Positions 1 through 64,000 of a stretch of 64,000 nucleotides of DNA are shown here, in pieces (position 1 is the stretch's first letter; every line of letters begins with the position of its first letter). A program made the position numbers and the translations under genes. Location of the stretch: positions 1 through 64,000 of the IMG/VR virus record IMGVR_UViG_3300046336_000034; one strand, written 5' to 3'. The notes under the pieces were generated by a model. The model was not told the DNA's origin. It worked only from the letters and a program-made list of their open reading frames with translations, and made no database searches. This DNA is from a virus.

Positions 1-231
1 GATGATGTCTAGGCAATCATCCAATGCTGGCACGAGCATGTAATCCTCAAGAGTCATGCGGTGCTCATCGTAAGCAACTTCACCGCCTAGGGTTGTGGTA
101 AGTTCTTTAAACTCCTCACGTACGTAAGTGTATTGCTCGATGAAAGCTTTTTGTGATAGCTCCTTAGAAGCACCTGAGATATTATTGAACTTCTTAGTAA
201 GTTCATATAACTCGCTGAATTTATTTGTCAT
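1..231 (-). CDS. MazG-like nucleotide pyrophosphohydrolase, N-terminal part
   Basis: The first 77 codons are visible and the gene continues past the left edge of the window. The ATG at 229-231 is preceded by AAGGAGAATAA, and it overlaps the end of the upstream 58-residue gene by 4 nt (ATGA), so the two are translationally coupled. The visible part is helical, with EEFKE at residues 39-43 and DDCLD at 71-75. This spacing resembles the acidic EExxE ... ExxD metal site of all-alpha NTP pyrophosphatases (MazG/phosphoribosyl-ATP pyrophosphohydrolase type), enzymes phages use to trim nucleotide pools. The match rests on half a protein, so the call is tentative; any other small helical phage protein is possible. 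Confidence 0.45.
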   Translation of the reverse strand, partial: MTNKFSELYELTKKFNNISGASKELSQKAFIEQYTYVREEFKELTTTLGGEVAYDEHRMTLEDYMLVPALDDCLDII

Positions 232-404
232 TTATTCTCCTTTAAAATTTCACAGTCGGTTTTGTAGATAATGTTTGAATAGCCGCCTGCTGCACGAACT
301 AGATAGCTATCATCGTATTCACGGTAAGCTGTAAATATCTCACCGATGTGTGAACTATACCACATAAGTCCATCTAAACATTGTGTGATTCTTATTTTTA
401 TCAT
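228..404 (-). CDS. 58-residue hypothetical protein
   Basis: A short ORF with ATG at 402-404 directly behind GAAAGGAGAGTC, a strong ribosome binding site. It ends in TGA overlapping the start of the MazG-like gene. The product begins MIKIRITQCLDGLMWYSSHI and is mixed polar/aromatic, with no signal peptide or membrane segment. It is the first gene after the terminator that closes the phosphoesterase gene, so it probably starts a new transcript or depends on read-through. I recognise no family. Confidence 0.75.
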   Translation of the reverse strand: MIKIRITQCLDGLMWYSSHIGEIFTAYREYDDSYLVRAAGGYSNIIYKTDCEILKENK

Positions 405-423
405 GACTCTCCTTTCAAATTAT

Positions 424-457
424 AAAACCCCAGAGGATTGCTAATCCAATGGGGCTT
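424..457 (-). terminator. Rho-independent terminator after the phosphoesterase gene
   Basis: On the minus strand a CCCC(A/T) arm pairs with GGGG around a GGATTAGCAATCC inner stem, followed by TTTTATAA. It lies 14 nt beyond the stop codon of the 627-codon gene. Confidence 0.8.
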
Positions 458-470
458 ATTATACCACAGA

Positions 471-2354
471 TTACTCTGTCTTGTAACGATTGATTAAATA
501 TTCTGTCGATACGAAAGCTGGTTCAGCAAAGCCATCTTTAGCTTGGTATAACATCACAATTCCACGGAAATGATTGTTCCCTTGATGTCCCTTGTATGCC
601 TCCTTAAAAGGGTAACTAGCTCCTGCGACAATGCCAATCCGCATTGTGTTGTCCAGCACAGGCTGAATTGCCACGTCAAGGGTCTGCTTGTGTCCTACAC
701 AAAAGGATACACCAACAGCCTTCAACTGACTAGCTGCATTGCCGCCATACGGTTTCCCATTAAAAGGATTGGATAAGTAATGTACGAAATTGATGCCTTG
801 AATATTAACAGGTTTAAGGAAGTCATGTACCTCCCAGTCTTTTTCTAGGTCAAGTAGATGATAGCCGATGAAGCCTTCGAGTTCAGTATTCTCAGAGGGT
901 AGTCGCATAAGACGACAGTTGCCTGTGAAACTAACAACTCCGTCCCTTCGCGTTATAAGTGTGCCATTTTTAGTCTGGATTGCAACAACTGTTCCCTTAG
1001 CAGCAACTTCCTCCACCTTGACATATCGTCTGTTAAATACGCCATTGTCAGCTATAGAGCAACGATACTGTACCTTTGTTTTTGACGGATTAAAACCTGA
1101 CCTGTTCACACCACTATTGAACTTGAAAGGTACTCCATTCATAATACAGGCGAACTGTAGTACATCAACATCTGATTCTGAAGTAGTGACCCATGACAAC
1201 TTGTTGTAATGTCGGCAACCATCTGTCCTACCAATCTCATCTAGTACGATGCGAAGCTGTCGCTCATTCATGTTTTTCCAAATCAGAGGGAAATTTTTAA
1301 CACCGTTTAGTTGCTCAAATATCTTACGTGCAGCGTCAGCATACATGCAAATATAAAACGGCTGTAGATTATTCAGGTTGCTTTTAGTTGCTTCCCGTAG
1401 AGTAAACTCAACTCCCATTCGAGTTAACAATCCCTTCAAGTAATCAATTTTTCTTGTTTTACTGAGCTTAAACTGAACTCGTTTGTTTCTTTCTGATATG
1501 TCAACAATAGTACCATCTGTCACCACCCACGTCAGTAGACGTAACTCATCATCAGATAGTGATACACCGACTTGATTATTCTTCACAGAATACTTCATTC
1601 TTGTCTGATTAACCTTCTCTCCAATAAAGTCCTTAACTGGTACTAATTGATTGTCTACATCTATACGGTGAGTAATAGACACTAACTCATTACTGAAGTC
1701 ACCTTTCACGGAAATAAGTTCCGTGTCGGCAATTGACAGACAATGTAGTGGTTTATCGTAGCTCACAACAGAGGTGGACTGGTCATAACTAGCTACATCA
1801 CTATCTCGGGTAATGTCGGATGCCTTAACCCACCCACTACTGCATAATACCTCTGTAGATTTTTCTACACATTCGTGATTTCCAAGAGTGAACACCATAC
1901 GGGGATTGTAATCAGTGTTAGTCTTTTGGTAATCTCGCAGAGGCGCAAGTAGTCGTTCCATACCTTTGATACCAGCCTCAAGGTCTAGGCGTAGTCTTCG
2001 TCCTTCAAAGGATAACTTCCCTTTATCGTATGAGCTAAGAGATGGAAAGTCAAAAAAATCTCCAGCGTTTACAACTACGTCAGGTTTCTTGTCAATAATG
2101 TATTGACCAATCGCATCAAGGTATTCTAAGTCTTCATTAGGCTTCACCTGACAGTCGGGAACAAACATAATTGTCAAAGCTTCCTTCTGTTCAGTTTTTG
2201 CAAGTTCATCCACTTCTTGATTACGCCCAAGAATGTAATTCACTGTGGACTTTTTCGTTTCTGAACCAAGTACAGATAGTGCAATCTTACGTGAAGCCCA
2301 CCCTAGACCTGAAAGAGTTTTAATTTCATTAATAATCTTATCGCTGTAACTCAA
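471..2354 (-). CDS. Metallophosphoesterase (calcineurin-like), interrupted by an intein
   Basis: The 627-residue precursor has a helix-turn-helix-like N-terminus (about residues 5-45) followed by a calcineurin-type phosphoesterase domain: DCQ at 67-69, NAGDFFD at 96-102 and the metal-ligand motif GNHE at 158-161. An intein occupies residues 162-479, so the mature enzyme would be 309 residues; its C-terminal part contains FVHYLSNPF and GHKQT, the late histidine motifs of the fold. Phage enzymes of this kind act as DNA exonucleases or phosphatases in DNA metabolism, which fits the neighbouring exonuclease and resolvase. The start is TTG (2352-2354) with AGGAGG six bases upstream; TTGA overlaps the preceding stop. 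Activity must require protein splicing because the intein splits the catalytic motif. Confidence 0.9.
   Translation of the reverse strand: MSYSDKIINEIKTLSGLGWASRKIALSVLGSETKKSTVNYILGRNQEVDELAKTEQKEALTIMFVPDCQVKPNEDLEYLDAIGQYIIDKKPDVVVNAGDFFDFPSLSSYDKGKLSFEGRRLRLDLEAGIKGMERLLAPLRDYQKTNTDYNPRMVFTLGNHECVEKSTEVLCSSGWVKASDITRDSDVASYDQSTSVVSYDKPLHCLSIADTELISVKGDFSNELVSITHRIDVDNQLVPVKDFIGEKVNQTRMKYSVKNNQVGVSLSDDELRLLTWVVTDGTIVDISERNKRVQFKLSKTRKIDYLKGLLTRMGVEFTLREATKSNLNNLQPFYICMYADAARKIFEQLNGVKNFPLIWKNMNERQLRIVLDEIGRTDGCRHYNKLSWVTTSESDVDVLQFACIMNGVPFKFNSGVNRSGFNPSKTKVQYRCSIADNGVFNRRYVKVEEVAAKGTVVAIQTKNGTLITRRDGVVSFTGNCRLMRLPSENTELEGFIGYHLLDLEKDWEVHDFLKPVNIQGINFVHYLSNPFNGKPYGGNAASQLKAVGVSFCVGHKQTLDVAIQPVLDNTMRIGIVAGASYPFKEAYKGHQGNNHFRGIVMLYQAKDGFAEPAFVSTEYLINRYKTE
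918..1871 (-). mobile_element. Intein with LAGLIDADG-type endonuclease domain
   Basis: This is an in-frame insertion encoding residues 162-479 (318 aa) of the phosphoesterase. It starts with Cys in a typical N-terminal splicing block (CVEKSTEVLCSSGWVKASDI), has a block-B-like segment (LVSITHRIDV), and ends VVSFTGN followed by Cys as the +1 nucleophile. The penultimate residue is Gly instead of the usual His. Between the splicing blocks lie two degenerate LAGLIDADG-like segments (LLTWVVTDG and VLDEIGRTDG), suggesting a homing endonuclease that could be active or decaying. The insertion lies immediately after GNHE, the most conserved motif of the host enzyme, a usual choice for inteins. Confidence 0.9.
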
Positions 2355-2734
2355 ACTACACCTCCTTTAACTTTAACAATCCCACGTAGAAACTCCTCTA
2401 GTGAACAAGGAACAGGTTCTGCTTCAAAGGCACAATCTTGCGGGTTACCTTGGAACGGAGGACAAGAATCATCAGGGTGACTCCAGTCGTCTTCTGGGTA
2501 TGCACCTTCTGGTATGTAGTAGTTCCCGCTCCATGCGCACTCATCAACCTCGATGTCTGCATTAAGTGCAACAGCGTTATCAGCTACGGTATAGCCAACT
2601 CCACGAGTGAAATCTAAGAAACGAGAGAGGGCTTCAATCCATGTCTCTGATTTAGTAGAGAAAGACTTAGTTGCAATATTCCCCTCTCCGTCGTTATAGG
2701 TGAAGCCCCACGTTGGTTGTGTGTAATCTTGCAT
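2351..2734 (-). CDS. 127-residue acidic hypothetical protein
   Basis: ATG at 2732-2734 with AAAGGAGTAAATTAA upstream; the stop TGA overlaps the TTG start of the phosphoesterase by 4 nt. The protein is acidic and rich in Asp, Glu, Pro and Trp (for example WSHPDDSCPPF), with five Cys, and has no signal peptide or membrane segment. The tight coupling to nuclease genes suggests a DNA-metabolism accessory, but I do not recognise the family. Confidence 0.75.
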   Translation of the reverse strand: MQDYTQPTWGFTYNDGEGNIATKSFSTKSETWIEALSRFLDFTRGVGYTVADNAVALNADIEVDECAWSGNYYIPEGAYPEDDWSHPDDSCPPFQGNPQDCAFEAEPVPCSLEEFLRGIVKVKGGVV

Positions 2735-3229
2735 TTAATTTACTCCTTTTAGAATGTTACTTATTTTCTTGTATCCATAATCACGGTTTAGGACTATCTT
2801 ACCGAATACATCCTTACGCTCTTTTGAATTTTTACCGTCCAGTTTACCGAACGCTTCTAGCACCGTTCGCTTCTGTCCTTCTGACAACTTATTGAACTGC
2901 ACTTTTAATTGCTTTTGCCACTGAGGATGGCGATACCGCTCATCTGGTGGTTGCTCTAAGTAGGTTGCAGCTTGCCTCAGGAAGTTAGATAGACTACCAG
3001 TATACCAATGGCGTATGTAGCGATTAAAAGCATTTTCGATTTTCCCTAGCATTGAATTAGTTGCACGATTCAAGACACCACGTACAAAGAGGTTCTGGTG
3101 ATTATGGTCAAGAACGTACTGAGATGGGTGCATCAAAGAGAGGGTCAACTTATCAAGCTGCTCCTGCTCTTGGACTAGTAGTTCTCGTATTTCTTTTACG
3201 TCTTTGACGTTGTATAAGTCCTTAGTCAA
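2735..3229 (-). CDS. Endonuclease VII-like Holliday-junction resolvase (His-Me finger)
   Basis: The 164-residue protein contains YVLDHNHQNLFVRGVLNR (about residues 38-55), the DH-N-H ... RG-L-N signature of the T4 endonuclease VII family, whose members cleave branched DNA before packaging. The cysteine pairs that bind structural zinc in T4 gp49 are absent, so this is a zinc-less version. The C-terminal half is basic and helical, as expected for DNA binding or dimerisation. The start is TTG with GGAG eight bases upstream; it overlaps the stop of the exonuclease gene (TTGA). The adjacent flap exonuclease supports a joint role in recombination and replication. Confidence 0.75.
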   Translation of the reverse strand: MTKDLYNVKDVKEIRELLVQEQEQLDKLTLSLMHPSQYVLDHNHQNLFVRGVLNRATNSMLGKIENAFNRYIRHWYTGSLSNFLRQAATYLEQPPDERYRHPQWQKQLKVQFNKLSEGQKRTVLEAFGKLDGKNSKERKDVFGKIVLNRDYGYKKISNILKGVN

Positions 3230-4236
3230 TCCTGCATCTCCTCTACATAGTTCAGTAAGTCAATACCGTATTTTTTAGCAAAATCGTAAAAGACCAATTC
3301 ATCGTCTTTAGTTTCTCGCATCCTAACACACTGATGATAGAGTCCAATCACGAACTTCCAAGTTGGCTGATGTTGCACACCAAAACAATCTTTATAAATG
3401 AACTGTTTAGGATACCATTGAAGATATTTCCCAATAACCAATTGCAATGCTTCTTGCTCCGAGGTGCAGTCTTTAAGCAAATCGTAGGAGCTTTTCTCAC
3501 CAAAGCTAACCTTTGGGTTTGTTAAGTCCGTAGGTTTATAACCATCGACCAAATCTCCGATGAGCATCTGGTGACAGTAATGCAGGAAGCCCAGACCACG
3601 TACTTTACCTTTAGGGTCAATCCAAAGAGAACCAAGCTGCGGGATTTTAACAGTCTCGGGACTCTCCTTGGTGTAATCATAAAGCTTCAGACCCGAGTAG
3701 CAGTTACTATCTTTGTCGTTAGAAACAATAATAACTTCGTACCCTTTAGCTAAGTACTCATAGCCAATATAAATCAAAGCATCATCAGTCTCACAACCAT
3801 CAATCACTTCTGCCTTATATTTACCAATCAAGTAGCTCTTGCACTCTTTCCGAACCAAAGGCTTTAAAGTGTCGTCACGGTTACCTTTGTACTTACGTGG
3901 TAACGGCAACTCGTCTCTAAAATTATTACTTCCAGAAATCAATAACCTCATCTCATCCCACCAAAGGTTTTCCTTCAAGGACTTCATTTGATTCTTCAAT
4001 AGAAAAGTATAGGACATATCCTCGTTCAAAGTCTGCACATCCGTGAAAGTGTAATCCTGCTCAACGTACTCAAAGTCCTTGGCTTTTAAAAACTCCCTGA
4101 ACTCCGTTTTATTCTTAAAGCTTTTAGTCTTTAAGCTTTTATTGTGCAGAACTTCCACCGAACGGGTTTCGCAGATTGCAGAAGTCCTAAAAACGAGGAT
4201 GTCGCCATCAATTAAAACAATACGTTTTTTCTTCAT
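3226..4236 (-). CDS. 5'-3' exonuclease / flap endonuclease (T7 gp6 / T5 D15 type)
   Basis: The 336-residue protein opens with RIVLIDGDILVF, the first acidic motif of the FEN/5' nuclease family, and continues with YKGNRDD (the helical-arch lysine/arginine region), CETDDALIYIG and VSNDKDSN, which supply the remaining metal-binding aspartates. Such enzymes remove RNA primers and degrade host or recombining DNA. The length equals that of other phage 5' nucleases. It is translationally coupled (4-nt overlap) to the resolvase and sits one gene cluster away from the family A polymerase, which here lacks its own 5' nuclease domain. Confidence 0.92.
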   Translation of the reverse strand: MKKKRIVLIDGDILVFRTSAICETRSVEVLHNKSLKTKSFKNKTEFREFLKAKDFEYVEQDYTFTDVQTLNEDMSYTFLLKNQMKSLKENLWWDEMRLLISGSNNFRDELPLPRKYKGNRDDTLKPLVRKECKSYLIGKYKAEVIDGCETDDALIYIGYEYLAKGYEVIIVSNDKDSNCYSGLKLYDYTKESPETVKIPQLGSLWIDPKGKVRGLGFLHYCHQMLIGDLVDGYKPTDLTNPKVSFGEKSSYDLLKDCTSEQEALQLVIGKYLQWYPKQFIYKDCFGVQHQPTWKFVIGLYHQCVRMRETKDDELVFYDFAKKYGIDLLNYVEEMQD

Positions 4237-4442
4237 AGCCGAAGTTGATGATTATTGTTAGATGTAAGCAGGACATTTGCTAATTCTGCGCTACCGTGAG
4301 TTATACCACCATAAAAAGCATCATCGCAATTACCACCACACCAATCATAAGGGTTGAAGTCCTCTGGCAGTGGCTCGTAATCCTCTGCAACTTCACATAG
4401 ACGTGCAAACAAGGTGTCAGAGATTGTGAGAGTAACTGCCAT
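4233..4442 (-). CDS. 69-residue acidic hypothetical protein
   Basis: ATG at 4440-4442 behind AGAGGAATAAAT; the stop overlaps the exonuclease start (ATGA). The centre is acidic (YEPLPEDFNPYDW), followed by CGGNCDDAF. No family recognised. Tight spacing on both sides places it in the replication operon. Confidence 0.7.
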   Translation of the reverse strand: MAVTLTISDTLFARLCEVAEDYEPLPEDFNPYDWCGGNCDDAFYGGITHGSAELANVLLTSNNNHQLRL

Positions 4443-4444
4443 AT

Positions 4445-4675
4445 TTATTCCTCTTCCGCTTTATCCATAATATCAAGGGTGCTCTCCAACTTAGTACGCA
4501 GTTTACCAAGTGCGCCATCTGACATTGCCTTAGCAATTGTTGCTAACTTCGCAGGGTCAAAGCCAGCTTCTTTAGAATCCGTCTTAATTTCGTTTAAGTC
4601 TTCAGTCAAGGTATTGATTTCATTAAACACTCCGACCATCTTCTCAATGAAATTCTTTTCGTTTTGATTACTCAT
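4445..4675 (-). CDS. GapR-like (DUF2312-type) small coiled-coil DNA-binding protein
   Basis: The 76-residue protein is one long charged helix pair containing LNEIKTDSKEAGFDPAKLAT at about residues 26-45. This resembles the core of GapR/DUF2312 proteins (IKEVYAEAKGNGFDVK-like), small dimers that recognise overtwisted DNA and stimulate topoisomerases. GapR-like proteins also occur in phages. The C-terminal part is less basic than cellular GapR, so binding may differ. The ribosome binding site is GGAGAAATAT. It lies between the ssDNA-binding protein and exonuclease genes, where handling of supercoiled DNA makes sense. The family assignment is from the motif only. Confidence 0.5.
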   Translation of the reverse strand: MSNQNEKNFIEKMVGVFNEINTLTEDLNEIKTDSKEAGFDPAKLATIAKAMSDGALGKLRTKLESTLDIMDKAEEE

Positions 4676-4695
4676 ATATTTCTCCTTTATTTTGT

Positions 4696-4887
4696 TTACT
4701 TAAATTTCGGTGCAATTGTTACAGCAGAAAGCCAGAACGCTGCAAACCACGTACTGAATGTGTACGCAATATTTAAACTGAAGATTGTATTAATACTCCA
4801 GATTGAAACCAGCGGTGCAAAAATTGCCAACGCCACAAGTGCCAAGAACCCCAGAACTATCATTGCGTTTTTAGATGTATTTCCCAT
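4696..4887 (-). CDS. Small membrane protein with two transmembrane helices
   Basis: A 63-residue product with two hydrophobic stretches: residues 8-30 (AMIVLGFLALVALAIFAPLV) and about 35-58, joined by a short polar turn. ATG at 4885-4887 with GGAGAAAAAT upstream. Its presence among replication genes is unusual; it could tether replication or modify the host membrane. No family recognised. Confidence 0.7.
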   Translation of the reverse strand: MGNTSKNAMIVLGFLALVALAIFAPLVSIWSINTIFSLNIAYTFSTWFAAFWLSAVTIAPKFK

Positions 4888-4910
4888 ATTTTTCTCCTTA
4901 TTGATTTAAA

Positions 4911-4961
4911 AGCCCTAGGAGACGATTTAGCAGCTACAAGCTACCTGTGCATCACCTAGGG
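4911..4961 (-). terminator. Long hairpin between ssDNA-binding protein gene and membrane-protein gene
   Basis: CCCTAGG pairs with CCTAGGG across a 35-nt insert that itself can form AGCT-TGT-AGCT. On the minus strand it is followed by CTTTTAAAT. It could be a partial terminator that reduces expression downstream of the abundant ssDNA-binding protein, or an mRNA stability hairpin. Confidence 0.5.
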
Positions 4962-4985
4962 TAAATTGAACTAACCTAAACCTGT

Positions 4986-5996
4986 TTAAAACGGTGAGCC
5001 ATCGTCATCTTCTACTGGCTGCACCTTTGGTTTACGTGGTGTAGACACTTTAACTGGTTCAGGTTTAACAACTGGTGCATCTTCTTCCTCTTGAGCTTCT
5101 TCAGCTTTAGTATTAGAAGAATAGCTAGGTCGTGCAGCTTCAAGTTGCTTCTGAATTGGACTACCCTCGTAGTTCTTAGCTGCCTTGATTGTGTTCACAA
5201 CATGAGCACGAACTTCCTTGAGCATTTTTTCATCATTCTTTTCGTTGAATTGAATAATGAATGTCTCTGTCGGTAATTCTGGGGCAGTTTGTCCACGTCC
5301 AAGACCGGATTTAAAGGCAACCTTTTCTGTAAGATATTCCTTACCGTCTTTACCTTTCTTCATAAAGATTTGAGCTTCAAACTGAAATGCTTGACCTACC
5401 AACTGGTCAATGTCTTGAGGAAGGAACACACCGTCAGGTTGAATAATCTTAGCAGCTACCGCCATCTTGAAAAATAAGTGCAAGTTCGCAAATGTCCACT
5501 GTCCTTTAGTGTTTTTACCGATACGCATTGGTGTAGGTCGTGCAACGACTTGTCCACCTAGGGCACTATTGTAAAAATTACCACCGAGCCACATACGTAA
5601 AGGTTTAGTCTCACCTGATGTATCACCAAAGAATTGACCCTTGTCGAGTTGAATCTCAGGAAAGTCGATTGCTACTGCAACGGATTGAATCTCTTTTTGA
5701 GGGTAACATTTCAGACGGCAAGGTTTACCTGTGTCTGGGTCTACACCATCTTTAAAGTACGTTGCTGGTTTATCATCAATTGCGTCAGATTCGTCCTCTG
5801 CTGTACCAGTGAAGACCAGTTCAGCATCTTCACGGTACTGTAAACCTAAGTCAACAATTCCTGCTACAACGCCCACCAAAACTTCGGGTTTTTCAAGTTG
5901 TGCTGTTTCAACGATGTATTTATTCAGTGCGTTAAAATCCACCTTGGACTTGCGCCCTTCATTTGTGTTACCTGTACCATATACGCCAAAAGCCAT
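4986..5996 (-). CDS. Phage single-stranded DNA-binding protein
   Basis: A 336-residue protein with a beta-rich body (about residues 60-250) and a C-terminal tail that is first Pro/Lys/Glu-rich and ends EDDDGSPF. The acidic tail with terminal Phe is the hallmark of SSB proteins, used to recruit polymerase and helicase. ATG at 5994-5996 follows AAGGAGAAATATT. Context (polymerase, primase-helicase, exonuclease) fits a T7 gp2.5/T4 gp32-like role. The family is longer than gp2.5, which is usual for SSBs of larger T7-type replicons. Confidence 0.75.
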   Translation of the reverse strand: MAFGVYGTGNTNEGRKSKVDFNALNKYIVETAQLEKPEVLVGVVAGIVDLGLQYREDAELVFTGTAEDESDAIDDKPATYFKDGVDPDTGKPCRLKCYPQKEIQSVAVAIDFPEIQLDKGQFFGDTSGETKPLRMWLGGNFYNSALGGQVVARPTPMRIGKNTKGQWTFANLHLFFKMAVAAKIIQPDGVFLPQDIDQLVGQAFQFEAQIFMKKGKDGKEYLTEKVAFKSGLGRGQTAPELPTETFIIQFNEKNDEKMLKEVRAHVVNTIKAAKNYEGSPIQKQLEAARPSYSSNTKAEEAQEEEDAPVVKPEPVKVSTPRKPKVQPVEDDDGSPF

Positions 5997-6093
5997 AATA
6001 TTTCTCCTTTATTTAAATTGTGTCAAAATTGACTGGATAGTTTTTAAAGAACTATAAAACTTATAAGAACTATTCCAATTGTAATGCTGCACC

Positions 6094-6276
6094 TCAACTC
6101 CTTGGTTTAGCAATATTACTAAGATTCTTCATAAAATCCTCAACTGCCTCTGCTGTATAAGGTTTATCCTTGTCACTGAGCTGACCACCCATTGTAACAA
6201 CATCAGCTACGATACCAACTGGTACAGTTACTGCCGCTGATACTGTTTTCACTACATCTTCTAAAAATCCGAACAT
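6094..6276 (-). CDS. 60-residue hypothetical protein with hydrophobic N-terminus
   Basis: I chose the ATG at 6274-6276 (MFGFLEDVVKTVSAAVTVPV) because AAAAAGGAG lies 6 nt upstream; the ORF could be extended by eight codons but that would leave the ribosome binding site inside it. The first 30 residues are amphipathic and Val/Ala-rich, and the rest polar. Small proteins of this look are frequent beside phage polymerases, but no function is known to me. Confidence 0.65.
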   Translation of the reverse strand: MFGFLEDVVKTVSAAVTVPVGIVADVVTMGGQLSDKDKPYTAEAVEDFMKNLSNIAKPRS

Positions 6277-6301
6277 ATTTACTCCTTTTTCTAAAAACAT
6301 T

Positions 6302-6310
6302 ATTATAACA
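6302..6310 (-). promoter_or_regulatory. Probable extended -10 promoter
   Basis: On the minus strand TGTTATAAT forms an extended -10 about 25 nt before the 60-residue gene; no good -35 hexamer is present, so this is a weaker call than the other promoters. Confidence 0.4.
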
Positions 6311-6353
6311 CAAAGTTATATGTTTGTGGTTGTTTATTTGCAACAGGTGTGTA

Positions 6354-8477
6354 TTAATGCACATTTTGCCAAGTACCTTCAAAAGCCATTTTACCCTCTG
6401 CTGCTAATGGTAATGCTAACTTTAGGACTTCGCCAGCCTTAACAATACCTTTTACACTTAACTCTCTAATCCTGTCTTGTACACCGTCTTCAACCTCCCA
6501 AGAATATTCATCATGGAAGAAGGATACCCTCTTAACTTTCTTATTCTCATATAAATAGTAAGGCCTACCCAGTTCATCAAGGTAGAAGTCCCCTAACCAA
6601 TTATCCATCAAGCATGCTGCATAGGACATCGAGATTGCGCCGCAACCTTGCCCTAAACAGGAAAGTAAAACATTCTTACCTCGTACAGATACAACCCTAC
6701 CATCAATTGCAGGAATGTATTTCTTATTCCCTGTAGTGTCGTAATAACCCTCTACCGCTTTCTTCAGTAACCCAAGACCCTTATTCTTCTCCCAGTAGTT
6801 ATTAAAAGCTGCTTGTCCATCGGACTTGGATAACCCAAGACTTGAAGCCAGTTTAGGTGCGCCACCACCGAAAGCTAGCAGGTATGCACCAGTCTTGGCT
6901 TTATTTCGCCAAGGTTTGAACTCAGGGTTTTCCTTATTCTCTTGGTTATCAATATCAAACTTCTTCAATAAGTGAGGGAAGAAGGCAAAAGCATTAAATG
7001 AGTGTGGGTCGCCCTCTAACTGAACTCTTGCAAACTCCCCGTTGTCGTACTTGTATGTGTACCCTGCTAGGGTTCTATTTTCTAAGGCAGAAGCGTCTGT
7101 TCCAATGTACCAGTTACCCTTATCTACACAGAATAATTCTCGCATCTCGTGACCAAGTAGAACATCATCAGCCGCCTTTGGTACATTGACAACTAGCTTG
7201 TGCTTAACCCTTGATGTAGGTGCATAACCTGAAATCTCAGCACTAAGTCTACCATCAAACTCCAGTCTCCAATTGTTCAACCAACCAGTAATAACACCTA
7301 ATCGGTTTCGATAACTCAGAAACTTAACAACCTTCTTAGGTACATCGCCATCGAGTTCTAGAAGATTAGGGCAGAGTTTACCTGCATGATTAATCTTTGG
7401 TGTAGTCTTGATGAACTTATTATTAGCATCCCGAACAGGTTTACCATCTGCGCCCTTCTTCACATTCCAATAATCTGTTGATGGTGTCCATCCACTATTA
7501 ATAAAGTATTGTTTTAATTCCGCATTATCGGCAATCTCCATAGGAAGTTTAACTGGTAATACAGCGTTACTTTCAACTGGGACTTCAAAGCCGTACGCTT
7601 TAATAGTTCGCCCTTCGATTGTAGCGTTATGTTTTTCTAAGAACTTAATCATACTAGCAGACATTTCACCTGACATTGTAAAAGGTTTAGCTGGCTGTTT
7701 ATAGTAAGCCATCTCAACAGTCTTTAGTGGGCGCGGGGGTAATAACGGGTCAACATAATCCTTGAGAAGTTTCATCTCTTCTTCAATATGCTCAACCAGC
7801 TTCAGTGCTTTATCTTTATCAAACTTTACACCTGTGTATGCTTGTGCGGTATATAGGAAATAGTCCTTCTGCATCTGACGAAAGCTAGGGTGTAGCCAAG
7901 ACTCCCCATACATTTCTTGTGCCTGTTTCCATAGACCTTCTGCTACACGAATAGTAGCATCTACGTCACGGTCACAGTAGGTTTGCAGGAATGGATGATA
8001 GAAAGAGAACTCGAAACCTTTAGGCTCGTCTCCAGTCATTTTACCTACTTCAATTAACTTCTTACGGTAATCTATCTTACCATCGTCTTCCTCAGAGCCA
8101 GATAAAGCACCTAAAGAATGCCTAGGTGAGTTCGGGTTTAAGAACATGCTCAGCACATAGCAGTCCACAAATTGAACGTGCTTATCCTCTAGCCAGTCCT
8201 TACCTTGCTTACCTACACGAGGTTGTATACCTAGAAGTTTCCAAAGCATCCACGTATCGTAGCCTAGACCATTATGTGTAACAACGTGAGCACCGTCCTC
8301 AAAGGAGTCAATCCACTCCATGACCTGATTGCAGTTCTCTTCCTTTGGATTACGAAAAGGTAGGATTTTCATTTGACGTGAACCGTCAAGGGATTTAAAT
8401 CGAATGTACCAAATCTTTGTTGACTGAAGATAAAGATTATCTGCCTCAATATCAAATGACCAACCTTTTAGCTCCAT
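6354..8477 (-). CDS. DNA polymerase, family A (T7-like, with 3'-5' exonuclease)
   Basis: The 707-residue enzyme has an N-terminal proofreading exonuclease (DIE at 9-11, HNGLGYD at 68-74, YCDRDVD at 167-173) and a family A polymerase domain: motif A DASALENR at 461-468, motif B R524-K528-Y532 and motif C HDE at 655-657. The tyrosine at the position equivalent to T7 Tyr526 is present. The length matches T7 gp5 (704). There is no 5' nuclease domain; that function is supplied by the separate exonuclease gene. The ATG follows AAAGGAGTTAC. An HNH endonuclease gene separates it from the primase-helicase. Confidence 0.97.
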   Translation of the reverse strand: MELKGWSFDIEADNLYLQSTKIWYIRFKSLDGSRQMKILPFRNPKEENCNQVMEWIDSFEDGAHVVTHNGLGYDTWMLWKLLGIQPRVGKQGKDWLEDKHVQFVDCYVLSMFLNPNSPRHSLGALSGSEEDDGKIDYRKKLIEVGKMTGDEPKGFEFSFYHPFLQTYCDRDVDATIRVAEGLWKQAQEMYGESWLHPSFRQMQKDYFLYTAQAYTGVKFDKDKALKLVEHIEEEMKLLKDYVDPLLPPRPLKTVEMAYYKQPAKPFTMSGEMSASMIKFLEKHNATIEGRTIKAYGFEVPVESNAVLPVKLPMEIADNAELKQYFINSGWTPSTDYWNVKKGADGKPVRDANNKFIKTTPKINHAGKLCPNLLELDGDVPKKVVKFLSYRNRLGVITGWLNNWRLEFDGRLSAEISGYAPTSRVKHKLVVNVPKAADDVLLGHEMRELFCVDKGNWYIGTDASALENRTLAGYTYKYDNGEFARVQLEGDPHSFNAFAFFPHLLKKFDIDNQENKENPEFKPWRNKAKTGAYLLAFGGGAPKLASSLGLSKSDGQAAFNNYWEKNKGLGLLKKAVEGYYDTTGNKKYIPAIDGRVVSVRGKNVLLSCLGQGCGAISMSYAACLMDNWLGDFYLDELGRPYYLYENKKVKRVSFFHDEYSWEVEDGVQDRIRELSVKGIVKAGEVLKLALPLAAEGKMAFEGTWQNVH

Positions 8478-8486
8478 GTAACTCCT

Positions 8487-8993
8487 TTAAATTGTTGTAT
8501 CTCTGTAATATTCCCCGAAAACCTCTATAGTGAAACTAACGTAGGCAGCAAACGCTTCCTCAGGAGTGTCGAATAGTCCTATATACTTTTTCTTGCCATC
8601 TACTTGAGCTTGTGCTTTCCACTTATTTGTGATAGAACACCAGCTTACACCTTTATAACCCGACTTGTTATCTTTTCTTTTTGCAACATTTTTATTATTC
8701 CCACTCTGAGAAGTAACTCTCAAATTACGAATAGCATTGTTACTTGGATTACCATCTATATGGTCAACACCTGTAGATGGAAATTCACCATAAGTATATA
8801 ACCAAGCTAGCCTATGTGAGCGATATAGTTTACTGTCTATACCTATAGATATGTACCCAAGTTTACTGACTGTACCTGCTACTGTTCTGATAGCTCCCCG
8901 ATGAGATTTGTTTACCCTCCAAGTAAACACTCCACTCTCAGGATTATACTCTAAAATCTCTTTCAAATACTCTTGTGTTAAAACTTTATTCAT
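8487..8993 (-). CDS. HNH homing endonuclease with AP2 DNA-binding domain
   Basis: A 168-residue protein with a NUMOD-like start (ILEYNPESGVFTW), HRLAWLY, the HNH core VDHIDGNPSNNAIRNLR (about residues 76-92) and a C-terminal AP2 domain (SGYKGVSWC ... WKAQAQVDGKKKYIGLF). Such enzymes nick intron-less or gene-less relatives and spread themselves. The ATG overlaps the stop of the primase-helicase gene by one base (TAATG), so it is read from that transcript; unlike other copies in this window it has no separate leader or promoter. It interrupts the primase-polymerase gene pair. Confidence 0.93.
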   Translation of the reverse strand: MNKVLTQEYLKEILEYNPESGVFTWRVNKSHRGAIRTVAGTVSKLGYISIGIDSKLYRSHRLAWLYTYGEFPSTGVDHIDGNPSNNAIRNLRVTSQSGNNKNVAKRKDNKSGYKGVSWCSITNKWKAQAQVDGKKKYIGLFDTPEEAFAAYVSFTIEVFGEYYRDTTI

Positions 8994-10771
8994 TAAAATC
9001 CTTCCACATCCTCAACAGCGCACAAACGATGCTCCTTTGAATCGTAGTATAACGAGCCAGCGTCCCCTGTATGCCCTGCGTGTCTTGATTTCAGGAGACG
9101 CAGTTTAACCGTATTACGCTCCTGTTCTGTCTCTGCCATCTTATTGCGAATTAACCCAATAACGACTGATGCAGACTTAACAAGTGTGCTTGAGCCGATA
9201 ATACTACTATCGGTTATCTCAGCACCTTCGGACGAATCTTTAGCACCTCCAGAGGTCTTCCGTGTATGCACCACGTTGATAATAGATACACCAGTCTCTT
9301 TGACTAGCCGCTTCTGGAAAGCCATAAACTCCTCTTGTCGAGGTATATCTAAGCCAGATAGAATATCTGAGGTTACATCAATCATTAAGACAGTTACACC
9401 CATGCTGCGAATAATTTCTTCAACCTTAGTTTCAACGTCATCAACACTGCCCCCTCGGTCATCACACAACAAGAATGAAGGTCTACCTTCAGAGTCCTCG
9501 AAAAGCTCTTTAGCTTGTTGTGCTACTTCAGGCTGACTCATCACTTGAAGTCGCTCTTCTCTACTTTCAATATTGGTGAACTTCCGTTTACAATAATAAG
9601 ACAGAAGTTGTGTAGCAAATTCTCCTGCTGTTGCCTCCAATGACAATACAGCAAAAACCTCTCTGCGGTCATCTGGTTTATCTTTATTCTCTAGCAACCA
9701 ATCAACAAGCAACTGATTCGTGAAAGTTGACTTACCGATTGAAGAAGCTGCTGCAATCAGTGTAAGTGTTCCTTTAGGGATTCCACCTGCAAGCATTTTA
9801 TTCATTTTCCCAAGCCAAGAAGGTAGTGCCAGTTTATCAAGGTCTGCATACTTTAAAGCTTCCTCGTATAGCGTTGTACTTGCGTGTAACTCAACAGGTG
9901 TCCATGCCTGAGCACTAAAGTAGCTATTTAAGAAGTCCTTCTCTTTACTTTTCTCAAGGTACTCTGCAATGTCCTTCAATTCCCCTTTAAAGATGAATGC
10001 CTTACCACGAGGTAATGCCTTAGCTACTTTGTCAACAACAGATTGCCCTGCTTCATCCCCATCCATTGCAATAATCACCTTCGTAAACCCCTCAAAAAAG
10101 GCGTAGTTAGCTGCAATTTGCTTGTGTGCGGTATTTGCACCTACAGAAACACCTACAACTACAGGTTCACCAAAGTCTGTTGAACGCCTATCATTGTACT
10201 CTTTAAGCATCTGAAACCCCGCCATCGCACACTGCTCACCTTCTGTGATAAGACAGTACTTTGCAGATTTATTTTTATAACGAAACTGCCCAAAAAGTTC
10301 GACAGTTGCTGTAGTATCACCAATACCAGAGAATGATTTAGGTAGTAATCGTTTCTTATAGCCTACAAGTTTACCATCACGAGTCGCAGGATAAAAAATA
10401 GACTCTAACTCACCTGTAGCTTCGTCATAAGCTCCACGAGTTGCATAGAACTTTGCAGTATCCTGCGTGATTTTTCTCCAGCCTTGGAGGTCTGTTGTTG
10501 TGGTTGTTTTAATCTCTTCTTTAGCCTCCTCTGTGATAGGGTCTTTAATCTTAACTTGTGTAACTTCTACCACTGGTTTTTCCTTTTCTTTATTATGTAC
10601 GCTGTTATGTTTGCGTTTACTTACTCTATTATCCTGATTTGCTGCAATGAACTCGTCACTAGGTTTGGTAAAACTGCATGAGAAACAATGTTGACTTTCA
10701 TCAACATAGACTGCTAAAGCATCAGATGAGCCGCACTTAGGACAACTTGTATGGTATTTAAATGCTGCCAA
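8993..10771 (-). CDS. Primase-helicase (T7 gp4-like, DnaB-type helicase)
   Basis: The 592-residue protein begins with a zinc-binding primase domain (C10, C13, C29, C32), followed by a TOPRIM fold with the catalytic glutamate in LITEGEQ (E177) and MDGDEAG at 236-242. The C-terminal RecA-like helicase has a Walker A SSIGKST (343-349) and Walker B-like VLMIDV. It unwinds the fork and lays primers for the family A polymerase. The start is TTG (10769-10771) with GGAG five bases upstream, an uncommon start codon that recurs for several genes here. The order of domains and length equal T7 gp4 homologues. Confidence 0.96.
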   Translation of the reverse strand: MAAFKYHTSCPKCGSSDALAVYVDESQHCFSCSFTKPSDEFIAANQDNRVSKRKHNSVHNKEKEKPVVEVTQVKIKDPITEEAKEEIKTTTTTDLQGWRKITQDTAKFYATRGAYDEATGELESIFYPATRDGKLVGYKKRLLPKSFSGIGDTTATVELFGQFRYKNKSAKYCLITEGEQCAMAGFQMLKEYNDRRSTDFGEPVVVGVSVGANTAHKQIAANYAFFEGFTKVIIAMDGDEAGQSVVDKVAKALPRGKAFIFKGELKDIAEYLEKSKEKDFLNSYFSAQAWTPVELHASTTLYEEALKYADLDKLALPSWLGKMNKMLAGGIPKGTLTLIAAASSIGKSTFTNQLLVDWLLENKDKPDDRREVFAVLSLEATAGEFATQLLSYYCKRKFTNIESREERLQVMSQPEVAQQAKELFEDSEGRPSFLLCDDRGGSVDDVETKVEEIIRSMGVTVLMIDVTSDILSGLDIPRQEEFMAFQKRLVKETGVSIINVVHTRKTSGGAKDSSEGAEITDSSIIGSSTLVKSASVVIGLIRNKMAETEQERNTVKLRLLKSRHAGHTGDAGSLYYDSKEHRLCAVEDVEGF

Positions 10772-10781
10772 TTAAACTCCT

Positions 10782-11798
10782 TCACTCATTCTTCAGCAAC
10801 CAAGCATTGCTGATAACCTTAAAACTCTTATTTGGGTCGTCATTACACTGAAAGACTAAACCCTCTCGCTGTGAGTCGTTTAACTGTGATTTACCTTCTG
10901 CAAAAGACAATAAAAACGGAATGTCCACTGCTTCAATTGGGAAGCTACGACTAATGATTGGCACTGTTGACAGCCTTAACTGTGCTGCTATTGCCTGCAA
11001 CGTAGAGAACTTCTCATAAGAACCTTCAAAAGAGTTGTACACGTCAAACAAATAAAATGCGGGTTTCCGTTTATACTGATTACCTTGGATACCTTCCCCA
11101 ACAATCTCACCTTGTAAGGCAACCCCCGCCCAGCCCCAGTCAATCAGCTTTCGTTCAATATCAAGGTCAATCGCCATCTTCCAGTAAGTGTTACTCTTAT
11201 CTCGTTTCAAATCAAGATTACGAGAACAGACATGGAACTCTCCCTCTTTATCGAGATAGAAGGTGCAAGATGTTCCATCCAGTTTCTCGGTCACAGTCCA
11301 CTTATGTTGTTGTAAACTTGAAAACTCTTTTGTAAGGTTCTGAATACGCTCTTGGTCTGTCTTAGGAATCTCAGGTGGAAAATTACCACGGATAAGTCCA
11401 GCTAATTGAGCAGGGATTGGTTTTTCGTATTTGATAATACCTAGTGGAAAAGTCACATCAAGTCCTTCAAATAATTCACTCTCAATATTCTTACACGTTG
11501 GCTCTAGTGGTAAGAGAAGTCCTTGTGACACTTGACCCTTGAGCTTAATAGTTCGCAATCTCTCACCCTTAACACCCTCAAACTCACGAGGCTCTTTACC
11601 TCTAGAAAGAAAAGGTGCAAGTTCGTAAGGAAGCCAACTATCAATTTCAATGTACACTACTTTGTCTTCAACGGTGTATTTGCCAACTTGGTCGACCACC
11701 CACCAGCCGCCGACACGATAAGCACAAATCTTATCTGCACCCTCGATTGGTTTAATCTCTTCAATCACTCGGATTGTTGCTAATTTACGTTCTGTCAT
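10782..11798 (-). CDS. RNA ligase, DraRnl (Rnl5) type
   Basis: A 338-residue nucleotidyltransferase: catalytic lysine in EKLDGTS (K172, motif I), VALQGEIVGEG (motif IIIa/IV region), EGLVF (motif IV) and SFKVIS (motif V). It has about 165 residues N-terminal to the adenylation domain, an OB-like region (VGKYTVEDKVVYIEIDSWL), which is the architecture of the Deinococcus DraRnl group and not of T4 Rnl1/Rnl2. Such enzymes seal nicked RNA; in phages they repair tRNAs cut by host defence nucleases. This phage also carries its own tRNAs. The ATG follows AAAGGAGAAAT. Confidence 0.9.
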   Translation of the reverse strand: MTERKLATIRVIEEIKPIEGADKICAYRVGGWWVVDQVGKYTVEDKVVYIEIDSWLPYELAPFLSRGKEPREFEGVKGERLRTIKLKGQVSQGLLLPLEPTCKNIESELFEGLDVTFPLGIIKYEKPIPAQLAGLIRGNFPPEIPKTDQERIQNLTKEFSSLQQHKWTVTEKLDGTSCTFYLDKEGEFHVCSRNLDLKRDKSNTYWKMAIDLDIERKLIDWGWAGVALQGEIVGEGIQGNQYKRKPAFYLFDVYNSFEGSYEKFSTLQAIAAQLRLSTVPIISRSFPIEAVDIPFLLSFAEGKSQLNDSQREGLVFQCNDDPNKSFKVISNAWLLKNE

Positions 11799-11807
11799 AT
11801 TTCTCCT

Positions 11808-12071
11808 TTAAGCAAACGAATAATTGTATTGCACTACGCTTTTAACTTCAATCTTAAACCGCCACAGAATTAATCTGTGAGTGATTATACCATCTTCTTC
11901 GGTGTGGTCGTAAAGGTAGCTAGCAGGTTCAAGATATTCCTCGTACATTCTACTACCATTGTAGACATATTTGTATTCAAAGGCGTATTTAGCAAAGCCA
12001 ATTGATACATCGCAACCTAGGATGTTAAACTTCTTGATGCGTTCTTTTGTAAGGGGAATAAGTTTAATCAT
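11808..12071 (-). CDS. 87-residue hypothetical protein
   Basis: ATG at 12069-12071 behind AAAGGATTAT, overlapping the end of the zinc-ribbon gene by 8 nt. The product is Tyr-rich and basic at the start (MIKLIPLTKERIKKFNILGC); no membrane segment. No family recognised. Confidence 0.7.
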   Translation of the reverse strand: MIKLIPLTKERIKKFNILGCDVSIGFAKYAFEYKYVYNGSRMYEEYLEPASYLYDHTEEDGIITHRLILWRFKIEVKSVVQYNYSFA

Positions 12072-12267
12072 ATAATCCTTTCACTCTAACTTCACAAGTA
12101 CACGCAGGACACTTAATAAAATGGTAATACTCTTTTCCACCTGTGTAATCCGTGTAGTAGTCCCGTAGCACGTCTGAAGGTGTGTACTCTAAGGTTGAAC
12201 CACAATTCTTGCAGATGACTTCCTTGGTAACACTTTTGTCTGGTGCAGATTTGATAACTTTAACCAT
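12064..12267 (-). CDS. Zinc-ribbon hypothetical protein (67 aa)
   Basis: The start MVKVIKSAPD at 12265-12267 is chosen because AAGGAGAAAT lies just upstream; a longer ORF reading exists but overlaps the preceding small gene. Two Cys pairs, CKNCG and CPACTC, 38 residues apart, form a rubredoxin-like zinc ribbon, suggesting a nucleic-acid or protein adaptor. Unknown role. Confidence 0.75.
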   Translation of the reverse strand: MVKVIKSAPDKSVTKEVICKNCGSTLEYTPSDVLRDYYTDYTGGKEYYHFIKCPACTCEVRVKGLYD

Positions 12268-12275
12268 ATTTCTCC

Positions 12276-12416
12276 TTATTGGCTGCAAATTTGCAGCATT
12301 ATGTTTAACGCTTGGATAAACTGCATTTGCTCTATTGGTTGCAACTGCTCCCACGAGCGAGTGCCGCCGAGTTTGACTACTATCGCAGCGTAAAAACGCT
12401 CTGTATCACTTGACAT
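12276..12416 (-). CDS. 46-residue hypothetical protein
   Basis: A short ORF (MSSDTERFYAAIVVKLGG... ) with ATG at 12414-12416 and GAAGGAG 11 nt upstream. It ends 8 nt before the zinc-ribbon start and fills the space exactly between two coupled genes, which supports it as a real gene. The product is helical and contains RSWEQLQPIEQMQFIQAL. Its reading frame differs from the long upstream extension of the zinc-ribbon ORF. Confidence 0.6.
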   Translation of the reverse strand: MSSDTERFYAAIVVKLGGTRSWEQLQPIEQMQFIQALNIMLQICSQ

Positions 12417-12419
12417 ATT

Positions 12420-12701
12420 TTAATTTTCTCCTTCTATTGTTTGTGTAACTATAACAGTAAGTCCTAACATTTTAGCTCGGATTTCTTTGATGGTATCAAA
12501 TTCTACAACTGGTTGCTCTTTTTCAAGTTTAACCCAGATTACATCCTTACCGTCTGCCCTTGCTGTACTACAACACTTATTACTTGAACTGCCACAAAGG
12601 CATACTTCACTTTCGCAACCCATGTAAAACCCATCTGCCTCTACAGCTTGGTATGCTTCGCCTTGATATTGCACCACTTCTAATCTATCACCTACAGCCA
12701 T
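12420..12701 (-). CDS. 93-residue Cys-rich hypothetical protein
   Basis: ATG at 12699-12701 after AAAAAGGAGTTTAT. Five Cys in the centre (CESEVCLCG, KCC) suggest a metal site or disulfides in a small beta protein. It is the first gene of the leftward replication operon, directly behind a sigma-70 promoter. The C-terminus (LGLTVIVTQTIEGEN) is beta-like. No family recognised. Confidence 0.7.
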   Translation of the reverse strand: MAVGDRLEVVQYQGEAYQAVEADGFYMGCESEVCLCGSSSNKCCSTARADGKDVIWVKLEKEQPVVEFDTIKEIRAKMLGLTVIVTQTIEGEN

Positions 12702-12728
12702 ATAAACTCCTTTTTGTTTAGATGAACT

Positions 12729-12756
12729 ATTGTAGCACAGTTTTATAAGATTGCAA
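12729..12756 (-). promoter_or_regulatory. Sigma-70 promoter for the replication operon
   Basis: TTGCAA, 16 bp, TACAAT on the minus strand, 28 nt upstream of the first gene of the replication block and just past the terminator that closes the lysis genes. Confidence 0.8.
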
Positions 12757-12781
12757 GACTTCTTGTGTTGTTAAAATGCTA

Positions 12782-12824
12782 CAGACGAAGAAAAACCCCA
12801 GAGGTTTTCACCAGTGGGGTTTGT
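12782..12824 (-). terminator. Terminator at the end of the late (lysis) transcript
   Basis: On the minus strand CCCCACTGG loops to ACCTCTGGGG and runs into TTTTTCTTCG. It begins right after the i-spanin stop. The 3' arm and tail (22 nt) are identical to the plus-strand terminator at 63.36 kb. Confidence 0.88.
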
Positions 12825-13340
12825 TTATTTAGTTGTGAAGGATTCAACTGATTGTTTTACAGCATCATAGTCCTTATAACACTGTATCAGAGAGAGCTTC
12901 AAGGTTTCTGTGTCGGAAGAGTACCTGACAAGAAACTCTGCATCAATCTTATATAGTCCTTGTCCAGTAGTTCCTGCTTGACCTTCTGTTGTTGGGGTAC
13001 TTGGATTGTTACCACTTGCTGTGGGGCGTTCGGGACGGCTTGACAGGCTACCAAGAAGAGTACCAACACGTAGGTTAAGGTTTTTAATTTTAACATCATT
13101 TTCCTCTTTTGTTTTAGTTAGCTTTTGTTCAAGCTCTTTATCTGCCGATTTCTTCTTTAGACTTAGAACCTCATTCTGCGCCAAGATTTGCGCCTCGTAC
13201 TTTATCTCTGTTGCTTTTACGCCTTCTTTGTAGGACTCACTTAGTTGGTATCGGTAGCCGCCATATAGTGTTAGTACAACAGCTACAACGATACCAAACT
13301 TAATAAAAGATGTGTACGCACCTGTGAATAAACTTAACAT
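12825..13340 (-). CDS. Rz: Inner-membrane spanin (Rz-like)
   Basis: A 171-residue type II membrane protein: one N-terminal transmembrane helix (about residues 13-31), then a long charged coiled coil (about 45-95, KKKSADKELEQKLTKTKEEN) reaching into the periplasm. This is the topology of i-spanins, which with the outer-membrane lipoprotein fuse the two membranes in the last step of lysis. The partner gene is embedded inside this gene in another frame, the lambda arrangement. A late terminator follows at once. The ribosome binding site is weak, perhaps because an HNH gene was inserted just upstream. Confidence 0.88.
   Translation of the reverse strand: MLSLFTGAYTSFIKFGIVVAVVLTLYGGYRYQLSESYKEGVKATEIKYEAQILAQNEVLSLKKKSADKELEQKLTKTKEENDVKIKNLNLRVGTLLGSLSSRPERPTASGNNPSTPTTEGQAGTTGQGLYKIDAEFLVRYSSDTETLKLSLIQCYKDYDAVKQSVESFTTK
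12899..13099 (-). CDS. Rz1: Outer-membrane spanin lipoprotein (Rz1-like), embedded in Rz
   Basis: A 66-residue ORF lying wholly within the i-spanin gene in a different frame. It starts MMLKLKTLTYVLVLFLVACQ, a signal peptide with lipobox LVAC, so Cys19 would be lipidated. The mature part is Pro/Gln-rich (NAPQQVVTIQVPQQQ), as is typical of o-spanins. GAGGAAA precedes the ATG pair. Nested position, lipobox and partner gene together make this a confident call. Confidence 0.9.
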   Translation of the reverse strand: MMLKLKTLTYVLVLFLVACQAVPNAPQQVVTIQVPQQQKVKQELLDKDYIRLMQSFLSGTLPTQKP

Positions 13341-13341
13341 A

Positions 13342-13935
13342 TTAAATACCGTGCCTCTCTGAGTATTTGATACCGTAATTTTGTTCGAGTAACCACAACT
13401 GCTTAGTTCTATAGTCTATTGCCATTTGCTTAGCTTCGTTTTCGCCGTGGGCATGAATTGGAAAGCTTTTCATACATTGCTTATCATTTTCATCGTACCA
13501 ACTAGCCCTCCAATAAGTATCTATCTTACCTGATGGTTTTTTCTTATTGTAACGATGAACACCTGTAATACCAGAGGTGTTTCTGGATTGCTTTTTTCTG
13601 TTCTTGCTATTTTCACCGTCAGAAGAAACTCTAAGATTCATAATCCTGTTATCATCCTTCTTTCCGTTAATATGGTCTATAAGAGGTTGCTCCCCTTCAG
13701 GGTAGTCACCGTGGATATACGTCCAAGCTAAACGGTGTGCTTGGTATAGATGACCACTAAACCCGATTCGCACATAACCATCTTTCCCCATATTACCAGC
13801 AATTTGTCCTGCTTTAACATTTCGTGCAGGGGAGACCAACCAATAAAACAAGCCAGTCTCATACTCGTAACATAGTAATTCTTTCAACAGCGTATAGGGT
13901 AGCAATGCTTCTTTCTTCTTATTAACCTTAGTCAT
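13342..13935 (-). CDS. HNH homing endonuclease with AP2 domain
   Basis: A 197-residue product; start MTKVNKKK chosen because AAGGAATAAA lies directly upstream (six further codons are open). It shows the YETGLFYW motif, HRLAWTYIHG, the HNH core LIDHINGKKDDNRIMNLR, and an AP2-type C-terminus (SGITGVHRYNKK ... YWRASWYD). It sits between the endolysin and spanin genes with its own promoter and a structured leader RNA, so it is a self-contained cassette. The C-terminus YSERHGI is shared with the copy at 45.6 kb, indicating recent common descent. Confidence 0.93.
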   Translation of the reverse strand: MTKVNKKKEALLPYTLLKELLCYEYETGLFYWLVSPARNVKAGQIAGNMGKDGYVRIGFSGHLYQAHRLAWTYIHGDYPEGEQPLIDHINGKKDDNRIMNLRVSSDGENSKNRKKQSRNTSGITGVHRYNKKKPSGKIDTYWRASWYDENDKQCMKSFPIHAHGENEAKQMAIDYRTKQLWLLEQNYGIKYSERHGI

Positions 13936-13942
13936 TTTATTC

Positions 13943-14026
13943 CTTGTAATCAAAATATGTCGCTTAAAAACAACAAGCAGGGTGGTAACAAATCACCTTT
14001 TCGGACTGCATATCCTAGCCTGTGTT
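13943..14026 (-). promoter_or_regulatory. Endonuclease-leader RNA element, copy C
   Basis: Three-way junction on the minus strand. P1: 13974-13978 with 14018-14022 plus AACA/TGTT beyond a one-base bulge. P2: 14003-14005 with 14013-14015. P3: 13981-13984 with 13994-13997, loop 13985-13993. Junctions are UA, GAAAA and CU. Part of the P3 loop (13988-13992) can pair, 5 bp with one G-U, with 13943-13947 at the AAGG ribosome binding site. P1 contains a G-U pair that would be A-C if read from the plus strand, supporting minus-strand RNA. Confidence 0.65.
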
Positions 14027-14033
14027 ATCTTTA

Positions 14034-14062
14034 ATTATAACACTAAATGTGCAGGTTGTCAA
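14034..14062 (-). promoter_or_regulatory. Sigma-70 promoter of the HNH cassette
   Basis: Perfect TTGACA and TATAAT hexamers with a 17-bp spacer. The -35 overlaps the last codon of the endolysin gene. Transcription would start immediately at the 5' end of the leader RNA element. Confidence 0.9.
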
Positions 14063-14523
14063 GATAAATCTGACAAACAGAATTGCTGTTCGGCTTCTCT
14101 ACGCTTTATTAAGCCTTTTAACTCCACTAACTGCCCTGCAACTCTTGCCTTGTTCCATTTTGGGAGTTCATTACAAGCCTCTTTATATTTACCCTGAGAT
14201 AAGTATTTAGAGGCTGTGCTATTACAAGCTACTGCACCACCGATGTTGAACACAGCATCAGAAAAAGAGGCTCTTACCTTGTCAGGTAAGTTTGGATGGC
14301 ACTTGTCTACAATATCAACGGCTTCTTGCATATCTGTACTAATTAAGGATTTACACTCTTCTAATGAATACTTCCTACCCTTAACAATGTCGTTACCTGT
14401 ATGTCCGTAGCAGACTGTCAATATTCCAACGGGGTCTGTATAAGCATATTGACGTAGCCCCTCGGCAGGGATGGCTAGTGCTAGTGCCAATAGGATAATA
14501 CGAGAGGTATTATTTATTGTCAT
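14059..14523 (-). CDS. Signal-anchor-release endolysin, GH24 lysozyme
   Basis: A 154-residue muramidase. Residues 8-20 (RIILLALALAIPA) form a weakly hydrophobic N-terminal segment of the SAR type, letting the enzyme be exported by the Sec system and held inactive in the membrane. The catalytic triad E21-x8-D30-x5-T36 (EGLRQYAYTD ... T) is that of P21/T4-like lysozymes. Later regions VRASFSDAVFNIG and NKARVAGQLVELKGLIKRR match the family C-terminal lobe. It overlaps the holin-like gene upstream by 14 nt, forming the lysis cassette. Confidence 0.93.
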   Translation of the reverse strand: MTINNTSRIILLALALAIPAEGLRQYAYTDPVGILTVCYGHTGNDIVKGRKYSLEECKSLISTDMQEAVDIVDKCHPNLPDKVRASFSDAVFNIGGAVACNSTASKYLSQGKYKEACNELPKWNKARVAGQLVELKGLIKRREAEQQFCLSDLS

Positions 14524-14797
14524 TGGATACTCTCTTTTCTATCTCTGCTAATTCTTTAGCGAGTACCCTCATTTGTAAATCGTATTGGAGTTTATCTCGC
14601 TCATCTGCTTCAATAGCCCGTCTATCTGCCCTTGTGTTTCGATAGTACGAGACAATCTGGATAAACACACCTACAACAAGAGCGACAAAACCAAGCATCT
14701 GGGTAAGGTCAATTCCTTGCAGTAAACTCGCAACCCAAGCTACTCCCCCTGTCATTGACACTTTAAACCCGAACGGTTCGTTCATCAAATCATTCAT
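14510..14797 (-). CDS. Holin-like membrane protein
   Basis: A 95-residue protein (ATG at 14795-14797; a GTG one codon earlier is also possible). Two hydrophobic stretches, about residues 10-28 (weak) and 33-52 (LGFVALVVGVFIQIVSYY), are followed by a highly charged coiled tail (RNTRADRRAIEADERDK ... KRVSNDNK). This resembles class II phage holins/pinholins encoded just before SAR endolysins. The overlap with the endolysin gene supports the role. Confidence 0.7.
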   Translation of the reverse strand: MNDLMNEPFGFKVSMTGGVAWVASLLQGIDLTQMLGFVALVVGVFIQIVSYYRNTRADRRAIEADERDKLQYDLQMRVLAKELAEIEKRVSNDNK

Positions 14798-14993
14798 CAC
14801 TTTTTCCTAAATTCAAATAAACATAAACTACAGTAAACACAACAGGCACTCTACCTATTGCGTATAGAATATTTTGTTGCCAAGCGTCTACGGTGAGTTT
14901 ATTGATAAAAGGTACAACAGATAGACCAGTGAAAAACAGCACTGCGCTAACAGCTAATGTCAAACCTATAACATCCTTGATTTCTAACTTCAT
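14790..14993 (-). CDS. Small membrane protein of the lysis cassette
   Basis: A 67-residue product with two transmembrane helices (about 8-30 and 40-60) and short charged ends. ATG behind AAGGGTGTAGT, overlapping the previous gene by 4 nt. It could be a second holin, an antiholin or a Rz-independent lysis regulator; sequence alone does not decide. Confidence 0.6.
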   Translation of the reverse strand: MKLEIKDVIGLTLAVSAVLFFTGLSVVPFINKLTVDAWQQNILYAIGRVPVVFTVVYVYLNLGKSDE

Positions 14994-15175
14994 ACTACAC
15001 CCTTATCTAGTTTCTTCTCCGCATAGGACGATGTCCCATACACACCTAAAGCTCCTATAACGAGAGACACCAGTGCAGAAGATTCTAGGTCAGTTGTCCA
15101 AGCTGTTATAAAAGCTAAAAGAATAACACTAGATGTTTGAATGTACCTTCTTGATAAGTACTTATTATCTTCCAT
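14990..15175 (-). CDS. Small membrane protein of the lysis cassette
   Basis: A 61-residue protein with two hydrophobic segments (about 12-28 and 33-50) and a basic C-terminus. It overlaps both neighbours, so three small membrane-protein genes in a row precede the endolysin. Which is the holin is open. Confidence 0.6.
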   Translation of the reverse strand: MEDNKYLSRRYIQTSSVILLAFITAWTTDLESSALVSLVIGALGVYGTSSYAEKKLDKGVV

Positions 15176-15596
15176 CTTTTTCTTTCTGAAGTCTTGCTAT
15201 GTAAGTCAAGAGAACTTCTGGTGTAGCTCGTTCATCAACTGCACCCAGCATCATGTAAAGGACTAACTCGTAACAGTAGTATCGTCTTGAGTCCCGCACC
15301 TTTAAGAACAGAAAGGATAATAGGCTGAAATAATCATAAGCACAGTCCTTAATCTGGTTGTACCGCTCAAGAGCTAACTCATTAGGAATGTCGTACTCAA
15401 ACCATTCGTAGTCTTGAGCAAGAGCAGTTGTTATAGGATAATCTCTTACACCTGATTTACTCTGGTCACCTTTTAGTGCAGTGGACTCATAGAACCTGTC
15501 ACCAATCCAGACACCAGCGTGTGACCACTGAGAGGTAGTGAGTGTCCTGACAATACCACTGTACCATTTATGACCTTTTTTGAAACCTATCCTCAT
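15165..15596 (-). CDS. Permuted NlpC/P60 (YiiX-like) papain-fold hydrolase
   Basis: A 143-residue protein with SQWSHAGVWIGDRFYES at about residues 22-38 (catalytic His26) followed much later by YYCYELV (Cys108). The His-before-Cys order is the circularly permuted form of the NlpC/P60 superfamily, known as YiiX/YebB-like amidases. In phages these occur in tail or lysis modules and may cut peptidoglycan peptides or lipids. It is the first gene of the lysis block, coupled to the small membrane-protein gene. GGAGG precedes the ATG. Confidence 0.7.
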   Translation of the reverse strand: MRIGFKKGHKWYSGIVRTLTTSQWSHAGVWIGDRFYESTALKGDQSKSGVRDYPITTALAQDYEWFEYDIPNELALERYNQIKDCAYDYFSLLSFLFLKVRDSRRYYCYELVLYMMLGAVDERATPEVLLTYIARLQKEKDGR

Positions 15597-15608
15597 GGTA
15601 AGTGCCTC

Positions 15609-16118
15609 CTATATTCCTAGAGAAGCGCGGATAGCTGTGACAAAGCCACCCCATTGTTGCATCGCTGTAGACACATCATTGGTAATGTTCTTCTTAGCTG
15701 TGAGGCGATTAGCACGTATAGCAGAAGCTGCTCCCCTCCAAGCATTTGCTTGTGCAATAATGTCGTCAGTAGCTTCTTGTGCAGTTGTCAAACCTTTAGT
15801 ATTGTTAGTCAACCAGCTTGCAACAAAAGAAGGGACAGCACCTGTGTACAGTGCAGCTTTAAATGCGTTTGCTTGTAGCTCTGCTTCACTGTACTCTGTA
15901 GCCCTATTGCCAATAGCTGCTGCGTAGATTAAGTCCACGTCAGCATCGACTTTTTTGAGTAATTCTGCCTTGGTGGGTGGTACTGGTACAGGGATGTTTG
16001 CTATACGAATAGCCTCAGCTTCTTCGTCGGTAATGGGTACACTTCCGACAGGAAGTAGATAAGCGAACTCTGATGAGTCGATTACGTGGAGTTTATTTTG
16101 AGTATCTTTGTAGTGCAT
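15609..16118 (-). CDS. Tail-fibre-assembly-like protein
   Basis: A 169-residue protein whose N-terminal part (MHYKDTQNKLHVIDSSEFAY ... VPITDEEAEAIR) resembles the DUF4376/tail-fibre-chaperone type, followed by an Ala-rich helical C-terminus. It is the last gene of the appendage block, the usual place of fibre chaperones. ATG behind AAGGAACAAAT. Confidence 0.6.
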   Translation of the reverse strand: MHYKDTQNKLHVIDSSEFAYLLPVGSVPITDEEAEAIRIANIPVPVPPTKAELLKKVDADVDLIYAAAIGNRATEYSEAELQANAFKAALYTGAVPSFVASWLTNNTKGLTTAQEATDDIIAQANAWRGAASAIRANRLTAKKNITNDVSTAMQQWGGFVTAIRASLGI

Positions 16119-16127
16119 ATTTGTTCC

Positions 16128-16988
16128 TTAAATAGACTCGAACCAATTATTAAGTGTCCCAGTGCCAGAAGATACGATGACTGAATATGAACCACTTGGC
16201 GGCACGTCAACTTGAACACCGACTGCTTGATTTGTCGTATTACCGCCATTAGGCCCCCAGACAACAGCTACACCATTGACAATCCCATTCATACTCATTG
16301 CTGCAGCAGTAGCAGTCGCATACACAGAGACTTTTTTTACCTTGCTTGAGGTGTTGTAATAAGTAGTTCCGAAGACTCGCCCCGGTGTTGTTTTTACATC
16401 GGTATAGACAAAATTCGCCATGGTAGCAAGAGCCTGACCACCCATAGGTTGAACCAAACTCAGCGCAGTCGCATAAGTACCAGCAACAGCCTGTGTGGAG
16501 TCAAGGCAACCCACAACGCGATAAGCAACGGATGTTCTAGCAGTCGTTGAATAAACCACCGAAGCAGATGTTGCACCAGCAGATATTGCTGTTGTGGAAA
16601 TCAAGCCCATTTCACTCAGGTCAACGCCACCCGCTTGATTCACTACGGCAAGCTCTTTTGTCCCTGTCGCATTCAGCTCCAGCACAATGTACCGAGCAGC
16701 TACAGCATTAACCGAACCAAGGGTTGCGCCTTGTGGAATGGTCAGCGTCAGTGGTGAAACATTAGATAGCTGTACTGGTGCGCCAGTAGCTAATGTCGTT
16801 GGTCGGAAAATCGTGGAGCATTGCCCCATTGTGATGACAATGGTGTTTGCAGTGGCAACAGCAGACAAGGGCTTGAAGCCGTTATCGACACCAGAGACAA
16901 CACCTGTGGCATCCATGATTAGTGAATCAACACCATTAGTCTGAATAGCGGATTGTGTGGAGTTTTTTGCGTAGATTGAAGTGGTCAT
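16128..16988 (-). CDS. Putative tail appendage/receptor-binding protein
   Basis: A 286-residue Ala/Thr/Val-rich beta protein without charged clusters. I place the start at ATG 16986-16988 (MTTSIYAKNSTQ) because AAGGG lies 9 nt upstream; a TTG three codons earlier has no usable spacing. The C-terminus ends in a compact domain (SYSVIVSSGTGTLNNWFESI). It follows a C1q-like fibre gene by one base and is presumably part of the same tail-tip structure. Confidence 0.6.
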   Translation of the reverse strand: MTTSIYAKNSTQSAIQTNGVDSLIMDATGVVSGVDNGFKPLSAVATANTIVITMGQCSTIFRPTTLATGAPVQLSNVSPLTLTIPQGATLGSVNAVAARYIVLELNATGTKELAVVNQAGGVDLSEMGLISTTAISAGATSASVVYSTTARTSVAYRVVGCLDSTQAVAGTYATALSLVQPMGGQALATMANFVYTDVKTTPGRVFGTTYYNTSSKVKKVSVYATATAAAMSMNGIVNGVAVVWGPNGGNTTNQAVGVQVDVPPSGSYSVIVSSGTGTLNNWFESI

Positions 16989-16989
16989 G

Positions 16990-17613
16990 TTACGCAACCC
17001 TTGTTATAGTAAAACCAGTACGGTCTGTTGAAGCTCCAGAGGAGGTAATACCGTGTGCTCGTATCACATCGTTAGCTGCAAGTGGTAACGTAACGGCAAT
17101 CGTTGATGGCAAATCATTTGCCGATGTAACCGCTAGTGCTAGCCTTGTGGCAACAGTGATACTTGTGGGGGCAGTTGTTAGTTGTGCGCTGTTTAGACTA
17201 ATTGCCATACCGCCAGTTGTACTAAATGAATCCGTATAACTAATGGCATAAACTCCAGCTGTGTTGATAGTGAATGTCGCACCAAGAGTTGCACTGTCGG
17301 CATAGGTAATATCAGAGCCTGTATTTGTGACGATATTTGCGAATCTGCGTATAGCTATATTTGTACTGCCGTAACCGTTAGCCGTATTGAGTCTAACGGT
17401 CGGAGGTGGCACAATCGGACTGAGTGCAGGCAATCCTTGCATAAGCTGCAACTTCCCATCCGCCCCAATAGTCAAAATATCCTGCGTAGTCGCTCCGACA
17501 TTACCCCGTGCGAGGGTTGCTGTGCCATCTGCGTTGGTGCGTAGTGTGAAGTTCTGTGTAGCAGTGGCGGAGTCGCCTAGCTGTACAGCGTTTGTTTTGA
17601 TGGTTCCGGCCAT
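16990..17613 (-). CDS. Tail fibre protein with C1q/TNF-like C-terminal domain
   Basis: A 207-residue product (start MAGTIKTNAV; AAGG upstream). Residues 1-60 (KTNAVQLGDSATATQNFTLR, DGTATLARGNVG) are the neck repeat seen in many phage fibres. The rest, with TFTINTAGVYAISYTDSF and NDVIRAHGI, resembles trimeric jelly-roll C1q/TNF-like heads that bind receptors. The upstream extension of 16 codons in the ORF lacks a ribosome binding site. Confidence 0.65.
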   Translation of the reverse strand: MAGTIKTNAVQLGDSATATQNFTLRTNADGTATLARGNVGATTQDILTIGADGKLQLMQGLPALSPIVPPPTVRLNTANGYGSTNIAIRRFANIVTNTGSDITYADSATLGATFTINTAGVYAISYTDSFSTTGGMAISLNSAQLTTAPTSITVATRLALAVTSANDLPSTIAVTLPLAANDVIRAHGITSSGASTDRTGFTITRVA

Positions 17614-17621
17614 AGTTAACC

Positions 17622-18050
17622 TTATGTATTGTAAAAATGAGACTGCAATTTGGCAGCCCATCCGTCTTTGATTGTTTGTGTAATCAAAGGGTTTGTAATT
17701 GCTTGAACCTTACCAATGGCAATTTCAAAACTTAATGTATTGATAAAGTTCAACAGCTCTTGCAACTGAGGGTCCGACATCAAGCTCACTAATTGTTCTA
17801 GTGACCACGTTCCAGAGACTAATCTTGCTACGTTTTCAGTTGCAAACTCTGACATGATTGTTTTGACCGCCTCGTATCGTTTTGCATATTTGATTAAACG
17901 AAGCTCGTCTGGAGTTTTAGCTGGTGGTGTGGGTGCATCATCTTCTATTGATAGCATTTGACCCGCTCCGACAGTTGGTTGATACTGCTCAGTATTAGAG
18001 CCAAAACAAACTACTTCATTTAACGCATTTCTAACTACTTTGAAACTCAT
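17622..18050 (-). CDS. Putative tail fibre accessory/chaperone protein
   Basis: A 142-residue protein. The N-terminus (MSFKVVRNALNEVVCFGSN) is beta-like and the rest helical (LRLIKYAKRYEAVKTIMSEF), an architecture of small fibre chaperones. It overlaps the upstream fibre-like gene by 4 nt (ATGA), indicating coupled synthesis. Confidence 0.55.
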   Translation of the reverse strand: MSFKVVRNALNEVVCFGSNTEQYQPTVGAGQMLSIEDDAPTPPAKTPDELRLIKYAKRYEAVKTIMSEFATENVARLVSGTWSLEQLVSLMSDPQLQELLNFINTLSFEIAIGKVQAITNPLITQTIKDGWAAKLQSHFYNT

Positions 18051-18565
18051 GCTGCAAACTCCTTAATGGTGATTCGTGAAGCCATAACGCCGCCGTAAAA
18101 GCCCGTTGAAGAATTACCATTTATTGTGGTAGTTCCAGCTATATTCCCACCAGAACGGACGCTAAATGTTGTTGCAGATGTAGTCCCTGCGGTCATAATG
18201 TGTTTAAACGTCACTGGAGTTTCCCCACCTGCGACTACGTTTGCAGATGCCACAGTAAGCGCATTTGCAATAGCACCTTGAAACAGCGCAACTGCTTGGT
18301 ATTGCGGTCCACTGTTTGAGACAACAAGGGTCACATCAATTTCTAGCATGCTTGCTGCACTTGTAGGAGTAATCGCCAAACTAAGGTATTGGTCACCTTC
18401 TGTTATTTGAGGTATAGAGCTGTCGTGAGGAATTAGTGTTGTACCAGTAGCAACCGCACCTGTTTGGTAGGTCACGCTTTGCAACAGACGCTTAGGTAGT
18501 ACATCTGCTGAAGCTGCTCTATCAGAACCAGTAATAGTCCCTGAGCCATTTATTGTTATACTCAT
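18047..18565 (-). CDS. Putative tail fibre/receptor-binding protein
   Basis: A 172-residue beta-rich protein, Ser/Thr/Ala-rich, with the repeat-like start MSITINGSGTITGSD common to phage side-fibre termini and a jelly-roll-like remainder. ATG behind AAGGAATAACAA. Likely a trimeric tip protein; specificity unknown. Confidence 0.6.
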   Translation of the reverse strand: MSITINGSGTITGSDRAASADVLPKRLLQSVTYQTGAVATGTTLIPHDSSIPQITEGDQYLSLAITPTSAASMLEIDVTLVVSNSGPQYQAVALFQGAIANALTVASANVVAGGETPVTFKHIMTAGTTSATTFSVRSGGNIAGTTTINGNSSTGFYGGVMASRITIKEFAA

Positions 18566-18575
18566 TTGTTATTCC

Positions 18576-19145
18576 TTAAACAATTACCCATGTTGCACCT
18601 GTTGGTATAGTGACGACAATGCCAGTATTTATTGTGATTGGCCCTGCTGTGGAAGCATTCTTACCTGCTCCTAGTGTGTAATTAGTAGTCACAACTTGGT
18701 CATTCTCTACAAATACTTGGTCACCACCTGCACCAGTTGCACCTGCACCACCAGAAATAGGTGACCAGTGTGTTACATCTAGACTTGGGTCAATTGTACC
18801 TGACGTTGCTAAGATGCAACGATACACTCGCATATTCAGAGGACTCCATGCTGCATTACCTACAACATAAGATGCTGCACTTACCCACATTGGAGCACCT
18901 GCTGCTGAAGCTGCTTGTCCTGCTGCCACTTCTGCTGCTGCTGCATCTAATGCGGCTTGTACACCAGCATTGAATGCCTCTGTCGCATTGTTGTACACAT
19001 TGTTAAGCGCAAGCTGTAACTCAGGAATTTGTGTATTCTTGATGAAATCATCACGAGCGATAGAACGAGCTACAAACGTAGGTCGGTCTGCCCTATCTGG
19101 AGATAACCCAGCAGGGGTTAGTGTTGGAGGAGCAATTACTACCAT
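18576..19145 (-). CDS. Tail fibre protein with chitin-binding-like module
   Basis: A 189-residue protein: helical attachment region with Ala-rich heptads (about 30-80, AALDAAAAEVAAGQAASAAG) and then WVSAASYVVGNAAWSPLNMRVYRC (about 87-110, with later W), which matches the aromatic pattern of carbohydrate-binding modules 5/12. A Gly-rich linker precedes a beta C-terminus. Such modules in phage fibres contact cell-surface glycans. Start and stop overlap neighbours (TAATG). Confidence 0.65.
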   Translation of the reverse strand: MVVIAPPTLTPAGLSPDRADRPTFVARSIARDDFIKNTQIPELQLALNNVYNNATEAFNAGVQAALDAAAAEVAAGQAASAAGAPMWVSAASYVVGNAAWSPLNMRVYRCILATSGTIDPSLDVTHWSPISGGAGATGAGGDQVFVENDQVVTTNYTLGAGKNASTAGPITINTGIVVTIPTGATWVIV

Positions 19146-20077
19146 TAGATAAATCCTTTTATTGAGAGAGACATGATTGAGTGCGTAGGCCCTTCATAAC
19201 TGAGAGTCCCTGATGCAAGCCCAAAAACATTCAACCCTGCAAAGGTGCTTGCGTCTGAGCCAATCCATGCAGCAGGTACATCAAGTACGTCCTGAAGTGT
19301 TAGTAAAGCAGTATCAGAGTCATTGTTACTTAGTATCACATTGATGTCCATATCTGTTGCACTTGCACGTTTGACGATTTTTGTTTTACCAAAAGCATCA
19401 GTGCTGATATAACTATATGTGATTGGTTTAGCAGAAGCACCATACTGTGTACCGCCACCTTCTGTTGTTAAGGAGCGTAAATCTCCAATAGCAATTAAGC
19501 CTATCTTTGCAACACCTGCACCTGCTGTAATTGTTATAGTCAACTCAGGGTCTGCGTAAGGTACTAAGTCCTTGATGAAAACCTTTGATAATTGTTTAAA
19601 CGAAGTTGGAAAATAATAATCGTAGTGGTCTACAGGTGGTGAGATTAACTCAGTCGTTGATGTGTAGACTACACTACCACCAACTGAGTCTTTCAATGTT
19701 ATTACACAACTATCACCGACTATTCCATAGAGGGCAATAGCATTGAAGATACCGGGGCGTAGCACATAGGTTAAAGTACCTGATATACTACTTGGTGTAT
19801 TAACCTGTCCATCAAATGCTGCCCACTTGTTAGTTGGGTCTACATCCACCCACCGAGGTATTGCATCAGCGATGGTCAACTCTGGCGGGGTTGCATTAAC
19901 ACCTGCGATAATGTTCTCGTACACTCTATGAGTAGCTGTACGAATGACTCTATCACCTTGGGCATAGTTAGTAGCAGCATTCCAAGCAGTTTCACCTGCT
20001 GCTGGTTCAGCAATGGTGCTACTAGTAAGTAGTGCATCCGTGATAACAAGTGGTACTAGGACAAATACCCCACTCAT
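19145..20077 (-). CDS. Distal tail / tail-tip protein
   Basis: A 310-residue beta-rich protein coupled by ATGA to the tape measure gene, the position of distal tail proteins. Residues 28-55 (TAWNAATNYAQGDRVIRTATH) again show the aromatic pattern of a CBM5/12-like module. The central part has the repeated VFIKDLVPYADPELTITI, IGDLRSL phage-tail look. Only this protein stands between tape measure and fibres, so the tail tip is simple. Confidence 0.6.
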   Translation of the reverse strand: MSGVFVLVPLVITDALLTSSTIAEPAAGETAWNAATNYAQGDRVIRTATHRVYENIIAGVNATPPELTIADAIPRWVDVDPTNKWAAFDGQVNTPSSISGTLTYVLRPGIFNAIALYGIVGDSCVITLKDSVGGSVVYTSTTELISPPVDHYDYYFPTSFKQLSKVFIKDLVPYADPELTITITAGAGVAKIGLIAIGDLRSLTTEGGGTQYGASAKPITYSYISTDAFGKTKIVKRASATDMDINVILSNNDSDTALLTLQDVLDVPAAWIGSDASTFAGLNVFGLASGTLSYEGPTHSIMSLSIKGFI

Positions 20078-23000
20078 TGCGCTATCTCCACTAAGAATGG
20101 AACACCTTGTTGTCCTTGGAGTGTGTCAGCAGTTTTACGGGTATTTTTATTACCTTCTTCTGTTGTTTTTCTCAAATTAATAACCTCTTCTCTTAATGAT
20201 TCATTACTGGATAAAAGTCTAGCCATTAAAGCGTTTGCTTCGTCTCGTGCTGCTTTTTGCAAGTCCACATAAGGACGTGGAGTAATCTCCTCACCTTTAT
20301 GGATTCGTGCAGTCATATCACGGGGAATGTAGTTTGCACCTACAGCAAATGCGCCTTCAACAGCTCCACCACCTCCAGAGCTAGAATTTGGATACAGAAT
20401 ACTCTTCAGGAACTTAGCCATTGGGTCATTAGGGTTATAACCCTTTTGAATCGCTGTCTGGTAGTCAATGCCCTCTGGGTTTCCAGCCGATGCTCCGAGA
20501 ATCGCCTTCATCAGTGTGTCACCTGATAACTGTGAGTTCAAGAATGATTGATACCCTGAGTCATCTGGATTTCGGTTGTAGTATTCACGGTACGCAGCAA
20601 CAATATCCTTATTATCTTGTCCTGCGATATTAGCAAAACCCGCTGGGGCAGATGATGCACCGCCACCAGAATAACCACCCCCACCGCCTGAACTTCCTCC
20701 ACTAGTTCCAGTCATAGGACTATAACTGTATGACCCTGCACTTGCCTGAGCACTTGCAAGAGACACCATAGAGTTTTGGAAACTTAGTATTGCTTCCTCA
20801 ACAGAAACTACAGAATTATCTACACCCTTCAAGGCATCGAGTTGACTCTTAGCTAGTGCTAATTGAGCATCTAATCTCTCTAAGGAGAGTTGTTCAGTAT
20901 CTACTTGCTTATCTGCATAATTGGTTAAGTCCGAAATATCGTTTGCAGTCCTAGCTTGGTCAATCATATACTCACTGAATGAGCCAAATAAGTCAATTGA
21001 CGGTTGAGCTAGTGTCTCTAACGCAGGTTTCAAAGCTGCTGCAGTAGGTAACGAGCCACCTGCTTTAGCAACTGCCGTGTACATACGAAGTTGTGCTTGT
21101 GCAGCGTTACGTGCCATTGGCTGAATAACTGTTTCAAGTGTGGACTTCAAAGCTGCTGCTAGTTCAGTAGCAGTTTGTAAACGCAACTCAGCAATCTTCC
21201 TCTCTGCTGCAATGCTTCGCTCTAGTCTTGCATAGTTTGCATCAACTGCAGCATACATATCCTCTAACTGATAAGTCAGTTTCAACATAGCAATACTAGC
21301 AGCGTCTGTTGTCCCTGCTAAGGCTGTTGCACGGTCGAACTCTTTCTGAGTAGTACGTCCTAATAGCACATTCAACTTACCGGCAATGTTGTACCTAGTT
21401 TGCGCAAGTTGTTCCTCTGCTTGGGCAGCAGCTTGAGCAGCAGATGCACCTGCGGATGCAGCAGCAGCGCCTGCACGATGAGCTTCAATTTGGTCGCGCA
21501 GTTTTTCGTTATAGTCAAAAACAGCAATCTCTTCTTCGCTCATACCTCGTGTGCCGAGGTTACGTGCTAAGTTACGTGCGCCTGCGATGTCGCCACTGGC
21601 TCTTAGTAACTCGATACTTAAACTAACTGTCTCACCTGCTAATTTACGCATTGTAGGTGAAGCATTTTCCAAGCCGTAGAGTACATCACGTAAGCCCTGA
21701 GCAGCTTCATCACTGCCTACAGCTAACTCTAAGAATGGTAAACCAATCAAGGAGTTGTTGAACAATGATAAATCATTTATTACAGTAGGGATTTCATCTT
21801 CACTATCACCGAAGATTGCGAACAGTGCCAATGCACCTGCTGCGAACAAACCAACAGGACCTAATGCAGCCATCACAGATGCACCCATACCTCCCACGCC
21901 AGCCGCACCAGCAGTAGCTGCTGTAGCGGTAGTTGTAGCTGCTGCACTCAAGGTTGTTAACCCTGCACTTGCAGCCTCAATACCTGCTAATGATGTCGTT
22001 GATACACCAGAGACAGCACCTGCACCAACTGCGGCAGAACTTGTAAACGAGCCACCACCTCCTAACATAGTACCAAGGAAGTCTACACCTTGTGACATCA
22101 AGTTATCTGTACCCTTACCCATCAGCATATCCATGAAACTGCCGCCAGCGGAGTTACCACCCATCATTCCAGACAACAATGCTTGCACATTAGCTTGGAT
22201 GTTTAGAGTAATAGTCTTAGTCAACTCTGCAACAATTAAATCACGGAGTTTCTTTTTACCAGCTTTAGCCCCATCAGTCATACCTGTGACTAATGCATCA
22301 GCTACACCTTTTGAGAAGTTCTCTAGCTTTGCATCATTGAGTTCTTTCTCAGCGACTCCAGCACCTTCTTTAATGATTTCAGATTGACGCTCTGCTAATG
22401 CATTCGCTCTGCTGATTTTTAATTCTCGACTTGCATCGGCTTCACCAGTCATGTTTGGATTTGCAGTAACTAAGCGGTTGTACTCAGCTTGAGCTTCATT
22501 GATAGCTTCTTGCTGCTTTAGCTTTACATCTTGAAGCTGACTCTCAATTTCATAAGCACGCTTCATTGCGTCTTTTTGCTCTTGAGTCTTACCAATAAGC
22601 TTCTCTCTGAAATCTAAATCTTTTTGTTGCTTATCCAATCCACCCATGTCTTTGTTGAAAGCTTCTGAGTTTACTGCATTTGATTTAGCAATAGTTGCTA
22701 CTGTTTCAGCATTGAGAGTTTCAATATTGACTCTTCTTGATGTAACTAAAGCGTCTAGTTTAGCTTTCTCGAAATCATACGCTTGCGCAGAGGACTCAGA
22801 ATAACCGTTCTTAACCATGTACTCAACGTGCTCTTTTTGCAAGGCGATAACGTGGTCGAGACGGTCAGCTTTAATAGCTGTGATTTGTTCTGCTGTTTTA
22901 CCGATTAATTCATTTTCTAACTTCTGGGCTTTTGATTTTTCATCAAGGGCAGAAATCTCTGAACCAATAGCATCTCTTAGCTTTTGAGTGTACTCAAGTT

Positions 23001-25905
23001 GTGCATATTGTTTTTCAAGTTCTTTATCGTCAATGTCAGATTTAGCCTTCTTGATTTTACCTTCTAAGGTTTCAACTTCTTTCTTGGAGTTAACCTTCTT
23101 CTTAGCAATTTCAATTTCTTCTTTATAAAATTTAATTGAATCGTTTAAAGACGTTTGTTCAATGCTTGCTTTTTGAGTGCTGTAGTCGTAGTCATTAACT
23201 AAGCCACGCTTATGTTCGCTGTTGATAGCGTCCATCGCCATCTTAGCACTGCGCACAGCTTCGTTACGGTCGTTCTCAATTTGTTGCTGTTGTGCGCCTA
23301 GGGTGTCGCGGATTGCTCCTGCTTCGCCTTTAGGTTTTTCATCTTTGAATTTTTTCTCAATTCCAAAATATATACCTTCTTTATCTTTTTGTAATTTTGC
23401 CAAATCCTCTTGAAGTTTTTTCTGTCCTTCGACGGTAGCATCTGCTGTTCTTTTTAAATCTTTTTCAACTAATGCAAATTGGATATCTGTCTGAGATTTT
23501 TTATCTGCGATAGCTTTAGCTTTACGGGCAGGGTCTAACCTTGAGTTAGCACCAAACTCATTTTTCAATTTTTCAATTTTTTCGGCGGCTACAATGCCAT
23601 CACGATTTGCTTTTCTTGCATCTACTTCAGCTTGGGTCTCTAATCGCCTTACTGATACACCACTCTCTACGACGGTGATGTATTTGGCTTGGGCTGCAGC
23701 TAACTTGTTCATGTTTGCGGCAGCGGCAGAAGCTGCCTCTGGATTAGTGATAGCAGTATTCCACTCTTCCCATGATTTCAGATTCTTCTCTGTATCTGTC
23801 TTTATATTGGACTTATCTGATTTGAAAGGGTTGATAAAGTTTAGTGCCTTACCAATAGGGTGAGCTTGTGCTCCACTGGAGGCTAAATCCATGCCCTCTT
23901 TGATTAAAAAAGTGGTGGCATTAACCCAACGGAGAAGATTTTTCCAAGTCTCAGTTAAGGCGTTGATAACCGATTCAGACTCTGCAAATCTATATACACT
24001 CTCTGTTAACAGATTCATTTGCAGTTTCATATCGTCCCAGAGCTTACCTAGGGGAGTCATGTTATCTTTGGCATTTTGTGCCATTTCACCGTAAATTCTA
24101 TCTAGCTCTTTTGTAGCTAATGCAACAGCCTCTAAGTGCTTACCTTGGTCTTCAAGTTCTCGGATATTGTCAATAGTGGCGGCAGTTGTCCTACCTGTTG
24201 CCATACCAATTTCTGTTAATGTCTTAACAGGGTCTGCTGCCAGCTTAGAGTACTCTTTAACAATATCCTGAGTGGACACCCCAAGATAGCGGTTCATATC
24301 TATTGCAGCGGTTGTAATACCTACAATAGACTCTTTTCCTAGATTACCTGCTTGAGCAATCTCAGTTAGAACTTTTGCAACACCTAGGGACGTGGCTGCG
24401 CCAGATGCCATTGCACTAGACATCGACATCGCTTCCTGTTTAGTTACAGCTAACGCAGCACCGTTCAGAACCAAGGCATTAGATAGTTCGTGTGAAGTAG
24501 TTAGAATATTCTTATAAGCTATTGCTAGGGTTGCTAGGATGGCTACTAGACCCAGTACACCTGCTGCGATAATAGGTGTGATAATTGAATTGGCTGTGGC
24601 TTTAAATGTGTTGGCAAGGGCTTCAGAAGCTTTTGAAGATAACCCCATCTTGTACGCGAAGGTATCTAATATCAACCCTGCTTCGTTAATAGCAGCTTTC
24701 ATTCCTGTCATGGACATAGCTACTTCAGCAAAACCCATTGCAGTGTTCTTAACAGCAATAAGAACAACCCTACCTAGATTCAAAGCAACATCTCGGAAAC
24801 CTGTGACAATCTGAGTGAACGCACTGTTCAAGACTGTCTGCATGTTGTGACCTTCTCTACCGATGTCACCAAAGATAGCTCTCATCTGGTCGCCCTGTTG
24901 GAGTAGCACAGTCAGCGGATTTTGCCCACCAGCAAGTGATACACCAATATCACCTAATTGTACAGACGTAGCTCGTGCTAGGTAGTTTAGTTTGTCACGC
25001 TTCTTGGTGTTGTCAACTGCTCTAATGTCCTCTAATGGGCGCTTAATATTTGCGATATTTTTATAGTGATTCTCTGTTGCACGTAAACCTTCTCTGAACT
25101 GCAGCTTCTGTGCTTGTAGCTCGTCTGCACCTGCTTTAATTGTAATTTCAGAGGCACTTATACGTGCAGCTACATCTTCTTTAAGAACAACACGTTGTTG
25201 CTTGAAGAGTTCAAAGGCACGAAGCTTGTCTCTGTAGAGGTTGTCAGTCTCTTTCTTGGATAGAGACATAACAGAGGACTCAGAGCCATCACCCAACGCT
25301 TTAGCTGCTTCATAACGCTTTGTGTAATCTATTAGCTGTCTGTAACCTTCACGCGCTTGACCTAGTTCTTTTGTGAGGCTAACCAAGCCACTTGTCGATT
25401 GGTCAAAAGGGTCTTGCCCCATAATCTTACGTTGAGAAGCGATTGTTGTCATCAACTTAGACATCTCAACATCAGCTAGACCTGCTGCCTTACCTGCTGC
25501 TAAGATTGAGGATTGACCTTTTGACCATCCCTCATTCATGTACCCTAGGACAGTGACTTGACGTTGTAGGATGTCTTGATGTACTTTAGCCTCACGCTCT
25601 CGTGAAGTGTTAGCCTTTTCTTGATTGGCAATATCTTGTTTAACTAGCTTATCTTTTTGCTTGTAGAATTGCTCAGTTGCCTGAGCCATCATTTCAGTTT
25701 GTTTAGCTTGTTTTTGAACAGCCACTGTACTTACTTCAACAGCCTTAGTGACACCCTTTGCGCCATCATCAGCGGCTTTACCTAAATCCACTAAGGGTTT
25801 GTTTAGACTTTTTACAGCCGTGGATAATCCTGCAATTTTTTTAACTGCACTATCAAGTTGCACGGTGTCTACGGTAAATCTTAGCTGGGATAAATCAAAT
25901 GACAT
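20074..25905 (-). CDS. Tape measure protein
   Basis: A 1943-residue protein, the longest in the window. It has long coiled-coil stretches (about 1-290 and 700-1180), a hydrophobic membrane-like segment near residues 440-475 (ITPIIAAGVLGLVAILATLA), Ala/Gly-rich hydrophobic stretches around 1330-1390, and a C-terminal YREYYNRNPDDSGYQSFLN module of the DUF4214 type. It sets tail length and is injected to form a channel; at about 1.5 A per residue the tail would be near 290 nm (inference). It follows the frameshifted chaperone genes, as in lambda. Confidence 0.95.
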   Translation of the reverse strand: MSFDLSQLRFTVDTVQLDSAVKKIAGLSTAVKSLNKPLVDLGKAADDGAKGVTKAVEVSTVAVQKQAKQTEMMAQATEQFYKQKDKLVKQDIANQEKANTSREREAKVHQDILQRQVTVLGYMNEGWSKGQSSILAAGKAAGLADVEMSKLMTTIASQRKIMGQDPFDQSTSGLVSLTKELGQAREGYRQLIDYTKRYEAAKALGDGSESSVMSLSKKETDNLYRDKLRAFELFKQQRVVLKEDVAARISASEITIKAGADELQAQKLQFREGLRATENHYKNIANIKRPLEDIRAVDNTKKRDKLNYLARATSVQLGDIGVSLAGGQNPLTVLLQQGDQMRAIFGDIGREGHNMQTVLNSAFTQIVTGFRDVALNLGRVVLIAVKNTAMGFAEVAMSMTGMKAAINEAGLILDTFAYKMGLSSKASEALANTFKATANSIITPIIAAGVLGLVAILATLAIAYKNILTTSHELSNALVLNGAALAVTKQEAMSMSSAMASGAATSLGVAKVLTEIAQAGNLGKESIVGITTAAIDMNRYLGVSTQDIVKEYSKLAADPVKTLTEIGMATGRTTAATIDNIRELEDQGKHLEAVALATKELDRIYGEMAQNAKDNMTPLGKLWDDMKLQMNLLTESVYRFAESESVINALTETWKNLLRWVNATTFLIKEGMDLASSGAQAHPIGKALNFINPFKSDKSNIKTDTEKNLKSWEEWNTAITNPEAASAAAANMNKLAAAQAKYITVVESGVSVRRLETQAEVDARKANRDGIVAAEKIEKLKNEFGANSRLDPARKAKAIADKKSQTDIQFALVEKDLKRTADATVEGQKKLQEDLAKLQKDKEGIYFGIEKKFKDEKPKGEAGAIRDTLGAQQQQIENDRNEAVRSAKMAMDAINSEHKRGLVNDYDYSTQKASIEQTSLNDSIKFYKEEIEIAKKKVNSKKEVETLEGKIKKAKSDIDDKELEKQYAQLEYTQKLRDAIGSEISALDEKSKAQKLENELIGKTAEQITAIKADRLDHVIALQKEHVEYMVKNGYSESSAQAYDFEKAKLDALVTSRRVNIETLNAETVATIAKSNAVNSEAFNKDMGGLDKQQKDLDFREKLIGKTQEQKDAMKRAYEIESQLQDVKLKQQEAINEAQAEYNRLVTANPNMTGEADASRELKISRANALAERQSEIIKEGAGVAEKELNDAKLENFSKGVADALVTGMTDGAKAGKKKLRDLIVAELTKTITLNIQANVQALLSGMMGGNSAGGSFMDMLMGKGTDNLMSQGVDFLGTMLGGGGSFTSSAAVGAGAVSGVSTTSLAGIEAASAGLTTLSAAATTTATAATAGAAGVGGMGASVMAALGPVGLFAAGALALFAIFGDSEDEIPTVINDLSLFNNSLIGLPFLELAVGSDEAAQGLRDVLYGLENASPTMRKLAGETVSLSIELLRASGDIAGARNLARNLGTRGMSEEEIAVFDYNEKLRDQIEAHRAGAAAASAGASAAQAAAQAEEQLAQTRYNIAGKLNVLLGRTTQKEFDRATALAGTTDAASIAMLKLTYQLEDMYAAVDANYARLERSIAAERKIAELRLQTATELAAALKSTLETVIQPMARNAAQAQLRMYTAVAKAGGSLPTAAALKPALETLAQPSIDLFGSFSEYMIDQARTANDISDLTNYADKQVDTEQLSLERLDAQLALAKSQLDALKGVDNSVVSVEEAILSFQNSMVSLASAQASAGSYSYSPMTGTSGGSSGGGGGYSGGGASSAPAGFANIAGQDNKDIVAAYREYYNRNPDDSGYQSFLNSQLSGDTLMKAILGASAGNPEGIDYQTAIQKGYNPNDPMAKFLKSILYPNSSSGGGGAVEGAFAVGANYIPRDMTARIHKGEEITPRPYVDLQKAARDEANALMARLLSSNESLREEVINLRKTTEEGNKNTRKTADTLQGQQGVPFLVEIAQ

Positions 25906-25959
25906 CTTATTTCCTACTTATATTCTTTTTCTGTTTTAGCACTTGTTAAAATACCAAAG

Positions 25960-25983
25960 CAGAAAAGCCCCGCATGGAGGCTT
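25960..25983 (-). terminator. Possible weak terminator between chaperone and tape measure genes
   Basis: Minus-strand AGCCTCC-ATGC-GGGGCT followed by TTTTC. It overlaps the chaperone stop codon and would lower tape measure expression relative to the tail proteins before it. Confidence 0.45.
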
Positions 25984-26368
25984 AACTTTTCTTCTTACTA
26001 TCTTGCTTGCTCTTCTCAGCATAGACTGCTAAAACCTCACGGTCTAACCTCTTAATTAAATCAATTTCCCATATTTCAGGTTGAATTTGTCTTAATTTAA
26101 AAAAAGCATAGATGTCCGAGTATGTTATTGGGTTAAAACCAAAACCCGATGAACTCCTACTATCATTGAGATTTAAGAACCACCCCCAGACTTCGAAACA
26201 AGAAGCTGGTAACTCAGGGATATTCTCTAACTCTTTAGGTTTTATTCCTGTTTGTTCCCATACATTATTAAGTTGGTCACGGAGAGAAGAGCCTGAGCCA
26301 CTTCCAAATACTGCACCTCTAAATTCAGCTTTGCAGAACTCAATAGTGGCTTCAATGTCTTCAGGTGC
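25982..26368 (-). CDS. Tail assembly chaperone, T extension reached by ribosomal frameshift
   Basis: An open frame of 128 codons (APEDIEATIEFCKAEF ... EKSKQDSKKKS) with no usable start codon: the frame is closed by TGA just upstream and contains no ATG, GTG or TTG before conserved sequence. It is +1 relative to the 135-residue G gene. A slip of TTT to TTC at 26369-26372 before the codon CGC would yield a 261-residue G-T fusion reading LLNF-APEDIEATIEF. Fusion chaperones of this kind bind the tape measure in nearly all long-tailed phages. Most use -1 slippage, so +1 (or -2) is less common. Confidence 0.85.
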   Translation of the reverse strand, partial: APEDIEATIEFCKAEFRGAVFGSGSGSSLRDQLNNVWEQTGIKPKELENIPELPASCFEVWGWFLNLNDSRSSSGFGFNPITYSDIYAFFKLRQIQPEIWEIDLIKRLDREVLAVYAEKSKQDSKKKS

Positions 26369-26768
26369 GAAAGTTCAGAAGTTGCTCACTCTCGGCAGTT
26401 ACCGCCTCACGGATGAACGGGTAATCAGTCATCAAACGAATGCACTCCTCTTTCGAGTACGGGACATCTTTACTATCTTCAACAATACCCGACCAAGAGA
26501 TAACTCGTAAGGCACTTGATTGAATGGCAAAGTCCTCAGACTCTTGCAAAGACATTGGTTCTGGTTCTTTACCACGTTTCTTAGCTGCTTGTTCTTTTAC
26601 TTGCATCTGTGAGAATGCATTACGGTAAAAATCCTTAACTACCTTACTGAGTGAACCACGTACTTTGATTTTGATATCGGTAATAGTACCATCAGGCATG
26701 GTAAGGTCAAATTCATAGCCTACTTCTGCGGCTTTAGTGGGATCATTTTTTTTCAAATCGAACGACAT
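26361..26768 (-). CDS. Tail assembly chaperone G
   Basis: A 135-residue protein located between tail tube and tape measure genes. It starts MSFDLKKNDPTKAAEVGYEF and ends EQLLNFRT, the last three codons lying past the frameshift site. The middle is helical and basic (KEQAAKKRGKEPEPM). AAGGAATATT precedes the ATG. As in lambda gpG, the short form should be in excess over the frameshifted form. Confidence 0.85.
   Translation of the reverse strand: MSFDLKKNDPTKAAEVGYEFDLTMPDGTITDIKIKVRGSLSKVVKDFYRNAFSQMQVKEQAAKKRGKEPEPMSLQESEDFAIQSSALRVISWSGIVEDSKDVPYSKEECIRLMTDYPFIREAVTAESEQLLNFRT
26366..26375 (-). other. Programmed ribosomal frameshift site (+1)
   Basis: Zero-frame AAC TTT CGC ACC TGA. Phe-tRNA can slip from TTT to TTC while the A-site holds the CGC codon, three codons ahead of the stop. 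A downstream stem was not evident. Confidence 0.65.
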
Positions 26769-26810
26769 AATATTCCTTTTTGTTTTCTAGTGAGATTTAC
26801 ATAAACAGAG

Positions 26811-26830
26811 TAACCCCAGAATCGGGGTTA
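26811..26830. other. 20-bp inverted repeat in the chaperone-gene leader
   Basis: TAACCCC-AGAATC-GGGGTTA, perfect 7-bp arms. On the plus strand it is followed by TCTTTTT, so it could end rightward transcription; in the leftward mRNA it is a 5' leader hairpin starting about 45 nt after the promoter. Either role is inferred. Confidence 0.5.
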
Positions 26831-26881
26831 TCTTTTTGGACTGTACAGCTTTTATAAGTATTATTAACTGCACATAGTATT

Positions 26882-26910
26882 ATTATATCATACAATCTGT
26901 TACATGTCAA
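26882..26910 (-). promoter_or_regulatory. Consensus sigma-70 promoter for tail chaperone and tape measure genes
   Basis: TTGACA, 17 bp, TATAAT on the minus strand, a full consensus match, in the 232-nt gap between tail tube and chaperone genes. It lies past the tail tube terminator, so the tail assembly genes have separate transcription. Confidence 0.92.
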
Positions 26911-26944
26911 GGGAAATATACTAAAGTGCATTATGTATAGGCGT

Positions 26945-26980
26945 TAAAAAACCCCTAAGGAGGTTAATCCAAAGGGGTTA
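26945..26980 (-). terminator. Terminator after the tail tube gene
   Basis: Minus-strand ACCCC..GGGGT hairpin with an inner GGATTAACCTCC stem, followed by TTTTTTAA, 20 nt past the stop codon. It resembles the terminator at 424-457. Confidence 0.85.
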
Positions 26981-27000
26981 TATATTCTCACTAGAGGATA

Positions 27001-28209
27001 TTAAAGGGTACTGTCTTGAACCGCGATAGTGGTAGCTAGTAATCCACCTGTGGTAACACTGTTTAGGAGGGCAGTGAAAGATGTAGAGGCTGTTAGACCA
27101 AGTTCTGAATCGCTCTTATCAAATGAACCAAGTTTAACTCTAGGGATTGTATAGCTAACAAAATCCGCATTAGCTGCGTTAGATGTTGCAAGAGCAAACA
27201 CTAAAGACACTTCGGTTTCATCCTTGAAGTAATCACGGAAAACAGCGTCTTGGAAATACACACTCAAGTTACCTGTTGCTTTGATACGACCTGTAAAGAT
27301 GTCCTGCACAGCATTAGAGCCAACAACAACTGCATTCTCTGTGGCACGTTCCACGTTGAAGTCTGCGGAAGTAATCAAGGCTGCTGCTAGTCCATTGACA
27401 AGGACTGCTCCCTGTACACTCGCAAAAATTCCGTTTGTTCCCTGCGCTGTGGGTGATGTAAAATACTGTGAAGTACTTACTTGCCCAAGGTCTGCACCCA
27501 TAAAGGAGAAGTCAACTGTCGCCAAGCCTGTTGCTGGCAATTGAGTGTTCATAGAAGCAGTTTTCATGCCTACATAAACTTCAGATTGTGCAATATCGGA
27601 GTAGAACTCTTCGATAGTGAAGGACTGGTCTGTGTGACCTGTCAATGGTACGAATGTATCCTTACCACGCACAGTGGCAATCACAGAGGCGATTGGGCCT
27701 TCAGCAAGCAGTGCAGTATTGTTCAGAACTTTAACCGTCAAGACAGTGGCTGTCATGGAGACAATCAAGAGATTCTTTCCTACGTTCAGCACGTTCAATG
27801 AACCGCCTGTCAGGGCAATAACTTTACCGATGTTGAATGAGTCAGTAAACCAAGAGCCTGTTGAACGAGTAACAGTCCAGAAACTACCTGAAGCTGCGAT
27901 AGTTACTGACATAGTTGCTGTGACAGCACCAGTTGTAAAATCACGAGCTAAGATAGCTTGCATGAAATCACCGTAAGATGAAGGTGACAACTCGCCATTC
28001 AAAGAACCTTCTGCACTACGCACACCGTGGCGCATATCAGCCGTTTGACGGTCTACTCTCACCTCTGATGACTCAAAAGAATCCTTCTTTAGACTCATTG
28101 CTGAAGTGACACGGCGCAAATATTTTGCTCCTGCTGCTCCTGCCAACGTTCCAAAGGTTGTTTCTTTTTTGTAGCTTACGGACTTTGCCGTGCCTTTACT
28201 AATTGCCAT
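27001..28209 (-). CDS. Major tail tube protein
   Basis: A 402-residue beta-rich protein with few Cys, Gly/Ala/Ser/Thr-rich, directly preceding the chaperone and tape measure genes. Features such as SYKKETTFGTLAGAAGAKYL and FTIEEFYSDIAQSEVYVGMK (EEFYSDIA region about 200-215) are typical of tail tube proteins of the phi-like two-domain type. The length suggests a tube domain plus an Ig-like outer domain. It has strong isolation by terminator, consistent with high expression. AAGGAAAACACA precedes the ATG. Confidence 0.85.
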   Translation of the reverse strand: MAISKGTAKSVSYKKETTFGTLAGAAGAKYLRRVTSAMSLKKDSFESSEVRVDRQTADMRHGVRSAEGSLNGELSPSSYGDFMQAILARDFTTGAVTATMSVTIAASGSFWTVTRSTGSWFTDSFNIGKVIALTGGSLNVLNVGKNLLIVSMTATVLTVKVLNNTALLAEGPIASVIATVRGKDTFVPLTGHTDQSFTIEEFYSDIAQSEVYVGMKTASMNTQLPATGLATVDFSFMGADLGQVSTSQYFTSPTAQGTNGIFASVQGAVLVNGLAAALITSADFNVERATENAVVVGSNAVQDIFTGRIKATGNLSVYFQDAVFRDYFKDETEVSLVFALATSNAANADFVSYTIPRVKLGSFDKSDSELGLTASTSFTALLNSVTTGGLLATTIAVQDSTL

Positions 28210-28264
28210 TGTGTTTTCCTTGTTTTATTAAATTACATTTTGCAAAATGTGCTGATTTTACGGT

Positions 28265-29089
28265 TCAACAACCGTCAATTTCTTTAACTTTGCAGTTATC
28301 AAAATGAAATCTAACCATCGCTGGTTTGAATGTTGATTGTTTGCCGCAATGTGGGCAAACTAGAAGAGGCTGATTTAACCAGTAATCTTTCAGCTTCTGC
28401 TTGCGCTCGTCTGTACAGGACATATCTAAGAGTGATTGAGCTAGTTTTATTTTACTTTTAGTCTCTTCTGTTCTCTGTTTTCCGAAGTTCCAATGCGTCT
28501 CACCTCCCATGCCATATTGAGGGTGGTTTACACCTGTATGCATCTGAGACATTAAACGTTTTGTCTCTTCGGTATGCTTCTTACCTTTAAAAGTACCGTC
28601 CCTGCTCTTGTAGCTTTTAATAAGAGACTCGGATAATTTTCTCAATGTCTCCTGAGTTTTAGGTTTACCTGTGTTAGCTTTTCTTACTGCTTCTTTTTGT
28701 TTTTCTGAAGTGCCAAGACCCGCTCTACCTTCTCCACCATCCGAGAGGTTAGTAAGAATGCCACCGTTATTGTCTATCCTCTTTCCGTAGAGAGAGATTA
28801 ACCTTATCTCCTCCACATACATTTCCTCTGCCGTCTCATACTGTTGGTGTAATCTTATGACAACAATTTCATTATCTTCTTGCATTCTTTTTATTTTACT
28901 TTTGACAAGAAAATTAACTCTATCCTCATTTTCAGAGAAATGCCCGTACACCCTTTTCCAGTTACAGGATGTGCCTATATAGAAAGGCATATCCCCCTGC
29001 ATTAGCATATAAACGTAATAAGCTTTACCAAGTGGTCTAAGAAAAGCTCCCACATCATATCGTGAGTTAAAGTCTAAATTCTGAAACAT
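28265..29089 (-). CDS. GIY-YIG homing endonuclease with NUMOD3 repeats and zinc finger
   Basis: A 274-residue protein. YVYML (25-29) and FYIGT (36-40) form the GIY-YIG core with catalytic Arg46. It then has a linker with NUMOD3-type motifs (FKGKKHTEETKRLMSQMHTG and FGKQRTEETKSKIK) that contact DNA, and ends in a CPHCG ... HFDNC zinc finger. The architecture is that of I-TevI/SegA-like enzymes. It is inserted between the tail terminator and tail tube genes, with its own promoter and leader RNA, hence an independent mobile cassette. Confidence 0.93.
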   Translation of the reverse strand: MFQNLDFNSRYDVGAFLRPLGKAYYVYMLMQGDMPFYIGTSCNWKRVYGHFSENEDRVNFLVKSKIKRMQEDNEIVVIRLHQQYETAEEMYVEEIRLISLYGKRIDNNGGILTNLSDGGEGRAGLGTSEKQKEAVRKANTGKPKTQETLRKLSESLIKSYKSRDGTFKGKKHTEETKRLMSQMHTGVNHPQYGMGGETHWNFGKQRTEETKSKIKLAQSLLDMSCTDERKQKLKDYWLNQPLLVCPHCGKQSTFKPAMVRFHFDNCKVKEIDGC

Positions 29090-29096
29090 ATTTTCT

Positions 29097-29178
29097 CCAT
29101 TAAAGAAACCATTACTAAATAAACAACAAGGCGGTACAGGTAATGACTCTGTATTTTCGGGAGCAACCCCTAGCCTTG
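29097..29178 (-). promoter_or_regulatory. Endonuclease-leader RNA element, copy D
   Basis: P1 CAAGGC/GCCTTG (29127-29132 with 29173-29178, 6 bp), P2 GGG/CCC, P3 TACAG/CTGTA (29135-29139 with 29149-29153), junctions UA and GAAAA, loop of nine. The loop can pair with GTAATG at 29110-29115 (6 bp) or, overlapping the ribosome binding site region, with 29097-29102 (6 bp with one G-U). Confidence 0.75.
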
Positions 29179-29190
29179 TTTCAACTAAAC

Positions 29191-29219
29191 ATTATACCAC
29201 AATTTGTAACAGTTGTAAC
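29191..29219 (-). promoter_or_regulatory. Sigma-70 promoter of the GIY-YIG cassette
   Basis: TATAAT with GTTACA 17 bp upstream on the minus strand. The start site would lie a few bases before P1 of the leader RNA. Confidence 0.75.
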
Positions 29220-29223
29220 CACT

Positions 29224-29628
29224 CTACGAGACTACTTCTGTAACTACATCAATTAGTACAGGAATAATTGTTCTATTTCCAATTTGAGCGGTAGAACCCA
29301 CTTTAGGTGTCGTTAGAATATGAATCCTAAAAGCACCCTCTTCAAAGGTTGTCCCTTTTTTAAACCAGTTACGGGTTAGCTCTGCTCTTGTTAAAGCTGC
29401 TGCTGTGCCATTGTTAGGTGCATCAACTATAAAGACTTGCAACTGCATTTCATCTCTGTGATAGCCTGTGCCGAATACAGGGTCAACTGGGTTCTTCACC
29501 ATCAGTTGTACACGTTGATACATCGTTGCAGGAGGGTCAAAGCTGACACCTTCAAAAGCTGTTGGAATTGATGGCGTTAAAGCCATCAGACGGCGTTCTA
29601 AGCACCTTTTTGTTTCTAATATAGCCAA
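29224..29628 (-). CDS. Tail terminator protein (DUF4128-like)
   Basis: A 134-residue protein with MYQRVQLMVKNPVDPVFGTGYHRDEMQLQVFIV, which fits the small tail-terminator/DUF4128 group that caps the tail tube and joins it to the head. Its place after the gp10-like gene matches the standard gene order. The start is TTG with GAGGG nine bases upstream. Confidence 0.75.
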   Translation of the reverse strand: MAILETKRCLERRLMALTPSIPTAFEGVSFDPPATMYQRVQLMVKNPVDPVFGTGYHRDEMQLQVFIVDAPNNGTAAALTRAELTRNWFKKGTTFEEGAFRIHILTTPKVGSTAQIGNRTIIPVLIDVVTEVVS

Positions 29629-29633
29629 TGGTA

Positions 29634-30128
29634 CTAACCCTCTTCATAATACTGTTTAAGGTCGCTTAAATAAGCTCCTTGGATGGTTGACTCAGCTTTT
29701 CCTCTAATGTCGTCAAGGATTTCAAGCTCTTCGTAGGCAGGACCTGTTGCACCTATAGTGAAGGTGTCTCCGATTTTATAGTTAGCCTGAGCTTTATAAT
29801 CCACGTTGCCTAACATCGTAGGGACATCATAAATGACTGGATTGAACTCTAAAGTACCTTCGGTATAAGTCCATGCACCTTTATGAAAACCTTCGAGAGC
29901 TTCGATACCGTAACCGCCCTCTGAGCGAGATTTAGCTCGTTTCTTGTAGTATTCCACGTACTTCGCAGTATTACCACCCTCAGAGATATGTCCCTTACGG
30001 GTAGCTTGACTAGCTGCTTCAGCTACATCCTGTGCAAACCCCACAACCATGTGTTTGAGCTTTCTTTCAACTTCTGCTTTGTACTCAGCTAAGGATTTTT
30101 CCAATTCGTCTGTATTAGCTGAGAGCAT
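29634..30128 (-). CDS. HK97 gp10-like head-tail joining protein
   Basis: A 164-residue protein: helical N-terminus (NTDELEKSLAEYKAEVERKL, VAEAASQATRKG) followed by a basic loop and a compact C-terminal domain (DTFTIGATGPAYEELEILD). It lies between connector and tail terminator genes, as gp10-family tail completion proteins do. AAGGAAT precedes the ATG. Confidence 0.7.
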   Translation of the reverse strand: MLSANTDELEKSLAEYKAEVERKLKHMVVGFAQDVAEAASQATRKGHISEGGNTAKYVEYYKKRAKSRSEGGYGIEALEGFHKGAWTYTEGTLEFNPVIYDVPTMLGNVDYKAQANYKIGDTFTIGATGPAYEELEILDDIRGKAESTIQGAYLSDLKQYYEEG

Positions 30129-30131
30129 AGC

Positions 30132-30491
30132 TTAATTCCTTGAGGCAATTACCTTGTAAAGCACCACTTGATTGTGAGCCATGTGTGAGGTGTAAGAGTC
30201 CACAACGTATACTTCATTGTCCCAAAGAATCTTATCTTTTACAGAAGGAACAAAAGCTAGTGAATCATTAGCAAGATAGAAAGTTCCGGCGTCTTTACCT
30301 ATTAAATTAGGGAAGTTATACTGACTGGATTTAATATGCTGTTTGTATGTCCAAACTGTATAAGGTGTCTCAGTATTAGTAACTGAGCCTGTCTCTACGT
30401 TGTATACACCAGTCTGAACTTTTGTGTACGTGCATTGAGCACCGTTACGTTTGATTGCGTCAATTGAAGCTAGGAGAAAGCGATTAGCCAT
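30132..30491 (-). CDS. Head-tail stopper/connector protein
   Basis: A 119-residue beta protein (start MANRFLLASIDAIKRNGAQC, GGAGT upstream). It overlaps the adaptor gene by 8 nt. The small beta-barrel look (FYLANDSLAFVPSVKDKILW, VYVVDSYTS) and location fit the head-completion stopper that closes the portal. Confidence 0.65.
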   Translation of the reverse strand: MANRFLLASIDAIKRNGAQCTYTKVQTGVYNVETGSVTNTETPYTVWTYKQHIKSSQYNFPNLIGKDAGTFYLANDSLAFVPSVKDKILWDNEVYVVDSYTSHMAHNQVVLYKVIASRN

Positions 30492-30915
30492 TATTGTAGA
30501 CTCCAAAAGGGTCTGGATTATTTAAAGATAACTCCGAATTAGGGGTATCAATAAAGTTGTTGTCTACGTTGTCTAAATTCGCTTGAATGTCTGTTTTAGA
30601 GATACCACCTGCGTACCCGTTTACACTGTTATAGACAGGGTTAAGTTGTGGGTTACGGATGAACATTTCTAGTGATGCTCTGTACTCTGATGCAGCTTTT
30701 GAGCCGCCGGTAACAGAAAATATATCTACAGTTTCATTCGCACTCCACATGGACAATTGCAGAAGGATAACACGAGCCAACTCTAATGATGCACGATTGA
30801 CATTTTGGTTATTACGGTCAAGGAAAAATTGAATTTCTTCGTCTGTGGTAAAGTAAAAACCCACGGCTGTATCTTGAGTAAGGAGACGTACTTGCTGGAT
30901 TAGACTAAGAGCCAT
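30484..30915 (-). CDS. Head-tail adaptor protein (gp6-like)
   Basis: A 143-residue helical protein (MALSLIQQVRLLTQDT, FTTDEEIQFFLDRNNQNVNR), the pattern of HK97 gp6/SPP1 gp15 adaptors that bind the portal. The start ATG at 30913-30915 has AAGGAAG five bases upstream; a GTG two codons earlier is too close. Confidence 0.7.
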   Translation of the reverse strand: MALSLIQQVRLLTQDTAVGFYFTTDEEIQFFLDRNNQNVNRASLELARVILLQLSMWSANETVDIFSVTGGSKAASEYRASLEMFIRNPQLNPVYNSVNGYAGGISKTDIQANLDNVDNNFIDTPNSELSLNNPDPFGVYNNG

Positions 30916-30930
30916 TGGCACTTCCTTCTG

Positions 30931-31497
30931 TTAAATTATATCTTGTTTTGAGGATGTCGTAGACTTCGTGTATTCTGCTAAAGCCTGACTATGTTCGAAA
31001 GAGAACTCACCATAGAACTCTTTGACCCATTCCAATCTAGCAACGATAGCCTCATCTTTTGTATTAAATCGCCTACGAAGAGGGCACTTTACGTCTACAC
31101 TTATACCCGCAACCCATTTATTACGTGCTTTGTCAAAATGCACACCTATAGTGCCACTTGTGTTTTTCTCAGAGGCAGTCTTATTCATGTTATTAGACCT
31201 ACGAGAACACTCACGTAAGTTAGATATCATATTGTTCAGACGATTACCGTCGATGTGGTCGATATCTGCAATTGGAAATCTTCCGTGCACATGTAGCCAA
31301 ACTAGGCGATGGGCGTAATTCAACTCACCTGCAAAGTTAATACGCCAGTAACCACTGCTATGTAAAGTACCTGCAACACTTCCAGCCCTGCATCCTCCAC
31401 GACATTGTTTCCAAGTTAAGTCCCCCGTTTCAGGATTATAATCTAAGGCATCTCTTACTTGTTTTTGAGTTAGCTCAGGTGAGTTTATTTTCGACAT
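30931..31497 (-). CDS. HNH homing endonuclease with AP2 domain
   Basis: A 188-residue protein: LDYNPETGDLTW, HRLVWLHVHGRFP, HNH core IDHIDGNRLNNMISNLREC, AP2-type SGTIGVHFDKARNKWVAGIS. It sits between capsid and head-tail adaptor genes with a promoter, leader RNA and terminator of the capsid gene upstream: an independent cassette. GAGGGT precedes the ATG and is part of a predicted pseudoknot. Confidence 0.93.
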   Translation of the reverse strand: MSKINSPELTQKQVRDALDYNPETGDLTWKQCRGGCRAGSVAGTLHSSGYWRINFAGELNYAHRLVWLHVHGRFPIADIDHIDGNRLNNMISNLRECSRRSNNMNKTASEKNTSGTIGVHFDKARNKWVAGISVDVKCPLRRRFNTKDEAIVARLEWVKEFYGEFSFEHSQALAEYTKSTTSSKQDII

Positions 31498-31503
31498 TCT
31501 ACC

Positions 31504-31576
31504 CTCTTTGATAATTTATAGGTCAAGGCTATCCGTGAAAGAGCACAGAAGAGGCTTACAGACCTCGTTTACCTTG
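31504..31576 (-). promoter_or_regulatory. Endonuclease-leader RNA element, copy F (divergent)
   Basis: P1 CAAGG/CCTTG (31524-31528 with 31572-31576), P2 GAGG/CCTC (31551-31554 with 31563-31566), P3 CTGTG/CACGG with one G-U (31533-31537 with 31544-31548), loop CTCTTT. The loop pairs 6 bp with AAAGAG (31504-31509), overlapping the GAGGG ribosome binding site. Junction sequences differ from copies A-E, but the topology is the same. Confidence 0.65.
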
Positions 31577-31614
31577 TTAATACTTGACTGTAATCAAGCT
31601 GTAAGTGAAACTAC

Positions 31615-31643
31615 ATTGTAACATATTTTACTACAAATTGCAA
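31615..31643 (-). promoter_or_regulatory. Sigma-70 promoter of the HNH cassette
   Basis: TTGCAA, 17 bp, TACAAT on the minus strand. A small hairpin (CTTGA..TCAAG) follows before the leader junction. Confidence 0.75.
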
Positions 31644-31669
31644 TTTCTTTTAATATATCTCGGTAAAAT

Positions 31670-31699
31670 ACATTAAAAGAAAGCTCCCCTTGGGGAGCA
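31670..31699 (-). terminator. Terminator after the major capsid gene
   Basis: GCTCCCC-AAGG... perfect 8-bp palindrome arms (31683-31698) followed on the minus strand by TTTCTTTTAATG, 18 nt past the capsid stop. Confidence 0.9.
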
Positions 31700-31716
31700 A
31701 TCAAGTTTATCTAAGA

Positions 31717-32739
31717 TTAGTTAGAAGAATAACCACGGGCAACCAGATTAGGGCGCTTCATAACGTGGATAAAATTAGACTCACTTTCCAGTGTAATCTC
31801 TGTACCACGAGGGTCACGGAACTGCCAGAGATATTCAGGCATAGCGATTGTGTTCACCAAGCCGAAGCGATTTGCAGGACCGTAGAAACGTGTGAATGAA
31901 CCATCATCTGACTCAGCTACGAAGTAACAATCACCAGAAGGAACTAAGGCACTACCAGCAAGGACTGTGGGGACTTCGACAAAGGTTATGTTTGAAAAGG
32001 TGAAACGACGATACAACCCCATACCACCAGCACGATTGCGAAGGATGGATTGACCTTCTGTTGCAGAGTAGTAAGTGTAAGCTGCTTGCACTTTAGCATG
32101 TGCGATTAGCTTTGCAAAGAATACTGGAGAGCAATAAGCTGTTACAGAGTTGATAATCACCCCATCAGTCACTGAGTCTTGGAAACCACGGATGATTGCC
32201 TCACATTTAGCAGTAATCTCTGTTGTGGAAGTACCAAAAACGAAGTCAACTTCATTACGAGTGAAACCGAAGTCAGTGTAGAAATTACCAGAGATTGTCG
32301 CATTTGGTGACCACACATTACCAGTAGTAATAGTAGCAAAAGCTGCAACTTCCTTAGTGATTGCAAAAGACTTCTTAATCTTTTCCATTTTACGCATCAA
32401 CGCTGCTGCTTCTGTATCAGCTTGTGTCAAGTCACTGTAGGCACTCTTACCAGCAATATCATCAGGATACAAGGCATCCATCAATGGATGGTGTGTCAAA
32501 GAGTAGCTATGAATCTTGCGAACATCGTTGGATGTAGTCTGTGGTTTTGTACCACGAACTTGGTCCTTAACGATTGCGATAGAACCTTTTGTCTCTTGAA
32601 ATGTCACAACATTCTGTGACAAGAACTCATCCTTAAACAAACCAGAATCGCCGAGCAAAGTCCAAGTTTGTGGGAGGGTATTCAGTTCACGGGTGCTGTC
32701 TACAACTTCAAAGTTATTTGTAAAACTACGAACGGTCAT
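31717..32739 (-). CDS. Major capsid protein (lambda gpE-like fold)
   Basis: A 340-residue protein following scaffold and decoration genes. MTVRSFTNNFEVVDSTRELN, the loop with RGTKPQTTSNDVRK, and the C-terminal part (GMGLYRRFTFSNITFVEVP ... GDCYFVAES ... FGLVNTIAMPEYLWQ) match the lambda gpE/DUF-type capsid family, in which the last domain reads ... RFGLVNT ... P.YLW. Length equals lambda gpE (341). A terminator immediately downstream and strong GAGAGAATAA ribosome binding site fit high expression. Confidence 0.93.
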   Translation of the reverse strand: MTVRSFTNNFEVVDSTRELNTLPQTWTLLGDSGLFKDEFLSQNVVTFQETKGSIAIVKDQVRGTKPQTTSNDVRKIHSYSLTHHPLMDALYPDDIAGKSAYSDLTQADTEAAALMRKMEKIKKSFAITKEVAAFATITTGNVWSPNATISGNFYTDFGFTRNEVDFVFGTSTTEITAKCEAIIRGFQDSVTDGVIINSVTAYCSPVFFAKLIAHAKVQAAYTYYSATEGQSILRNRAGGMGLYRRFTFSNITFVEVPTVLAGSALVPSGDCYFVAESDDGSFTRFYGPANRFGLVNTIAMPEYLWQFRDPRGTEITLESESNFIHVMKRPNLVARGYSSN

Positions 32740-32757
32740 TTTATTCTCTCTTCTTTA

Positions 32758-33153
32758 TTAAATAGTTGTCAGGACTTGAATGCCGACTGCTTCAAGTGAA
32801 GCGTAGACAACATCTTTCTCAGCGTCCAAGTCATAGGTAGCATCTAGCACCAAACCTGTTTTAGACACAGAGGCAGGCCCACGAGTCAAAGCAACAACTT
32901 TAGTATCTGTAGCCCCCAAGATGGTGATTGGAGTAACCACGATAGCAGCAGCAACTGCTGAACCGTCTACAGCAGTTTGGACTGCACGTTTGTATTTACC
33001 TGTAGCAGTGACTTTACCAAGCACTGTGCCAACTGCCAATGTACCAGCGGTATCATTAACGGTCACACCAGTACGGCAATATGCCAAATCAGCCCAGAGT
33101 TCTTGTTTAATCACGTTACCTTTAACGTGTGTTTCAGTAGCAATAACAGCCAT
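32758..33153 (-). CDS. Head decoration protein (lambda gpD-like)
   Basis: A 131-residue protein with the N-terminal arm typical of gpD/HDPD proteins and the beta-tulip pattern GTLAVGTVLGKVTATGKYKR ... ALTRGPASVSKTGL. Such trimers stabilise the expanded capsid. It lies between scaffold and capsid genes, exactly as gpD does next to gpE. AAGGAAAATTC precedes the ATG. Confidence 0.9.
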   Translation of the reverse strand: MAVIATETHVKGNVIKQELWADLAYCRTGVTVNDTAGTLAVGTVLGKVTATGKYKRAVQTAVDGSAVAAAIVVTPITILGATDTKVVALTRGPASVSKTGLVLDATYDLDAEKDVVYASLEAVGIQVLTTI

Positions 33154-33177
33154 TTTGAATTTTCCTTATTTATTAAA

Positions 33178-33603
33178 TTACTTAGCAGACTTAGCTTTTT
33201 CGGCAGCAGCTTTAACTGCTTTCATCAAAGGTGTTTCTTCTGTTTTTGTTGCTTCTTCAGAACTAAAACCTTGTTCTTTAAACAAGGCAGCATCTTTCTG
33301 CACTACCATCAAGCCTTCAAGAGCTTTAACAACTTCTTGGAACACTTCTTCTGATTCAACATTAGCAAGACCTTTTACCAAGGCTTCAACTTTTGCATCG
33401 TCTTTCACTGTAGCCTTCAACAAATCCTTACGGGATTTTTGAATTGCAGCAGCTTTTTCTACTTCAAATTGCTTAACTGTTTCTAAAGCCTTGGTTAGCT
33501 GTTCAGACTGCTCTTTCAGTGCCTTCTGAATACTATCTAACTCGCTCTTTTGTACCATCTCAACGGTCACGTCCGTTTCGACTACTTTGACTTCTTTTGT
33601 CAT
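33178..33603 (-). CDS. Nested in-frame scaffold product
   Basis: Translation from ATG 33601-33603 gives 141 residues (MTKEVKVVETDVTVEMVQKS ...), all coiled coil and charged. The restart has AAGGAA six bases upstream, in contrast to the weak site of the full-length form. The arrangement recalls lambda Nu3 inside gene C. Confidence 0.6.
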   Translation of the reverse strand: MTKEVKVVETDVTVEMVQKSELDSIQKALKEQSEQLTKALETVKQFEVEKAAAIQKSRKDLLKATVKDDAKVEALVKGLANVESEEVFQEVVKALEGLMVVQKDAALFKEQGFSSEEATKTEETPLMKAVKAAAEKAKSAK

Positions 33604-34212
33604 CTGAGTTTCCTTATTTTTAACAATTTTGTCGGAAGGCGAAGCCTCGACACTCTCTTTAGACACTTCTTGGTTTTTAACAACCGTGGCTGTGGCTTCG
33701 CCGTTTTCCGCTACAACAGTTTTAGCTGGTGCTTTAGAATCTTTTTCAATCTTCTTGAATAACTTCTCAAGTTGTGCTTGAGACTTCAAGAGGTCAATGT
33801 ATGTTTCTGGCTCTAGTTCAGACAAGGATTTGTCAATGTCTTCAGCTTCTGAAAGCTGCTTGATGATTTCAATTGAAGCTACTTTGCTTGCAATATAATC
33901 TTCATATGTTTCAGGTAGCTCTTCTTCTGAACTTTCAAACCCTAAGGCTCTACTAAGCACTTCAGAATCAAATCCACCTAAATTAAAGAAGACTTGTAGG
34001 AACTCACTAAACTCTAAACTTACTTTTACCTGTGATGCTTTTGCAACGTGCTCATCTGTAAACTTAGAAGCTTTTAGTACAAGTGCATAGGGAGAGCCGT
34101 TAGCAGGTTGCTGACCTTGCCAATCCTCTGTCCCTACTAAGCTGATATGTGCGTCCTTACCGCTAAAGTCTATATTCTTAAGGGTTCTTTTTGGTTTGAT
34201 TTTTGTTGTCAT
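33178..34212 (-). CDS. Capsid scaffold protein with internal restart
   Basis: A 344-residue acidic, helical protein. Residues 1-160 form a globular/helical part (contains ETYEDYIASKVASIEIIKQL) and 205-344 a highly charged coiled coil typical of scaffolds (LKEQSEQLTKALETVKQFEV). M204 (33601-33603) is preceded by AAGGAAACTCAG, a strong internal ribosome binding site, so a second in-frame product of 141 residues is expected. It lies between the protease and decoration genes, the lambda C-Nu3-D order. The first ATG has no clear ribosome binding site. Confidence 0.8.
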   Translation of the reverse strand: MTTKIKPKRTLKNIDFSGKDAHISLVGTEDWQGQQPANGSPYALVLKASKFTDEHVAKASQVKVSLEFSEFLQVFFNLGGFDSEVLSRALGFESSEEELPETYEDYIASKVASIEIIKQLSEAEDIDKSLSELEPETYIDLLKSQAQLEKLFKKIEKDSKAPAKTVVAENGEATATVVKNQEVSKESVEASPSDKIVKNKETQMTKEVKVVETDVTVEMVQKSELDSIQKALKEQSEQLTKALETVKQFEVEKAAAIQKSRKDLLKATVKDDAKVEALVKGLANVESEEVFQEVVKALEGLMVVQKDAALFKEQGFSSEEATKTEETPLMKAVKAAAEKAKSAK

Positions 34213-34219
34213 AATTTAG

Positions 34220-34963
34220 TCATTCGATTGCTTCCACAATAGCCATTGCACCAATACTGATACCATTGATTCGTCCATCGACAATTTGTTCCCAAAGGTC
34301 TTCGTCATGAATTTGTAGTGTCATAAGCCAAGTCCCCTTCTGAATAAAATGCTCATTCAAAACGAGGTCAGTAGGTGCTAGGTAACTCTCAATGACACTG
34401 AAGGTTGTAGTAGGAACACTGTGAAATAAGTAGCAGTTCTGGAGTGATTTATTAAAGGACTCTTTGGCTTTACGAACTTCTTCTTCAGATGTATAGTCAC
34501 CTGTGAGGTCAGTTCCTACATTCATACTCACGTATGTGACTTGCATCAAAGCTTTGTCTACTGCTTTAACAACACCTAATGTACCAACAGAATCCTCGCC
34601 TTTTTGCTCCATTTGAGCCTTGGTGATTTCCGTCCTATCAGATACTAAAATACCTTCAGCTTTGAGAATGGACTTACTCCATGCAAGTCCAGATTTGCCA
34701 CCTAAAGCATAATATGTCATTACATTGTCGTCACAACCTCCATCCCACAGTTTCTTATTAAAATCTAAGCCCTTTTCGAGTTTAGTTAAAGTGTGGTACA
34801 TATTAGAGATTGTTTTAATATCGAACTTAACTGATTTAGCTAATTCGACTTGTTGTAATCTTTGTTTAGCTACATAAGACTCTCTAGGGTAACGTTCTGA
34901 TATTGCAATACCCCTAGAAATATTATCCAAAACAGCCGTTGTAGGCTGGTAGTATTTAATCAT
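34220..34963 (-). CDS. Prohead protease-like protein, XkdF family
   Basis: A 247-residue protein. The C-terminal half (NEHFIQKGTWLMTLQIHD, LWEQIVDGRINGISIGAMA) matches the XkdF family of putative phage prohead serine proteases. The N-terminal 110 residues are an additional helical part. It precedes the scaffold gene, as prohead proteases do, and follows a sigma-70 promoter. GGAATAATAAC precedes the ATG. Confidence 0.8.
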   Translation of the reverse strand: MIKYYQPTTAVLDNISRGIAISERYPRESYVAKQRLQQVELAKSVKFDIKTISNMYHTLTKLEKGLDFNKKLWDGGCDDNVMTYYALGGKSGLAWSKSILKAEGILVSDRTEITKAQMEQKGEDSVGTLGVVKAVDKALMQVTYVSMNVGTDLTGDYTSEEEVRKAKESFNKSLQNCYLFHSVPTTTFSVIESYLAPTDLVLNEHFIQKGTWLMTLQIHDEDLWEQIVDGRINGISIGAMAIVEAIE

Positions 34964-34989
34964 TGTTATTATTCCTAACCTATACTATT

Positions 34990-35018
34990 ATTATACCATA
35001 AAATCATACAAAAAGCAA
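34990..35018 (-). promoter_or_regulatory. Sigma-70 promoter for the head gene cluster
   Basis: TTGCTT, 17 bp, TATAAT on the minus strand in the 81-nt gap upstream of the prohead protease gene. Confidence 0.8.
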
Positions 35019-35044
35019 GTGAAATATTAGTTTCTTATAATTAT

Positions 35045-37717
35045 TTAACACCAGAACCAATTATTACCATCGGAGATAATACTTCTCTGAGTCTGTGCAG
35101 CGATAGACTGTGAACCACCCCACTGGATAGCTCCTTGAGTTGCAGTGATAGTAATTGCATTTCCACCTACATTTGATAATCTAAATAGTTTACCTGTGGA
35201 TGTATTTGCTGCTGGAAGTGTTACAGTCTGAGATGCTGGTACATCAAATAACAATACAGAATCAGTTAATGTCGCTGAATAACTTCCTGTCTTGTACGAT
35301 ACTGCCTCTAAACCCTTAACAGCACTTAGATTATTAACCCATTCTTGAAGTGCGTATGTACCTGAAGCGTCTGGGATAGTCTGAGTTCTATTATCTGATA
35401 AAGTGCAGTCAATGGTATTAACTAAGCCGTTAGACCTGTAGTTCATTCTCGAAGCAACATAGAAGTTATCAGTGTTTACATCAAGCCTGTTGCCAGTTGA
35501 ATTACCAGTGAACTTTGCTATTGAAGCACCCTTACCATTGAAGATGTGAAAACTTCTAAACCAAGGAGAACTATATGTACTTGTGTTGGGGTCAAATCCT
35601 GAGTTATAACTCACAGCGATTTCAGATGTATCACCTGTTTCTCCAAAATAACCTGAGTACAGTATCTGATTTAAACCCGCTGTAACTGCTCCAAATTGCA
35701 ATGCTGAATAGAATGTTGCTGTTCTCGAAGCACCAGTTATCTTCATTGCAGCAAGACCTTTACCGTTGAAAATAGTAAAGTCCCTGTAGTAATTAGAACT
35801 AGGTGAGGTGTAGTTCAAGGTTAAACCAGAGTTCGCTGCAGTAGTCACATCGTTAATGTCGTTGCCAGAGAATGTAAAGTTAGATAATTTTGCTCCGTTA
35901 ACGAAGTTCCAAGTACCTGTAATACTCTCTGCTACTGACGCTGATAAACCACTCCCGCCGCCTCCACTGCCACCTGTAATAGTAGCTGGAATCCACTTAC
36001 CTGTTGAAGTAGACCATGTTAAGGACTGTCCGTCTGTGGGTACTGTAGTTGCAGTATCAACATCTGATAAGTCATCAATAACTGCATCAGAAATATCTAC
36101 ATTACTTACGTGATTATCTAAAATCTCAACAATCATGTCGTCTAGGAAGACATCAGCAGTTCCTGTGGCGGTTATCTCAACGTAGAACTTAGATGCACCT
36201 ATTGGAGCGCGTGAGTACGGACGTAAGCTCTCAGTTCTCCAAGTAGTACCAATCTCTGCCAAAGTATAACTAAAAGTAAATGTACGAGAAGATACTACGG
36301 TATCGTAGAACTGTGAATCATAACCAACTGTTACAACAAAAGTTGAGCCAACAGGTACTGAACCGTAAGTCTTGAAAGATAATGTAGGTTTAGCTGTTGG
36401 AGCTACTTGGAATACTTTACGCACCTTAGAGGTCTGCCCAGAGGGGTTAAAGCGTAAGGACTTAGTTCCAGTGGCTGCATGAAGGGTAGATATAACAGGG
36501 TCGATATATCCAGCACCTTGTGTTATCTTCCAATCTCTAGGTGTAGCATTCCGCTCGAATGAGCCGTCCACTAATAGGTTATTCCTGTCCCCGTGGACAT
36601 GCACACGTTTATTTGCTGCGGAGTATCTTCCACCGTCGAAGGATGTCAGATTCGATATATAGGCTGCACCTTTGAATATCGACTGTGGGGTAAACTCCCC
36701 AGTAGGTGTAAAAGATACGTGAGAATTAGATAAAAAGATACCTGCATCAGCACTCCCAGTATCCGAGCCATCAATAGAATCATCTGCTACCCCAATATAA
36801 ACACTAATAGTTTCGTTAACAACGATTAAGGTATTGGATAAACAGATTCTTGAATTAGAATCTTTAGCTACCATCCAAGGTTTAATGTTTGGATTGTCAA
36901 TGGACTCGATATGTGAGTCCGTAATGTAGATACTACCGCCAAACTCTGAAATCAGTGCTTCTTGCGTGAAGTAATCAAATGAGCAATTTGAGAATGAAAA
37001 ATTACCACCTGTTGCATGTACTAATGTGTTACTGTTAAAAATAACACAGTTTGTAAAACCAATACGTTCTCCAGAATCTTCAAGGGTTATACCTGCGTAC
37101 TCGATAGCAAGATTGCAGTTATGAATGGAGCAAGAGTCTATCTTCTGAATATAACTGTGGTCACCAAATGTGATGCCCTTATCAAACCCAGAGATGTTGC
37201 AATTCTGCACTGATGCATGAGCACCAGAAAAGGATAAACCTTCTCCGAACTTTACACCAATAACAGGGGTTCGAGTATTTCCATAACTAGCACCTTTGAT
37301 GTTTAAACCCATCACCTGATAAACAGCTAAGTCCCAAAGGACTGCAAAATTATTCGGTGTGGTAACTAAAAAGGCAGTGCCAGTTGTGAGACCAGAGAAG
37401 TCCAATTTAGCACCGTTCCCTACAATAGAATGTGTGCCATAATTGTAGACGACACCTGTACCCATTAGATACGTGTATGGGGAGAACACAAGGGTGGAGT
37501 GAGACAGCGCACAAGCATCTAGTGCTGCTTGGATATACGTAGAAACAGAGACAGTGTTTGTCCCTGCTTCAATTGCTGTCCAAATGTTTAAAGGAATAAA
37601 ATCCTGTAACAGAACAGAAGACTCAGCAACAAGGTCGTTGTAGCCAAGAAGTTTGTCATTTGTAGGTAGTCTTCTTGGTAAACCTCTTACCAGTGTTGAT
37701 GGTTTTCTTATTGGCAT
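35045..37717 (-). CDS. Tailspike-like beta-helix protein with CBM-like module
   Basis: An 890-residue protein. Residues about 50-400 form a pectate-lyase-type right-handed beta-helix (repeated SxxNC/ITF turns such as SVQNCNISGFDKGITFG, CSIHNC, FTNCVIFNSN). About 425-560 read NLLVDGSFERNATPRDWK, a CBM4/9-like sheet, followed by DLSDVDTATTVPTDGQSL, a common tailspike connector, and a Gly-rich hinge. The C-terminus (QTVTLPAANTSTGKLFRL) is a trimerising beta domain. Likely a surface-polysaccharide-binding or -cleaving spike. It lies between the appendage block and the head genes, not next to the tail tip. Confidence 0.8.
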   Translation of the reverse strand: MPIRKPSTLVRGLPRRLPTNDKLLGYNDLVAESSVLLQDFIPLNIWTAIEAGTNTVSVSTYIQAALDACALSHSTLVFSPYTYLMGTGVVYNYGTHSIVGNGAKLDFSGLTTGTAFLVTTPNNFAVLWDLAVYQVMGLNIKGASYGNTRTPVIGVKFGEGLSFSGAHASVQNCNISGFDKGITFGDHSYIQKIDSCSIHNCNLAIEYAGITLEDSGERIGFTNCVIFNSNTLVHATGGNFSFSNCSFDYFTQEALISEFGGSIYITDSHIESIDNPNIKPWMVAKDSNSRICLSNTLIVVNETISVYIGVADDSIDGSDTGSADAGIFLSNSHVSFTPTGEFTPQSIFKGAAYISNLTSFDGGRYSAANKRVHVHGDRNNLLVDGSFERNATPRDWKITQGAGYIDPVISTLHAATGTKSLRFNPSGQTSKVRKVFQVAPTAKPTLSFKTYGSVPVGSTFVVTVGYDSQFYDTVVSSRTFTFSYTLAEIGTTWRTESLRPYSRAPIGASKFYVEITATGTADVFLDDMIVEILDNHVSNVDISDAVIDDLSDVDTATTVPTDGQSLTWSTSTGKWIPATITGGSGGGGSGLSASVAESITGTWNFVNGAKLSNFTFSGNDINDVTTAANSGLTLNYTSPSSNYYRDFTIFNGKGLAAMKITGASRTATFYSALQFGAVTAGLNQILYSGYFGETGDTSEIAVSYNSGFDPNTSTYSSPWFRSFHIFNGKGASIAKFTGNSTGNRLDVNTDNFYVASRMNYRSNGLVNTIDCTLSDNRTQTIPDASGTYALQEWVNNLSAVKGLEAVSYKTGSYSATLTDSVLLFDVPASQTVTLPAANTSTGKLFRLSNVGGNAITITATQGAIQWGGSQSIAAQTQRSIISDGNNWFWC

Positions 37718-37725
37718 AGTTAAAA

Positions 37726-38262
37726 TTATTTAGACAGTGCTACGATGTCACCTGCTGTTGCTCTACTTGATATTTTTCTATCAATCCTTGCTAATTCAAC
37801 AGCTAGGGCTTGACGAATAACTAATGCTGTTTGCTCTTCTGTTAAAGCTGTGCCAGTTACTACGTTTTGGTAACTTACTGCACTGTTTACTAGTGCTGAG
37901 ACGGTTGCAGGATATATTGGTAAATCACTATAAGACCAAAAGGCTGTTGAGTAATTATCTGAGTACACAACTCCGTTTACAGCTACAAGGTTAGGGTCAT
38001 AGATAATCTTCCAATTGTTAATCAAAAAGAAAGTTACACCTGTTTCACCGTTAGGAATAATATCTCCACCTGAGAAACGCATAGCTGGAATAGACCAAGG
38101 TTCTCTTTGTACCCACCGTACCCATGCTGAATACACATCAGCACGGATGTCTAAGGAGGTTACACCTTCATTCACTGTAATCTTACGTGTTACACCGTTG
38201 AAGGACACCTTTTCATTAAGTGCCCATTCTTCCCCCCACGCTGCCCAAATTAAAGCAGCCAT
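37726..38262 (-). CDS. Phage virion appendage protein (178 aa)
   Basis: A 178-residue protein with VSFNGVTRKITVNEGVTSLDIRADVYSAWVRWV (residues 18-50), a signature I associate with a family of structural proteins of large marine and enteric phages, plus a helical C-terminus. It overlaps no neighbour but is spaced by only 3-8 nt, so the block is one operon. Precise location in the virion is unknown. Confidence 0.6.
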   Translation of the reverse strand: MAALIWAAWGEEWALNEKVSFNGVTRKITVNEGVTSLDIRADVYSAWVRWVQREPWSIPAMRFSGGDIIPNGETGVTFFLINNWKIIYDPNLVAVNGVVYSDNYSTAFWSYSDLPIYPATVSALVNSAVSYQNVVTGTALTEEQTALVIRQALAVELARIDRKISSRATAGDIVALSK

Positions 38263-38265
38263 GAT

Positions 38266-39630
38266 TTACCAAAGCTCTCTGTAAGATAGATTTAAAGAAA
38301 CTTTAGTTGGTAATGGAGACAACTTTGTAGCCGTAAAACTCCAGACTTCAGCTACACCATTTGCAGCACACATGATACCTTCGTCATTGACTTCAAACCA
38401 CTCTGCCATGTCTATAGAAGCAGCACCCTTGGTTATGTATACAACCTTGAACTTACGCGACCCCGCTGTACTCAATGTGCCATCTATAGTACCATCGATT
38501 GATGAATCAGAGGTTAAAGTCCAAGACCCCCCTGTAAGAGATGTTGTTTGCCAAATAGTAATTGCACAAGGCTCATCAGCGTATACATTCAGTGTCTCAG
38601 GATAGGTTTGTACGCTATTATGTTTACCGTTGATTGTAGTTTTTGATTTGACAGAAAGCAAATGTGTACCTGTTGTTACAGTAACATCCGTAACATCCAT
38701 GTCTGCCGCTCTCCAGAAGGCATAATCCTTGAAATCACCTTCTGTATATGCAGCCATACAGACTTCACGAAGTTCACTTGAAGCGCCTGCGGCTGCTGTA
38801 TTTACATTCTCTGTCCTTAGGGGTAAAGTACCTGTACGCATATACGGTAGATTGTTTGTGCCTGCATTAAAGAACGAATGACAAACCAGTCTAGCACCTG
38901 ATGGTTCATAAATACCGAAACGTACACGTCCTGCGCCTAGCCATTGATAGTCAATCCAATAGACATTAATTTTTGTCAAGTCAATGTTATGTCCAGAAGG
39001 GCCTGTACCGTCGAGTTTATCTCCGTTCCAGTTTTGTCGTGCAACCCTGTTGTGAGTGACACTACCTGATGTGGATGAGCGAATAACCGCACCTAACTCT
39101 GTACCTGCTAGTTCAAAGTACAAACCATCATTGTTATCGAATGCACCCCACCTGCGAGAGTTACCTACCTTGCCTGTGTCACCACAAGCTATTGTTTGGT
39201 TAATAAGGTTAGAAGTTCCGGGATTATAATAGTGATAACGGTTGGTTGTGCGTGTTACACGAGAGCCAATTGTCCCTGTAACACTCAACACATTTGATGA
39301 CCCAACAGAGTCATAGGTGTTAACACCGCCTGTTACCTCTTCAACAGTGAAAAGTGCGTCATATGTGTCTAACGAAGCCTCGTAAACACCTAGAGCACGT
39401 TGTTGTGTGTTTTTCAAAGAACCAAAGCCAGACATGATAGGTTGACCCTCCGCAAAACGCACAGAGGCGCTTCCTCTATTGTCAATTGCTTGAATGTTCT
39501 CTGGTGAAGTTGGGTCAGCTAGATGGAGGACTTGCGCTTGAACGTTGTTACCATTGACCAAGTGCTGACGTGTATATATTTTTTTTCCTGTAGAGTCAGG
39601 TGGGATAGTGACAAAATTGCTTGTACTCAT
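38266..39630 (-). CDS. Large virion structural protein (454 aa)
   Basis: A 454-residue protein. NNDGLYFELAGTELGAVIRS, QNWNGDKLDGTGPSGHNIDL and YWIDYQWLGAGRVRFGIYEP form the concanavalin-like repeat pattern of a family of structural proteins in large tailed phages. The C-terminus is beta-rich. ATG behind GAGAAAATAA, overlapping the HNH gene upstream by 4 nt. Confidence 0.65.
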   Translation of the reverse strand: MSTSNFVTIPPDSTGKKIYTRQHLVNGNNVQAQVLHLADPTSPENIQAIDNRGSASVRFAEGQPIMSGFGSLKNTQQRALGVYEASLDTYDALFTVEEVTGGVNTYDSVGSSNVLSVTGTIGSRVTRTTNRYHYYNPGTSNLINQTIACGDTGKVGNSRRWGAFDNNDGLYFELAGTELGAVIRSSTSGSVTHNRVARQNWNGDKLDGTGPSGHNIDLTKINVYWIDYQWLGAGRVRFGIYEPSGARLVCHSFFNAGTNNLPYMRTGTLPLRTENVNTAAAGASSELREVCMAAYTEGDFKDYAFWRAADMDVTDVTVTTGTHLLSVKSKTTINGKHNSVQTYPETLNVYADEPCAITIWQTTSLTGGSWTLTSDSSIDGTIDGTLSTAGSRKFKVVYITKGAASIDMAEWFEVNDEGIMCAANGVAEVWSFTATKLSPLPTKVSLNLSYRELW

Positions 39631-40520
39631 TTATTTTCTCTGTTTGTTTTATTACGTTTTGGAAATAATGCTCTTTGCTCTGGTGTTAATTCTTTCAGAC
39701 GAAACCATCCTTCAGGTATCTCATGTAAGCACCTATGCTCAAGTGTTAAAGGGTTGTAAAGGTTTATACGACCCTTTATCTTTTCACTCCGTTGTTTGGA
39801 ATAAGCTTCAGCACCTCCTGCCTTCTCTACGCCCTTAGCTTGACGAAGTTTCCCTTGATTGGAAAGTGCAGCCGTACCTTTAGAAAGTTCACGAACTTTA
39901 CACGCTTCTCGATGAGACTCAGATTGGTGCGTGATTTTCGCTTTTACCCTTGCCTCGTCTGAGTGGAGACTTCTACCTAACCACTCTGTTGTTGAGTGGT
40001 CAATGCTCTTGTGTGCATCAAGCATAGGTCTTGTGCATTTTTCTTTACGTACAGGACAAAGCATTAACTCTTTTTGTAAATCTGAATTTTTCTTTTGAGA
40101 CACCTCATCTGTGTAGTACCACCTCTTAGCTGCCATTACCTTATCTCGATATTCGTCAGTCGTCCAAAGGTCTATCATTGCACTATTAAAGTTTTTCTTT
40201 AGGTGCTCATACTGTCTTGAGTGTTTGCTCACACCGCAACGTTGAGCCATACATGTAACCGCGAAATGCATTTTTCTCTTCAAGGCGGGGACACTGGTAA
40301 GTTTAGACAGTAATCTATGTGCAACATAGTGTTCCCTTGCTGTGAGAATCACAAGATTTTCTTTATCAGTTTCTCCACCCATTCCAAACGATACTGGTAA
40401 TATATGGTGCTTCTCTGTGTAACCTGTTAAATCACGACTTTTTGCAGATAGAATAAGATTAGTATACCATTTACAATATTTATTATCATTTGCAACAGTT
40501 TTCAGTAAATCAAGATACAT
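39627..40520 (-). CDS. HNH endonuclease (297 aa), different subfamily
   Basis: Residues 30-70 (TGYTEKHHILPVSFGMGGETDK, ENLVILTAREHYVAHRLL) carry an HNH core of the type found in MobE-like phage endonucleases, with His in KHHILP as the general base. A long basic middle and a C-terminal NUMOD-like segment (INLYNPLTLEHRCLHEIPEG) follow. It is inserted in the appendage operon with overlap on its downstream side and has no leader element. Confidence 0.88.
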   Translation of the reverse strand: MYLDLLKTVANDNKYCKWYTNLILSAKSRDLTGYTEKHHILPVSFGMGGETDKENLVILTAREHYVAHRLLSKLTSVPALKRKMHFAVTCMAQRCGVSKHSRQYEHLKKNFNSAMIDLWTTDEYRDKVMAAKRWYYTDEVSQKKNSDLQKELMLCPVRKEKCTRPMLDAHKSIDHSTTEWLGRSLHSDEARVKAKITHQSESHREACKVRELSKGTAALSNQGKLRQAKGVEKAGGAEAYSKQRSEKIKGRINLYNPLTLEHRCLHEIPEGWFRLKELTPEQRALFPKRNKTNRENK

Positions 40521-40558
40521 TTATAAGCCCCGTAATACACACTATTTAAAAATATAAA

Positions 40559-42235
40559 CTACAAAAATGCTCTGTCTGTCTCTGCTGATGCTACTATTTT
40601 GATAGTCTTAGACGCAGTCAATCCACCGCTGGCAGAAGTGGTAACAACAACTGGTTTAGCAGAACCAGATTTACCTGCTACTAAGGTAACGGCAGTGTCT
40701 GTACCGCCTGTACGTAGACCACCTGCAGTGTCGTTTGTGTAGTCATAGTTAAACGCAATAGAAGCAGAGGAAATAGTTCCTGAGATGTTTGTCCCTGCTT
40801 TGTTTTTCACAATAACAGCGTCAGTTGTACCCCAATCATTTGTCGAGGTCAAATCAGAGTAGTACAGGACATACCATCCACCAACTAAGTTAGCAGAGAA
40901 ATCCAATGAACCAGCAGAAGCAAACGGATATTCACGTTGTACAGCGGAATTATCAAAGAACTGAATTGTATTAATGTCAGCATCTGAAAGACCTTCAACA
41001 ATAACACCAGTACCACCACCTGCAGGATTAGTAGGAGCGTAGAAACCACAAACAAGTTTAGCTGTCCAGTTCATCAGCAACGAAGCTGTTTTACCGATTA
41101 CAGAAGTACCGCCGTTTACACTGTTAATTGTAGTAGCTTGGCGCAACTTCGCTTGAACAAAAGTGTAGACTTGTTTTAGTGTTGCTGTAACAGGTGTTGC
41201 AGGTGAAAGTGTAAAACTAGTCCCTGCTGCTGTACCAAGTAAATTACTTGTTAATGTCACCACTGTACTTGTTGGTGAGCCACTAATTGTGTACACACCC
41301 TTGGCAGCACCATTGTGAATAGTTAAAGTGCCACCAGTGAAGTTTGCACCTGTAATACCGCCTGTTGTAGAGGTAAAAACTGGTGTACCTGTAGTACCTG
41401 CACCATCGATACCTGAGTGCGTACCAACATCTACAACGATACCAAAACTACGTGGTGTTCCTGCTAGGTCAACATCCTTCTGGAAAGCACCAGAGAAATA
41501 GTTGATTCGCATTTTATTGTACGGAGTAATAGGTGTTGTGATAACGTCCGTATCGGTGTTAACAATGTCTAAGTCGTCTGAGTTAGACAGCAATAAGTTA
41601 ACCAAGTAAGCGCCTGTACCAGTTTTACCTGTATCTGCCAAAACAGAGTCAGTGTATTTCTTAGCGTAGATACGGCAATAACCTTTTAAGTAAGTATTGC
41701 TTGTAAAGTTACCGTTAGCTGCATCACCATATACTTGCACACCTAAGTTAGCTGCATCTGTGTATGTGAAATCAATTGCAGAGCCTGCTGAAACTTTTTG
41801 ATAGTAAAGCTGTGCTGATGTGGACACAGACCCCAAGGACACGACACCTGCAAAGGTTGAAGCAATTGTACCTGATGCGGAAGTACCGTCAGCGCCTGCG
41901 GCTGTAGGTGTGTACTCATTCCAACCACCATCACGAAGGTACAGACGTGTACCTGTTGACAATGTTCCACCGAAGACCCAGTTGTTGTACCGAGTACCGT
42001 CGAAACCAATATTAAACTGACCAGATAATGCGTCAATCGTGTAGAACGGAAATGGGTGCTCGTTGTATGTAGCAGATTCCCATAACTGAATTAGTTTAGA
42101 GTAAAGTGCTTGCCAAGTGACACCGTCTTTTGCAACTAGGTTACCTGCTACGTTTAATGTAATGGTACGAGTCCCTACATCTACTGTGAGTTCCGTGCCT
42201 ATGTTCAGAGAACTTTTATTTATCAGCTTTGTCAT
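40559..42235 (-). CDS. Virion structural / appendage protein (558 aa)
   Basis: A 558-residue Gly/Thr/Ser-rich beta protein. The N-terminal WQALYSKLIQLWESATYNEHPFPFYTID segment (residues about 40-70) is shared with phage structural proteins of large Gram-negative phages. Internal repeats (TTGTPVFTSTTGG, LTSNLLGTAAGTSFTL) suggest Ig-like domains. ATG without a strong ribosome binding site; coupled spacing of 3 nt to the small gene upstream. Confidence 0.6.
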   Translation of the reverse strand: MTKLINKSSLNIGTELTVDVGTRTITLNVAGNLVAKDGVTWQALYSKLIQLWESATYNEHPFPFYTIDALSGQFNIGFDGTRYNNWVFGGTLSTGTRLYLRDGGWNEYTPTAAGADGTSASGTIASTFAGVVSLGSVSTSAQLYYQKVSAGSAIDFTYTDAANLGVQVYGDAANGNFTSNTYLKGYCRIYAKKYTDSVLADTGKTGTGAYLVNLLLSNSDDLDIVNTDTDVITTPITPYNKMRINYFSGAFQKDVDLAGTPRSFGIVVDVGTHSGIDGAGTTGTPVFTSTTGGITGANFTGGTLTIHNGAAKGVYTISGSPTSTVVTLTSNLLGTAAGTSFTLSPATPVTATLKQVYTFVQAKLRQATTINSVNGGTSVIGKTASLLMNWTAKLVCGFYAPTNPAGGGTGVIVEGLSDADINTIQFFDNSAVQREYPFASAGSLDFSANLVGGWYVLYYSDLTSTNDWGTTDAVIVKNKAGTNISGTISSASIAFNYDYTNDTAGGLRTGGTDTAVTLVAGKSGSAKPVVVTTSASGGLTASKTIKIVASAETDRAFL

Positions 42236-42238
42236 GGT

Positions 42239-42436
42239 TTATTTAATTTCTATAGTGTCGATGATGTAGGAACTGGATGCAAAGCGTAGACCTTCTGGTA
42301 GCTGAATTACTTTATCGTAGTAAATCATTGTTCCATCGCTAAGTTGAACAGGGTTACTATCTGATTCAAGAACACTCCCTACGTATTTACCGTCTGTAGT
42401 GTCCGTGATACAGAGTTTTAATTTTTTAACTTTCAC
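42239..42436 (-). CDS. Small beta protein (65 aa) of the appendage block
   Basis: Starts at GTG (42434-42436), overlapping the stop of the 865-codon gene (GTGA). The product MKVKKLKLCITDTTDGKYVG ... is a small beta domain, likely an accessory of the neighbouring structural proteins. Confidence 0.6.
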   Translation of the reverse strand: MKVKKLKLCITDTTDGKYVGSVLESDSNPVQLSDGTMIYYDKVIQLPEGLRFASSSYIIDTIEIK

Positions 42437-45030
42437 ACATAATTCCTGTCTATAACTTGAGCAATTGGAAGAGTTGAATCACTGATACTAAGCAAGTAAT
42501 CGTACACTTGGTACGGGACATATCCAGCCTTGATAACCTTTATATCCACATATGTGCTAGGTGCATACGTGTAAACAAATCCGTAGTTGTCTGCGGCATT
42601 TTGGTCTACATTCGCAAGCGCTGTATTAGTGTCACTTGTTTTAACAACAATGTCTGAACCTGCTACTAATCCTGTCAGGGTGAGTGTGTTTACTGAAAAC
42701 GGATACAAACTTGTCTGTTGTGCTGTACTCGTTGTTGTCATAGGTATAGCTAATCTAGTAAGAATATTACCAGCATTAACTATCAGGGTTGTAGCACGTA
42801 TTTTAAGTTTAAAACCTGTTGTGCTATTGATGACCTGTGAGCTTAAATTAACTGCATTCAACGCTAACCATGCACCATATCCAGAGCCTGTATCAATAGC
42901 AAACTCGATTGTATGGTTTCCCCAAGTGCTACCACTTGTCCATGTGACGTTAGTACCTGTAGCTGTAGTCAACGCATTAGTAAATGCTGTGTAGCCAATA
43001 GCAAAAAATGGCATCTCCCATGTCACTTGGTCACCTGCTTTTGTCAATAAGACAGAGCCGCTTGAGTTAAATTGAGGCAAACCGCCCGTGATGAAACACT
43101 GCGCAGCGGTTGACGATGTGGGTTCATTACCCAGTAGGTCAACAAATCCAGCGGTTGTACTTATAAACCGAGTCCCCCAATGCGTACCATAAACTGATAC
43201 CTGCCCACTGGTTGCTGCTGTCAATCCACAACTTTTATATACAGTATTTAGTGAAGCAATTACAGACGTATCCGCATAGTCACCCATACAGTTCTCAATG
43301 AGTACATTGGTATCAGAGTTTACGAAGCTGTATGGCCCTGTACGAGTGTTACTCAGGTACATGCGCTTGATGGTGATACCATCGTTGTTACCTGCACCGT
43401 TTACACCGATACCTGTGACTGTTGCAGTCATCACTAAGGGAGTAACACTATCTGTACCTATGCTTTTAATCAAAGTCTCATAACAAGCATTAAGTGTAAC
43501 TATACCGTTGTATGGGCCGTTGTTTGGAAGGGGTAGCAAGAATCCACTAACTGTAGTCTTGTTGCACCCTGTTGCGAAATCTAACGCATATTGCGGATTT
43601 GTACTTGTTGTAGTCGTTGTAATTGTGTGGTCATAGTACGTAAGATTATTGATTGCACAATTTTGAGCACCAACAAAGAAACCTCTACCTCCGACAAATA
43701 TTTCGTTTGTAAACGTGCAGTTCACCGCCTGAGTCGAACTGATACTACCAGTTGTGGCATTAGCTCTCAATGTCAATGACAAATGAGTGTTACCTGAAAA
43801 GGTTACGTTTGTTGCATAGTTTATAGTGCTGACATAGCTACCAGATGCGGCTAATGAGAACCTATTGAATGCATTATTTTGAACTAATCCACCAGCAAAG
43901 CATGAACTCACAGCAAGTGCTGCTTGGGCACTTTGCGCTTGGGTGGGTGCAACAATACAGTCCGACACATCTAATGGTGAGGCTATTTCTGACAGAATCA
44001 TTGAATCAGATATAGCACAAGATTTATATTTTACATAAAAAGCTTGTAAAAAGTTAACATACCACTGAATAACACATCCACGTAAATCAAAATAACCTGC
44101 ACCAGTGGTGACGAACTCTTGTCTTGTAGCAATAGTCGCATTAGGTAATACCCGTGTACCTGAGCCTGATGCAGAGCGAGTAACATTTGTTAGGATAATA
44201 GCGGGGATACGAACTTTACAACCTGTGGGTGGTAAAAAGTAAACGCCATTAGTTCCATCATTCCCAATAACAATACCTGCTGTTGTTTGCTTAAACAGTT
44301 TTACGCTTCCATCTGTACGTGTAGTAGATAAAGCGACTTGTGAGCCTGCACTTGAGAATCGATCATAGACACCAGAACCTGCCGATGTCTCAATCCACAC
44401 ACCAGTGAACACACCTGCATTAGTTGCTGTTGTTGGGCATTGAATCACTTGACCACGCACGCCTGTGGTAGTTCCAATTTGAAACCATGCTTCAACCGTC
44501 TCTACAGCCCCAATACGGGGTACTGTAATCGTTGCCGCATCTGCCCCACGTACCTCTATCCACCCTTGTACATCAGCCCCTGTACAAGTAGCTGTAATAC
44601 CAGTCAAAAGACCTGCGGTAAAGTCCCCACCTGCTTTGTTACCAATCTTTATAAAACCTGTTGCCCCAATAGCTGCACCTGCGACAATTGGTTCTGTCTG
44701 CCATGTTGTCCAAGCGCCTAGAAAGACACCAGTAACACCTCCTTGGGAGATGGCAGCACCGTAAGCAGGGGAGTTACCTGCCCCACCTGTATAGGCAATA
44801 ACTCTTACATAGGTTGGGTCAATCCTCAGAGTACCACCTGTTCCCGTGAACGAGACTGTATCTAATGACCCACCAGCTACGCTATGGTTAGAGCAGGCGT
44901 ATGTGTCAGTACGTATTACCAGTGTTGTATCATTGCTTATAACATGTGTATCAAGGGTTGCGTTAACAGACGGGGAAGTTAGTGCGTCAAAGTTAACGAT
45001 TGCACCTGTGTTATGTGTATAAGCCGTCAT
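42433..45030 (-). CDS. Large beta-helical appendage protein (865 aa)
   Basis: An 865-residue protein with N-terminal beta repeats (residues 1-250, GIRTDTYACSNHSV-like), then a parallel beta-helix (about 290-620; repeats such as SCFAGGLVQNNAFNRFSL, NCTFTNEIFVGGRGFF, NCAINNLTYYDH), and a C-terminal beta domain. Spike or fibre of the virion. It lies after portal and adapter-like genes, suggesting a head- or neck-associated spike. GAGATATTATAAA precedes the ATG. Confidence 0.65.
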   Translation of the reverse strand: MTAYTHNTGAIVNFDALTSPSVNATLDTHVISNDTTLVIRTDTYACSNHSVAGGSLDTVSFTGTGGTLRIDPTYVRVIAYTGGAGNSPAYGAAISQGGVTGVFLGAWTTWQTEPIVAGAAIGATGFIKIGNKAGGDFTAGLLTGITATCTGADVQGWIEVRGADAATITVPRIGAVETVEAWFQIGTTTGVRGQVIQCPTTATNAGVFTGVWIETSAGSGVYDRFSSAGSQVALSTTRTDGSVKLFKQTTAGIVIGNDGTNGVYFLPPTGCKVRIPAIILTNVTRSASGSGTRVLPNATIATRQEFVTTGAGYFDLRGCVIQWYVNFLQAFYVKYKSCAISDSMILSEIASPLDVSDCIVAPTQAQSAQAALAVSSCFAGGLVQNNAFNRFSLAASGSYVSTINYATNVTFSGNTHLSLTLRANATTGSISSTQAVNCTFTNEIFVGGRGFFVGAQNCAINNLTYYDHTITTTTTSTNPQYALDFATGCNKTTVSGFLLPLPNNGPYNGIVTLNACYETLIKSIGTDSVTPLVMTATVTGIGVNGAGNNDGITIKRMYLSNTRTGPYSFVNSDTNVLIENCMGDYADTSVIASLNTVYKSCGLTAATSGQVSVYGTHWGTRFISTTAGFVDLLGNEPTSSTAAQCFITGGLPQFNSSGSVLLTKAGDQVTWEMPFFAIGYTAFTNALTTATGTNVTWTSGSTWGNHTIEFAIDTGSGYGAWLALNAVNLSSQVINSTTGFKLKIRATTLIVNAGNILTRLAIPMTTTSTAQQTSLYPFSVNTLTLTGLVAGSDIVVKTSDTNTALANVDQNAADNYGFVYTYAPSTYVDIKVIKAGYVPYQVYDYLLSISDSTLPIAQVIDRNYV

Positions 45031-45031
45031 T

Positions 45032-45682
45032 TTATAATATCTCTGTCAAAACTGAGGTTAAAATCCCCGTTGTGTAATTAAGCGTCTTACGCACTGTTTG
45101 GTCTACTTGGAAATGGTCAACATACTGAAGAACACCACCTGCCCAATACAAGAGTTTATATGTACCGTCTGCGTAGTCCACTCTTTGCAAATCTTCACCT
45201 GAATAAGTCAGTTCATCTAGACCCTCAGTCTCTGTACTCACTGTTCCAGTACCTGTGGCGGTTTGAACCACGACAACGGAATGTTCAACGGCTGTGATAG
45301 GTGCAACATTGGAAACGATAGTTTTACCATCTGCAAGTTTAAGAATTAAACGCCCTTTATCGTCGAATTGAGCGCCTACAACATCGTTCCCTTGGGGTAG
45401 GTTAGCCTTGGCTATTTGAGGCTCTTGTAGAGCTTCCTGATAAGCCTGTGGGTTATTTCTGATGTCCAGGATTGCTTGAAGGTGTCTTGGAACAGCAGGT
45501 TTAACAAATTTCTTAATTGTTTTCTGCTCTGCCTGCTTTACAAGGGCTAAGCCTTTGAAGATTGCCTCATCAGTTGACCTACCGTTTGCTAGGGCTTCAT
45601 TGGCTGCGTCTGCAAAGAGTAATCTTATTTCTCTACTCTTCCCTTGTAGTGTGGGGTGTGTTGATAGGGCTGTGTATTGCAT
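45032..45682 (-). CDS. Structural protein with ChaB-like N-terminus
   Basis: I take the start MQYTALSTHP (ATG 45680-45682); a 14-codon extension in the ORF overlaps the HNH gene. Residues 20-50 (FADAANEALANGRSTDEAIF) resemble the ChaB/XkdF-associated helical motif. The rest is beta-rich with GRLILKLADGKTIVSNVAP and LTYSGEDLQRVDYADGTYKL, the sort of small repeats seen at fibre attachment points. Location between portal and the large spike suggests an adaptor. Confidence 0.55.
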   Translation of the reverse strand: MQYTALSTHPTLQGKSREIRLLFADAANEALANGRSTDEAIFKGLALVKQAEQKTIKKFVKPAVPRHLQAILDIRNNPQAYQEALQEPQIAKANLPQGNDVVGAQFDDKGRLILKLADGKTIVSNVAPITAVEHSVVVVQTATGTGTVSTETEGLDELTYSGEDLQRVDYADGTYKLLYWAGGVLQYVDHFQVDQTVRKTLNYTTGILTSVLTEIL

Positions 45683-46253
45683 CTTGTTTTCCGTGTCTCT
45701 CTGAGTACCTAGCACCTGCTGCATTGAGTTCTTGTTGTTTTAGTAATTTAAAATTCATTGCTAAGTCAAAAGCTCCGTCTACACCGTATTTCGAAATTGA
45801 AAAACTCCTGCCACACTGTTTTCCAGAGGGGAGTTTCCAATTTACTTCCCATGACTCATAGACACGCCCTTTTATAATCTTTTTACGCAAGCACATCCCT
45901 GTGAAACCAGAAGTGTTTGTTGACCGCTTCTTCTGGTTTCTTGAGTTAACCGCATGAGACACTTCTCTCAGATTGAGAAAACGATTGTCAGAGCGATTAC
46001 CATTCTTGTGGTCAATTTCCTCCGTAGGGAAAACACCAAACGCGTATAACCAAGCTAAACGGTGAGCTTTATACGGAATGTTATCTATCTTAATTACTGT
46101 GTAACCATGTTGGATAGTGCCAGCGGGTTGTCCCACTTTGACACTGTTTGCGTGAGGATAAGGTTTCTTAATCCAGACAAACACCCCAGTCTCTTTGCTA
46201 TAATCTAGCACCTCTTTTAACCGTTCTCTGGTTAATTCTCTATTAAATTTCAT
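45633..46253 (-). CDS. HNH homing endonuclease with AP2 domain
   Basis: A 206-residue protein: LDYSKETGVFVW, HRLAWLYAFGVFP, HNH core IDHKNGNRSDNRFLNLREV, AP2-type SGFTGMCLRKKI ... WEVNWKLPSGKQ. The domain ends at YSERHGK; the last 17 codons run into the next gene in another frame, as if the insertion destroyed the original stop. Own promoter and leader RNA upstream. GAAGGAATCAGA precedes the ATG and lies in the pseudoknot. Confidence 0.93.
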   Translation of the reverse strand: MKFNRELTRERLKEVLDYSKETGVFVWIKKPYPHANSVKVGQPAGTIQHGYTVIKIDNIPYKAHRLAWLYAFGVFPTEEIDHKNGNRSDNRFLNLREVSHAVNSRNQKKRSTNTSGFTGMCLRKKIIKGRVYESWEVNWKLPSGKQCGRSFSISKYGVDGAFDLAMNFKLLKQQELNAAGARYSERHGKQDAIHSPINTPHTTREE

Positions 46254-46261
46254 TCTGATTC

Positions 46262-46337
46262 CTTCGTAAAAGGCGTAATAATAAAAGCAAAAGGAAGTAG
46301 TTTACGAAGCTACTTGTCGGCTGCCGCCTATCCTTTG
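46262..46337 (-). promoter_or_regulatory. Endonuclease-leader RNA element, copy E
   Basis: P1 AAAGGA/TCCTTT (46290-46295 with 46331-46336), P2 GGC/GCC (46319-46321 with 46326-46328), P3 AGTAG/CTACT (46296-46300 with 46310-46314), junctions UA and GACA. The whole nine-base P3 loop (46301-46309) is a perfect complement of 46262-46270, which includes the GAAGG ribosome binding site: the strongest copy. Confidence 0.85.
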
Positions 46338-46354
46338 TTATAACTTAATAATAT

Positions 46355-46383
46355 ATTATATCACAAATACTCTAGTATTTCAA
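46355..46383 (-). promoter_or_regulatory. Sigma-70 promoter of the HNH cassette
   Basis: TTGAAA, 17 bp, TATAAT on the minus strand, beginning at the end of the portal gene. Confidence 0.85.
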
Positions 46384-46386
46384 ATA

Positions 46387-47856
46387 CTATGCCGCATTAT
46401 CTGTATTTACACTGGAAGTATCTGTTCCAGATAATGTATTAGCTGTTCCCTCTCCTGCTGTTTTCATTCCATCTCCTGAACGGGAAGTCTTTTCTGGGAG
46501 AATTACATCTAAATCTGTACCTTCTGGTAGGGAGTCTAAACCTAATTTACCTAGGATGTCATTAATAACGTCAAGACTTCTAGGTAAGAATCCAACAGCA
46601 CCTACTCGTTGTACAAATTTGGAATATGATTCCATGTCTGTATCTTCAAAGCCCTCATAATCAAAGGTACACTGGCGAGATATATCCCATCCGTTTAATT
46701 CATACAGATGCTTAATAAGGTCGTTATTAAACACCTGCACAATACTTTTCAAGTACGCTTCTACTTGAGTGCCTGTCAGTGAGTTCTTAATTGATGCTAA
46801 AGCAAAACTACCTGTCGATGTGTTACCTAAAAGTAAGAGGTCAGCAGCTAGTCCAATGAATATCATCTCTCGGTAGTAAGATTTTATTTTCGTTGTATCA
46901 AAGGACTTCTGACCTACCGTGGACATAAGTTCCAAGTCAAACAGCTTCTGCTTAGTATCTGGGTCTACATCACTAGGAAGCATCACACCTGCTTGAGAGT
47001 TCTGCTGAAGATTCCTGAGGATGTTCTGGAAGTTCAAGAGTGCTGCTTTTTGTTCAGGGGATGCCTCAGAGGACATGTACTGAGCAGGTAAGGTTAATAA
47101 AGGTACACCCTGTAAATCCTTAGCTACTCCAGATGCCTCAAGTTCTTCAATCGCTTGTAAATACTTCCAAGGAAGGTATACGTTCCTCAAAGGAGAAGTA
47201 CCGTAAGGGTTGGTTTTATTCTGTCCTACAGTGAACAGTAAGAACTTCTCACGAGGGAGAACAACAACACCTGTTGGGTGCTTTGTATAACGTCCAAAAG
47301 GGTCGTTAACGTATGCTAGGTTTTGCTTCATACCTATTACATCGTTACCCTCGTCATCAAACACAAAATTAGTGATACTTTGTTGATGACGTAACGCTAA
47401 CTTTTTAATCCCAACCAAACCATCGTTGTACATAGAACCTTCTTCTTTGGTTCTACGGCGAAGGACCTTCTCTAGTGGTGCAAAACCATAATCTAAGGAA
47501 GTTAAACTGGAAGCAATGACATCCTCTAGCGGGATTTCCATATCACCGAGCATTTGCTCGATAATTAGTGCTTGCTTCTTCTCTTTAGCTGTGGGGTTTT
47601 TACAAGGGAGAACTCTAAAAGTTGCTTTAGTCAACATGGACTTATAAAGACCTATTGCTGCATTACATGCTGGATGTAGAAGCATTTGTTTGTAGGTCTT
47701 TAAGTTCGTTGGAAAGTTCAGTTCAGATTTGATTTCCTCAGCAGGAATACCACCAAACATTCTCATACCTGATACACCCATTTCACCTAGAGTAAAGGCT
47801 TCTGGTTTATCTAATCCACTGTACGATTTTTCTACTTTTGATTTTCTTGTTGTCAT
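46387..47856 (-). CDS. Portal protein
   Basis: A 489-residue protein directly after the terminase gene. LKTYKQMLLHPACNAAIGLYKSML (about 50-75), VVLPREKFLLFTVGQNKTNPYGTSPLRNVY (about 200-230) and the stem/helix region LPWKYLQAIEELEASG match the portal family of the DUF935/SPP1-like type. The C-terminus is a Ser/Thr tail. The start ATG has GGAG 14 nt away, so initiation may rely on coupling. A dodecameric ring for packaging and head-tail joining. Confidence 0.92.
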   Translation of the reverse strand: MTTRKSKVEKSYSGLDKPEAFTLGEMGVSGMRMFGGIPAEEIKSELNFPTNLKTYKQMLLHPACNAAIGLYKSMLTKATFRVLPCKNPTAKEKKQALIIEQMLGDMEIPLEDVIASSLTSLDYGFAPLEKVLRRRTKEEGSMYNDGLVGIKKLALRHQQSITNFVFDDEGNDVIGMKQNLAYVNDPFGRYTKHPTGVVVLPREKFLLFTVGQNKTNPYGTSPLRNVYLPWKYLQAIEELEASGVAKDLQGVPLLTLPAQYMSSEASPEQKAALLNFQNILRNLQQNSQAGVMLPSDVDPDTKQKLFDLELMSTVGQKSFDTTKIKSYYREMIFIGLAADLLLLGNTSTGSFALASIKNSLTGTQVEAYLKSIVQVFNNDLIKHLYELNGWDISRQCTFDYEGFEDTDMESYSKFVQRVGAVGFLPRSLDVINDILGKLGLDSLPEGTDLDVILPEKTSRSGDGMKTAGEGTANTLSGTDTSSVNTDNAA

Positions 47857-47885
47857 ATATTGGATTAGCTCCTTGGAGATTTACT

Positions 47886-49585
47886 TTAAGTGAACTCGCC
47901 TTGTTGAAGGGGTGCTGCACCTGTGGGGAGTTGGGTTGTTTGGAAGCCGAAAGAGGTTGCTTGGGTTAGGTCTGGGAGGGAGAAGGATGGTAAAGGTGCT
48001 TGCTTATTTAGTAAAACAAAACAATCTGAACTTGCATCTGCTTGGTCGTCCTTATAATTATTAGTACCGTCGAAGGTTTCGAGTTCCCTGTGGTAATCCG
48101 CATTCCACTCACCTTTGACAATGCTAACAAAACCACCTTCTGCTACAGCAGCAAACGGAGCAAACCGCTGTACCTTAGCTCTTGTAGGCTTAACTAATCT
48201 ACAAATAAAACCAGCTTCTAATAGACGCTTTTGTAATCCCTTGACATAAGCTCCACCACCTGCGGGGTCAAGAGGTAATCCGACAACTACGTCTGTGCCA
48301 TCTGCTCTTGCTGTATTGAGAATAAGTTCTTCAACAACATGTGCTCGGTCACGAATCCTAACGACATCTTCAACTGTATAAAGTGACTTAACATCTTTAG
48401 ACATCAAAACACCTGCTGTATAATCAGGATTTTTCGAGGAGCTTTCATTTGGTTTTGTGAAACTCAAATCCCAAGCCCTGACACGTTTAAGCACCTTTGC
48501 GGGAGGGTATAGAACTTCTATTACCCAGTGTTGTTTCCAGTAACCTGATGCACTCTCACGAGCGTACCAAGAACCGTAAAGTAGGCGTTCTTTTTCTACT
48601 AGGGGGAGGGCTTTTAGTTTAGAAATATAGCTTGGGTCAGCCTTCATCAACACAGGATTTGAGTAGATATTCCCCGGAATAAATTTGAAACTAAGTATCC
48701 CCGACTCACCACCTGTGCCATAGATTTTCTCAAGTTCTTCTCTTGAATCTGCCCATTCCATACCGCCACCAGATACCTGCACAAAATACCTGTTAGGATA
48801 CTCATCCCGTATTATTGGAATACCTCGTTCGTCAAGTGCGTACTCAACCCACTCACGCATAAAGGAATCGTAATCGGGATTACCTGTCGCAAAGATTTGT
48901 TTCTTAAAATCTACGGAGGTTGACCTGAGCCTAGAGAAAAGATAAACCACATTCTCCCTAGAGAGCTGTTGAATTTCATCGAAGCCGAGAAAATTAAGTT
49001 CTGCCCCCTGCCAGTTATATTTATCTGATGGGTTATCTAAGTAAGCAAACTTCAATGTTGCACCTGAACTGAAGATAATTTCTAAGTCTCGATTTCTTAC
49101 TTTTAAAGCTGGGTCAACCTTCTTATATAATTGAATTGCAGCATCAAATAAGCCACCACTGTTACTAAGTTGCTTTGTTGTTTTACGAAATATCACACCA
49201 CGAGTACGAGGATGGTGACAGAACTTCAGGAATGAGCCAAGCAAGCAAAATGATTTACCTGCTCCCGCTGCCATATTTGTTATGTGATTCGTTAATTCAC
49301 TCCCATATTTCTACGGGTATCGGACTATATCTTTAATCTTTCGATTACCTACTGTTTCGACTGCACTTGCAGCCTACAAGCTTTCGCTTTAGTCTCTACA
49401 CACGCCCAGAGATTACTCTCTTGCTTGGCTCGGTATTGCCCTCGGCTTTACGTTAGGGTTTCACCGAATTAAATAGGTTTTGCTCGGAGGCGCAATTCAC
49501 CACCGTAGTAAGTTATATCAGCATCACTCAAAAGGTACTGCTCTTGAGCTTTGGACGCTGGTGCAAACACTAATTCTTCATTCAT
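47886..49585 (-). CDS. terL: Terminase large subunit (spliced; two exons)
   Basis: Exon 1 is 49499-49585 (29 codons, MNEELVFAPASKAQEQYLLS ... YYGG) and exon 2 is 47886-49271 (461 codons). Joined they give 490 residues with Walker A GGAAGAGKS at 28-36, Walker B FLGFDEIQQL, an ATPase coupling region, and the RNase H-like nuclease (RAWDLS, LDPAGGG, DDQADASSDCF). The enzyme cuts and pumps DNA into the prohead. The intron falls between Gly29 and Ala30, inside the P-loop, so unspliced mRNA cannot give active enzyme. The ATG has AAGGAA nearby and overlaps the GIY-YIG gene by 8 nt. Exon 2 alone could be mis-annotated as starting at the ATG that is really the intron 3' end. Confidence 0.95.
49272..49498 (-). 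mobile_element. Group I intron (227 nt) in the terminase gene
   Basis: The minus-strand RNA shows the hallmarks of group I introns of the phage type: P1 with a U-G at the 5' splice site, the P3-P4-P5-P6 region (TTCGGTGAAACCC ... GGGCAATACCGAGCC), P7 GACTA/TAGTC with the signature AAGATATAGTCC, a P9 hairpin and a terminal G. It has no internal ORF. Exons join in frame to rebuild the P-loop. The neighbouring upstream GIY-YIG gene, which is outside the intron, is a candidate for its spread. Confidence 0.95.
49499..49585 (-). CDS. terL: Terminase large subunit, exon 1
   Basis: ATG at 49583-49585. The last codons GGT GGT supply the first two glycines of the Walker A motif. The 3' end CGGTGGT pairs with GCCTCCG of the intron guide to form P1, with a U-G pair at the splice site. 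Without splicing, translation runs nine-odd codons into the intron and stops at TAA. Confidence 0.92.
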
Positions 49586-50699
49586 CCGTTTCCTTTATTC
49601 TTATGTAGACATCTCGCATTTTATTTAATAAAACTGATTCAAGCTCCACAGGATAACATTCGGTGTAACCTGTTCTACGCATGTACTGTTTCATTTTTTC
49701 AACGGGAAGTTTATACTCTATGAAATCTGAGTGTATGTCCAGTTCAAGTTTTGTCGCAACTCTTCCATTAACAACAGGAAACGAGTAAAGCAGGTCTGAA
49801 GAACTTCCACCTAGTAAGCCATATTCTCTAATGCGGTTTTTTGGGTTTTTACCATAGCCGAGTTTTAAGAAAGTAAAATCAAATACCTTGATTTTAAATA
49901 GGTAGATATTACTTGCATTATTCAAATATGAATCGTTGCATTCGTGACAAATAAAATTATTACGAGTCACGCAAACTTTGTCTATATCCCTGATGTGCCC
50001 ACAGTCTACAAATCTATAACTTTTAAATCTCGATGGAAGCTCAAGGCTTGAGGCATCTCCTAGTAACTCTAATCCACGTTGCCTTACTAGCGCAAGATAT
50101 GCAACTTCTTCGCAGTCACTGCACTTAGGTACACCATGTTTAAGTCGGTGCTCTAACATATAGAAAGTATGCCCGCACTCTAAATGTCTGTACCTATTAT
50201 AACTGTTGGGGCGATTAAGATGCCTAGCTGCCTCTGGTGCTTTCTCTACTAACTCTATACCATATTTTGACGTTGCCAGTGTGAGCTTTGATTGCGTACA
50301 CTCATCACACACATAAGGAATGAGCGGAGGTTTTTGTAAATTACTGTAGAAAATATCTACCTCATGCCCACACTCTAGTACTTTGTACTTTCGTTTCAGA
50401 ACACACCCATCAGAGGAAGCCCCAAGACATAACAGACCTCTTAAAGACTCTGCTTCCTCTGCACGAGAGTCTGAGCACATCTTGCAAGTAAGTACTCCTT
50501 TACTATTACAAATATTACTGATTTGTCTAACCGTGGAATGACCACAGGTATTAAAAATATAGTTTCCGTACCACCTAGGTTTCTTTAAAAACATACTTAA
50601 TAAAGTAAGTCCACGTTTAGATGCGTATCCTTGATTTAATTTAAATCGTTGAACTTCCTTATTAGTGTTGTCATTGATTAAGTCTGTAAACATTCCCAT
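49578..50699 (-). CDS. GIY-YIG endonuclease with four tandem CGH zinc modules
   Basis: A 373-residue protein. Four modules of about 60 residues each carry a CGH (52-54, 110-112, 175-177, 233-235) followed by CxxC (72-75, 131-134, 193-196, 251-254), probably four zinc-binding units for DNA recognition. The C-terminal nuclease has IYLFKI (265-270), LKLGYGKNP (278-286), Arg289 and a GYTECY end of the T5orf172-type GIY-YIG clan. It lies between the small and large terminase genes with a leader RNA of type B, and its end overlaps the terminase start. It is probably a free-standing homing endonuclease. Confidence 0.88.
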   Translation of the reverse strand: MGMFTDLINDNTNKEVQRFKLNQGYASKRGLTLLSMFLKKPRWYGNYIFNTCGHSTVRQISNICNSKGVLTCKMCSDSRAEEAESLRGLLCLGASSDGCVLKRKYKVLECGHEVDIFYSNLQKPPLIPYVCDECTQSKLTLATSKYGIELVEKAPEAARHLNRPNSYNRYRHLECGHTFYMLEHRLKHGVPKCSDCEEVAYLALVRQRGLELLGDASSLELPSRFKSYRFVDCGHIRDIDKVCVTRNNFICHECNDSYLNNASNIYLFKIKVFDFTFLKLGYGKNPKNRIREYGLLGGSSSDLLYSFPVVNGRVATKLELDIHSDFIEYKLPVEKMKQYMRRTGYTECYPVELESVLLNKMRDVYIRIKETDE

Positions 50700-50704
50700 A
50701 TTAT

Positions 50705-50783
50705 CTCCTCAGATAATCCTCTAAAATAAAACAAACAGCGGGAGAATGAGGAGTTCTCTTTCGGGAATGACCCTAGCTGTTGT
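50705..50783 (-). promoter_or_regulatory. Endonuclease-leader RNA element, copy B
   Basis: P1 ACAA-CAGC/GCTG-TTGT with one bulge (50731-50739 with 50776-50783), P2 GGG/CCC (50763-50765 with 50771-50773), P3 GAGAA/TTCTC (50742-50746 with 50754-50758), junctions UA and GAAA. P3 loop CTCCTCA (50747-50753) is a perfect 7-bp complement of 50705-50711, TGAGGAG, which contains the ribosome binding site. Confidence 0.85.
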
Positions 50784-50795
50784 TAAAACTATTAC

Positions 50796-51185
50796 TTACT
50801 CTTCGACCTTGTCAATTTCTTTACCACCAGAAATCATTGTCAACGAAAATACAGGTGCTTTAGTAGTAGGTTGAATTTCCTGACCTTCTTGTTCATCGTA
50901 CTCAGTTGAATAAACATCTTTAATCAACTCCCGATAAATCTGAAGTACCAGAGCTGCACTCTTCAACTTATTCTGGTCTGAAGAATCTTCGCTTTCTATA
51001 ATTTCCATCACAGTTTTAACACTTGATGAAAGATGAGGCTTCAACTTACGGATTAAGCTAATAAATTCTCTATTTCTGACCTCTCGGTTTGTTAGAGGCT
51101 CGGCTTTACGTCCGTCAATCCTGCCTGACATGTTAATATTAGGGTCGGTATCACCACCCAGTAACTCGCGTCTCTTAAAAACCAT
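50796..51185 (-). CDS. Putative terminase small subunit
   Basis: A 129-residue protein before the large terminase. Helical centre (LTNREVRNREFISLIRKLKP, LKSAALVLQIYRELIKDVY) and an acidic C-terminus are consistent with a small terminase that recognises packaging sites. The call relies chiefly on position; the sequence shows no clear helix-turn-helix. GGATAGTATAG precedes the ATG. Confidence 0.55.
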   Translation of the reverse strand: MVFKRRELLGGDTDPNINMSGRIDGRKAEPLTNREVRNREFISLIRKLKPHLSSSVKTVMEIIESEDSSDQNKLKSAALVLQIYRELIKDVYSTEYDEQEGQEIQPTTKAPVFSLTMISGGKEIDKVEE

Positions 51186-51210
51186 ACTATACTATCCTTT
51201 TACACCTGAA

Positions 51211-51239
51211 AGTATACAATAATATACCACAAACAGCAA
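51211..51239 (-). promoter_or_regulatory. Sigma-70-like promoter for the packaging genes
   Basis: TTGCTG, 17 bp, TATACT on the minus strand, 25 nt upstream of the putative small terminase gene. Confidence 0.65.
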
Positions 51240-51261
51240 AAGCCTCCCTATAGGAAGCTAG
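51236..51261 (-). terminator. Hairpin terminator downstream of tRNA-Thr
   Basis: Minus-strand AGCTTCC-TATA-GGGAGGCT followed by TTTTGC. It separates the tRNA/lipoprotein transcript from the packaging promoter. Confidence 0.6.
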
Positions 51262-51367
51262 TTAAAATTAATGACAATCTTTATTTAAACAGGCGTTGTC
51301 TTCCTGTTGACGCTTCGTACTTTTCAATACTCTCCGTGGTCAAAACGTGCCCTAAGGTAGTGGGACT

Positions 51368-51443
51368 TGGTGCTCCGTGGAGGATTTGAACCCACGACCT
51401 CACCCTTACAAGGGGCGCGCTCTTCCAACTGAGCTAACAGAGC
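51368..51443 (-). tRNA. tRNA-Thr (anticodon TGT)
   Basis: 76 nt with encoded CCA. Acceptor GCTCTGT/ACGGAGC, D arm GCTCAGTTGGAAGAGC, anticodon stem CGCCC/GGGTG with loop CTTGTAA (anticodon TGT), T arm with TTCAAAT loop and one mismatch, discriminator A. Confidence 0.93.
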
Positions 51444-51452
51444 TAATTCTTT

Positions 51453-52043
51453 TTAGACTTTACAATCGGTTGTACCATTCAGTACGCCGTAGATATGCGG
51501 TAACCAACCCTTGCGAACTTCACCGTTGGTGAACTTACCATCAACTACTTGCCCCTTGATGCCTACCTTAGCACCGCCAACATCTACAGCCATGCCAAGT
51601 GAACCATCGAGATTCATACCACCTTCAACAGGGTAATCAGTAAGAAATAAATTTAATTTAGATTGTTCTTTAACAATCTGACCATTCGCATCAAACACGA
51701 ACTTAAAACCGTTTCCCAGTAAAGTCATTTCACCTCCTTGATTTCGCACATCAGTAGGATAGTCTCCTGTAATCGTAATACCCTTAGATGCCGCCTCAAT
51801 CACTAGGGCTTTAACCCTATCTTCCATAGGTGAAGCATCTACAGAGCCTGTAATCTGGCAAGAGAACTTAGTCACTGCTGCAGGAGCAGTCTCAACAACT
51901 CCACTGGTGCAAGCTGTAGTAGCTAATATTAAGACAAGGGTAAAAATAATAAAGGAAACCTTCAACCAATGGTGATTCCAAAAATTCATATCTGGCTTAA
52001 TCCATTTATTAACCCCGTTAAGCGAGTAGTTTATTTTCAACAT
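51453..52043 (-). CDS. Lipoprotein of unknown function
   Basis: A 196-residue protein with a hydrophobic export signal (residues 28-43, VSFIIFTLVLILATT) ending in the lipobox ATTAC, so Cys45 would be lipidated. ATG at 52041-52043 has AAAGGACAAGA upstream, lying inside the HNH gene; a second ATG at codon 19 would give a more normal signal length. The exported part is a beta-like domain with GSVDASPMEDRVKALVIEAA. Phage lipoproteins of this sort often block receptors (superinfection exclusion); role here is inferred. Confidence 0.75.
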   Translation of the reverse strand: MLKINYSLNGVNKWIKPDMNFWNHHWLKVSFIIFTLVLILATTACTSGVVETAPAAVTKFSCQITGSVDASPMEDRVKALVIEAASKGITITGDYPTDVRNQGGEMTLLGNGFKFVFDANGQIVKEQSKLNLFLTDYPVEGGMNLDGSLGMAVDVGGAKVGIKGQVVDGKFTNGEVRKGWLPHIYGVLNGTTDCKV

Positions 52044-52593
52044 TCTTGTCCTTTTCTATTATAACTGGGTAAAATACGCCACTATACTCTAGCGCCTTAC
52101 TTTCATATACACTGCTTGCTTCCTGTGGTGTTGCAAAGCTTCCAAGATGGATTTTTTCACCTGTCAAGCTACGTATTTGAGCAACATATCTGCACGATTT
52201 TATATCCCAACTTACACCCTTAAGACCACTTGTATTGCTTCTAGGCTTACTTGTATTTCTTTTGTTTTCTCGGTGCGAGCAGACCCTGAGATTACTAATA
52301 CAATTATTAATAGGATTCCTATCAATATGGTCAATTAGGTTTTGTTCTCCGAAAGGAAATTTCCCATGAACATATAACCAAGCTAATCGGTGTTCCAAGT
52401 AGGCTTGACCATCAATCTTAATTACCCTATAGCCATTAGGTCTTAAATAACCTGCCCTGTTACCTACTACAATCTTGCTATAAATGGAACTTTTCTCAAT
52501 CCAAGTAAAGACTCCAGTATTGGAATCATATTTTAATAATTCTTTTAACCTGTCTAAAGTTAACTTTACTTCTTTTCTCTCGTTGGTTTTCAT
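52018..52593 (-). CDS. HNH homing endonuclease with AP2 domain
   Basis: A 191-residue protein: LKYDSNTGVFTW, HRLAWLYVHGKFP, HNH core LIDHIDRNPINNCISNLRVC, AP2-type SGLKGVSWDIKSCRYVAQIR. It overlaps the lipoprotein gene by 26 nt at its end and has leader RNA copy A upstream. It sits downstream of the ncRNA terminator and so may depend on its own weak promoter or read-through. GGAAACAAA precedes the ATG. Confidence 0.93.
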   Translation of the reverse strand: MKTNERKEVKLTLDRLKELLKYDSNTGVFTWIEKSSIYSKIVVGNRAGYLRPNGYRVIKIDGQAYLEHRLAWLYVHGKFPFGEQNLIDHIDRNPINNCISNLRVCSHRENKRNTSKPRSNTSGLKGVSWDIKSCRYVAQIRSLTGEKIHLGSFATPQEASSVYESKALEYSGVFYPVIIEKDKNVENKLLA

Positions 52594-52600
52594 TTTGTTT

Positions 52601-52683
52601 CCTTAGTTAATAGGATAGTTACTAATAAAACAATCAGCAGGAAGGTAACTAATCTTCTTTTCGAGAATGACTCTAGCTGTTGT
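52601..52683 (-). promoter_or_regulatory. Endonuclease-leader RNA element, copy A
   Basis: P1 ACAA-CAGC/GCTG-TTGT with one bulged base (52630-52638 with 52676-52683), P2 GAG/CTC (52663-52665 with 52671-52673), P3 GAAG/CTTC (52641-52644 with 52654-52657), junctions UA and GAAAA, loop of nine. Loop TTAGTTA (52646-52652) pairs 7 bp with TAACTAA (52603-52609), abutting the AAGG ribosome binding site. Confidence 0.8.
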
Positions 52684-52729
52684 AAATAAAAGAACTCCCA
52701 AGCAGTTAAACGTATCTAACCGATGGGAG
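52684..52729 (-). terminator. Terminator of the tRNA-Asn/large RNA transcript
   Basis: Minus-strand CTCCCA ... TGGGAG (52724-52729 with 52695-52700) with an inner GGTTA/TAACT stem, followed by TTCTTTTATTT. Confidence 0.8.
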
Positions 52730-52739
52730 CCGTGTTGTA

Positions 52740-53404
52740 GTTAACCCCTCTATTTGAGCTTGATATAGAGGCTTGAGGGGTGTTATGAAAGAAAGATAAA
52801 GCAAGCCTTACCTCATCCTTTTCTACCGTGGGTAGATAGGAAAATTATTAGTGCTACCTTTACGTAGCTCGGTCAAACCTTCCAAAGCGGATTGGCTTCT
52901 GGTAAGACAGGTTACAACATCAACTGAGTGCGCTTCCAGCAGGTACTCCCACCGGTCTCAGTATCTTTGTTGTTCTTGAAGATAACCCTCACACATGGAA
53001 AGTCATTGTGTAAAGCGGAACTCATCTCCGTTGTTATCTAATTTAATTGGTGCTTACTCGCGCACAGTAAGATAAAAGGGCATACAAGACTTTATCATCG
53101 TTACTCGCAATATCCCCTGAAATTTTACGCATAATCATTTCACCAAACGGTTACTGACTCAGAGGTATAGGTGACGCTTTCACCCTACTCCCGAAAGCGA
53201 TTCGTTGAATCAGTATGCGTTTGGTAAATAAATTGGTGTCAGTAATGAACTCTGACTTGCACTCTATCGACTAAATGTTTCTTGTGGGTGCATCCGACAT
53301 AAATTACGAGTCATCACCTCGTCTCACCAAAACCAAGTACACCCTCTGAGCAGTATCCCGTTTCATTTAGGTCTTACTTTATCAGCACTCGATGTACTTG
53401 GTTT
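52740..53404 (-). ncRNA. Large structured non-coding RNA (GOLLD/ROOL-like candidate)
   Basis: About 665 nt without a coding frame, lying between tRNA-Asn and a terminator and transcribed from the promoter at 53737-53764. It is dense with helices: CCAAAACCAAGTAC (53327-53340) pairs perfectly with 53394-53407, closing a domain right at the tRNA 3' end; 53142-53149 pairs with 53218-53225; 53153-53160 with 53207-53214 (one pair is G-U only in minus-strand RNA); 53175-53181 with 53193-53199; plus CTTAC/GTAAG, GATAAC/GTTATC and CTGAG/CTCAG stems further on. Size, phage setting and adjoining tRNA recall GOLLD and ROOL RNAs, but I cannot match a consensus by eye. Confidence 0.6.
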
Positions 53405-53480
53405 TGGCTCCTTTACCTCGACTTGAACGAGGGACATTTGCATTAACAGTGCAACGCTCTACCGACTGAGCTATAAAGGA
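53405..53480 (-). tRNA. tRNA-Asn (anticodon GTT)
   Basis: 76 nt with encoded CCA. Acceptor TCCTTTA/TAAAGGA, D arm GCTCAGTCGGTAGAGC, anticodon stem TTGCA/TGCAA with loop CTGTTAA, T arm CCTCG-TTCAAGT-CGAGG, discriminator G. Confidence 0.96.
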
Positions 53481-53483
53481 ATA

Positions 53484-53632
53484 ATTGGTGCAAGGACTCG
53501 ACCCCTCGTTCTTATAAACTCACCAGAGATGCATAACCTTACGGCACACATGGGAGAATCGAACTCCAAATTATCTTTATCTCACCTGAGAACCAAACCC
53601 AAAAACACTTCGGAAGTATTTCACTATGTACC
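53484..53632 (-). ncRNA. 5' part of the structured RNA transcript, with tRNA-like pieces
   Basis: Upstream of tRNA-Asn two pieces look tRNA-like but do not fold fully: 53543-53632 (8-bp GGTACATA/TGTGTGCC ends and a GGAG-TTCGATT-CTCC arm) and a shorter piece ending in GCACCA just before tRNA-Asn. A tight AAATACTTCCGAAGTGTTT hairpin lies inside the first. They may be decayed tRNAs or domains of the large RNA. Confidence 0.35.
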
Positions 53633-53736
53633 GTAAATGCTTTTTAGTTTGGGCAATGTCTAATTCCATTGTGTCAACATCTGAGCATACTGCTCGTTCG
53701 GTGGACTAACCGACCTACTAATTTGATGTATGTCTA

Positions 53737-53764
53737 ATTATATCACGACTTTTTCAGTTGTCAA
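53737..53764 (-). promoter_or_regulatory. Consensus sigma-70 promoter of the structured RNA locus
   Basis: TTGACA, 16 bp, TATAAT on the minus strand; the -35 overlaps the stop codon of the small zinc protein gene. The transcript would cover about 1 kb of RNA and the tRNA-Asn up to the terminator at 52.69 kb. Confidence 0.88.
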
Positions 53765-53943
53765 CAGATATTTTGCTCTTCTTCGATTCTAACCTTAGTA
53801 CGCCCTGTGGGGTTTAATAAAGTCTCAAGCTCTTCGTCAATATCTTCTGGAGACTCTTCTTCCGCAAGACAATACCTGCACTTATATATTTTTGTTTCAC
53901 TGATATTAGTAAAGTTTACTTTACACTTGTAGCACTTAGCCAT
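53761..53943 (-). CDS. Zinc-ribbon hypothetical protein (60 aa)
   Basis: MAKCYKCKVNFTN ... YKCRYCLAEE gives two Cys pairs, then an acidic C-terminal half. ATG at 53941-53943 follows an AT-rich stretch with only a weak ribosome binding site. It is alone behind its own consensus promoter with a 190-nt leader that contains complementary segments. Possibly a transcription or RNA-processing adaptor; unrecognised. Confidence 0.75.
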   Translation of the reverse strand: MAKCYKCKVNFTNISETKIYKCRYCLAEEESPEDIDEELETLLNPTGRTKVRIEEEQNIC

Positions 53944-54138
53944 TTTTTATTCTTATTATTAGTTCTTGTTTAGACTGGTTACTAATCCAGCGGCGGTTCA
54001 ATAAAAAGGAGATAAATATTGCCGTCAGATTATTTATCGTGTAGATAGAATCAAGACTTCAGTTAGTAACAGGGTTACTTGGGTTTATACCAAAATAGAT
54101 TATTACAATTCGTATCTTTAATTTTGCACGATTAGTCT
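53944..54138 (-). promoter_or_regulatory. Structured leader of the 60-residue zinc protein
   Basis: The leader has GATAAAT/ATTTATC (7 bp, 54009-54040 region), GTAAC-CCT-GTTAC, and a CTGG-ATTAGTAA-CCAG hairpin whose loop complements the upstream TTACTAA. It shares the loop word TTAGTAAC with leader copy A but not the three-way junction. Regulation by RNA structure is an inference. Confidence 0.4.
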
Positions 54139-54167
54139 ATTATATCATAATATTCTACAAATGTCAA
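54139..54167 (-). promoter_or_regulatory. Consensus sigma-70 promoter
   Basis: TTGACA, 17 bp, TATAAT on the minus strand, upstream of the small zinc protein and just past the HNH gene stop. Confidence 0.9.
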
Positions 54168-54178
54168 GTGAAATGCTT

Positions 54179-54703
54179 TTACACGTCTTTCCTTTGAAAA
54201 TCTTTGTGGTGCTTTGCTTCTGCTGCTTTACGAGCAACGATTGCATCTTCCAAACAACTGAAGTAACCAAGGTGCTCACGAGTACTAGTGGTGATGTAGG
54301 CTTTCCATTTTTGGGACTTCTTGCTCCAAGATATACCTTTAGTCCCTGAAGTATTGTTTTTAGGCTTAACTCTGTTTTGACTATTCTCTTTATATGTTGC
54401 CTCTCGTAAATTCACTAATCTGTTATCAGCTCTATTACCGTTTACATGGTCAATAGTTTTAACAGGAAACTTTCCATTTGAGATTAACCAGATTATTCGG
54501 TGGGTTAAATATTTCATTCCTTTATAGGTAATATAGCAGTACCCCGTTCTTTCGTCTAAATATCCAGCAGGAGAATCTTTTTTGATTCTTCTACCTACAT
54601 CTACTGTCCAGTAAAGTTCTCCTGAATTAGGGATATATTTTAAGACCATAGTAGCCTCTTCAAAGGACAACTGTTTTTCTTTCTTTTTGCTTATTTCTGT
54701 CAT
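54179..54703 (-). CDS. HNH homing endonuclease with AP2 domain
   Basis: A 174-residue protein: LKYIPNSGELYWTVD, HRIIWLISNGKFP, HNH core IDHVNGNRADNRLVNLREA, AP2-type SGTKGISWSKKSQKWKAYIT. It overlaps the upstream 66-residue gene by 4 nt (ATGA) and has no leader element, so it is read with that gene. N-terminus is Lys-rich. Confidence 0.92.
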   Translation of the reverse strand: MTEISKKKEKQLSFEEATMVLKYIPNSGELYWTVDVGRRIKKDSPAGYLDERTGYCYITYKGMKYLTHRIIWLISNGKFPVKTIDHVNGNRADNRLVNLREATYKENSQNRVKPKNNTSGTKGISWSKKSQKWKAYITTSTREHLGYFSCLEDAIVARKAAEAKHHKDFQRKDV

Positions 54704-54900
54704 TGCATATCGAAACCTATTTTAATAGTAGTTTTACCTGTATTCAACGAATCTTCTGCGATGATATGTTGACTACCTAGAGTTATTTCTTCATACGAGA
54801 AGCCCCTCCCTGTTCTAGGATTCTCCATCCAACCTGAAATCTTGATTTCAGTTTCATCCTTAAATTCCTTAAGTAATTCCCTCATTTTTCCCACTTGCAT
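54700..54900 (-). CDS. 66-residue hypothetical protein
   Basis: MQVGKMRELLKEFKDETEIKIS, followed by a turn and beta strands. It resembles the small phage domain in which LL..F.DD.EI.I precedes a variable loop; function unknown. ATG after GGAGAAATAG. Confidence 0.7.
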   Translation of the reverse strand: MQVGKMRELLKEFKDETEIKISGWMENPRTGRGFSYEEITLGSQHIIAEDSLNTGKTTIKIGFDMQ

Positions 54901-54910
54901 CTATTTCTCC

Positions 54911-55399
54911 TTAATCAAAACAACAAAACTTTGTTAAAACCTTCGCTGATTGTAATTGTAACACAATTAATCTACGTTGTGCCTCTATTATATCAAAAAC
55001 TATGTCCTTCTTCACTACCTTGTCCTTAAAATATATCACAAGGAAGTTATACTTGTCTGTAGGGTGAGGTTGTATCTTAAGTGCACCACTTAGATTCTTA
55101 GCAGCTTCATTAACCTTGTTAAAAACTGAAGAAGGTACAACCCTAAGATTTGATAACCTATTATCAGTCTTACTTAAATTTAAGTGAAGAATCTTCTGAT
55201 TTTTTCTAAGCTTCTTATTATTCCCTAAAGTCCAACATAGGCGGTCAGCTTTGAATTTAGTTTTCTTCTTTATGGTGCTGTCCCAGACAGTGATAAACCC
55301 CTCAGCGTCTGGAGCAATTCTACGCCCTGCTTCTTTGGACTGGATTTCACCTGTTAATGGGTTGTATGCTAACAGTTCGTTAATTCTTTGAAGTTCCAA
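54911..55399 (-). CDS. HNH-fold protein lacking the catalytic residues
   Basis: A 162-residue protein that follows the HNH-AP2 pattern (LLAYNPLTGEI, AGRRIAPDAEGFITVWD, KADRLCWTLGNNKKLR, NRLSNLRVVPSS), but the DH(I/V)DGN core is replaced by LHLNLSKTDNRLSNLR, losing the catalytic Asp-His. The domain may have been kept for DNA or RNA binding. The start is TTG (55397-55399). A promoter and a 90-nt structured leader precede it. It could act as a regulator of the leftward genes. Confidence 0.65.
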   Translation of the reverse strand: MELQRINELLAYNPLTGEIQSKEAGRRIAPDAEGFITVWDSTIKKKTKFKADRLCWTLGNNKKLRKNQKILHLNLSKTDNRLSNLRVVPSSVFNKVNEAAKNLSGALKIQPHPTDKYNFLVIYFKDKVVKKDIVFDIIEAQRRLIVLQLQSAKVLTKFCCFD

Positions 55400-55489
55400 G
55401 TTGTAATATCCTTTTAAATGTCTATTAGAGTGCCTTACAAGCCTTAATAGGCACTTTTAAGACCGTTATAGCGAACATCCTAGGGTACA
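55400..55489 (-). promoter_or_regulatory. Structured leader of the HNH-fold gene
   Basis: Contains an AGTGCC/GGCACT stem with loop segment CTATTA complementary to downstream TAATAG, an H-type pseudoknot of 6 + 6 bp, 20-30 nt ahead of the AAAAGGAT ribosome binding site. It is not the same fold as leader copies A-F. Confidence 0.45.
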
Positions 55490-55504
55490 CTAGCACAGAG
55501 TCAA
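55477..55504 (-). promoter_or_regulatory. Sigma-70 promoter
   Basis: TTGACT, 16 bp, TAGGAT on the minus strand, inside the end of the 35-residue membrane-peptide gene. Confidence 0.6.
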
Positions 55505-55597
55505 GTAAATCGTTCCTAGCACTGCTAATAGGGTAATAATGCCCCCACCTAGGATGACTACTTGTGCTGGATTTATGTGTTTTAATGTGTTTATCAT
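55490..55597 (-). CDS. 35-residue single-span membrane peptide
   Basis: ATG at 55595-55597, TAG at 55490-55492. The product has a short basic start (MINTLKHINPAQ) and one long hydrophobic helix to the end (VVILGGGIITLLAVLGTIYL). AAAGGTC lies seven bases upstream, inside the preceding gene's last codons. Possibly a toxin-like or membrane-modifying early peptide. Confidence 0.55.
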   Translation of the reverse strand: MINTLKHINPAQVVILGGGIITLLAVLGTIYLTLC

Positions 55598-55894
55598 CTA
55601 CATGACCTTTAATTTATGCATTCCCCAGTACCTGCGCACTGGAGAACCCACCATTGCACGAATCTTCTTAAAGGCTGTGCAGTCTTTTGTTAGTTTCTCT
55701 ATTGCCAAAGCAGTTCGTAAGAACTTAGAGTCCTTGTTAACATTAGTCAAAGCTTCTACATATAACTTTTTAAGTGCTCCCTCGGAAATAGTAAAATTCT
55801 CCTGTGAAAAATCACACAGTAGAAGGTTAACCTCAAAATCCTCTAAGCGGTCTTCATTTTTTACACGTAAATACTGTTCTAGTGAAATTTGCAC
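55598..55894 (-). CDS. 98-residue hypothetical protein (first leftward gene)
   Basis: I choose GTG at 55892-55894 (VQISLEQYLRVKNEDRLEDF) because AAAAGGAGTTAACA lies directly upstream; the longer frame runs into the promoter. The product is helical and charged, with a basic C-terminus (KKIRAMVGSPVRRYWGMHKL). It is the first gene of leftward transcription at the divergence point, so probably early. No family recognised. Confidence 0.65.
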   Translation of the reverse strand: MQISLEQYLRVKNEDRLEDFEVNLLLCDFSQENFTISEGALKKLYVEALTNVNKDSKFLRTALAIEKLTKDCTAFKKIRAMVGSPVRRYWGMHKLKVM

Positions 55895-55922
55895 TGTTAA
55901 CTCCTTTTGCACTCTGTCAAAT

Positions 55923-55951
55923 AGTATAACATTAAAAAAGAATAAATACAA
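55923..55951 (-). promoter_or_regulatory. Leftward promoter at the divergence point
   Basis: TTGTAT, 17 bp, TATACT on the minus strand, 29 nt upstream of the first leftward gene. Confidence 0.7.
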
Positions 55952-56032
55952 GCTTTTGTAGGTAATAAACAACATTTATTTATCAAAAACTTGTCCTAAG
56001 TCAATAATCTCTAAAATAAGTTAGTTTTGTAT

Positions 56033-56061
56033 TTGACAAAAAAGTGTTTTTATGATACAAT
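56033..56061 (+). promoter_or_regulatory. Rightward promoter 1
   Basis: TTGACA, 17 bp, TACAAT. The first rightward coding sequence is 500 nt away and a terminator intervenes, so the main product may be a non-coding RNA. Confidence 0.85.
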
Positions 56062-56267
56062 TAAAGGTATTAAAAATCTCACAAAAACAAACAAACTTAC
56101 AGGTTACAAATTATAATATAGTATTATATAGAAATAAAAATAATAAAGGTAGTAAAGCTTCGATGTAGACATCGAGAATGTTGCAACTGTGGTATAGACA
56201 CCACAGAAGTAAACTTCTAAGAGTTTTGCACAATAAAGAGAAACCATTTAAGTTTAAAGGGTATTAC

Positions 56268-56296
56268 TTGACTTTTATGTAAAAACATGATAAGAT
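56268..56296 (+). promoter_or_regulatory. Rightward promoter 2
   Basis: TTGACT, 17 bp, TAAGAT. Confidence 0.7.
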
Positions 56297-56454
56297 AGGG
56301 TTTTTTAAATTCATGTGTAAACTACACATAAGTGTACCAGTCTTTAGCTTTGTATTAATATATTTATAATTAATTTATTTTAAGCTTTTAAGGGTATTAT
56401 CCTCTGTGATGTAAACATCACGATTATTATACTTATACTTCACGCTTGACTCAC

Positions 56455-56486
56455 ACCCCTTCGGAGCAGTCCCTAGGGGTTTTATT
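56455..56486 (+). terminator. Rightward terminator before the first plus-strand gene
   Basis: ACCCCT ... AGGGGT hairpin followed by TTTATTT, ahead of rightward promoter 3. Confidence 0.75.
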
Positions 56487-56518
56487 TCGTCCTTATTTGT
56501 AACAAGATGTAAAATCTC

Positions 56519-56546
56519 TTGCAATTTTGATTTATTGTGCTAGAAT
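56519..56546 (+). promoter_or_regulatory. Rightward promoter 3, for the early gene block
   Basis: TTGCAA, 16 bp, TAGAAT, 28 nt before the first rightward gene. Confidence 0.75.
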
Positions 56547-56573
56547 CCAAATATCTAAACAAAAAGGAGAAAT

Positions 56574-56936
56574 ATGGGATTCTTTAACTTCAAATGTAAA
56601 CCTACTGAAGAACTTAAACCACTTCCTAAGATGAGTAATACAAAGCTCTCTGAACTTATTAAAGCTATTACCGAAGGTAAAGTAATTCAAATGTGTTGGT
56701 CTGGGTGTATGAATTGGTTAGATATGTCTCCTCGTTCGCTTGAGCAATTCCTAGATGTGTTCCTTGAAGAACGATGGGGCTTTCCTGTTTGGTTTAAGGT
56801 TAAACCTGAAGAAGTGCTAAATAACCTAGAAAGTACTCAGAATGATATTGCTTCTATTTTTATTACCCTACATAGACTTCAGAAACAGGTAGACAGCCTA
56901 GCTGACATAATTCTTAAAAAGGAGAGCCACTTATGA
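56574..56936 (+). CDS. 120-residue hypothetical protein
   Basis: ATG behind AAAAAGGAGAAAT. The N-terminus is polar (FNFKCKPTEELKPLPKMSNT), the middle has aromatic residues (MCWSGCMNWLDM), and the end is an amphipathic helix (IFITLHRLQKQVDSLADIIL). First gene of the rightward block. No family recognised. Confidence 0.8.
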   Translation: MGFFNFKCKPTEELKPLPKMSNTKLSELIKAITEGKVIQMCWSGCMNWLDMSPRSLEQFLDVFLEERWGFPVWFKVKPEEVLNNLESTQNDIASIFITLHRLQKQVDSLADIILKKESHL

Positions 56937-57289
56937 ATGATAAACAACGCTTAGATGCTTATGTGCTTGCTGCTATGACTGGTATGGTTGGAAATGTATC
57001 TTTACTCTCCGCTTCTACAACTGAGTACGGGTATAAGCAAATATACAAGTTCGCAAAAGGCATGTTGGATTATGTGGATGAACAGTCCCCGCAAGTGCAA
57101 CCTGAAGAAGACGCTGAAGGTTGGATTTTAAACACAGGCACTAAGCCTGAGAATATAAGTTCAGATATTGAGATTATATTTAGAGATGGACAAAAGTACA
57201 TTAATGCTAATTCAAGTTGGGTACGTTGGAGTCTTGACCCTATGGGACAACATATCGGTGATGTTATTAAATGGAGGAAAGCACAATGA
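56933..57289 (+). CDS. 118-residue hypothetical protein
   Basis: Overlaps the previous gene by ATGA with GGAGAGCCACTT upstream. First half helical (DAYVLAAMTGMVGNVSLL), second half beta-like with EIIFRDGQKYINANSSWVRW. No family recognised; likely early. Confidence 0.75.
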   Translation: MNDKQRLDAYVLAAMTGMVGNVSLLSASTTEYGYKQIYKFAKGMLDYVDEQSPQVQPEEDAEGWILNTGTKPENISSDIEIIFRDGQKYINANSSWVRWSLDPMGQHIGDVIKWRKAQ

Positions 57290-57570
57290 GTGTTATTTAT
57301 AAGTACCCTTTACCAGTTCAGGAAAAGCACATAATTGAGCTTCCTGTAGGTGCAAGAATTATCCGTGTTGAAGACGTGGACGGTTTATTTTTCCTTTGGG
57401 CTGTGGTTGACCCTGAAACTCGCCTCACTGAACAAAGACACCTTGAGTTCTACAAGACAGGACAACCTATTGAGAATTCAGGGGATTTAGTGTACCTAGG
57501 GTTATGCAAATTATTCATAATGCAGGAACTTGGTCTTTATGTCTTTGAGAGGGTTTATTATGAAGTTTAA
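57286..57570 (+). CDS. 94-residue DUF7352-like protein
   Basis: I start at MSVIYKYPLPVQ (57286) because GGAGG precedes it and the earlier ATG overlaps that site. IYKYPLPVQ ... IELPVGARIIRVEDVDGLFFLWAVVDP matches a common family of short phage proteins of unknown function (DUF7352-like). Overlaps the gene before by 4 nt. Confidence 0.7.
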   Translation: MSVIYKYPLPVQEKHIIELPVGARIIRVEDVDGLFFLWAVVDPETRLTEQRHLEFYKTGQPIENSGDLVYLGLCKLFIMQELGLYVFERVYYEV

Positions 57571-58192
57571 TGAATTACCTGTAAGCTTAGGGCAAGTCTT
57601 CTTAGAGTGCAAGGAGATGATGTTTTATCAGTACCTACCTATTAAACTCCAAGGTCAGACCACTATCCACGTAGAAGATAGGGTTAAGGATAATTTTGGC
57701 AGTCTTATTAGTAAAGTACTGTGTGACTATGTAGGCGTATACGGTCTTGATTCGTTTGTGGACTCTTACGTGTATGTAACGGTTAAGCACCTATGGCAAA
57801 CTAGAGGAACGTCCTTTAATCGTCAAGGGTGGCATACTGATGGGTTTGGAACACAAGATATTAATTACATCTGGAGTAACCGTAATCCAACTGTGTTCAA
57901 TATCTCGGATTTTAACCTATCAACTGATGATACTGTTTCTATACTTCAAATGGAGGAACAAGCTGCTGGGATTAATGATTATATCTTTGCCAACAATACC
58001 CTTTTTAGACTTACACCTTTTAATGTACATAGAGTAAATCCTATTCAGCAAGAAGGTATGAGAACTTTCTGTAAGGTTTCCTTTTCTAAGGACAAGTACA
58101 ATCTCAAAGGTAACTCTCATAATCACTTATTAGGCTATAACTGGGAAATGCGAGATAGAGATAATGCAAGAAATATTCCACAAGGCACTTAA
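57560..58192 (+). CDS. 2-oxoglutarate/Fe(II) dioxygenase-like protein
   Basis: A 210-residue protein (start MKFNELPVSL, GAGAGGG upstream; overlaps the previous gene by 11 nt). It carries H92-x-D94 in GWHTDGFG, distal H157 in NVHRVNP and R168 in GMRTFCKVSF, the ligand set and spacing of double-stranded beta-helix Fe(II)/2OG oxygenases. Phage members hydroxylate nucleobases, protein or small molecules; the substrate is not evident. No other base-modification gene was seen in the window. Confidence 0.65.
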   Translation: MKFNELPVSLGQVFLECKEMMFYQYLPIKLQGQTTIHVEDRVKDNFGSLISKVLCDYVGVYGLDSFVDSYVYVTVKHLWQTRGTSFNRQGWHTDGFGTQDINYIWSNRNPTVFNISDFNLSTDDTVSILQMEEQAAGINDYIFANNTLFRLTPFNVHRVNPIQQEGMRTFCKVSFSKDKYNLKGNSHNHLLGYNWEMRDRDNARNIPQGT

Positions 58193-58231
58193 TTGTGTTA
58201 AACTCTAATTTTATTAGTTAAAGGAGAAACA

Positions 58232-58420
58232 ATGACATCAATTTACATTTTATTTTTAGTCGCACCCTTGGTTGCACACCTAGGGACATACCCCTCTTTA
58301 GAGGAGTGCAACCGTGTAGCTCAAGTCCTAGCTCTTGCACGTCACAAAGGGGATGTTAAAGAAGCTGAGGCTTTCGGCGCTAATCGTTTAGTCTGTGTTA
58401 AGAGTAGTTTAATTAAGTAA
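58232..58420 (+). CDS. Small exported protein (62 aa)
   Basis: Hydrophobic N-terminus (MTSIYILFLVAPLVAHLGTY) followed by a soluble segment with two Cys (ECNRVAQVLALARHKGD ... RLVCVKSS), probably a disulfide. AAAGGAGAAACA precedes the ATG. Likely secreted or membrane-tethered; function unknown. Confidence 0.7.
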   Translation: MTSIYILFLVAPLVAHLGTYPSLEECNRVAQVLALARHKGDVKEAEAFGANRLVCVKSSLIK

Positions 58421-58429
58421 GGAGAATAT

Positions 58430-58744
58430 ATGAAGTGCAAACAGGGAGATTTAGCATTTATTAAAAAAGCTATAAGACAAGAGAACATCGGTAAAGTTGT
58501 TACATGCGTTAAGCATCTAGGTTATTACGAACGTGGTGCTAATCTTGTTATCAGTGGTGAAGTGTGGACAGCTATTGACACAGGAGACTACTGGTTAATC
58601 TCTGGTAATATTGAAACCATGTATGGTACTGCTACTCAGAGCCACATCCCTGACCATTGGTTAACCCCTGTTGAGCCTTTACCTCCAGAAGATGCTGATG
58701 AAACAGATAAGCTGTTAGAGAATGATTTAGTTCTAACAGATTAA
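58430..58744 (+). CDS. 104-residue hypothetical protein
   Basis: MKCKQGDLAFIKKAIRQENI and VTCVKHLGYYERG recall a small SH3-like beta barrel found in phage proteins (GDLA.I ... G..V.V). Acidic C-terminus. AAGGAGAATAT precedes the ATG. Confidence 0.7.
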   Translation: MKCKQGDLAFIKKAIRQENIGKVVTCVKHLGYYERGANLVISGEVWTAIDTGDYWLISGNIETMYGTATQSHIPDHWLTPVEPLPPEDADETDKLLENDLVLTD

Positions 58745-58790
58745 GTCCAAGCAACTGCAAGGCGCATCTTGTAATAATGTGTAACAGCAC

Positions 58791-58818
58791 TTGTAATTCA
58801 AGAAATCAATGATACAAT
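58791..58818 (+). promoter_or_regulatory. Rightward sigma-70 promoter
   Basis: TTGTAA, 16 bp, TACAAT, 29 nt before the 94-residue gene. Confidence 0.7.
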
Positions 58819-58846
58819 TACTTATCTAAACAAAAAGGAGTTAACC

Positions 58847-59131
58847 ATGCAAGCATTAAATTTTCCACCCCGCCATCCGTCTACCCAAGCAGACGGGCAT
58901 ATCCATAACGCACGAACAGATGCAAGTAATGATGTATTCTTTATCAATGCGTCCTACCAAAAGGCATCTGAACCAGTGGTAGTGATTTACCCTTCTGGAA
59001 GTTACAATGAACCTGTTGAACTAGGGCGATATAAAAATCTAAATGTAGCTGTAAAGATTGCCAGTACTTTTAAACTACCTGAGTACAAGATTTTTAGCTT
59101 GGAGACTGGTGATGAGATTCATTTCCAATAA
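58847..59131 (+). CDS. 94-residue hypothetical protein
   Basis: ATG behind AAAAAGGAGTTAACC. Contains VVIYPSGSYNEPVELGRYKN and a beta C-terminus. Its own promoter suggests a well-expressed early gene. No family recognised. Confidence 0.75.
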   Translation: MQALNFPPRHPSTQADGHIHNARTDASNDVFFINASYQKASEPVVVIYPSGSYNEPVELGRYKNLNVAVKIASTFKLPEYKIFSLETGDEIHFQ

Positions 59132-59146
59132 CTGCAAAGGTTAATT

Positions 59147-59380
59147 ATGGAATTAATGCTTATCGAATTAGAGGACTTTCTAGGCTTGGAGTTACAATGC
59201 TACTACAGCTACGAGCCAGCAGTACCAGAGGATGATATTAATCCACCTGAGCAGGCTGTGGTGCAGTTAGAAAAGGTATACCTAGGAGTAGTGCAAGTCC
59301 AACCTGATAAGCACCTAAAACCCGAGCAGTGGAAAAGACTTGAGCAAGAGATTTATGATAGAATTGAGAAACAAATTTAA
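59147..59380 (+). CDS. 77-residue acidic hypothetical protein
   Basis: MELMLIELEDFLGLELQCYY, then a proline-rich acidic loop (PAVPEDDINPPEQAVVQ) and a helical end. A weak AAAGGTTAATT ribosome binding site. No family recognised. Confidence 0.65.
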   Translation: MELMLIELEDFLGLELQCYYSYEPAVPEDDINPPEQAVVQLEKVYLGVVQVQPDKHLKPEQWKRLEQEIYDRIEKQI

Positions 59381-59390
59381 GGAGAAACAA

Positions 59391-59801
59391 ATGACAAAGA
59401 AACTTACAATTAAACAACGACAAGAGATTTATGAATATCTCTTAACACTTAACTGCCCTGATTTACTGGCAGCATTAATTGCCAAACGAGCACAATACTA
59501 TGCTCTGTACTCTTTCAGTGTAAACTCTATTCAGGGTATCATTGAAAATTTGTTTGCATGGCACAATTCACCAGAAGGTTTTGAGTTCTGGCAGATGATG
59601 CATGAAGGTGCGCTGGAGATTGATGATGAAGTATCATACAAGGACGATTTTGAATCTCCAACAGAGTTAGATTTCCCAGTGCATACATCTGAAGCGGTTA
59701 AGATTACTATCATCCCTCCGAAATCTAATAAGACTCCAGTTAATCTATCATTTTCTGAGAAGGTTAAACTGTTCTTTGGTAAATGGATTTATAAGGTTTG
59801 A
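59391..59801 (+). CDS. 136-residue hypothetical protein
   Basis: Start MTKKLTIKQRQEIYEYLL at 59391 because AAGGAGAAACAA lies upstream; the longer ORF overlaps the previous gene. FAWHNSPEGFEFWQMMHEG (about 55-73) is a motif shared by small phage proteins of unknown role. C-terminal part basic. Confidence 0.7.
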   Translation: MTKKLTIKQRQEIYEYLLTLNCPDLLAALIAKRAQYYALYSFSVNSIQGIIENLFAWHNSPEGFEFWQMMHEGALEIDDEVSYKDDFESPTELDFPVHTSEAVKITIIPPKSNKTPVNLSFSEKVKLFFGKWIYKV

Positions 59802-59802
59802 T

Positions 59803-59985
59803 ATGAATGACCTATATCTAAAACTTGCTGATAAGGCTGTGAGAAGGTGCAAAAGTGGGTTAGAGGCACATAGTGACTTACTTTATGAGTACATAACAGA
59901 GGAAGTAGTCAAAGAATGTTTAAGCCAAATGTCTGACCACTTAGATAAGCAACGGGTTATTAAACATTTTGAATTGGAGGACTAA
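59803..59985 (+). CDS. 60-residue hypothetical protein
   Basis: Start MNDLYLKLADKAVRRCKSGL at 59803, AAGG seven bases before. A helical charged protein. Coupled to the genes on both sides. Confidence 0.65.
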   Translation: MNDLYLKLADKAVRRCKSGLEAHSDLLYEYITEEVVKECLSQMSDHLDKQRVIKHFELED

Positions 59986-60153
59986 ATGGATAAGGTGCTT
60001 GCGGTAGTGCTAGGATTATGTATCTGTGGAATGGTCTTTTGCTTGGCTATGCTACCTTCTGCAATGAAGTACGAAATGAGTTGCAGGGAGCAAGGTGGAA
60101 TAGCTGTTAGAGGTGTTTGTCTAAAAGTTGAGACAATCAAGGTGGTACACTAA
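59986..60153 (+). CDS. 55-residue exported or membrane protein
   Basis: ATG immediately follows the previous stop (TAAATG) with TTGGAGGAC as ribosome binding site. MDKVLAVVLGLCICGMVFCL is a transmembrane or signal segment; the rest has two Cys (SCREQ, GVCLKVE) likely oxidised outside the cytoplasm. Confidence 0.65.
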   Translation: MDKVLAVVLGLCICGMVFCLAMLPSAMKYEMSCREQGGIAVRGVCLKVETIKVVH

Positions 60154-60332
60154 TGATTAATATCCTAGATAAATACATGGAGTTAAATCCAAGTAATTAC
60201 GATGATGAGGACTTGACAAATTTAATCTTCTGGGCTTCACAAGCCTATGATGAGATTAGCACTCTGCAATATAAAGTAGAAGTAGCTAATAAGAGACTAG
60301 GGAAGATTAACGATTTTGCGGAGACGGTATAA
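60153..60332 (+). CDS. 59-residue hypothetical protein
   Basis: Start overlaps the previous stop by one base (TAATG). MINILDKYMELNPSNYDDED ... is acidic and helical; overlaps the next ATG. Reading-frame continuity with both neighbours supports it. Confidence 0.6.
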   Translation: MINILDKYMELNPSNYDDEDLTNLIFWASQAYDEISTLQYKVEVANKRLGKINDFAETV

Positions 60333-60517
60333 TGAATTTAACACAAAAAGAGCACTACACTCTTGGGCTACAGGACGCTATTCGAGAACTAGAAATGGAA
60401 ATTGAATGTTGTGAGATGGAGTTAAGTGGAAACAGGCTAAATATTGCTAGGCATGCACTCAAGAATGGTGTAAGTCTTATTCAAGACTTAGTTAACGCAG
60501 TAGAGGCAGGACTATGA
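60332..60517 (+). CDS. 61-residue helical hypothetical protein
   Basis: MNLTQKEHYTLGLQDAIREL and then EMEIECCEMELSG: a short helical-pair protein, one of a string of coupled small genes. No family recognised. Confidence 0.65.
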   Translation: MNLTQKEHYTLGLQDAIRELEMEIECCEMELSGNRLNIARHALKNGVSLIQDLVNAVEAGL

Positions 60518-60756
60518 GAACAAAGATTGAAACAGATGAGCAAGGCATTGTCCAAGCTCGGCGTGACCGAGATGATTACTACCTAGCGCTGATTAGTGGG
60601 AATGACCGTAAATGTTATGCCATCGAAGATAGCTACGGCTTACTTGGTTATCAGCCTGAGCTAGTCTCTGTGGGGCTAAATGCCGCTGCAGTAGGCAAAG
60701 ACCCTGAAGAAGTGATTGAAAGCTACATCGTTGGGAGGATGATTGGGACTAATTAA
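60514..60756 (+). CDS. 80-residue hypothetical protein
   Basis: Overlaps its neighbour by ATGA. MRTKIETDEQGIVQARRDRD ... SYGLLGYQPELVSVGLNAAA. No recognised motif; last of the coupled string. Confidence 0.65.
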   Translation: MRTKIETDEQGIVQARRDRDDYYLALISGNDRKCYAIEDSYGLLGYQPELVSVGLNAAAVGKDPEEVIESYIVGRMIGTN

Positions 60757-60844
60757 GCGTAACTATTTGTAAATTACCTAGACTGTGCTGGAATTTAACC
60801 TATTTGTGCTATAATTCGTTTAGATTAACAACAAAGGAGCGAAT

Positions 60845-61012
60845 ATGTGGACAAAAGAGAGAATTGAAGAGCGTTCAAAGGTGTTATTTAACTCCCCTTG
60901 GGTTTCGCCTGAGTTAAATGCACGTAACCAGCAAGAGTGGGTTAAGGCTGTGGAGTACTTAGGTGATAAGTTCGCTTATGCTATGCAAGTTCAACGAAAG
61001 GATAAGAAATGA
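60845..61012 (+). CDS. 55-residue hypothetical protein
   Basis: ATG at 60845 behind AAAGGAGCGAAT, preceded by a TATAAT box at about 60808 with a weak -35. MWTKERIEERSKVLFNSPWV ... ; helical with three Trp. Stop overlaps the next ATG (ATGA). Confidence 0.65.
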   Translation: MWTKERIEERSKVLFNSPWVSPELNARNQQEWVKAVEYLGDKFAYAMQVQRKDKK

Positions 61013-61197
61013 CTATCTACCAACATCTACTAATCCTACTCCCTGCTCTTACTTTGATGTACTGGGGATTCTACGCCAAAGAGAGCACAGGGACTATTAT
61101 TGCTGCACTCCTTGGGTTTGCAATTATGTTCTTGTATCTAGGCACTATAATCGTCAAGGGTTTAGATATCTTATTCCTTTGGGTTGGGACTTTTTAA
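61009..61197 (+). CDS. Small membrane protein (62 aa, two transmembrane helices)
   Basis: Hydrophobic stretches at about residues 5-22 and 28-50 (LLILLPALTLMYWGF, TIIAALLGFAIMFLYLGTII). Coupled to the gene before. Possibly an inner-membrane early protein. Confidence 0.7.
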   Translation: MTIYQHLLILLPALTLMYWGFYAKESTGTIIAALLGFAIMFLYLGTIIVKGLDILFLWVGTF

Positions 61198-61206
61198 CCT
61201 TAAAGC

Positions 61207-61234
61207 TTGACAATCCTTAAATCTGTGGTATAAT
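61207..61234 (+). promoter_or_regulatory. Rightward sigma-70 promoter
   Basis: TTGACA, 16 bp, TATAAT, 34 nt before the 109-residue gene. Confidence 0.88.
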
Positions 61235-61267
61235 CATACTTATGAAAACAAACAAAGAGAGGTTAAA

Positions 61268-61597
61268 ATGTCCGTAAATTTAAACAACGATGGGTCGCTT
61301 GCAATTACAGCAATGTCCCTTGTGGAGTTCCTTCCAGAGATTGAAACAGCCATTCATAATGGGTTCATGTTGAACTTGGAGAAGAATGAGGGGACGCCTC
61401 AGCAATTTGGCTCTATGCTTGTCTTGACAATGTACCCTACAGATGGTGTTGTACAAGCTGGCGAGGAGTTTAAAGAGGCATTGGAAGCCTCTGTTAAAGA
61501 GGTTGATACCCCTGTTCCAGAGGAAGTACCTAAAGAGGTTGTACCAGAGACTGTAAGTACACCTATTGTACAACGTGGTCGTCCTAAATTGAAATAA
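61268..61597 (+). CDS. 109-residue protein with a C-terminal AT-hook-like motif
   Basis: A globular N-terminal 75 residues, a Pro/Glu/Val linker (PVPEEVPKEVVPE) and the C-terminus QRGRPKLK, whose RGRP is the core of AT-hooks that bind the minor groove of AT-rich DNA. It has its own promoter. A host- or phage-DNA-binding role is inferred. Confidence 0.65.
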   Translation: MSVNLNNDGSLAITAMSLVEFLPEIETAIHNGFMLNLEKNEGTPQQFGSMLVLTMYPTDGVVQAGEEFKEALEASVKEVDTPVPEEVPKEVVPETVSTPIVQRGRPKLK

Positions 61598-61730
61598 AGT
61601 GGGAGAGTAATTACCTCCAAAGTGCAAGCGAACTGAAGCCTATATCGAGGTGGACTGAGTGACTAAGTTGCACAAGCTGTCAATTCTCTTAGGACAGCAC
61701 CTATCCTAGCCTATCCCTTGGCTATGCTCT
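61598..61730 (+). other. Structured non-coding stretch ahead of phoH
   Basis: Complementary segments GTGCAA/TTGCAC (61621-61670 region), GCTGTC/GACAGC and AGCC/GGCT and no coding frame. Downstream is a terminator, so it may form the 3' end of the previous mRNA or a separate RNA. Confidence 0.4.
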
Positions 61731-61764
61731 AAGCCTGTAATAAACCACAGGCTCTTTTTATTTA
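61729..61764 (+). terminator. Terminator between the AT-hook gene and phoH
   Basis: AGCCTGT-AATAAACC-ACAGGCT followed by CTTTTTATTT, 12 nt before the phoH ribosome binding site. Confidence 0.85.
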
Positions 61765-61776
61765 AGAAGGGGAAAT

Positions 61777-62532
61777 ATGAAACGTAATCTAAAAGTTCGA
61801 GAAGAAGTAGTTAAAAAGGAGAAGTTTGTTCGCCGCGAATTTCCTACTTTGCAAGCTAAGAATGAGTCTCAACGCTTGTTCATGGAAGCAATGATGTATG
61901 ATTCCCTTGTTGTGGCTCATGGTTCAGCAGGTGTGGGTAAAACTATTCTAGCTTGTTATCATGCAGCAAAACAACTGAACACAGGTAAGATTAAAAAGAT
62001 TGTTCTGATTCGTGCCTATCAGCCCCTTGCGGGACGCTCTATTGGATTACTTCCCGGAACTGCCACTGAAAAATTAATGGGTTTTTACCAGCAGATGATT
62101 AATTACTTCGAGGATTGTTTAGGTAAATCATCTACAGAAATTCACATAAAGAACAGCACTATCGAGATTTGTTCCCTTGAGACAATTCGTGGACGTAGTT
62201 GGCAGGACTGTATCGTGATTTGCGATGAAGCACAGAACCTATATGTGCAAGAGATTCAAGCACTGATGACACGGGCAGGAGATAGATGTCAGATGATTTT
62301 ATGTGGGGATGACTCAGGTATCCAGACAGATATTAAAAAAGGTATGGATGGCTTGACTTACCTAAAGAAAATTGTCAGTAAGTACAATATCTCAGACTCA
62401 TCATTTATTAGTTTTACTCGCGATGATATTGTTCGTTCAGGGATGACTAAAGAGTTTGTTATTGCCTTTGAGGAGGAGTTTTTACTTGACAAAGATGGGA
62501 AGGGAATTTTAAATGAAAAGGGGAAGAAGTAA
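61777..62532 (+). CDS. phoH: PhoH-like P-loop ATPase
   Basis: A 251-residue ATPase: Walker A GSAGVGKT (49-56), Walker B IVICDEAQN (D150/E151) and the PhoH signature around IETIRGRSW. The length fits phage PhoH proteins, which are widespread auxiliary genes of uncertain role (RNA helicase/ribonuclease activity has been proposed for PhoH-type proteins). AAGGGGAAAT precedes the ATG. It adjoins the ClpP-like gene by one base. Confidence 0.93.
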   Translation: MKRNLKVREEVVKKEKFVRREFPTLQAKNESQRLFMEAMMYDSLVVAHGSAGVGKTILACYHAAKQLNTGKIKKIVLIRAYQPLAGRSIGLLPGTATEKLMGFYQQMINYFEDCLGKSSTEIHIKNSTIEICSLETIRGRSWQDCIVICDEAQNLYVQEIQALMTRAGDRCQMILCGDDSGIQTDIKKGMDGLTYLKKIVSKYNISDSSFISFTRDDIVRSGMTKEFVIAFEEEFLLDKDGKGILNEKGKK

Positions 62533-62533
62533 T

Positions 62534-63235
62534 ATGAGTAATTTTAAATTTGAGCAGTTAGTTCCTAAACGTCCTCTAAAACAAAAAAGCAGGTCAGATT
62601 ACGATGATGACGAAGACTTCGAGAGGACTAACTATCGTGGCGGTCTATTCTTCAAACGAAGTAACGCTGTAAGTTTTACTTATTATCTTGACAGTTCTAT
62701 CGCTGCTCCTAGTAATTATCAATCTCTCTTGCACTGCCTCAATGAAATGCAAGAGTGCGACAGTCTTGATATTTATCTAAATAGTGGTGGTGGTCGGTTA
62801 GATAGTGCAATGGCTATTGTTGCTGGTATTAACAACACAGAAGGTAATGTAACTATTATTAGTAATGGTATGGCTGCTTCAGCAGCGGGAATTATCCTCT
62901 TACAAAGTCCTAATATTGTCATTACACCTATTAGTCAAATGATGTGCCATAATGCATCGTTCGGGAATTATGGAAAACTAGGTGAAATTGATGCTAATAT
63001 CAGCTTTAGTAAAAAGTACATTGAAAGGTTAATGGATGAAACTTACTCTGGTTTTATGACAAAGGAAGAAATTAAGGATTTAAAGAAGGGTGTGGACTTC
63101 TATTTTGATTCAGAAGAAATTATCCAACGACTAGGTGCAAGAGCTAAGTATCAAGATGAGATGGATGAGAGGATTAAAGCAGAAGAAGAGAAAGCTCTCA
63201 AGCCAAAACCTAAGACAAAAGCTAAAGTTAAGTAA
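62534..63235 (+). CDS. ClpP-like serine protease (S14 family)
   Basis: A 233-residue protein; the start MSNFKFEQLVPK is chosen because GGGGAAG precedes it, right after the phoH stop. The core has SLDIYLNSGGGRLDSAMAI, the catalytic serine in GMAASAAG (S116) and His139 in MMCHNASFG. N-terminal 45 residues are acidic and unlike ClpP, and the C-terminus is a Lys/Pro-rich tail (KPKPKTKAKVK). Phage ClpP-like enzymes act as prohead or host-directed proteases; here the position in the early region argues against capsid maturation, which has an XkdF-type gene. Confidence 0.85.
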   Translation: MSNFKFEQLVPKRPLKQKSRSDYDDDEDFERTNYRGGLFFKRSNAVSFTYYLDSSIAAPSNYQSLLHCLNEMQECDSLDIYLNSGGGRLDSAMAIVAGINNTEGNVTIISNGMAASAAGIILLQSPNIVITPISQMMCHNASFGNYGKLGEIDANISFSKKYIERLMDETYSGFMTKEEIKDLKKGVDFYFDSEEIIQRLGARAKYQDEMDERIKAEEEKALKPKPKTKAKVK

Positions 63236-63266
63236 GTCAGGTAACTACAGAGGAAAGGAGGGTAAT

Positions 63267-63320
63267 ATGTCCAAGAAGAAAGTTAAATCAAAAGGCAAGG
63301 CTGTTAAGAAGGCTAAGTAA
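63267..63320 (+). CDS. 17-residue Lys-rich peptide
   Basis: ATG at 63267 behind GAAAGGAGGGTAAT, one of the strongest ribosome binding sites in the window. MSKKKVKSKGKAVKKAK has nine Lys. It echoes the basic tail of the protease gene upstream. A terminator follows 15 nt later. Small size makes it easy to miss; it may bind nucleic acid. Confidence 0.5.
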   Translation: MSKKKVKSKGKAVKKAK

Positions 63321-63333
63321 ACCTTAAATAAAG

Positions 63334-63378
63334 AAACCCCAAAGAGCTTTACAGCCCTCTGGGGTTTTTCTTCGTCTG
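63334..63378 (+). terminator. Rightward terminator ending the early block
   Basis: ACCCCA ... TGGGGT hairpin with GAG..CTC inner pairs, then TTTTTC. The 3' arm and tail are identical over 22 nt to the late terminator at 12.78 kb. Confidence 0.9.
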
Positions 63379-64000
63379 AAATATCTATGTGTATTATTAA
63401 CTAAGCAGTAAGTCAGTATTTGCTAACTTATAATTAAGCAATAGTGTTTTATGGATATTTCTAATTTTTAAAATTTTAAGGTCTTGTTAATTCATATAAA
63501 GATAGGTTTCTATATACAAAATATTCATAAAGCCTACAAATAGTAGGTCTGACGCGCAGATGTGGAGCTAAACGACTCGGAGCGATTAGAGCCTCTAGGA
63601 GGGATTATATGCTGAGTTGATGCTTAGATATAGGGGATTATTTTAAAACTTAAGGAGAGTCGTTTTAAGGGTGCTAAAGCTATCAGCAATGGTGAAAATA
63701 TCTATGGGATGGTTTATCTGTAGAGTGCTAACCTATTGAGGGGAATATCGTTACAAATGTTACTATAATTGCATGGGTGGAACTGATTACGAGATTTTGT
63801 AAAAGAGTATGGAAAGGGTGCTTGATAGACCACCCCGCCCCTGCCCTGTACATTCCAGCAATTTTAAAATATCTGAGGTTTAATCAGTCAGATCAAAGGT
63901 TTACATTGTAGAGCCTATGCCATCATAAGCGGTGGATTAGATTTTAAGGGTTTTAATATTAGTTTAATATATTGATAGCATGTTTCATATTGTGATATTA
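63379..64000. other. Gene-free right end of the window
   Basis: All six frames are closed repeatedly over about 620 nt. The stretch has no convincing promoter, tRNA or long repeat; short complementary words (AAAAC..GTTTT near 63645-63670) occur. It may be an untranslated RNA, an origin or packaging-end region, or simply an intergenic gap continuing beyond the window. Confidence 0.5.

Follow-up and report, generated by a model that had tools for sequence, protein, structure and literature searches.

A mobile int-alpA-class leader RNA with two loop targets upstream of phage endonuclease genes, a probable translational switch

In the window analysed here (the first 64,000 nt of the 87-kb IMG/VR virus record IMGVR_UViG_3300046336_000034), five endonuclease genes are each preceded by a structured cis leader of the int-alpA class, which probably works as a two-state translational switch. 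The leader would act in cis on the translation of the gene starting ~30–40 nt downstream. Its helices P1, P2 and P3 build a three-way junction with the near-constant bases UA, GAAAA and CU, and the apical loop of P3 (usually 7–9 nt) would pair either with a proximal segment, giving an H-type pseudoknot (PK1), or with a distal segment at or beside the Shine-Dalgarno (SD) sequence, usually in the loop of a hairpin termed P4, giving a kissing contact (PK2). Formation of PK2 would hide the ribosome-binding site (RBS) and correspond to the OFF state, and PK1 would engage the P3 loop, free P4 and the SD, and correspond to the ON state. In this phage group the leader travels with homing endonuclease genes and would keep nuclease synthesis low or late, and in other phages the identical device would govern replication and other genes.

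Leader copies and the genes they precede

A scan of the entire 87-kb record with R1, a covariance model built here from 37 training rows that include the five window copies, revealed exactly five places above noise, at 35–53 bits and all on the minus strand (52633–52681, 13973–14023, 50734–50781, 29127–29178 and 46290–46336), the next-best match having E = 2.6. The Rfam int-alpA model (RF02996), which is independent of R1, matched four of the five copies, namely E29 (29109–29180, 45.2 bits), above the cut-off of 35.8, and F50 (50718–50783, 33.2 bits), A13 (13958–14025, 26.2 bits) and D52 (52616–52683, 25.6 bits), below it; C46 was absent from the int-alpA matches at E <= 1. Judged by these matches, the leader core is int-alpA, an RNA already catalogued, and the early impression of an undescribed RNA was mistaken. 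E29 counts as an int-alpA member, and F50, D52, A13 and C46 as same-class homologues by R1, which was trained on them too.

In all five copies the helices are arranged as P1-UA-P2-GAAAA-P3 around a three-way junction, and the loop of P3 can pair with the SD region. The junction strands UA, GAAAA and CU are all found in D52 and A13; E29 has CC for CU, F50 has GAAA and CC, and C46 carries a GACA/GACAA variant without CU, which is also present in locus L086 and in Curvibacter phage P26059A. Six copies with three-way junctions had been claimed, and the sixth, B31 (31.5 kb), was rejected: neither R1 nor int-alpA matches it, and it lacks both the UA/GAAAA junction and a proximal target. When the window cores were folded as single sequences, the energies were unremarkable (z –0.3 to –2.3), so that the evidence for the leader is comparative. 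BLASTN with the int-alpA consensus recovered few phage copies, which made junction patterns and covariance models necessary.

The E29 core (29125–29180, minus strand, as are all features below; R1 40.9 bits) is composed of P1 (29173–29180/29125–29132), P2 (29159–29170) and P3 (29135–29153), with the loop AGUCAUUAC at 29140–29148. Its proximal target GUAAUG (29110–29115) would form PK1 with the loop bases CAUUAC, and the predicted P4 hairpin UUUCU[UUAAUGG]AGAAA (29092–29108) contains the distal target UAAUGG (29097–29102), which adjoins the SD. The downstream GIY-YIG/NUMOD3 homing endonuclease gene (28265–29089) encodes a SegD-like product of the group I intron endonuclease subfamily that shares 46% identity with an endonuclease of Curvibacter phage P26059A. 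The F50 core (50734–50781, R1 42.8 bits), with P2 at 50763–50773, P3 at 50742–50758 and the loop ACUCCUCAU at 50746–50754, is followed by the proximal target GAGGA (50717–50721), a P4 hairpin (50700–50717) and the SD UGAGGAG (50705–50711), itself the distal target with 7 bp to the loop; the gene concerned (49578–50699) is a free-standing endonuclease gene of the T5orf172/MUG113 kind (GIY-YIG-like, below cut-off).

The three remaining copies precede HNH_3 endonuclease genes. D52 (core 52634–52680, R1 52.8 bits; P2 52663–52673, P3 52641–52657, loop AUUAGUUAC 52645–52653) has the proximal target GUAACUA (52616–52622), a weak P4 (52600–52615) and the distal target UAACUAA (52603–52609) adjoining the SD AAGGA, upstream of the gene at 52018–52593. 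C46 (core 46288–46337, R1 35.0 bits; P2 46319–46328, P3 46296–46314, loop CUUCGUAAA 46301–46309) has the proximal target UUACG (46274–46278), a P4 at 46261–46273 and a 9-bp distal target, UUUACGAAG (46262–46270), which overlaps the SD of the gene at 45633–46253. A13, at 14 kb, is the weakest copy (core 13973–14023, R1 44.6 bits; P2 14003–14015, P3 13981–13997, loop AUUUGUUAC 13985–13993), with a mismatched proximal target, only ~5 distal bp and degenerate targets (ACAAG, 13943–13947), in front of the gene at 13342–13935. The SD is paired or enclosed by P4 before the nuclease start in E29, F50 and C46, weakly so in D52 and unclearly in A13. The proximal target and P4 had been overlooked in the initial annotation, which had also named four genes HNH-AP2: all four, including that of the rejected B31 (30931–31497), whose leader is not a member, are HNH_3, and AP2 was found only in the A13 gene, at 30.3 bits against a cut-off of 33.3. 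Two further HNH_3-like genes (54179–54703 and 54911–55399, below cut-off) have no leader.

Pairing of the loop with two targets

Across 97 non-redundant leaders, two segments further 3′ match the P3 loop: one directly follows P1 (PK1), and the other overlaps or adjoins the SD and usually sits within the P4 hairpin that precedes the start codon (PK2). When loops were swapped among these leaders, the real pairings stood out with z 19.9 for the proximal and z 17.2 for the distal target, and none of 5000 permutations reached the observed means; a strict subset of 34 leaders with no loop 5-mer in common gave z 12.1 and 10.5, respectively, and the control on the 20-nt region upstream of P1 gave z –0.3. 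The endonuclease set alone (19 leaders, from the clade of the window phage and Curvibacter phage P26059A) yielded z 6.6 for the proximal and 8.0 for the distal target (0 of 20,000 permutations). The DUF927-type leaders (n = 7) showed no proximal signal (z –0.2) and a weak distal one (p = 0.08). Within the window, the real assignment of six loops to six leaders was the best of all 720 for the distal score (p = 0.0014), with p = 0.011 for the proximal score and, after removal of B31, p = 0.008 for both targets, which bears out the covarying loop–SD complementarity noticed at the outset. Since PK1, PK2 and P4 were ignored in the selection of sequences, these tests are not circular.

By accident, U/A-rich leaders could fold and SD-bearing leaders could match pyrimidine loops, and the weak folding of the window cores and B31, a 6-bp match without structure, are what such chance would produce. 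The permutation tests, in which composition and SD content are fixed, refute this reading, whose probability is vanishingly small, and the descriptor found 234 matches against 2 in shuffled sequence, most loci having been fetched by the junction pattern.

The two contacts have at least 3 loop nucleotides in common in 73 of the 97 leaders, and the 3′-most loop base is reached by PK1 in 69% and by PK2 in 26%, a difference that marks them as two distinct contacts, with the division between proximal and distal fixed at 20 nt and some targets consequently misassigned. Predicted mean energies were –5.3 kcal/mol for PK1 and –5.2 kcal/mol for PK2 in the 70 leaders in which both have at least 4 bp; in the other 27 of 97 one helix is shorter than 4 bp, and abbreviated forms of both could sit together in one 9-nt loop. 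Because they usually use common loop bases with matched predicted energies, PK1 and PK2 would be mutually exclusive. Overlap in the loop and equal predicted energies are what a two-state translational switch should display, and the architecture is consistent with the OFF/ON device first suggested.

The core, P4 and the start codon

In P1–P3, 97.3% of alignment cells are paired and all 13 pairs vary on both sides, figures that partly reflect selection for pairing. The junction bases are near-invariant and the helices and loops vary freely, a contrast that would suit a ligand riboswitch, a chemically triggered version of this switch in which UA/GAAAA/CU would form a pocket and a metabolite or ion in infected cells would pick PK1 or PK2. 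Loop–SD pseudoknots are common in translational riboswitches, none of the search patterns prescribed the CU that precedes P1′, and the diversity of downstream genes argues against a single autoregulating protein. Nevertheless, folding alone can conserve junction bases, the GACA variant lacks CU, and the downstream genes have no metabolic theme in common; a ligand trigger is distinctly unlikely.

The P4 stem around the distal target is strongly supported (z 15.8 vs shuffled flanks), with a folding energy of the region of z –1.36 ± 0.13. Some leaders have their SD within the stem of P4 and not in the kissed loop, and P4 alone may hence account for much of the repression. An unlikely but simpler account builds on this well-supported hairpin: P4 and/or PK2 would cut initiation by a fixed amount, PK1 would be a mere junction lock, and promoters would set the timing, as for T4 I-TevI, segB and Aeh1 mobE, RBS-sequestering structures being established for homing endonuclease genes (PMC2988022). 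Two equal-energy targets that overlap in the loop are hard to explain in this way without exchange between them.

An ATG with an SD and an open reading frame of at least 100 aa starts 15–60 nt downstream of 74 of 103 cores; for positions drawn at random from these loci the figure is 2.2%. This tight spacing speaks against a trans-acting small RNA whose P3 loop, often anti-SD-like, would pair with other mRNAs. Such a role would agree with the Rfam type of RF02996 (Gene; sRNA) and with the CCUU or CCUC in many P3 loops, but the loops differ among copies and covary with their own downstream segments, which makes it very improbable.

Mobility and distribution

Within the clade of the window phage the leader was found on GIY-YIG, HNH_3, NUMOD4-HNH and endonuclease-VII-like genes, sometimes at an identical insertion site, which supports its proposed independence of nuclease family. 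Between the small gene at 50796–51185 and the terminase gene, relatives carry the leader with a GIY-YIG, a NUMOD4-HNH or an endonuclease-VII-like HNH gene, and eight relatives with an empty site (a gap of ~90–154 nt between these two genes) have no leader. In this phage clade the leader and its nuclease gene are mobile together, as a single unit, in line with the mobile cis element originally proposed.

Contrary to the first interpretation, the leader is not confined to endonuclease genes: outside the clade its relatives lie upstream of replication genes (DUF1376 and DUF927), of methyltransferase genes and of others. Nor is it a companion of HNH genes generally, since the descriptor turned up no convincing copy near 80 HNH relatives in the loci scanned, and an R1 match anywhere in the whole record was found in only 4 of 50 HNH-relative records. 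Two viral scans gave at least 120 matches each; Curvibacter phage P26059A, which is in culture, carries two, both on endonuclease genes and one of them at 14577–14658, and elements of E. coli and Klebsiella also have copies. Matches of the GC-rich pattern in bacterial genomes were mostly chance, with a genuine R1 match in 20 of 100 loci, by record title mostly of beta- and gammaproteobacteria, a bias that the GC-rich search pattern may have caused.

A leader before many unrelated genes would fit one trans factor, such as a host or phage RNA-binding protein that, bound to the junction or pseudoknot, locks the SD away. Proteins such as gp32 and ribosomal proteins bind their own leaders, and the T4 gene 32 leader pseudoknot is a protein-bound one in a phage. 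The proteobacterial bias would fit a host factor there if it did not stem from the search pattern, but the variety of downstream genes is too great for each product to regulate its own leader; a protein operator appears quite improbable.

As a tentative and rather doubtful generalization, the int-alpA class could be a widespread modular sensor RNA of phages and prophages, a three-way junction responsive to a ligand or to infection, whose loop moves between decoy and ribosome-binding site. Passed around as a cassette among unrelated genes, such as those for homing endonucleases, replication initiators and methyltransferases, it would be a mobile, plug-in switch of translation in phages. The analysis extends the architecture of an orphan Rfam family annotated as sRNA, shows its wide distribution in phages and proposes a testable function for it. 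The two-state switch favoured here would also explain in general terms how free-standing homing endonucleases from differing families restrain their nuclease, via one mobile translational switch, and a single loop for which two partners compete, both of them covarying with it, would be an exceptionally clear case of bistable RNA in nature. The switch is immediately testable, as copies are present in a phage that is in culture with its host (P26059A and Curvibacter sp. IMCC26059) and in elements of E. coli and Klebsiella.

Comparison with known systems

The leader and int-alpA have the core P1-UAG-P2-CGAAAAG-P3-CUG in common; 12 of 19 other phage-type loci score above the Rfam cut-off, and the E. 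coli copies have matching proximal and distal targets. The Rfam family is typed as an sRNA gene, whereas the copies analysed here are leaders in cis to genes of many kinds and not just to the gene between integrase and alpA. The integrase/alpA neighbourhood, a naming context and no Rfam inclusion criterion, holds for the E. coli loci L142–L144 and L146 and not for the window phage. As the 71-nt Rfam model stops at the proximal segment, P4, the SD and the start codon lie outside it, and the two-target loop architecture beyond the core seems to be the undescribed part; a literature search did not find RF02996 and met int-alpA in one paper only, incidentally.

In the preQ1, SAM-II and glutamine riboswitches and the IncI plasmid repZ pseudoknot, a loop likewise pairs at or near the SD and controls initiation; none of these has an Rfam match in the window, and the present leader differs in sequence, in its junction and in the predicted competition of two partners for one loop. 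HEARO/omega RNA is a structured RNA beside an HNH/IsrB nuclease gene, whereas the leader lies upstream, also on GIY-YIG and non-nuclease genes, and is no guide; HEARO (E <= 1) and ribozymes had no Rfam match in the window.

A functional precedent is found in homing endonuclease genes themselves, upstream of which RBS-sequestering RNA structures are established: I-TevI, I-TevII, I-TevIII, segB and Aeh1 mobE have hairpins thought to hold expression low or late, and the T-even leaders are single hairpins from which a late promoter inside the structure allows escape (PMC2988022). In both cases an RNA structure covers the SD of GIY-YIG or HNH homing endonuclease genes, but the leader described here has a three-way junction and one loop with two alternative partners, and it is a homologous element common to several nuclease families and to other genes.

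Identity and copy number of the leader RNA

The initial annotation had placed an RNA believed to be undescribed before six homing endonuclease genes. These genes were real (four HNH_3, one GIY-YIG/NUMOD3 and one T5orf172/MUG113-like), and the window covers 64 kb of an 87-kb virus record encoding a terminase, a Mu-type portal, capsid proteins and tail proteins. The core of the RNA had already been described, since int-alpA (RF02996, Rfam 15) matched four of the six leaders, that at 29.1 kb with 45.2 bits against a curated cut-off of 35.8. A covariance model was built from 37 diverse cores, five window leaders included, and it matched exactly these five in the 87-kb record (~29.1, 50.7, 52.6, 14.0 and 46.3 kb, all minus strand; 35–53 bits), the next match having E = 2.6. 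Five of the six claimed copies were therefore retained, and the 31.5-kb one, before the HNH_3 gene at 30931–31497, was not among the matches. This gene is one of three leaderless HNH genes in the window; the other two, HNH_3-like, lie near tRNA-Asn at 54179–54703 and 54911–55399 (minus strand), the latter being below cut-off and possibly decayed.

About 60 nt upstream of the 52.6-kb leader, an Rfam abiF RNA (RF03085) was matched above cut-off (52744–52780, minus strand; 40.7 bits), and no Abi family was found when the six proteins encoded from 50796 to 55975 were scanned against PADLOC, and most also against Pfam. In Pfam, major capsid protein E (31717–32739, minus strand) matched anti-CRISPR AcrF2 below threshold, at 20.3 bits and with no individual stretch passing; this match is almost certainly due to chance.

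Architecture and covariation

The E. coli int-alpA copies L142, L143 and L146 lie ~25–40 nt before the start codon of an unclassified ORF, which is flanked by the integrase gene and by a small gene for an AlpA-like regulator. Their comparison with the window copies revealed two downstream segments matching the loop of P3, the third helix of the three-way junction; therefore, further copies were gathered by junction patterns constraining neither this loop nor anything downstream. Among the matches listed, the structural descriptor yielded 234 matches vs 2 in shuffled sequence, and 103 leaders were left after redundancy removal. The typical order is P1, UA, P2, GAAAA, P3, CU, P1′, a short U-rich linker, the proximal target, hairpin P4 and the start codon, a median of 34 nt separating P1′ from the latter; P4 bears the distal target, and the Shine-Dalgarno sequence (SD) lies in the P4 loop or on the 3′ strand of P4. 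In a subtype that recurs in this phage group upstream of HNH and GIY-YIG genes, GACA replaces GAAA, A-U closes P1 and the CU linker is absent (L086, L601/L602 and window 46288–46337).

Since P1–P3 alone served for selection, the pairings of the P3 loop with the proximal (PK1) and distal (PK2) targets could be fairly tested. Loop swaps over 97 leaders gave z 19.9 (proximal) and 17.2 (distal), with 12.1 and 10.5 for 34 loops without a common 5-mer, 6.6 and 8.0 for 19 endonuclease leaders from this clade and Curvibacter phage P26059A, and –0.3 for a control region of 20 nt upstream of P1. Among the 720 possible loop assignments within the window, the real one scored highest for the distal target (p = 0.0014; for the proximal target, p = 0.011), bearing out the covarying loop–SD complementarity reported in the initial annotation. 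P4 stems were better than shuffled flanks (z 15.8). The joint change of loop and both targets is directly visible at one site: the 29.1-kb leader has loop AGUCAUUAC, proximal GUAAUG and distal UAAUGG; these are replaced by AUUCAUCAC, GUGAUG and UGAUGGA in L592, a relative with the leader at this site, and by UUCCUAGA, UCUAGG and CUAGGAA in the copy of the Curvibacter phage.

PK1 and PK2 had at least 3 loop bases in common in 73/97 leaders, with equal mean predicted energies (–5.3 and –5.2 kcal/mol, n = 70). As expected of a coaxial H-type pseudoknot, PK1 reached the 3′ loop end (69%), and PK2 was more central (26%). The DUF927-type leaders (n = 7) were an exception, the proximal signal being absent in the loop-swap test, and are possibly a variant with a single target. 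These leaders (L311, L225, L224, L241, L242, L400, L448), which precede primase-like genes of roughly 950 aa, have in common an almost invariant distal element, GGACGGCU, immediately preceding AUG.

Downstream genes and mobility

For 74/103 cores, an ATG with an SD and an ORF of ≥100 aa lay 15–60 nt downstream, vs 2.2% of random positions, which shows that the RNA is a cis leader. Among the Pfam families of the 99 downstream proteins, DUF1376 was the most frequent (15; called 'primosomal protein' in PHROGs), followed by HNH_3 (11), DUF927 (6), NUMOD4 (3) and methyltransferases; integrase, Dam and other genes each occurred once. The device is therefore a general one. Among terminase relatives of this phage, 13/27 records carried copies, and the downstream ORFs, where readable, were nearly always HNH or GIY-YIG genes; cultured phage P26059A has two, both before genes annotated as endonucleases.

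At the site flanked by the terminase gene and the small gene at 50796, the leader is followed by GIY-YIG (window, L103), NUMOD4-HNH (L086, L087) or endonuclease-VII-like HNH (L088), starting 4–17 nt past the upstream stop codon in the measured cases, and it was absent there from eight relatives with an empty site and a gap of 90–154 nt (L083, L084, L089, L091, L092, L095, L096, L107). Similarly, the tail terminator/tail tube site holds the leader with GIY-YIG (window, L592, P26059A) or HNH (L580). The leader thus behaves as part of a single inserted unit with the nuclease gene and persists where the nuclease belongs to another family, in agreement with the mobility and family independence first suggested.

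The nuclease gene behind the 50.7-kb leader has its stop codon overlapped by large terminase exon 1 (MNEELVFAPAS...YYGG); a group I intron splits the terminase gene at the Walker A coding region (49280–49580, minus strand), and exon 2 begins AAGAGKS. As group I introns also occur at or near this position in relatives L099, L102 and L104, a free-standing nuclease gene lies directly upstream of an intron, and collaborative homing is possible.

Proposed switch and precedents

The structure, covariation and mobility of the leader are established by these comparisons. We think that it is a two-state translational switch, for which we infer an effect on translation, mutual exclusivity of the two pairings and a trigger. 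The SD would be hidden by PK2/P4, and PK1 would divert the P3 loop; during transcription, PK1 could form first and PK2 only after the SD is made.

The core family, int-alpA, is already known, and its original description may have already drawn PK1. The role as cis leader of many phage genes, the distal SD target, P4 and the mobility with endonuclease genes appear to be new, as probably does the competition of PK1 and PK2. A precedent for the proposed repression is found in T-even phages, in which RNA structure over the ribosome-binding site represses homing endonucleases and has been tied to late expression and, for I-TevI, also to the protection of intron splicing (PMC2988022).

Follow-up and report, generated by a model that had tools for sequence, protein, structure and literature searches.

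A free-standing GIY-YIG gene beside an ORF-less group I intron in the Walker A codons of a phage terminase gene, compared across 141 terL loci

Background

Very few cases of collaborative homing have been worked out so far. One of them, MobE/nrdA of Aeromonas phage Aeh1, has the logic that we consider here for a terL locus, with an HNH nuclease and a gene other than terL. By definition, the nuclease of such a pair cleaves the allele that lacks the intron, and the intron guards against self-cleavage (PMC6083498; collaborative homing is reviewed in PMC3984707). The F-CphI/psbA pair of cyanophage S-PM2 (Zeng 2009; PMC6083498) resembles our locus in having a free-standing nuclease next to an intron-containing gene and an intron without its own nuclease; it differs in the endonuclease VII fold of the enzyme, in the target gene and in that cleavage and protection were measured for F-CphI.

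The closest precedent lies beyond these two pairs, which a sequence-only reading of the present DNA had named. In phage ICP1 a spliced terL was shown experimentally, a T5orf172 gene lies beside exon 1, and the arrangement was called collaborative homing, with nuclease turnover as the alternative (PMC10448857). We checked the ICP1 DNA and found that exon 1 ends in CFYGG(A), that exon 2 resumes with AGGGKS and that the nuclease gene overlaps exon 1. Common to ICP1 and the locus described here are an ORF-less Walker A intron and a free-standing GIY-YIG-type gene overlapping exon 1; the differences are that the ICP1 intron is inserted 3 nt away, that the ICP1 nuclease belongs to the CapR/T5orf172 type (phrog_681, 3e-81), the one here being of the CGH zinc-array type, and that ICP1 TerL is only a distant relative (about 26-31% identity to the intron-bearing relatives with which it was compared). 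The idea is thus not new, the same architecture having been published for ICP1; what is new is the comparison across terL loci.

Results and discussion

Anatomy of the locus

The window, which is the whole 64,000-nucleotide stretch analyzed, comes from an 87,008-base phage record (IMGVR_UViG_3300046336_000034). Its terL region contains the following features, given in the order in which they would be transcribed.

50796-51185, minus strand: small conserved gene (phrog_3900), likely terS-like, the upstream border of the nuclease slot
50723-50783, minus strand: leader RNA of 61 nt, a three-way junction, int-alpA-like (Rfam RF02996 and our own models R1/R2)
50700-50717, minus strand: predicted hairpin AUUAUCU-GAGG-AGAUAAU, the loop of which contains the ribosome-binding site (fold)
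49578-50699, minus strand: free-standing GIY-YIG (T5orf172-like) nuclease gene, 373 aa (ORF list and profile matches)
49938-50546, minus strand: four CxH...CxxC zinc-binding-like modules of that gene, residues 52-254 (alignments)
49581-49916, minus strand: C-terminal GIY-YIG catalytic domain (alignments; model pLDDT 91.5)
49499-49585, minus strand: terL exon 1 (MNEELVFAPASKAQEQYLLSDADITYYGG), 29 codons (relatives' frames and in-silico splicing)
49272-49498, minus strand: ORF-less group I intron, 227 nt, inserted after GGU, last base G (Rfam RF00028; boundaries from relatives and P1 pairing)
49485-49491, minus strand: internal guide sequence GCCUCCG, which pairs with exon CGGUGGU in P1 (read from the sequence)
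47886-49271, minus strand: terL exon 2 (AAGAGKS...) (ORF, Pfam, relatives and in-silico splicing)

We refer to the interval between the terS-like gene and terL as the slot. The sequence-only reading had the GIY-YIG gene ending 8 nt inside the start of exon 1, which is accurate to the base (its TGA occupies 49578-49580, and the terL ATG is at 49585); it had placed nuclease and intron less than 90 bp apart, and the distance from the intron to the nuclease stop codon measures 79 nt; and it had called the intron ORF-less, in agreement with the ORF list, which has no entry in 49272-49498. Two features were missing from it, namely the Walker A insertion point and the structured leader RNA before the nuclease gene.

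The intron matches Rfam RF00028 over its full length (65.5 bits, E 2.3e-14, above the gathering score of 50) and is the sole match to that family in the 87,008-base record. Exon 1 ends in ...TAC TAC GGT GGT and exon 2 starts with GCA GCG GGA GCA GGT AAA; intron-less relatives are continuous through ITFYGG-AAGAGKS at the same codons, and the intron therefore interrupts the Walker A codons, as GG/AAGAGKS (here and below a slash marks the point of insertion). In-silico splicing yields a single TerL frame of 490 aa, open throughout. The P1 pairing places a U.G at the splice site, and GCCUCC is kept in nearly all introns of this site. Judged by its sequence, the window intron is predicted to be self-splicing.

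The GIY-YIG protein

The zinc array described in the sequence-only reading is borne out, in that every ligand of the four CxH...CxxC modules is present in the window protein; the modules presumably form its DNA-binding part. The protein is likely to be an active nuclease, because the active-site Tyr (Y266), Lys/Gly (K279, G281), Arg (R289) and Glu (E319) are invariant in the alignments of the nuclease family. Pfam matches to T5orf172 and MUG113 fall slightly under their cut-offs (E 0.0017; 19.3 bits for PF10544, against a cut-off of 20), and the phrog_681 endonuclease family matches at 1e-7. The best VIA matches of the modelled C-terminal domain are Slx1 GIY-YIG nucleases (Z 5.6-6.4), and its viral structure matches are CapR/T5orf172 proteins; Foldseek gave no meaningful match with the whole protein and none in the PDB with the C-terminal domain alone, for which VIA gave GIY-YIG folds.

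Relatives resident in the slot (25-29% identical) occur in Curvibacter phage P26059A and in two of the sampled loci, L046 and L047. All three genes lie directly upstream of terL, and none of these terL genes has an intron there; a further relative, in Vibrio phage K566, lies elsewhere in its genome, away from the terL slot. Scans for close GIY-YIG relatives returned only the same phage and the contig with the P26059A gene, L046 and L047 having been reached via terL scans and not via nuclease protein scans. An N-terminal peptide resembling G(L/M/I)FT(D/G)LI is common to the window GIY-YIG protein, L104, L046 and the NUMOD4-HNH proteins of L007, L014, L108, L112 and L113; found as it is in unrelated slot nucleases, it may be left over from recombination or serve in docking.

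The phage record is unusually dense in homing-type genes, with 11 HNH_3 matches (10 above the cut-off, two in one frame) and at least two GIY-YIG genes over its whole 87 kb. An apparent in-frame intein (ECVEKSTEVLCSSG ... VVSFTGN/C) is seen in a metallophosphoesterase-like ORF (471-2354, minus strand).

terL loci across phages

From IMG/VR we collected by scanning 140 distinct terL loci that had 450 nt or more of sequence upstream, or 141 with ICP1; the IMG/VR contigs are fragments, and near-duplicates are left among these loci. A DNA search of the phage collection returned little except pieces of terL and tRNA regions. In 35 of the 141 loci the Walker A codons are interrupted by an intron-type insert without an ORF, mainly at GGU^GCN, with other insertions located 3 nt (ICP1) and 6 nt (L091, L108 and L111) downstream. 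Next to these sites, terL Walker A segments contain inteins, at GK/S in L017, L019, L026 and L051 and at SAG/C in L095 and L098. Two loci have a second group I intron deeper in terL (L022, 2954-3189; L024, 2725-2939).

The slot directly upstream of terL contains a nuclease gene in 25 of the 35 intron loci and none in the other 10. These genes are of seven kinds, assigned partly by eye (for L239, L253, L257 and L258, by reading the sequence): NUMOD4-HNH (12), phrog_374 HNH (5), HNH-AP2 (3), T5orf172 (2), and one each of zinc-array GIY-YIG, phrog_953 HNH and phrog_2081 HNH. Beside empty sites we find endonuclease VII-like genes (12), zinc-array GIY-YIG (3), T5orf172 (3) and eight others. The proposition that every slot nuclease implies an intron is ruled out by the endonuclease VII-like slot genes (0/12 with an intron), and these genes are, for the same reason, rejected as F-CphI-like partners.

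Over all 141 loci, introns occur with and without a slot nuclease in 25 and 10 cases, as compared with 26 and 74 for intron-less loci (p = 4e-6). The association is also seen in the loci that came from terL scans only (18/10 versus 25/73, odds ratio 5.3, p = 2.4e-4) and after clustering at 85% identity (13/8 versus 15/34, p = 0.018); on tree-independent pairs, of which about eight are for and two against (median p = 0.11), it is suggestive only. The link depends on the nuclease class. When NUMOD4-HNH genes are searched for by their own sequence, they turn up directly upstream of terL and are intron-linked 12:1, as compared with the endonuclease VII-like genes and their complete lack of introns; zinc-array GIY-YIG genes are intron-linked 1:3. 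The sole NUMOD4-HNH exception, L116, lacks the intron in terL, and its reading frame is broken exactly at the Walker A codons (about 595-690); the break is either a cleavage scar or a sequencing error.

Intron mobility and nuclease turnover

L188, L189 and L204 share an intron at 98% identity, TerL of L204 is only 34% identical to that of the other two, and sister loci have empty sites (L201 for L204, L187 for L188); the intron has therefore moved horizontally. Its neighbors in these three loci are an HNH-AP2 gene (L188), no nuclease (L189) and a phrog_374 HNH gene (L204). We take this as strong evidence that an intron lacking an ORF passes between distant phages and does not keep the same nuclease neighbor. 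L107 and L109 present a similar picture (HNH 72%, intron 78% and TerL 35% identical), and the similarity among NUMOD4-HNH genes follows that of the introns (rho 0.51) and not that of TerL (rho 0.19). In several sister pairs with different slots (L187/L188/L189 and L201/L204), exon 1 has diverged further than exon 2 (47-74% versus about 90% identity, the lowest value of 47% being that of L189/L187), as expected if the slot side is replaced in homing or turnover; pairs such as L014/L015 have no such excess divergence of exon 1.

The nearest relative of the window, L027/L002, has neither nuclease nor intron, and the TerL sister of the window, L005, has an intron (74% identical) and no slot nuclease. 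The window pair could therefore be a co-homed pair or a later arrival of the nuclease beside an older intron.

A shared leader RNA

The RNA before the GIY-YIG gene is one of five int-alpA-like leaders that lie directly upstream of nuclease genes of two unrelated folds in the same phage. The other four are as follows.

52622-52683, minus strand: int-alpA-like leader
46278-46338, minus strand: int-alpA-like leader
29115-29180, minus strand: int-alpA-like leader
13962-14025, minus strand: int-alpA-like leader

An abiF RNA match (RF03085, 40.7 bits, above the cut-off) is located at 52744-52780 on the same strand. The likeness of the window leader to int-alpA RNA is its match to RF02996 (33.2 bits, E 1.7e-4, somewhat below the gathering score of 35.8), and related leaders exceed this cut-off (L109, 45.2 and 39.1 bits; L007, 37.0 bits). 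The difference is that here the RNA precedes unrelated homing-type nuclease genes; we found no published link of int-alpA RNA to such genes in the literature searched. In four unrelated nuclease families the leader is followed by a hairpin with a GAGG loop (in other loci UUAUUCU-GAGG-AGAAUAA).

We built a model from seven such leaders, including that of L007, and its search in 80 sources gave 34 matches. With the window, L002 and L029 set aside there are 27 matches, one of which (L007) belongs to the training set, and every one of them stops 11-27 nt short of the start codon of a nuclease-like ORF (NUMOD4-HNH, HNH-AP2, endonuclease VII-like or GIY-YIG). Double changes are found in 10 of the 11 predicted pairs. 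This position and the covariation of the three-way junction rule out a plain terminator. In P26059A, an annotated isolate, two matches lie 22-23 nt before annotated endonuclease genes and a weak one precedes the GIY-YIG gene; in total, a leader of this kind stands before nuclease genes at about 30 places in related loci and this phage. The match in L063 (7083-7142) has no recognizable nuclease behind it and precedes a gene that in the window comes after an HNH gene, making it a possible remnant of a lost nuclease; a weak match in L029 also has no nuclease behind it. The R2 model gave zero matches in 66 distant HNH-centered loci and the ICP1 stretch, and the leader is therefore limited to this phage group in our sample.

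The leader may act in transcription or translation control by a shared factor. We see about an even chance that the unrelated homing nucleases (GIY-YIG, NUMOD4-HNH, HNH-AP2 and endonuclease VII-like) have in common one int-alpA-type 5' control RNA, often followed by a hairpin displaying the ribosome-binding site, and that one ORF-less Walker A intron family rides on whichever slot nuclease is present.

Proposed collaborative homing and its rivals

The sequence-only reading had proposed collaborative homing with terL as the target, and this proposal stands in part. A free-standing nuclease gene does lie beside an ORF-less intron, the arrangement recurs with unrelated nucleases, the intron is mobile without a nuclease of its own and the nearest relative is empty; against it, the P26059A, L046 and L047 relatives sit beside an intron-less terL, and ten intron loci, including the sister L005, have no slot nuclease. 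We consider collaborative homing likely for the locus and, with less support, plausible for the window GIY-YIG enzyme itself.

For this enzyme the main rival is nuclease turnover, according to which the intron arrived in terL together with a different nuclease, such as a NUMOD4-HNH enzyme, that the GIY-YIG gene later replaced, so that we would be looking at a neighborhood and not at a working team. Several observations point this way: nuclease kind changes 38 times and intron state 19 times on the terL tree (a quick one), the near-identical introns of L188, L189 and L204 lie by different nucleases or none, the window intron is closest to that of a NUMOD4-HNH locus (L113, 78%), and the same alternative was put forward for ICP1 (PMC10448857). 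Turnover would, however, leave the enrichment of slot nucleases beside introns unexplained, and a new partner may still cut the same site; we regard it as possible, if somewhat unlikely.

It is improbable that nuclease and intron are independent residents of one hot spot, with the GIY-YIG enzyme targeting a different site in terL or terS, as in plain intronless homing, and having no relation to the intron. That three of the four slot members of its family are without an intron would fit, as would the endonuclease VII-like slot genes, which never accompany one; but nuclease and intron are both absent in the nearest relative, the intron linkage of NUMOD4-HNH is class-specific, and inteins occupy neighboring Walker A codons, which therefore appear to be a repeated cleavage target. 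Recruitment of the upstream nuclease for DNA packaging, as suggested for the HK97 HNH protein (a case discussed in PMC10448857), would suit a gene that adjoins terL, and yet this gene is absent from most relatives, the slot gene is replaced by unrelated families and identity in its own family is as low as 25-30%, making domestication very improbable.

The best explanation of the window pair, to which we give about an even chance, is that nuclease and intron homed together through cleavage at Walker A and that the partner is exchangeable. The GIY-YIG gene would then be a free-standing homing endonuclease gene residing in this recurrent slot, and its product would most likely cleave the terL of cassette-free phages in or close to the Walker A codons. 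Repair from the donor would carry over three things at once, namely the slot nuclease, exon 1 and the ORF-less group I intron. After insertion, the intron would split the Walker A DNA and so shield the resident terL from its own and other Walker-A-directed nucleases, and it could stay or move while GIY-YIG, NUMOD4-HNH, HNH-AP2 and other nucleases swap in the slot. The anatomy of the locus, the mobility of the intron, the turnover of nucleases and the lack of both elements in L027/L002 are observed, and cut site, protection and co-transfer are steps that we infer for the window enzyme.

Conclusion

The comparison brings together, on one conserved 30-nt target, three intron positions, two intein positions and no fewer than seven kinds of nuclease upstream of intron-bearing terL genes, with further kinds where the site is empty, among relatives similar enough for comparison. 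The locus makes it testable whether an intron can protect its host gene from many nucleases, whether one that lacks an ORF can persist with partners that change, and how one nuclease gene comes to replace another. If the reading of the leader is true, nuclease swaps would occur within a common, co-regulated cassette, and a leader RNA used in common would suggest that selfish genes are jointly controlled via a factor yet to be found.
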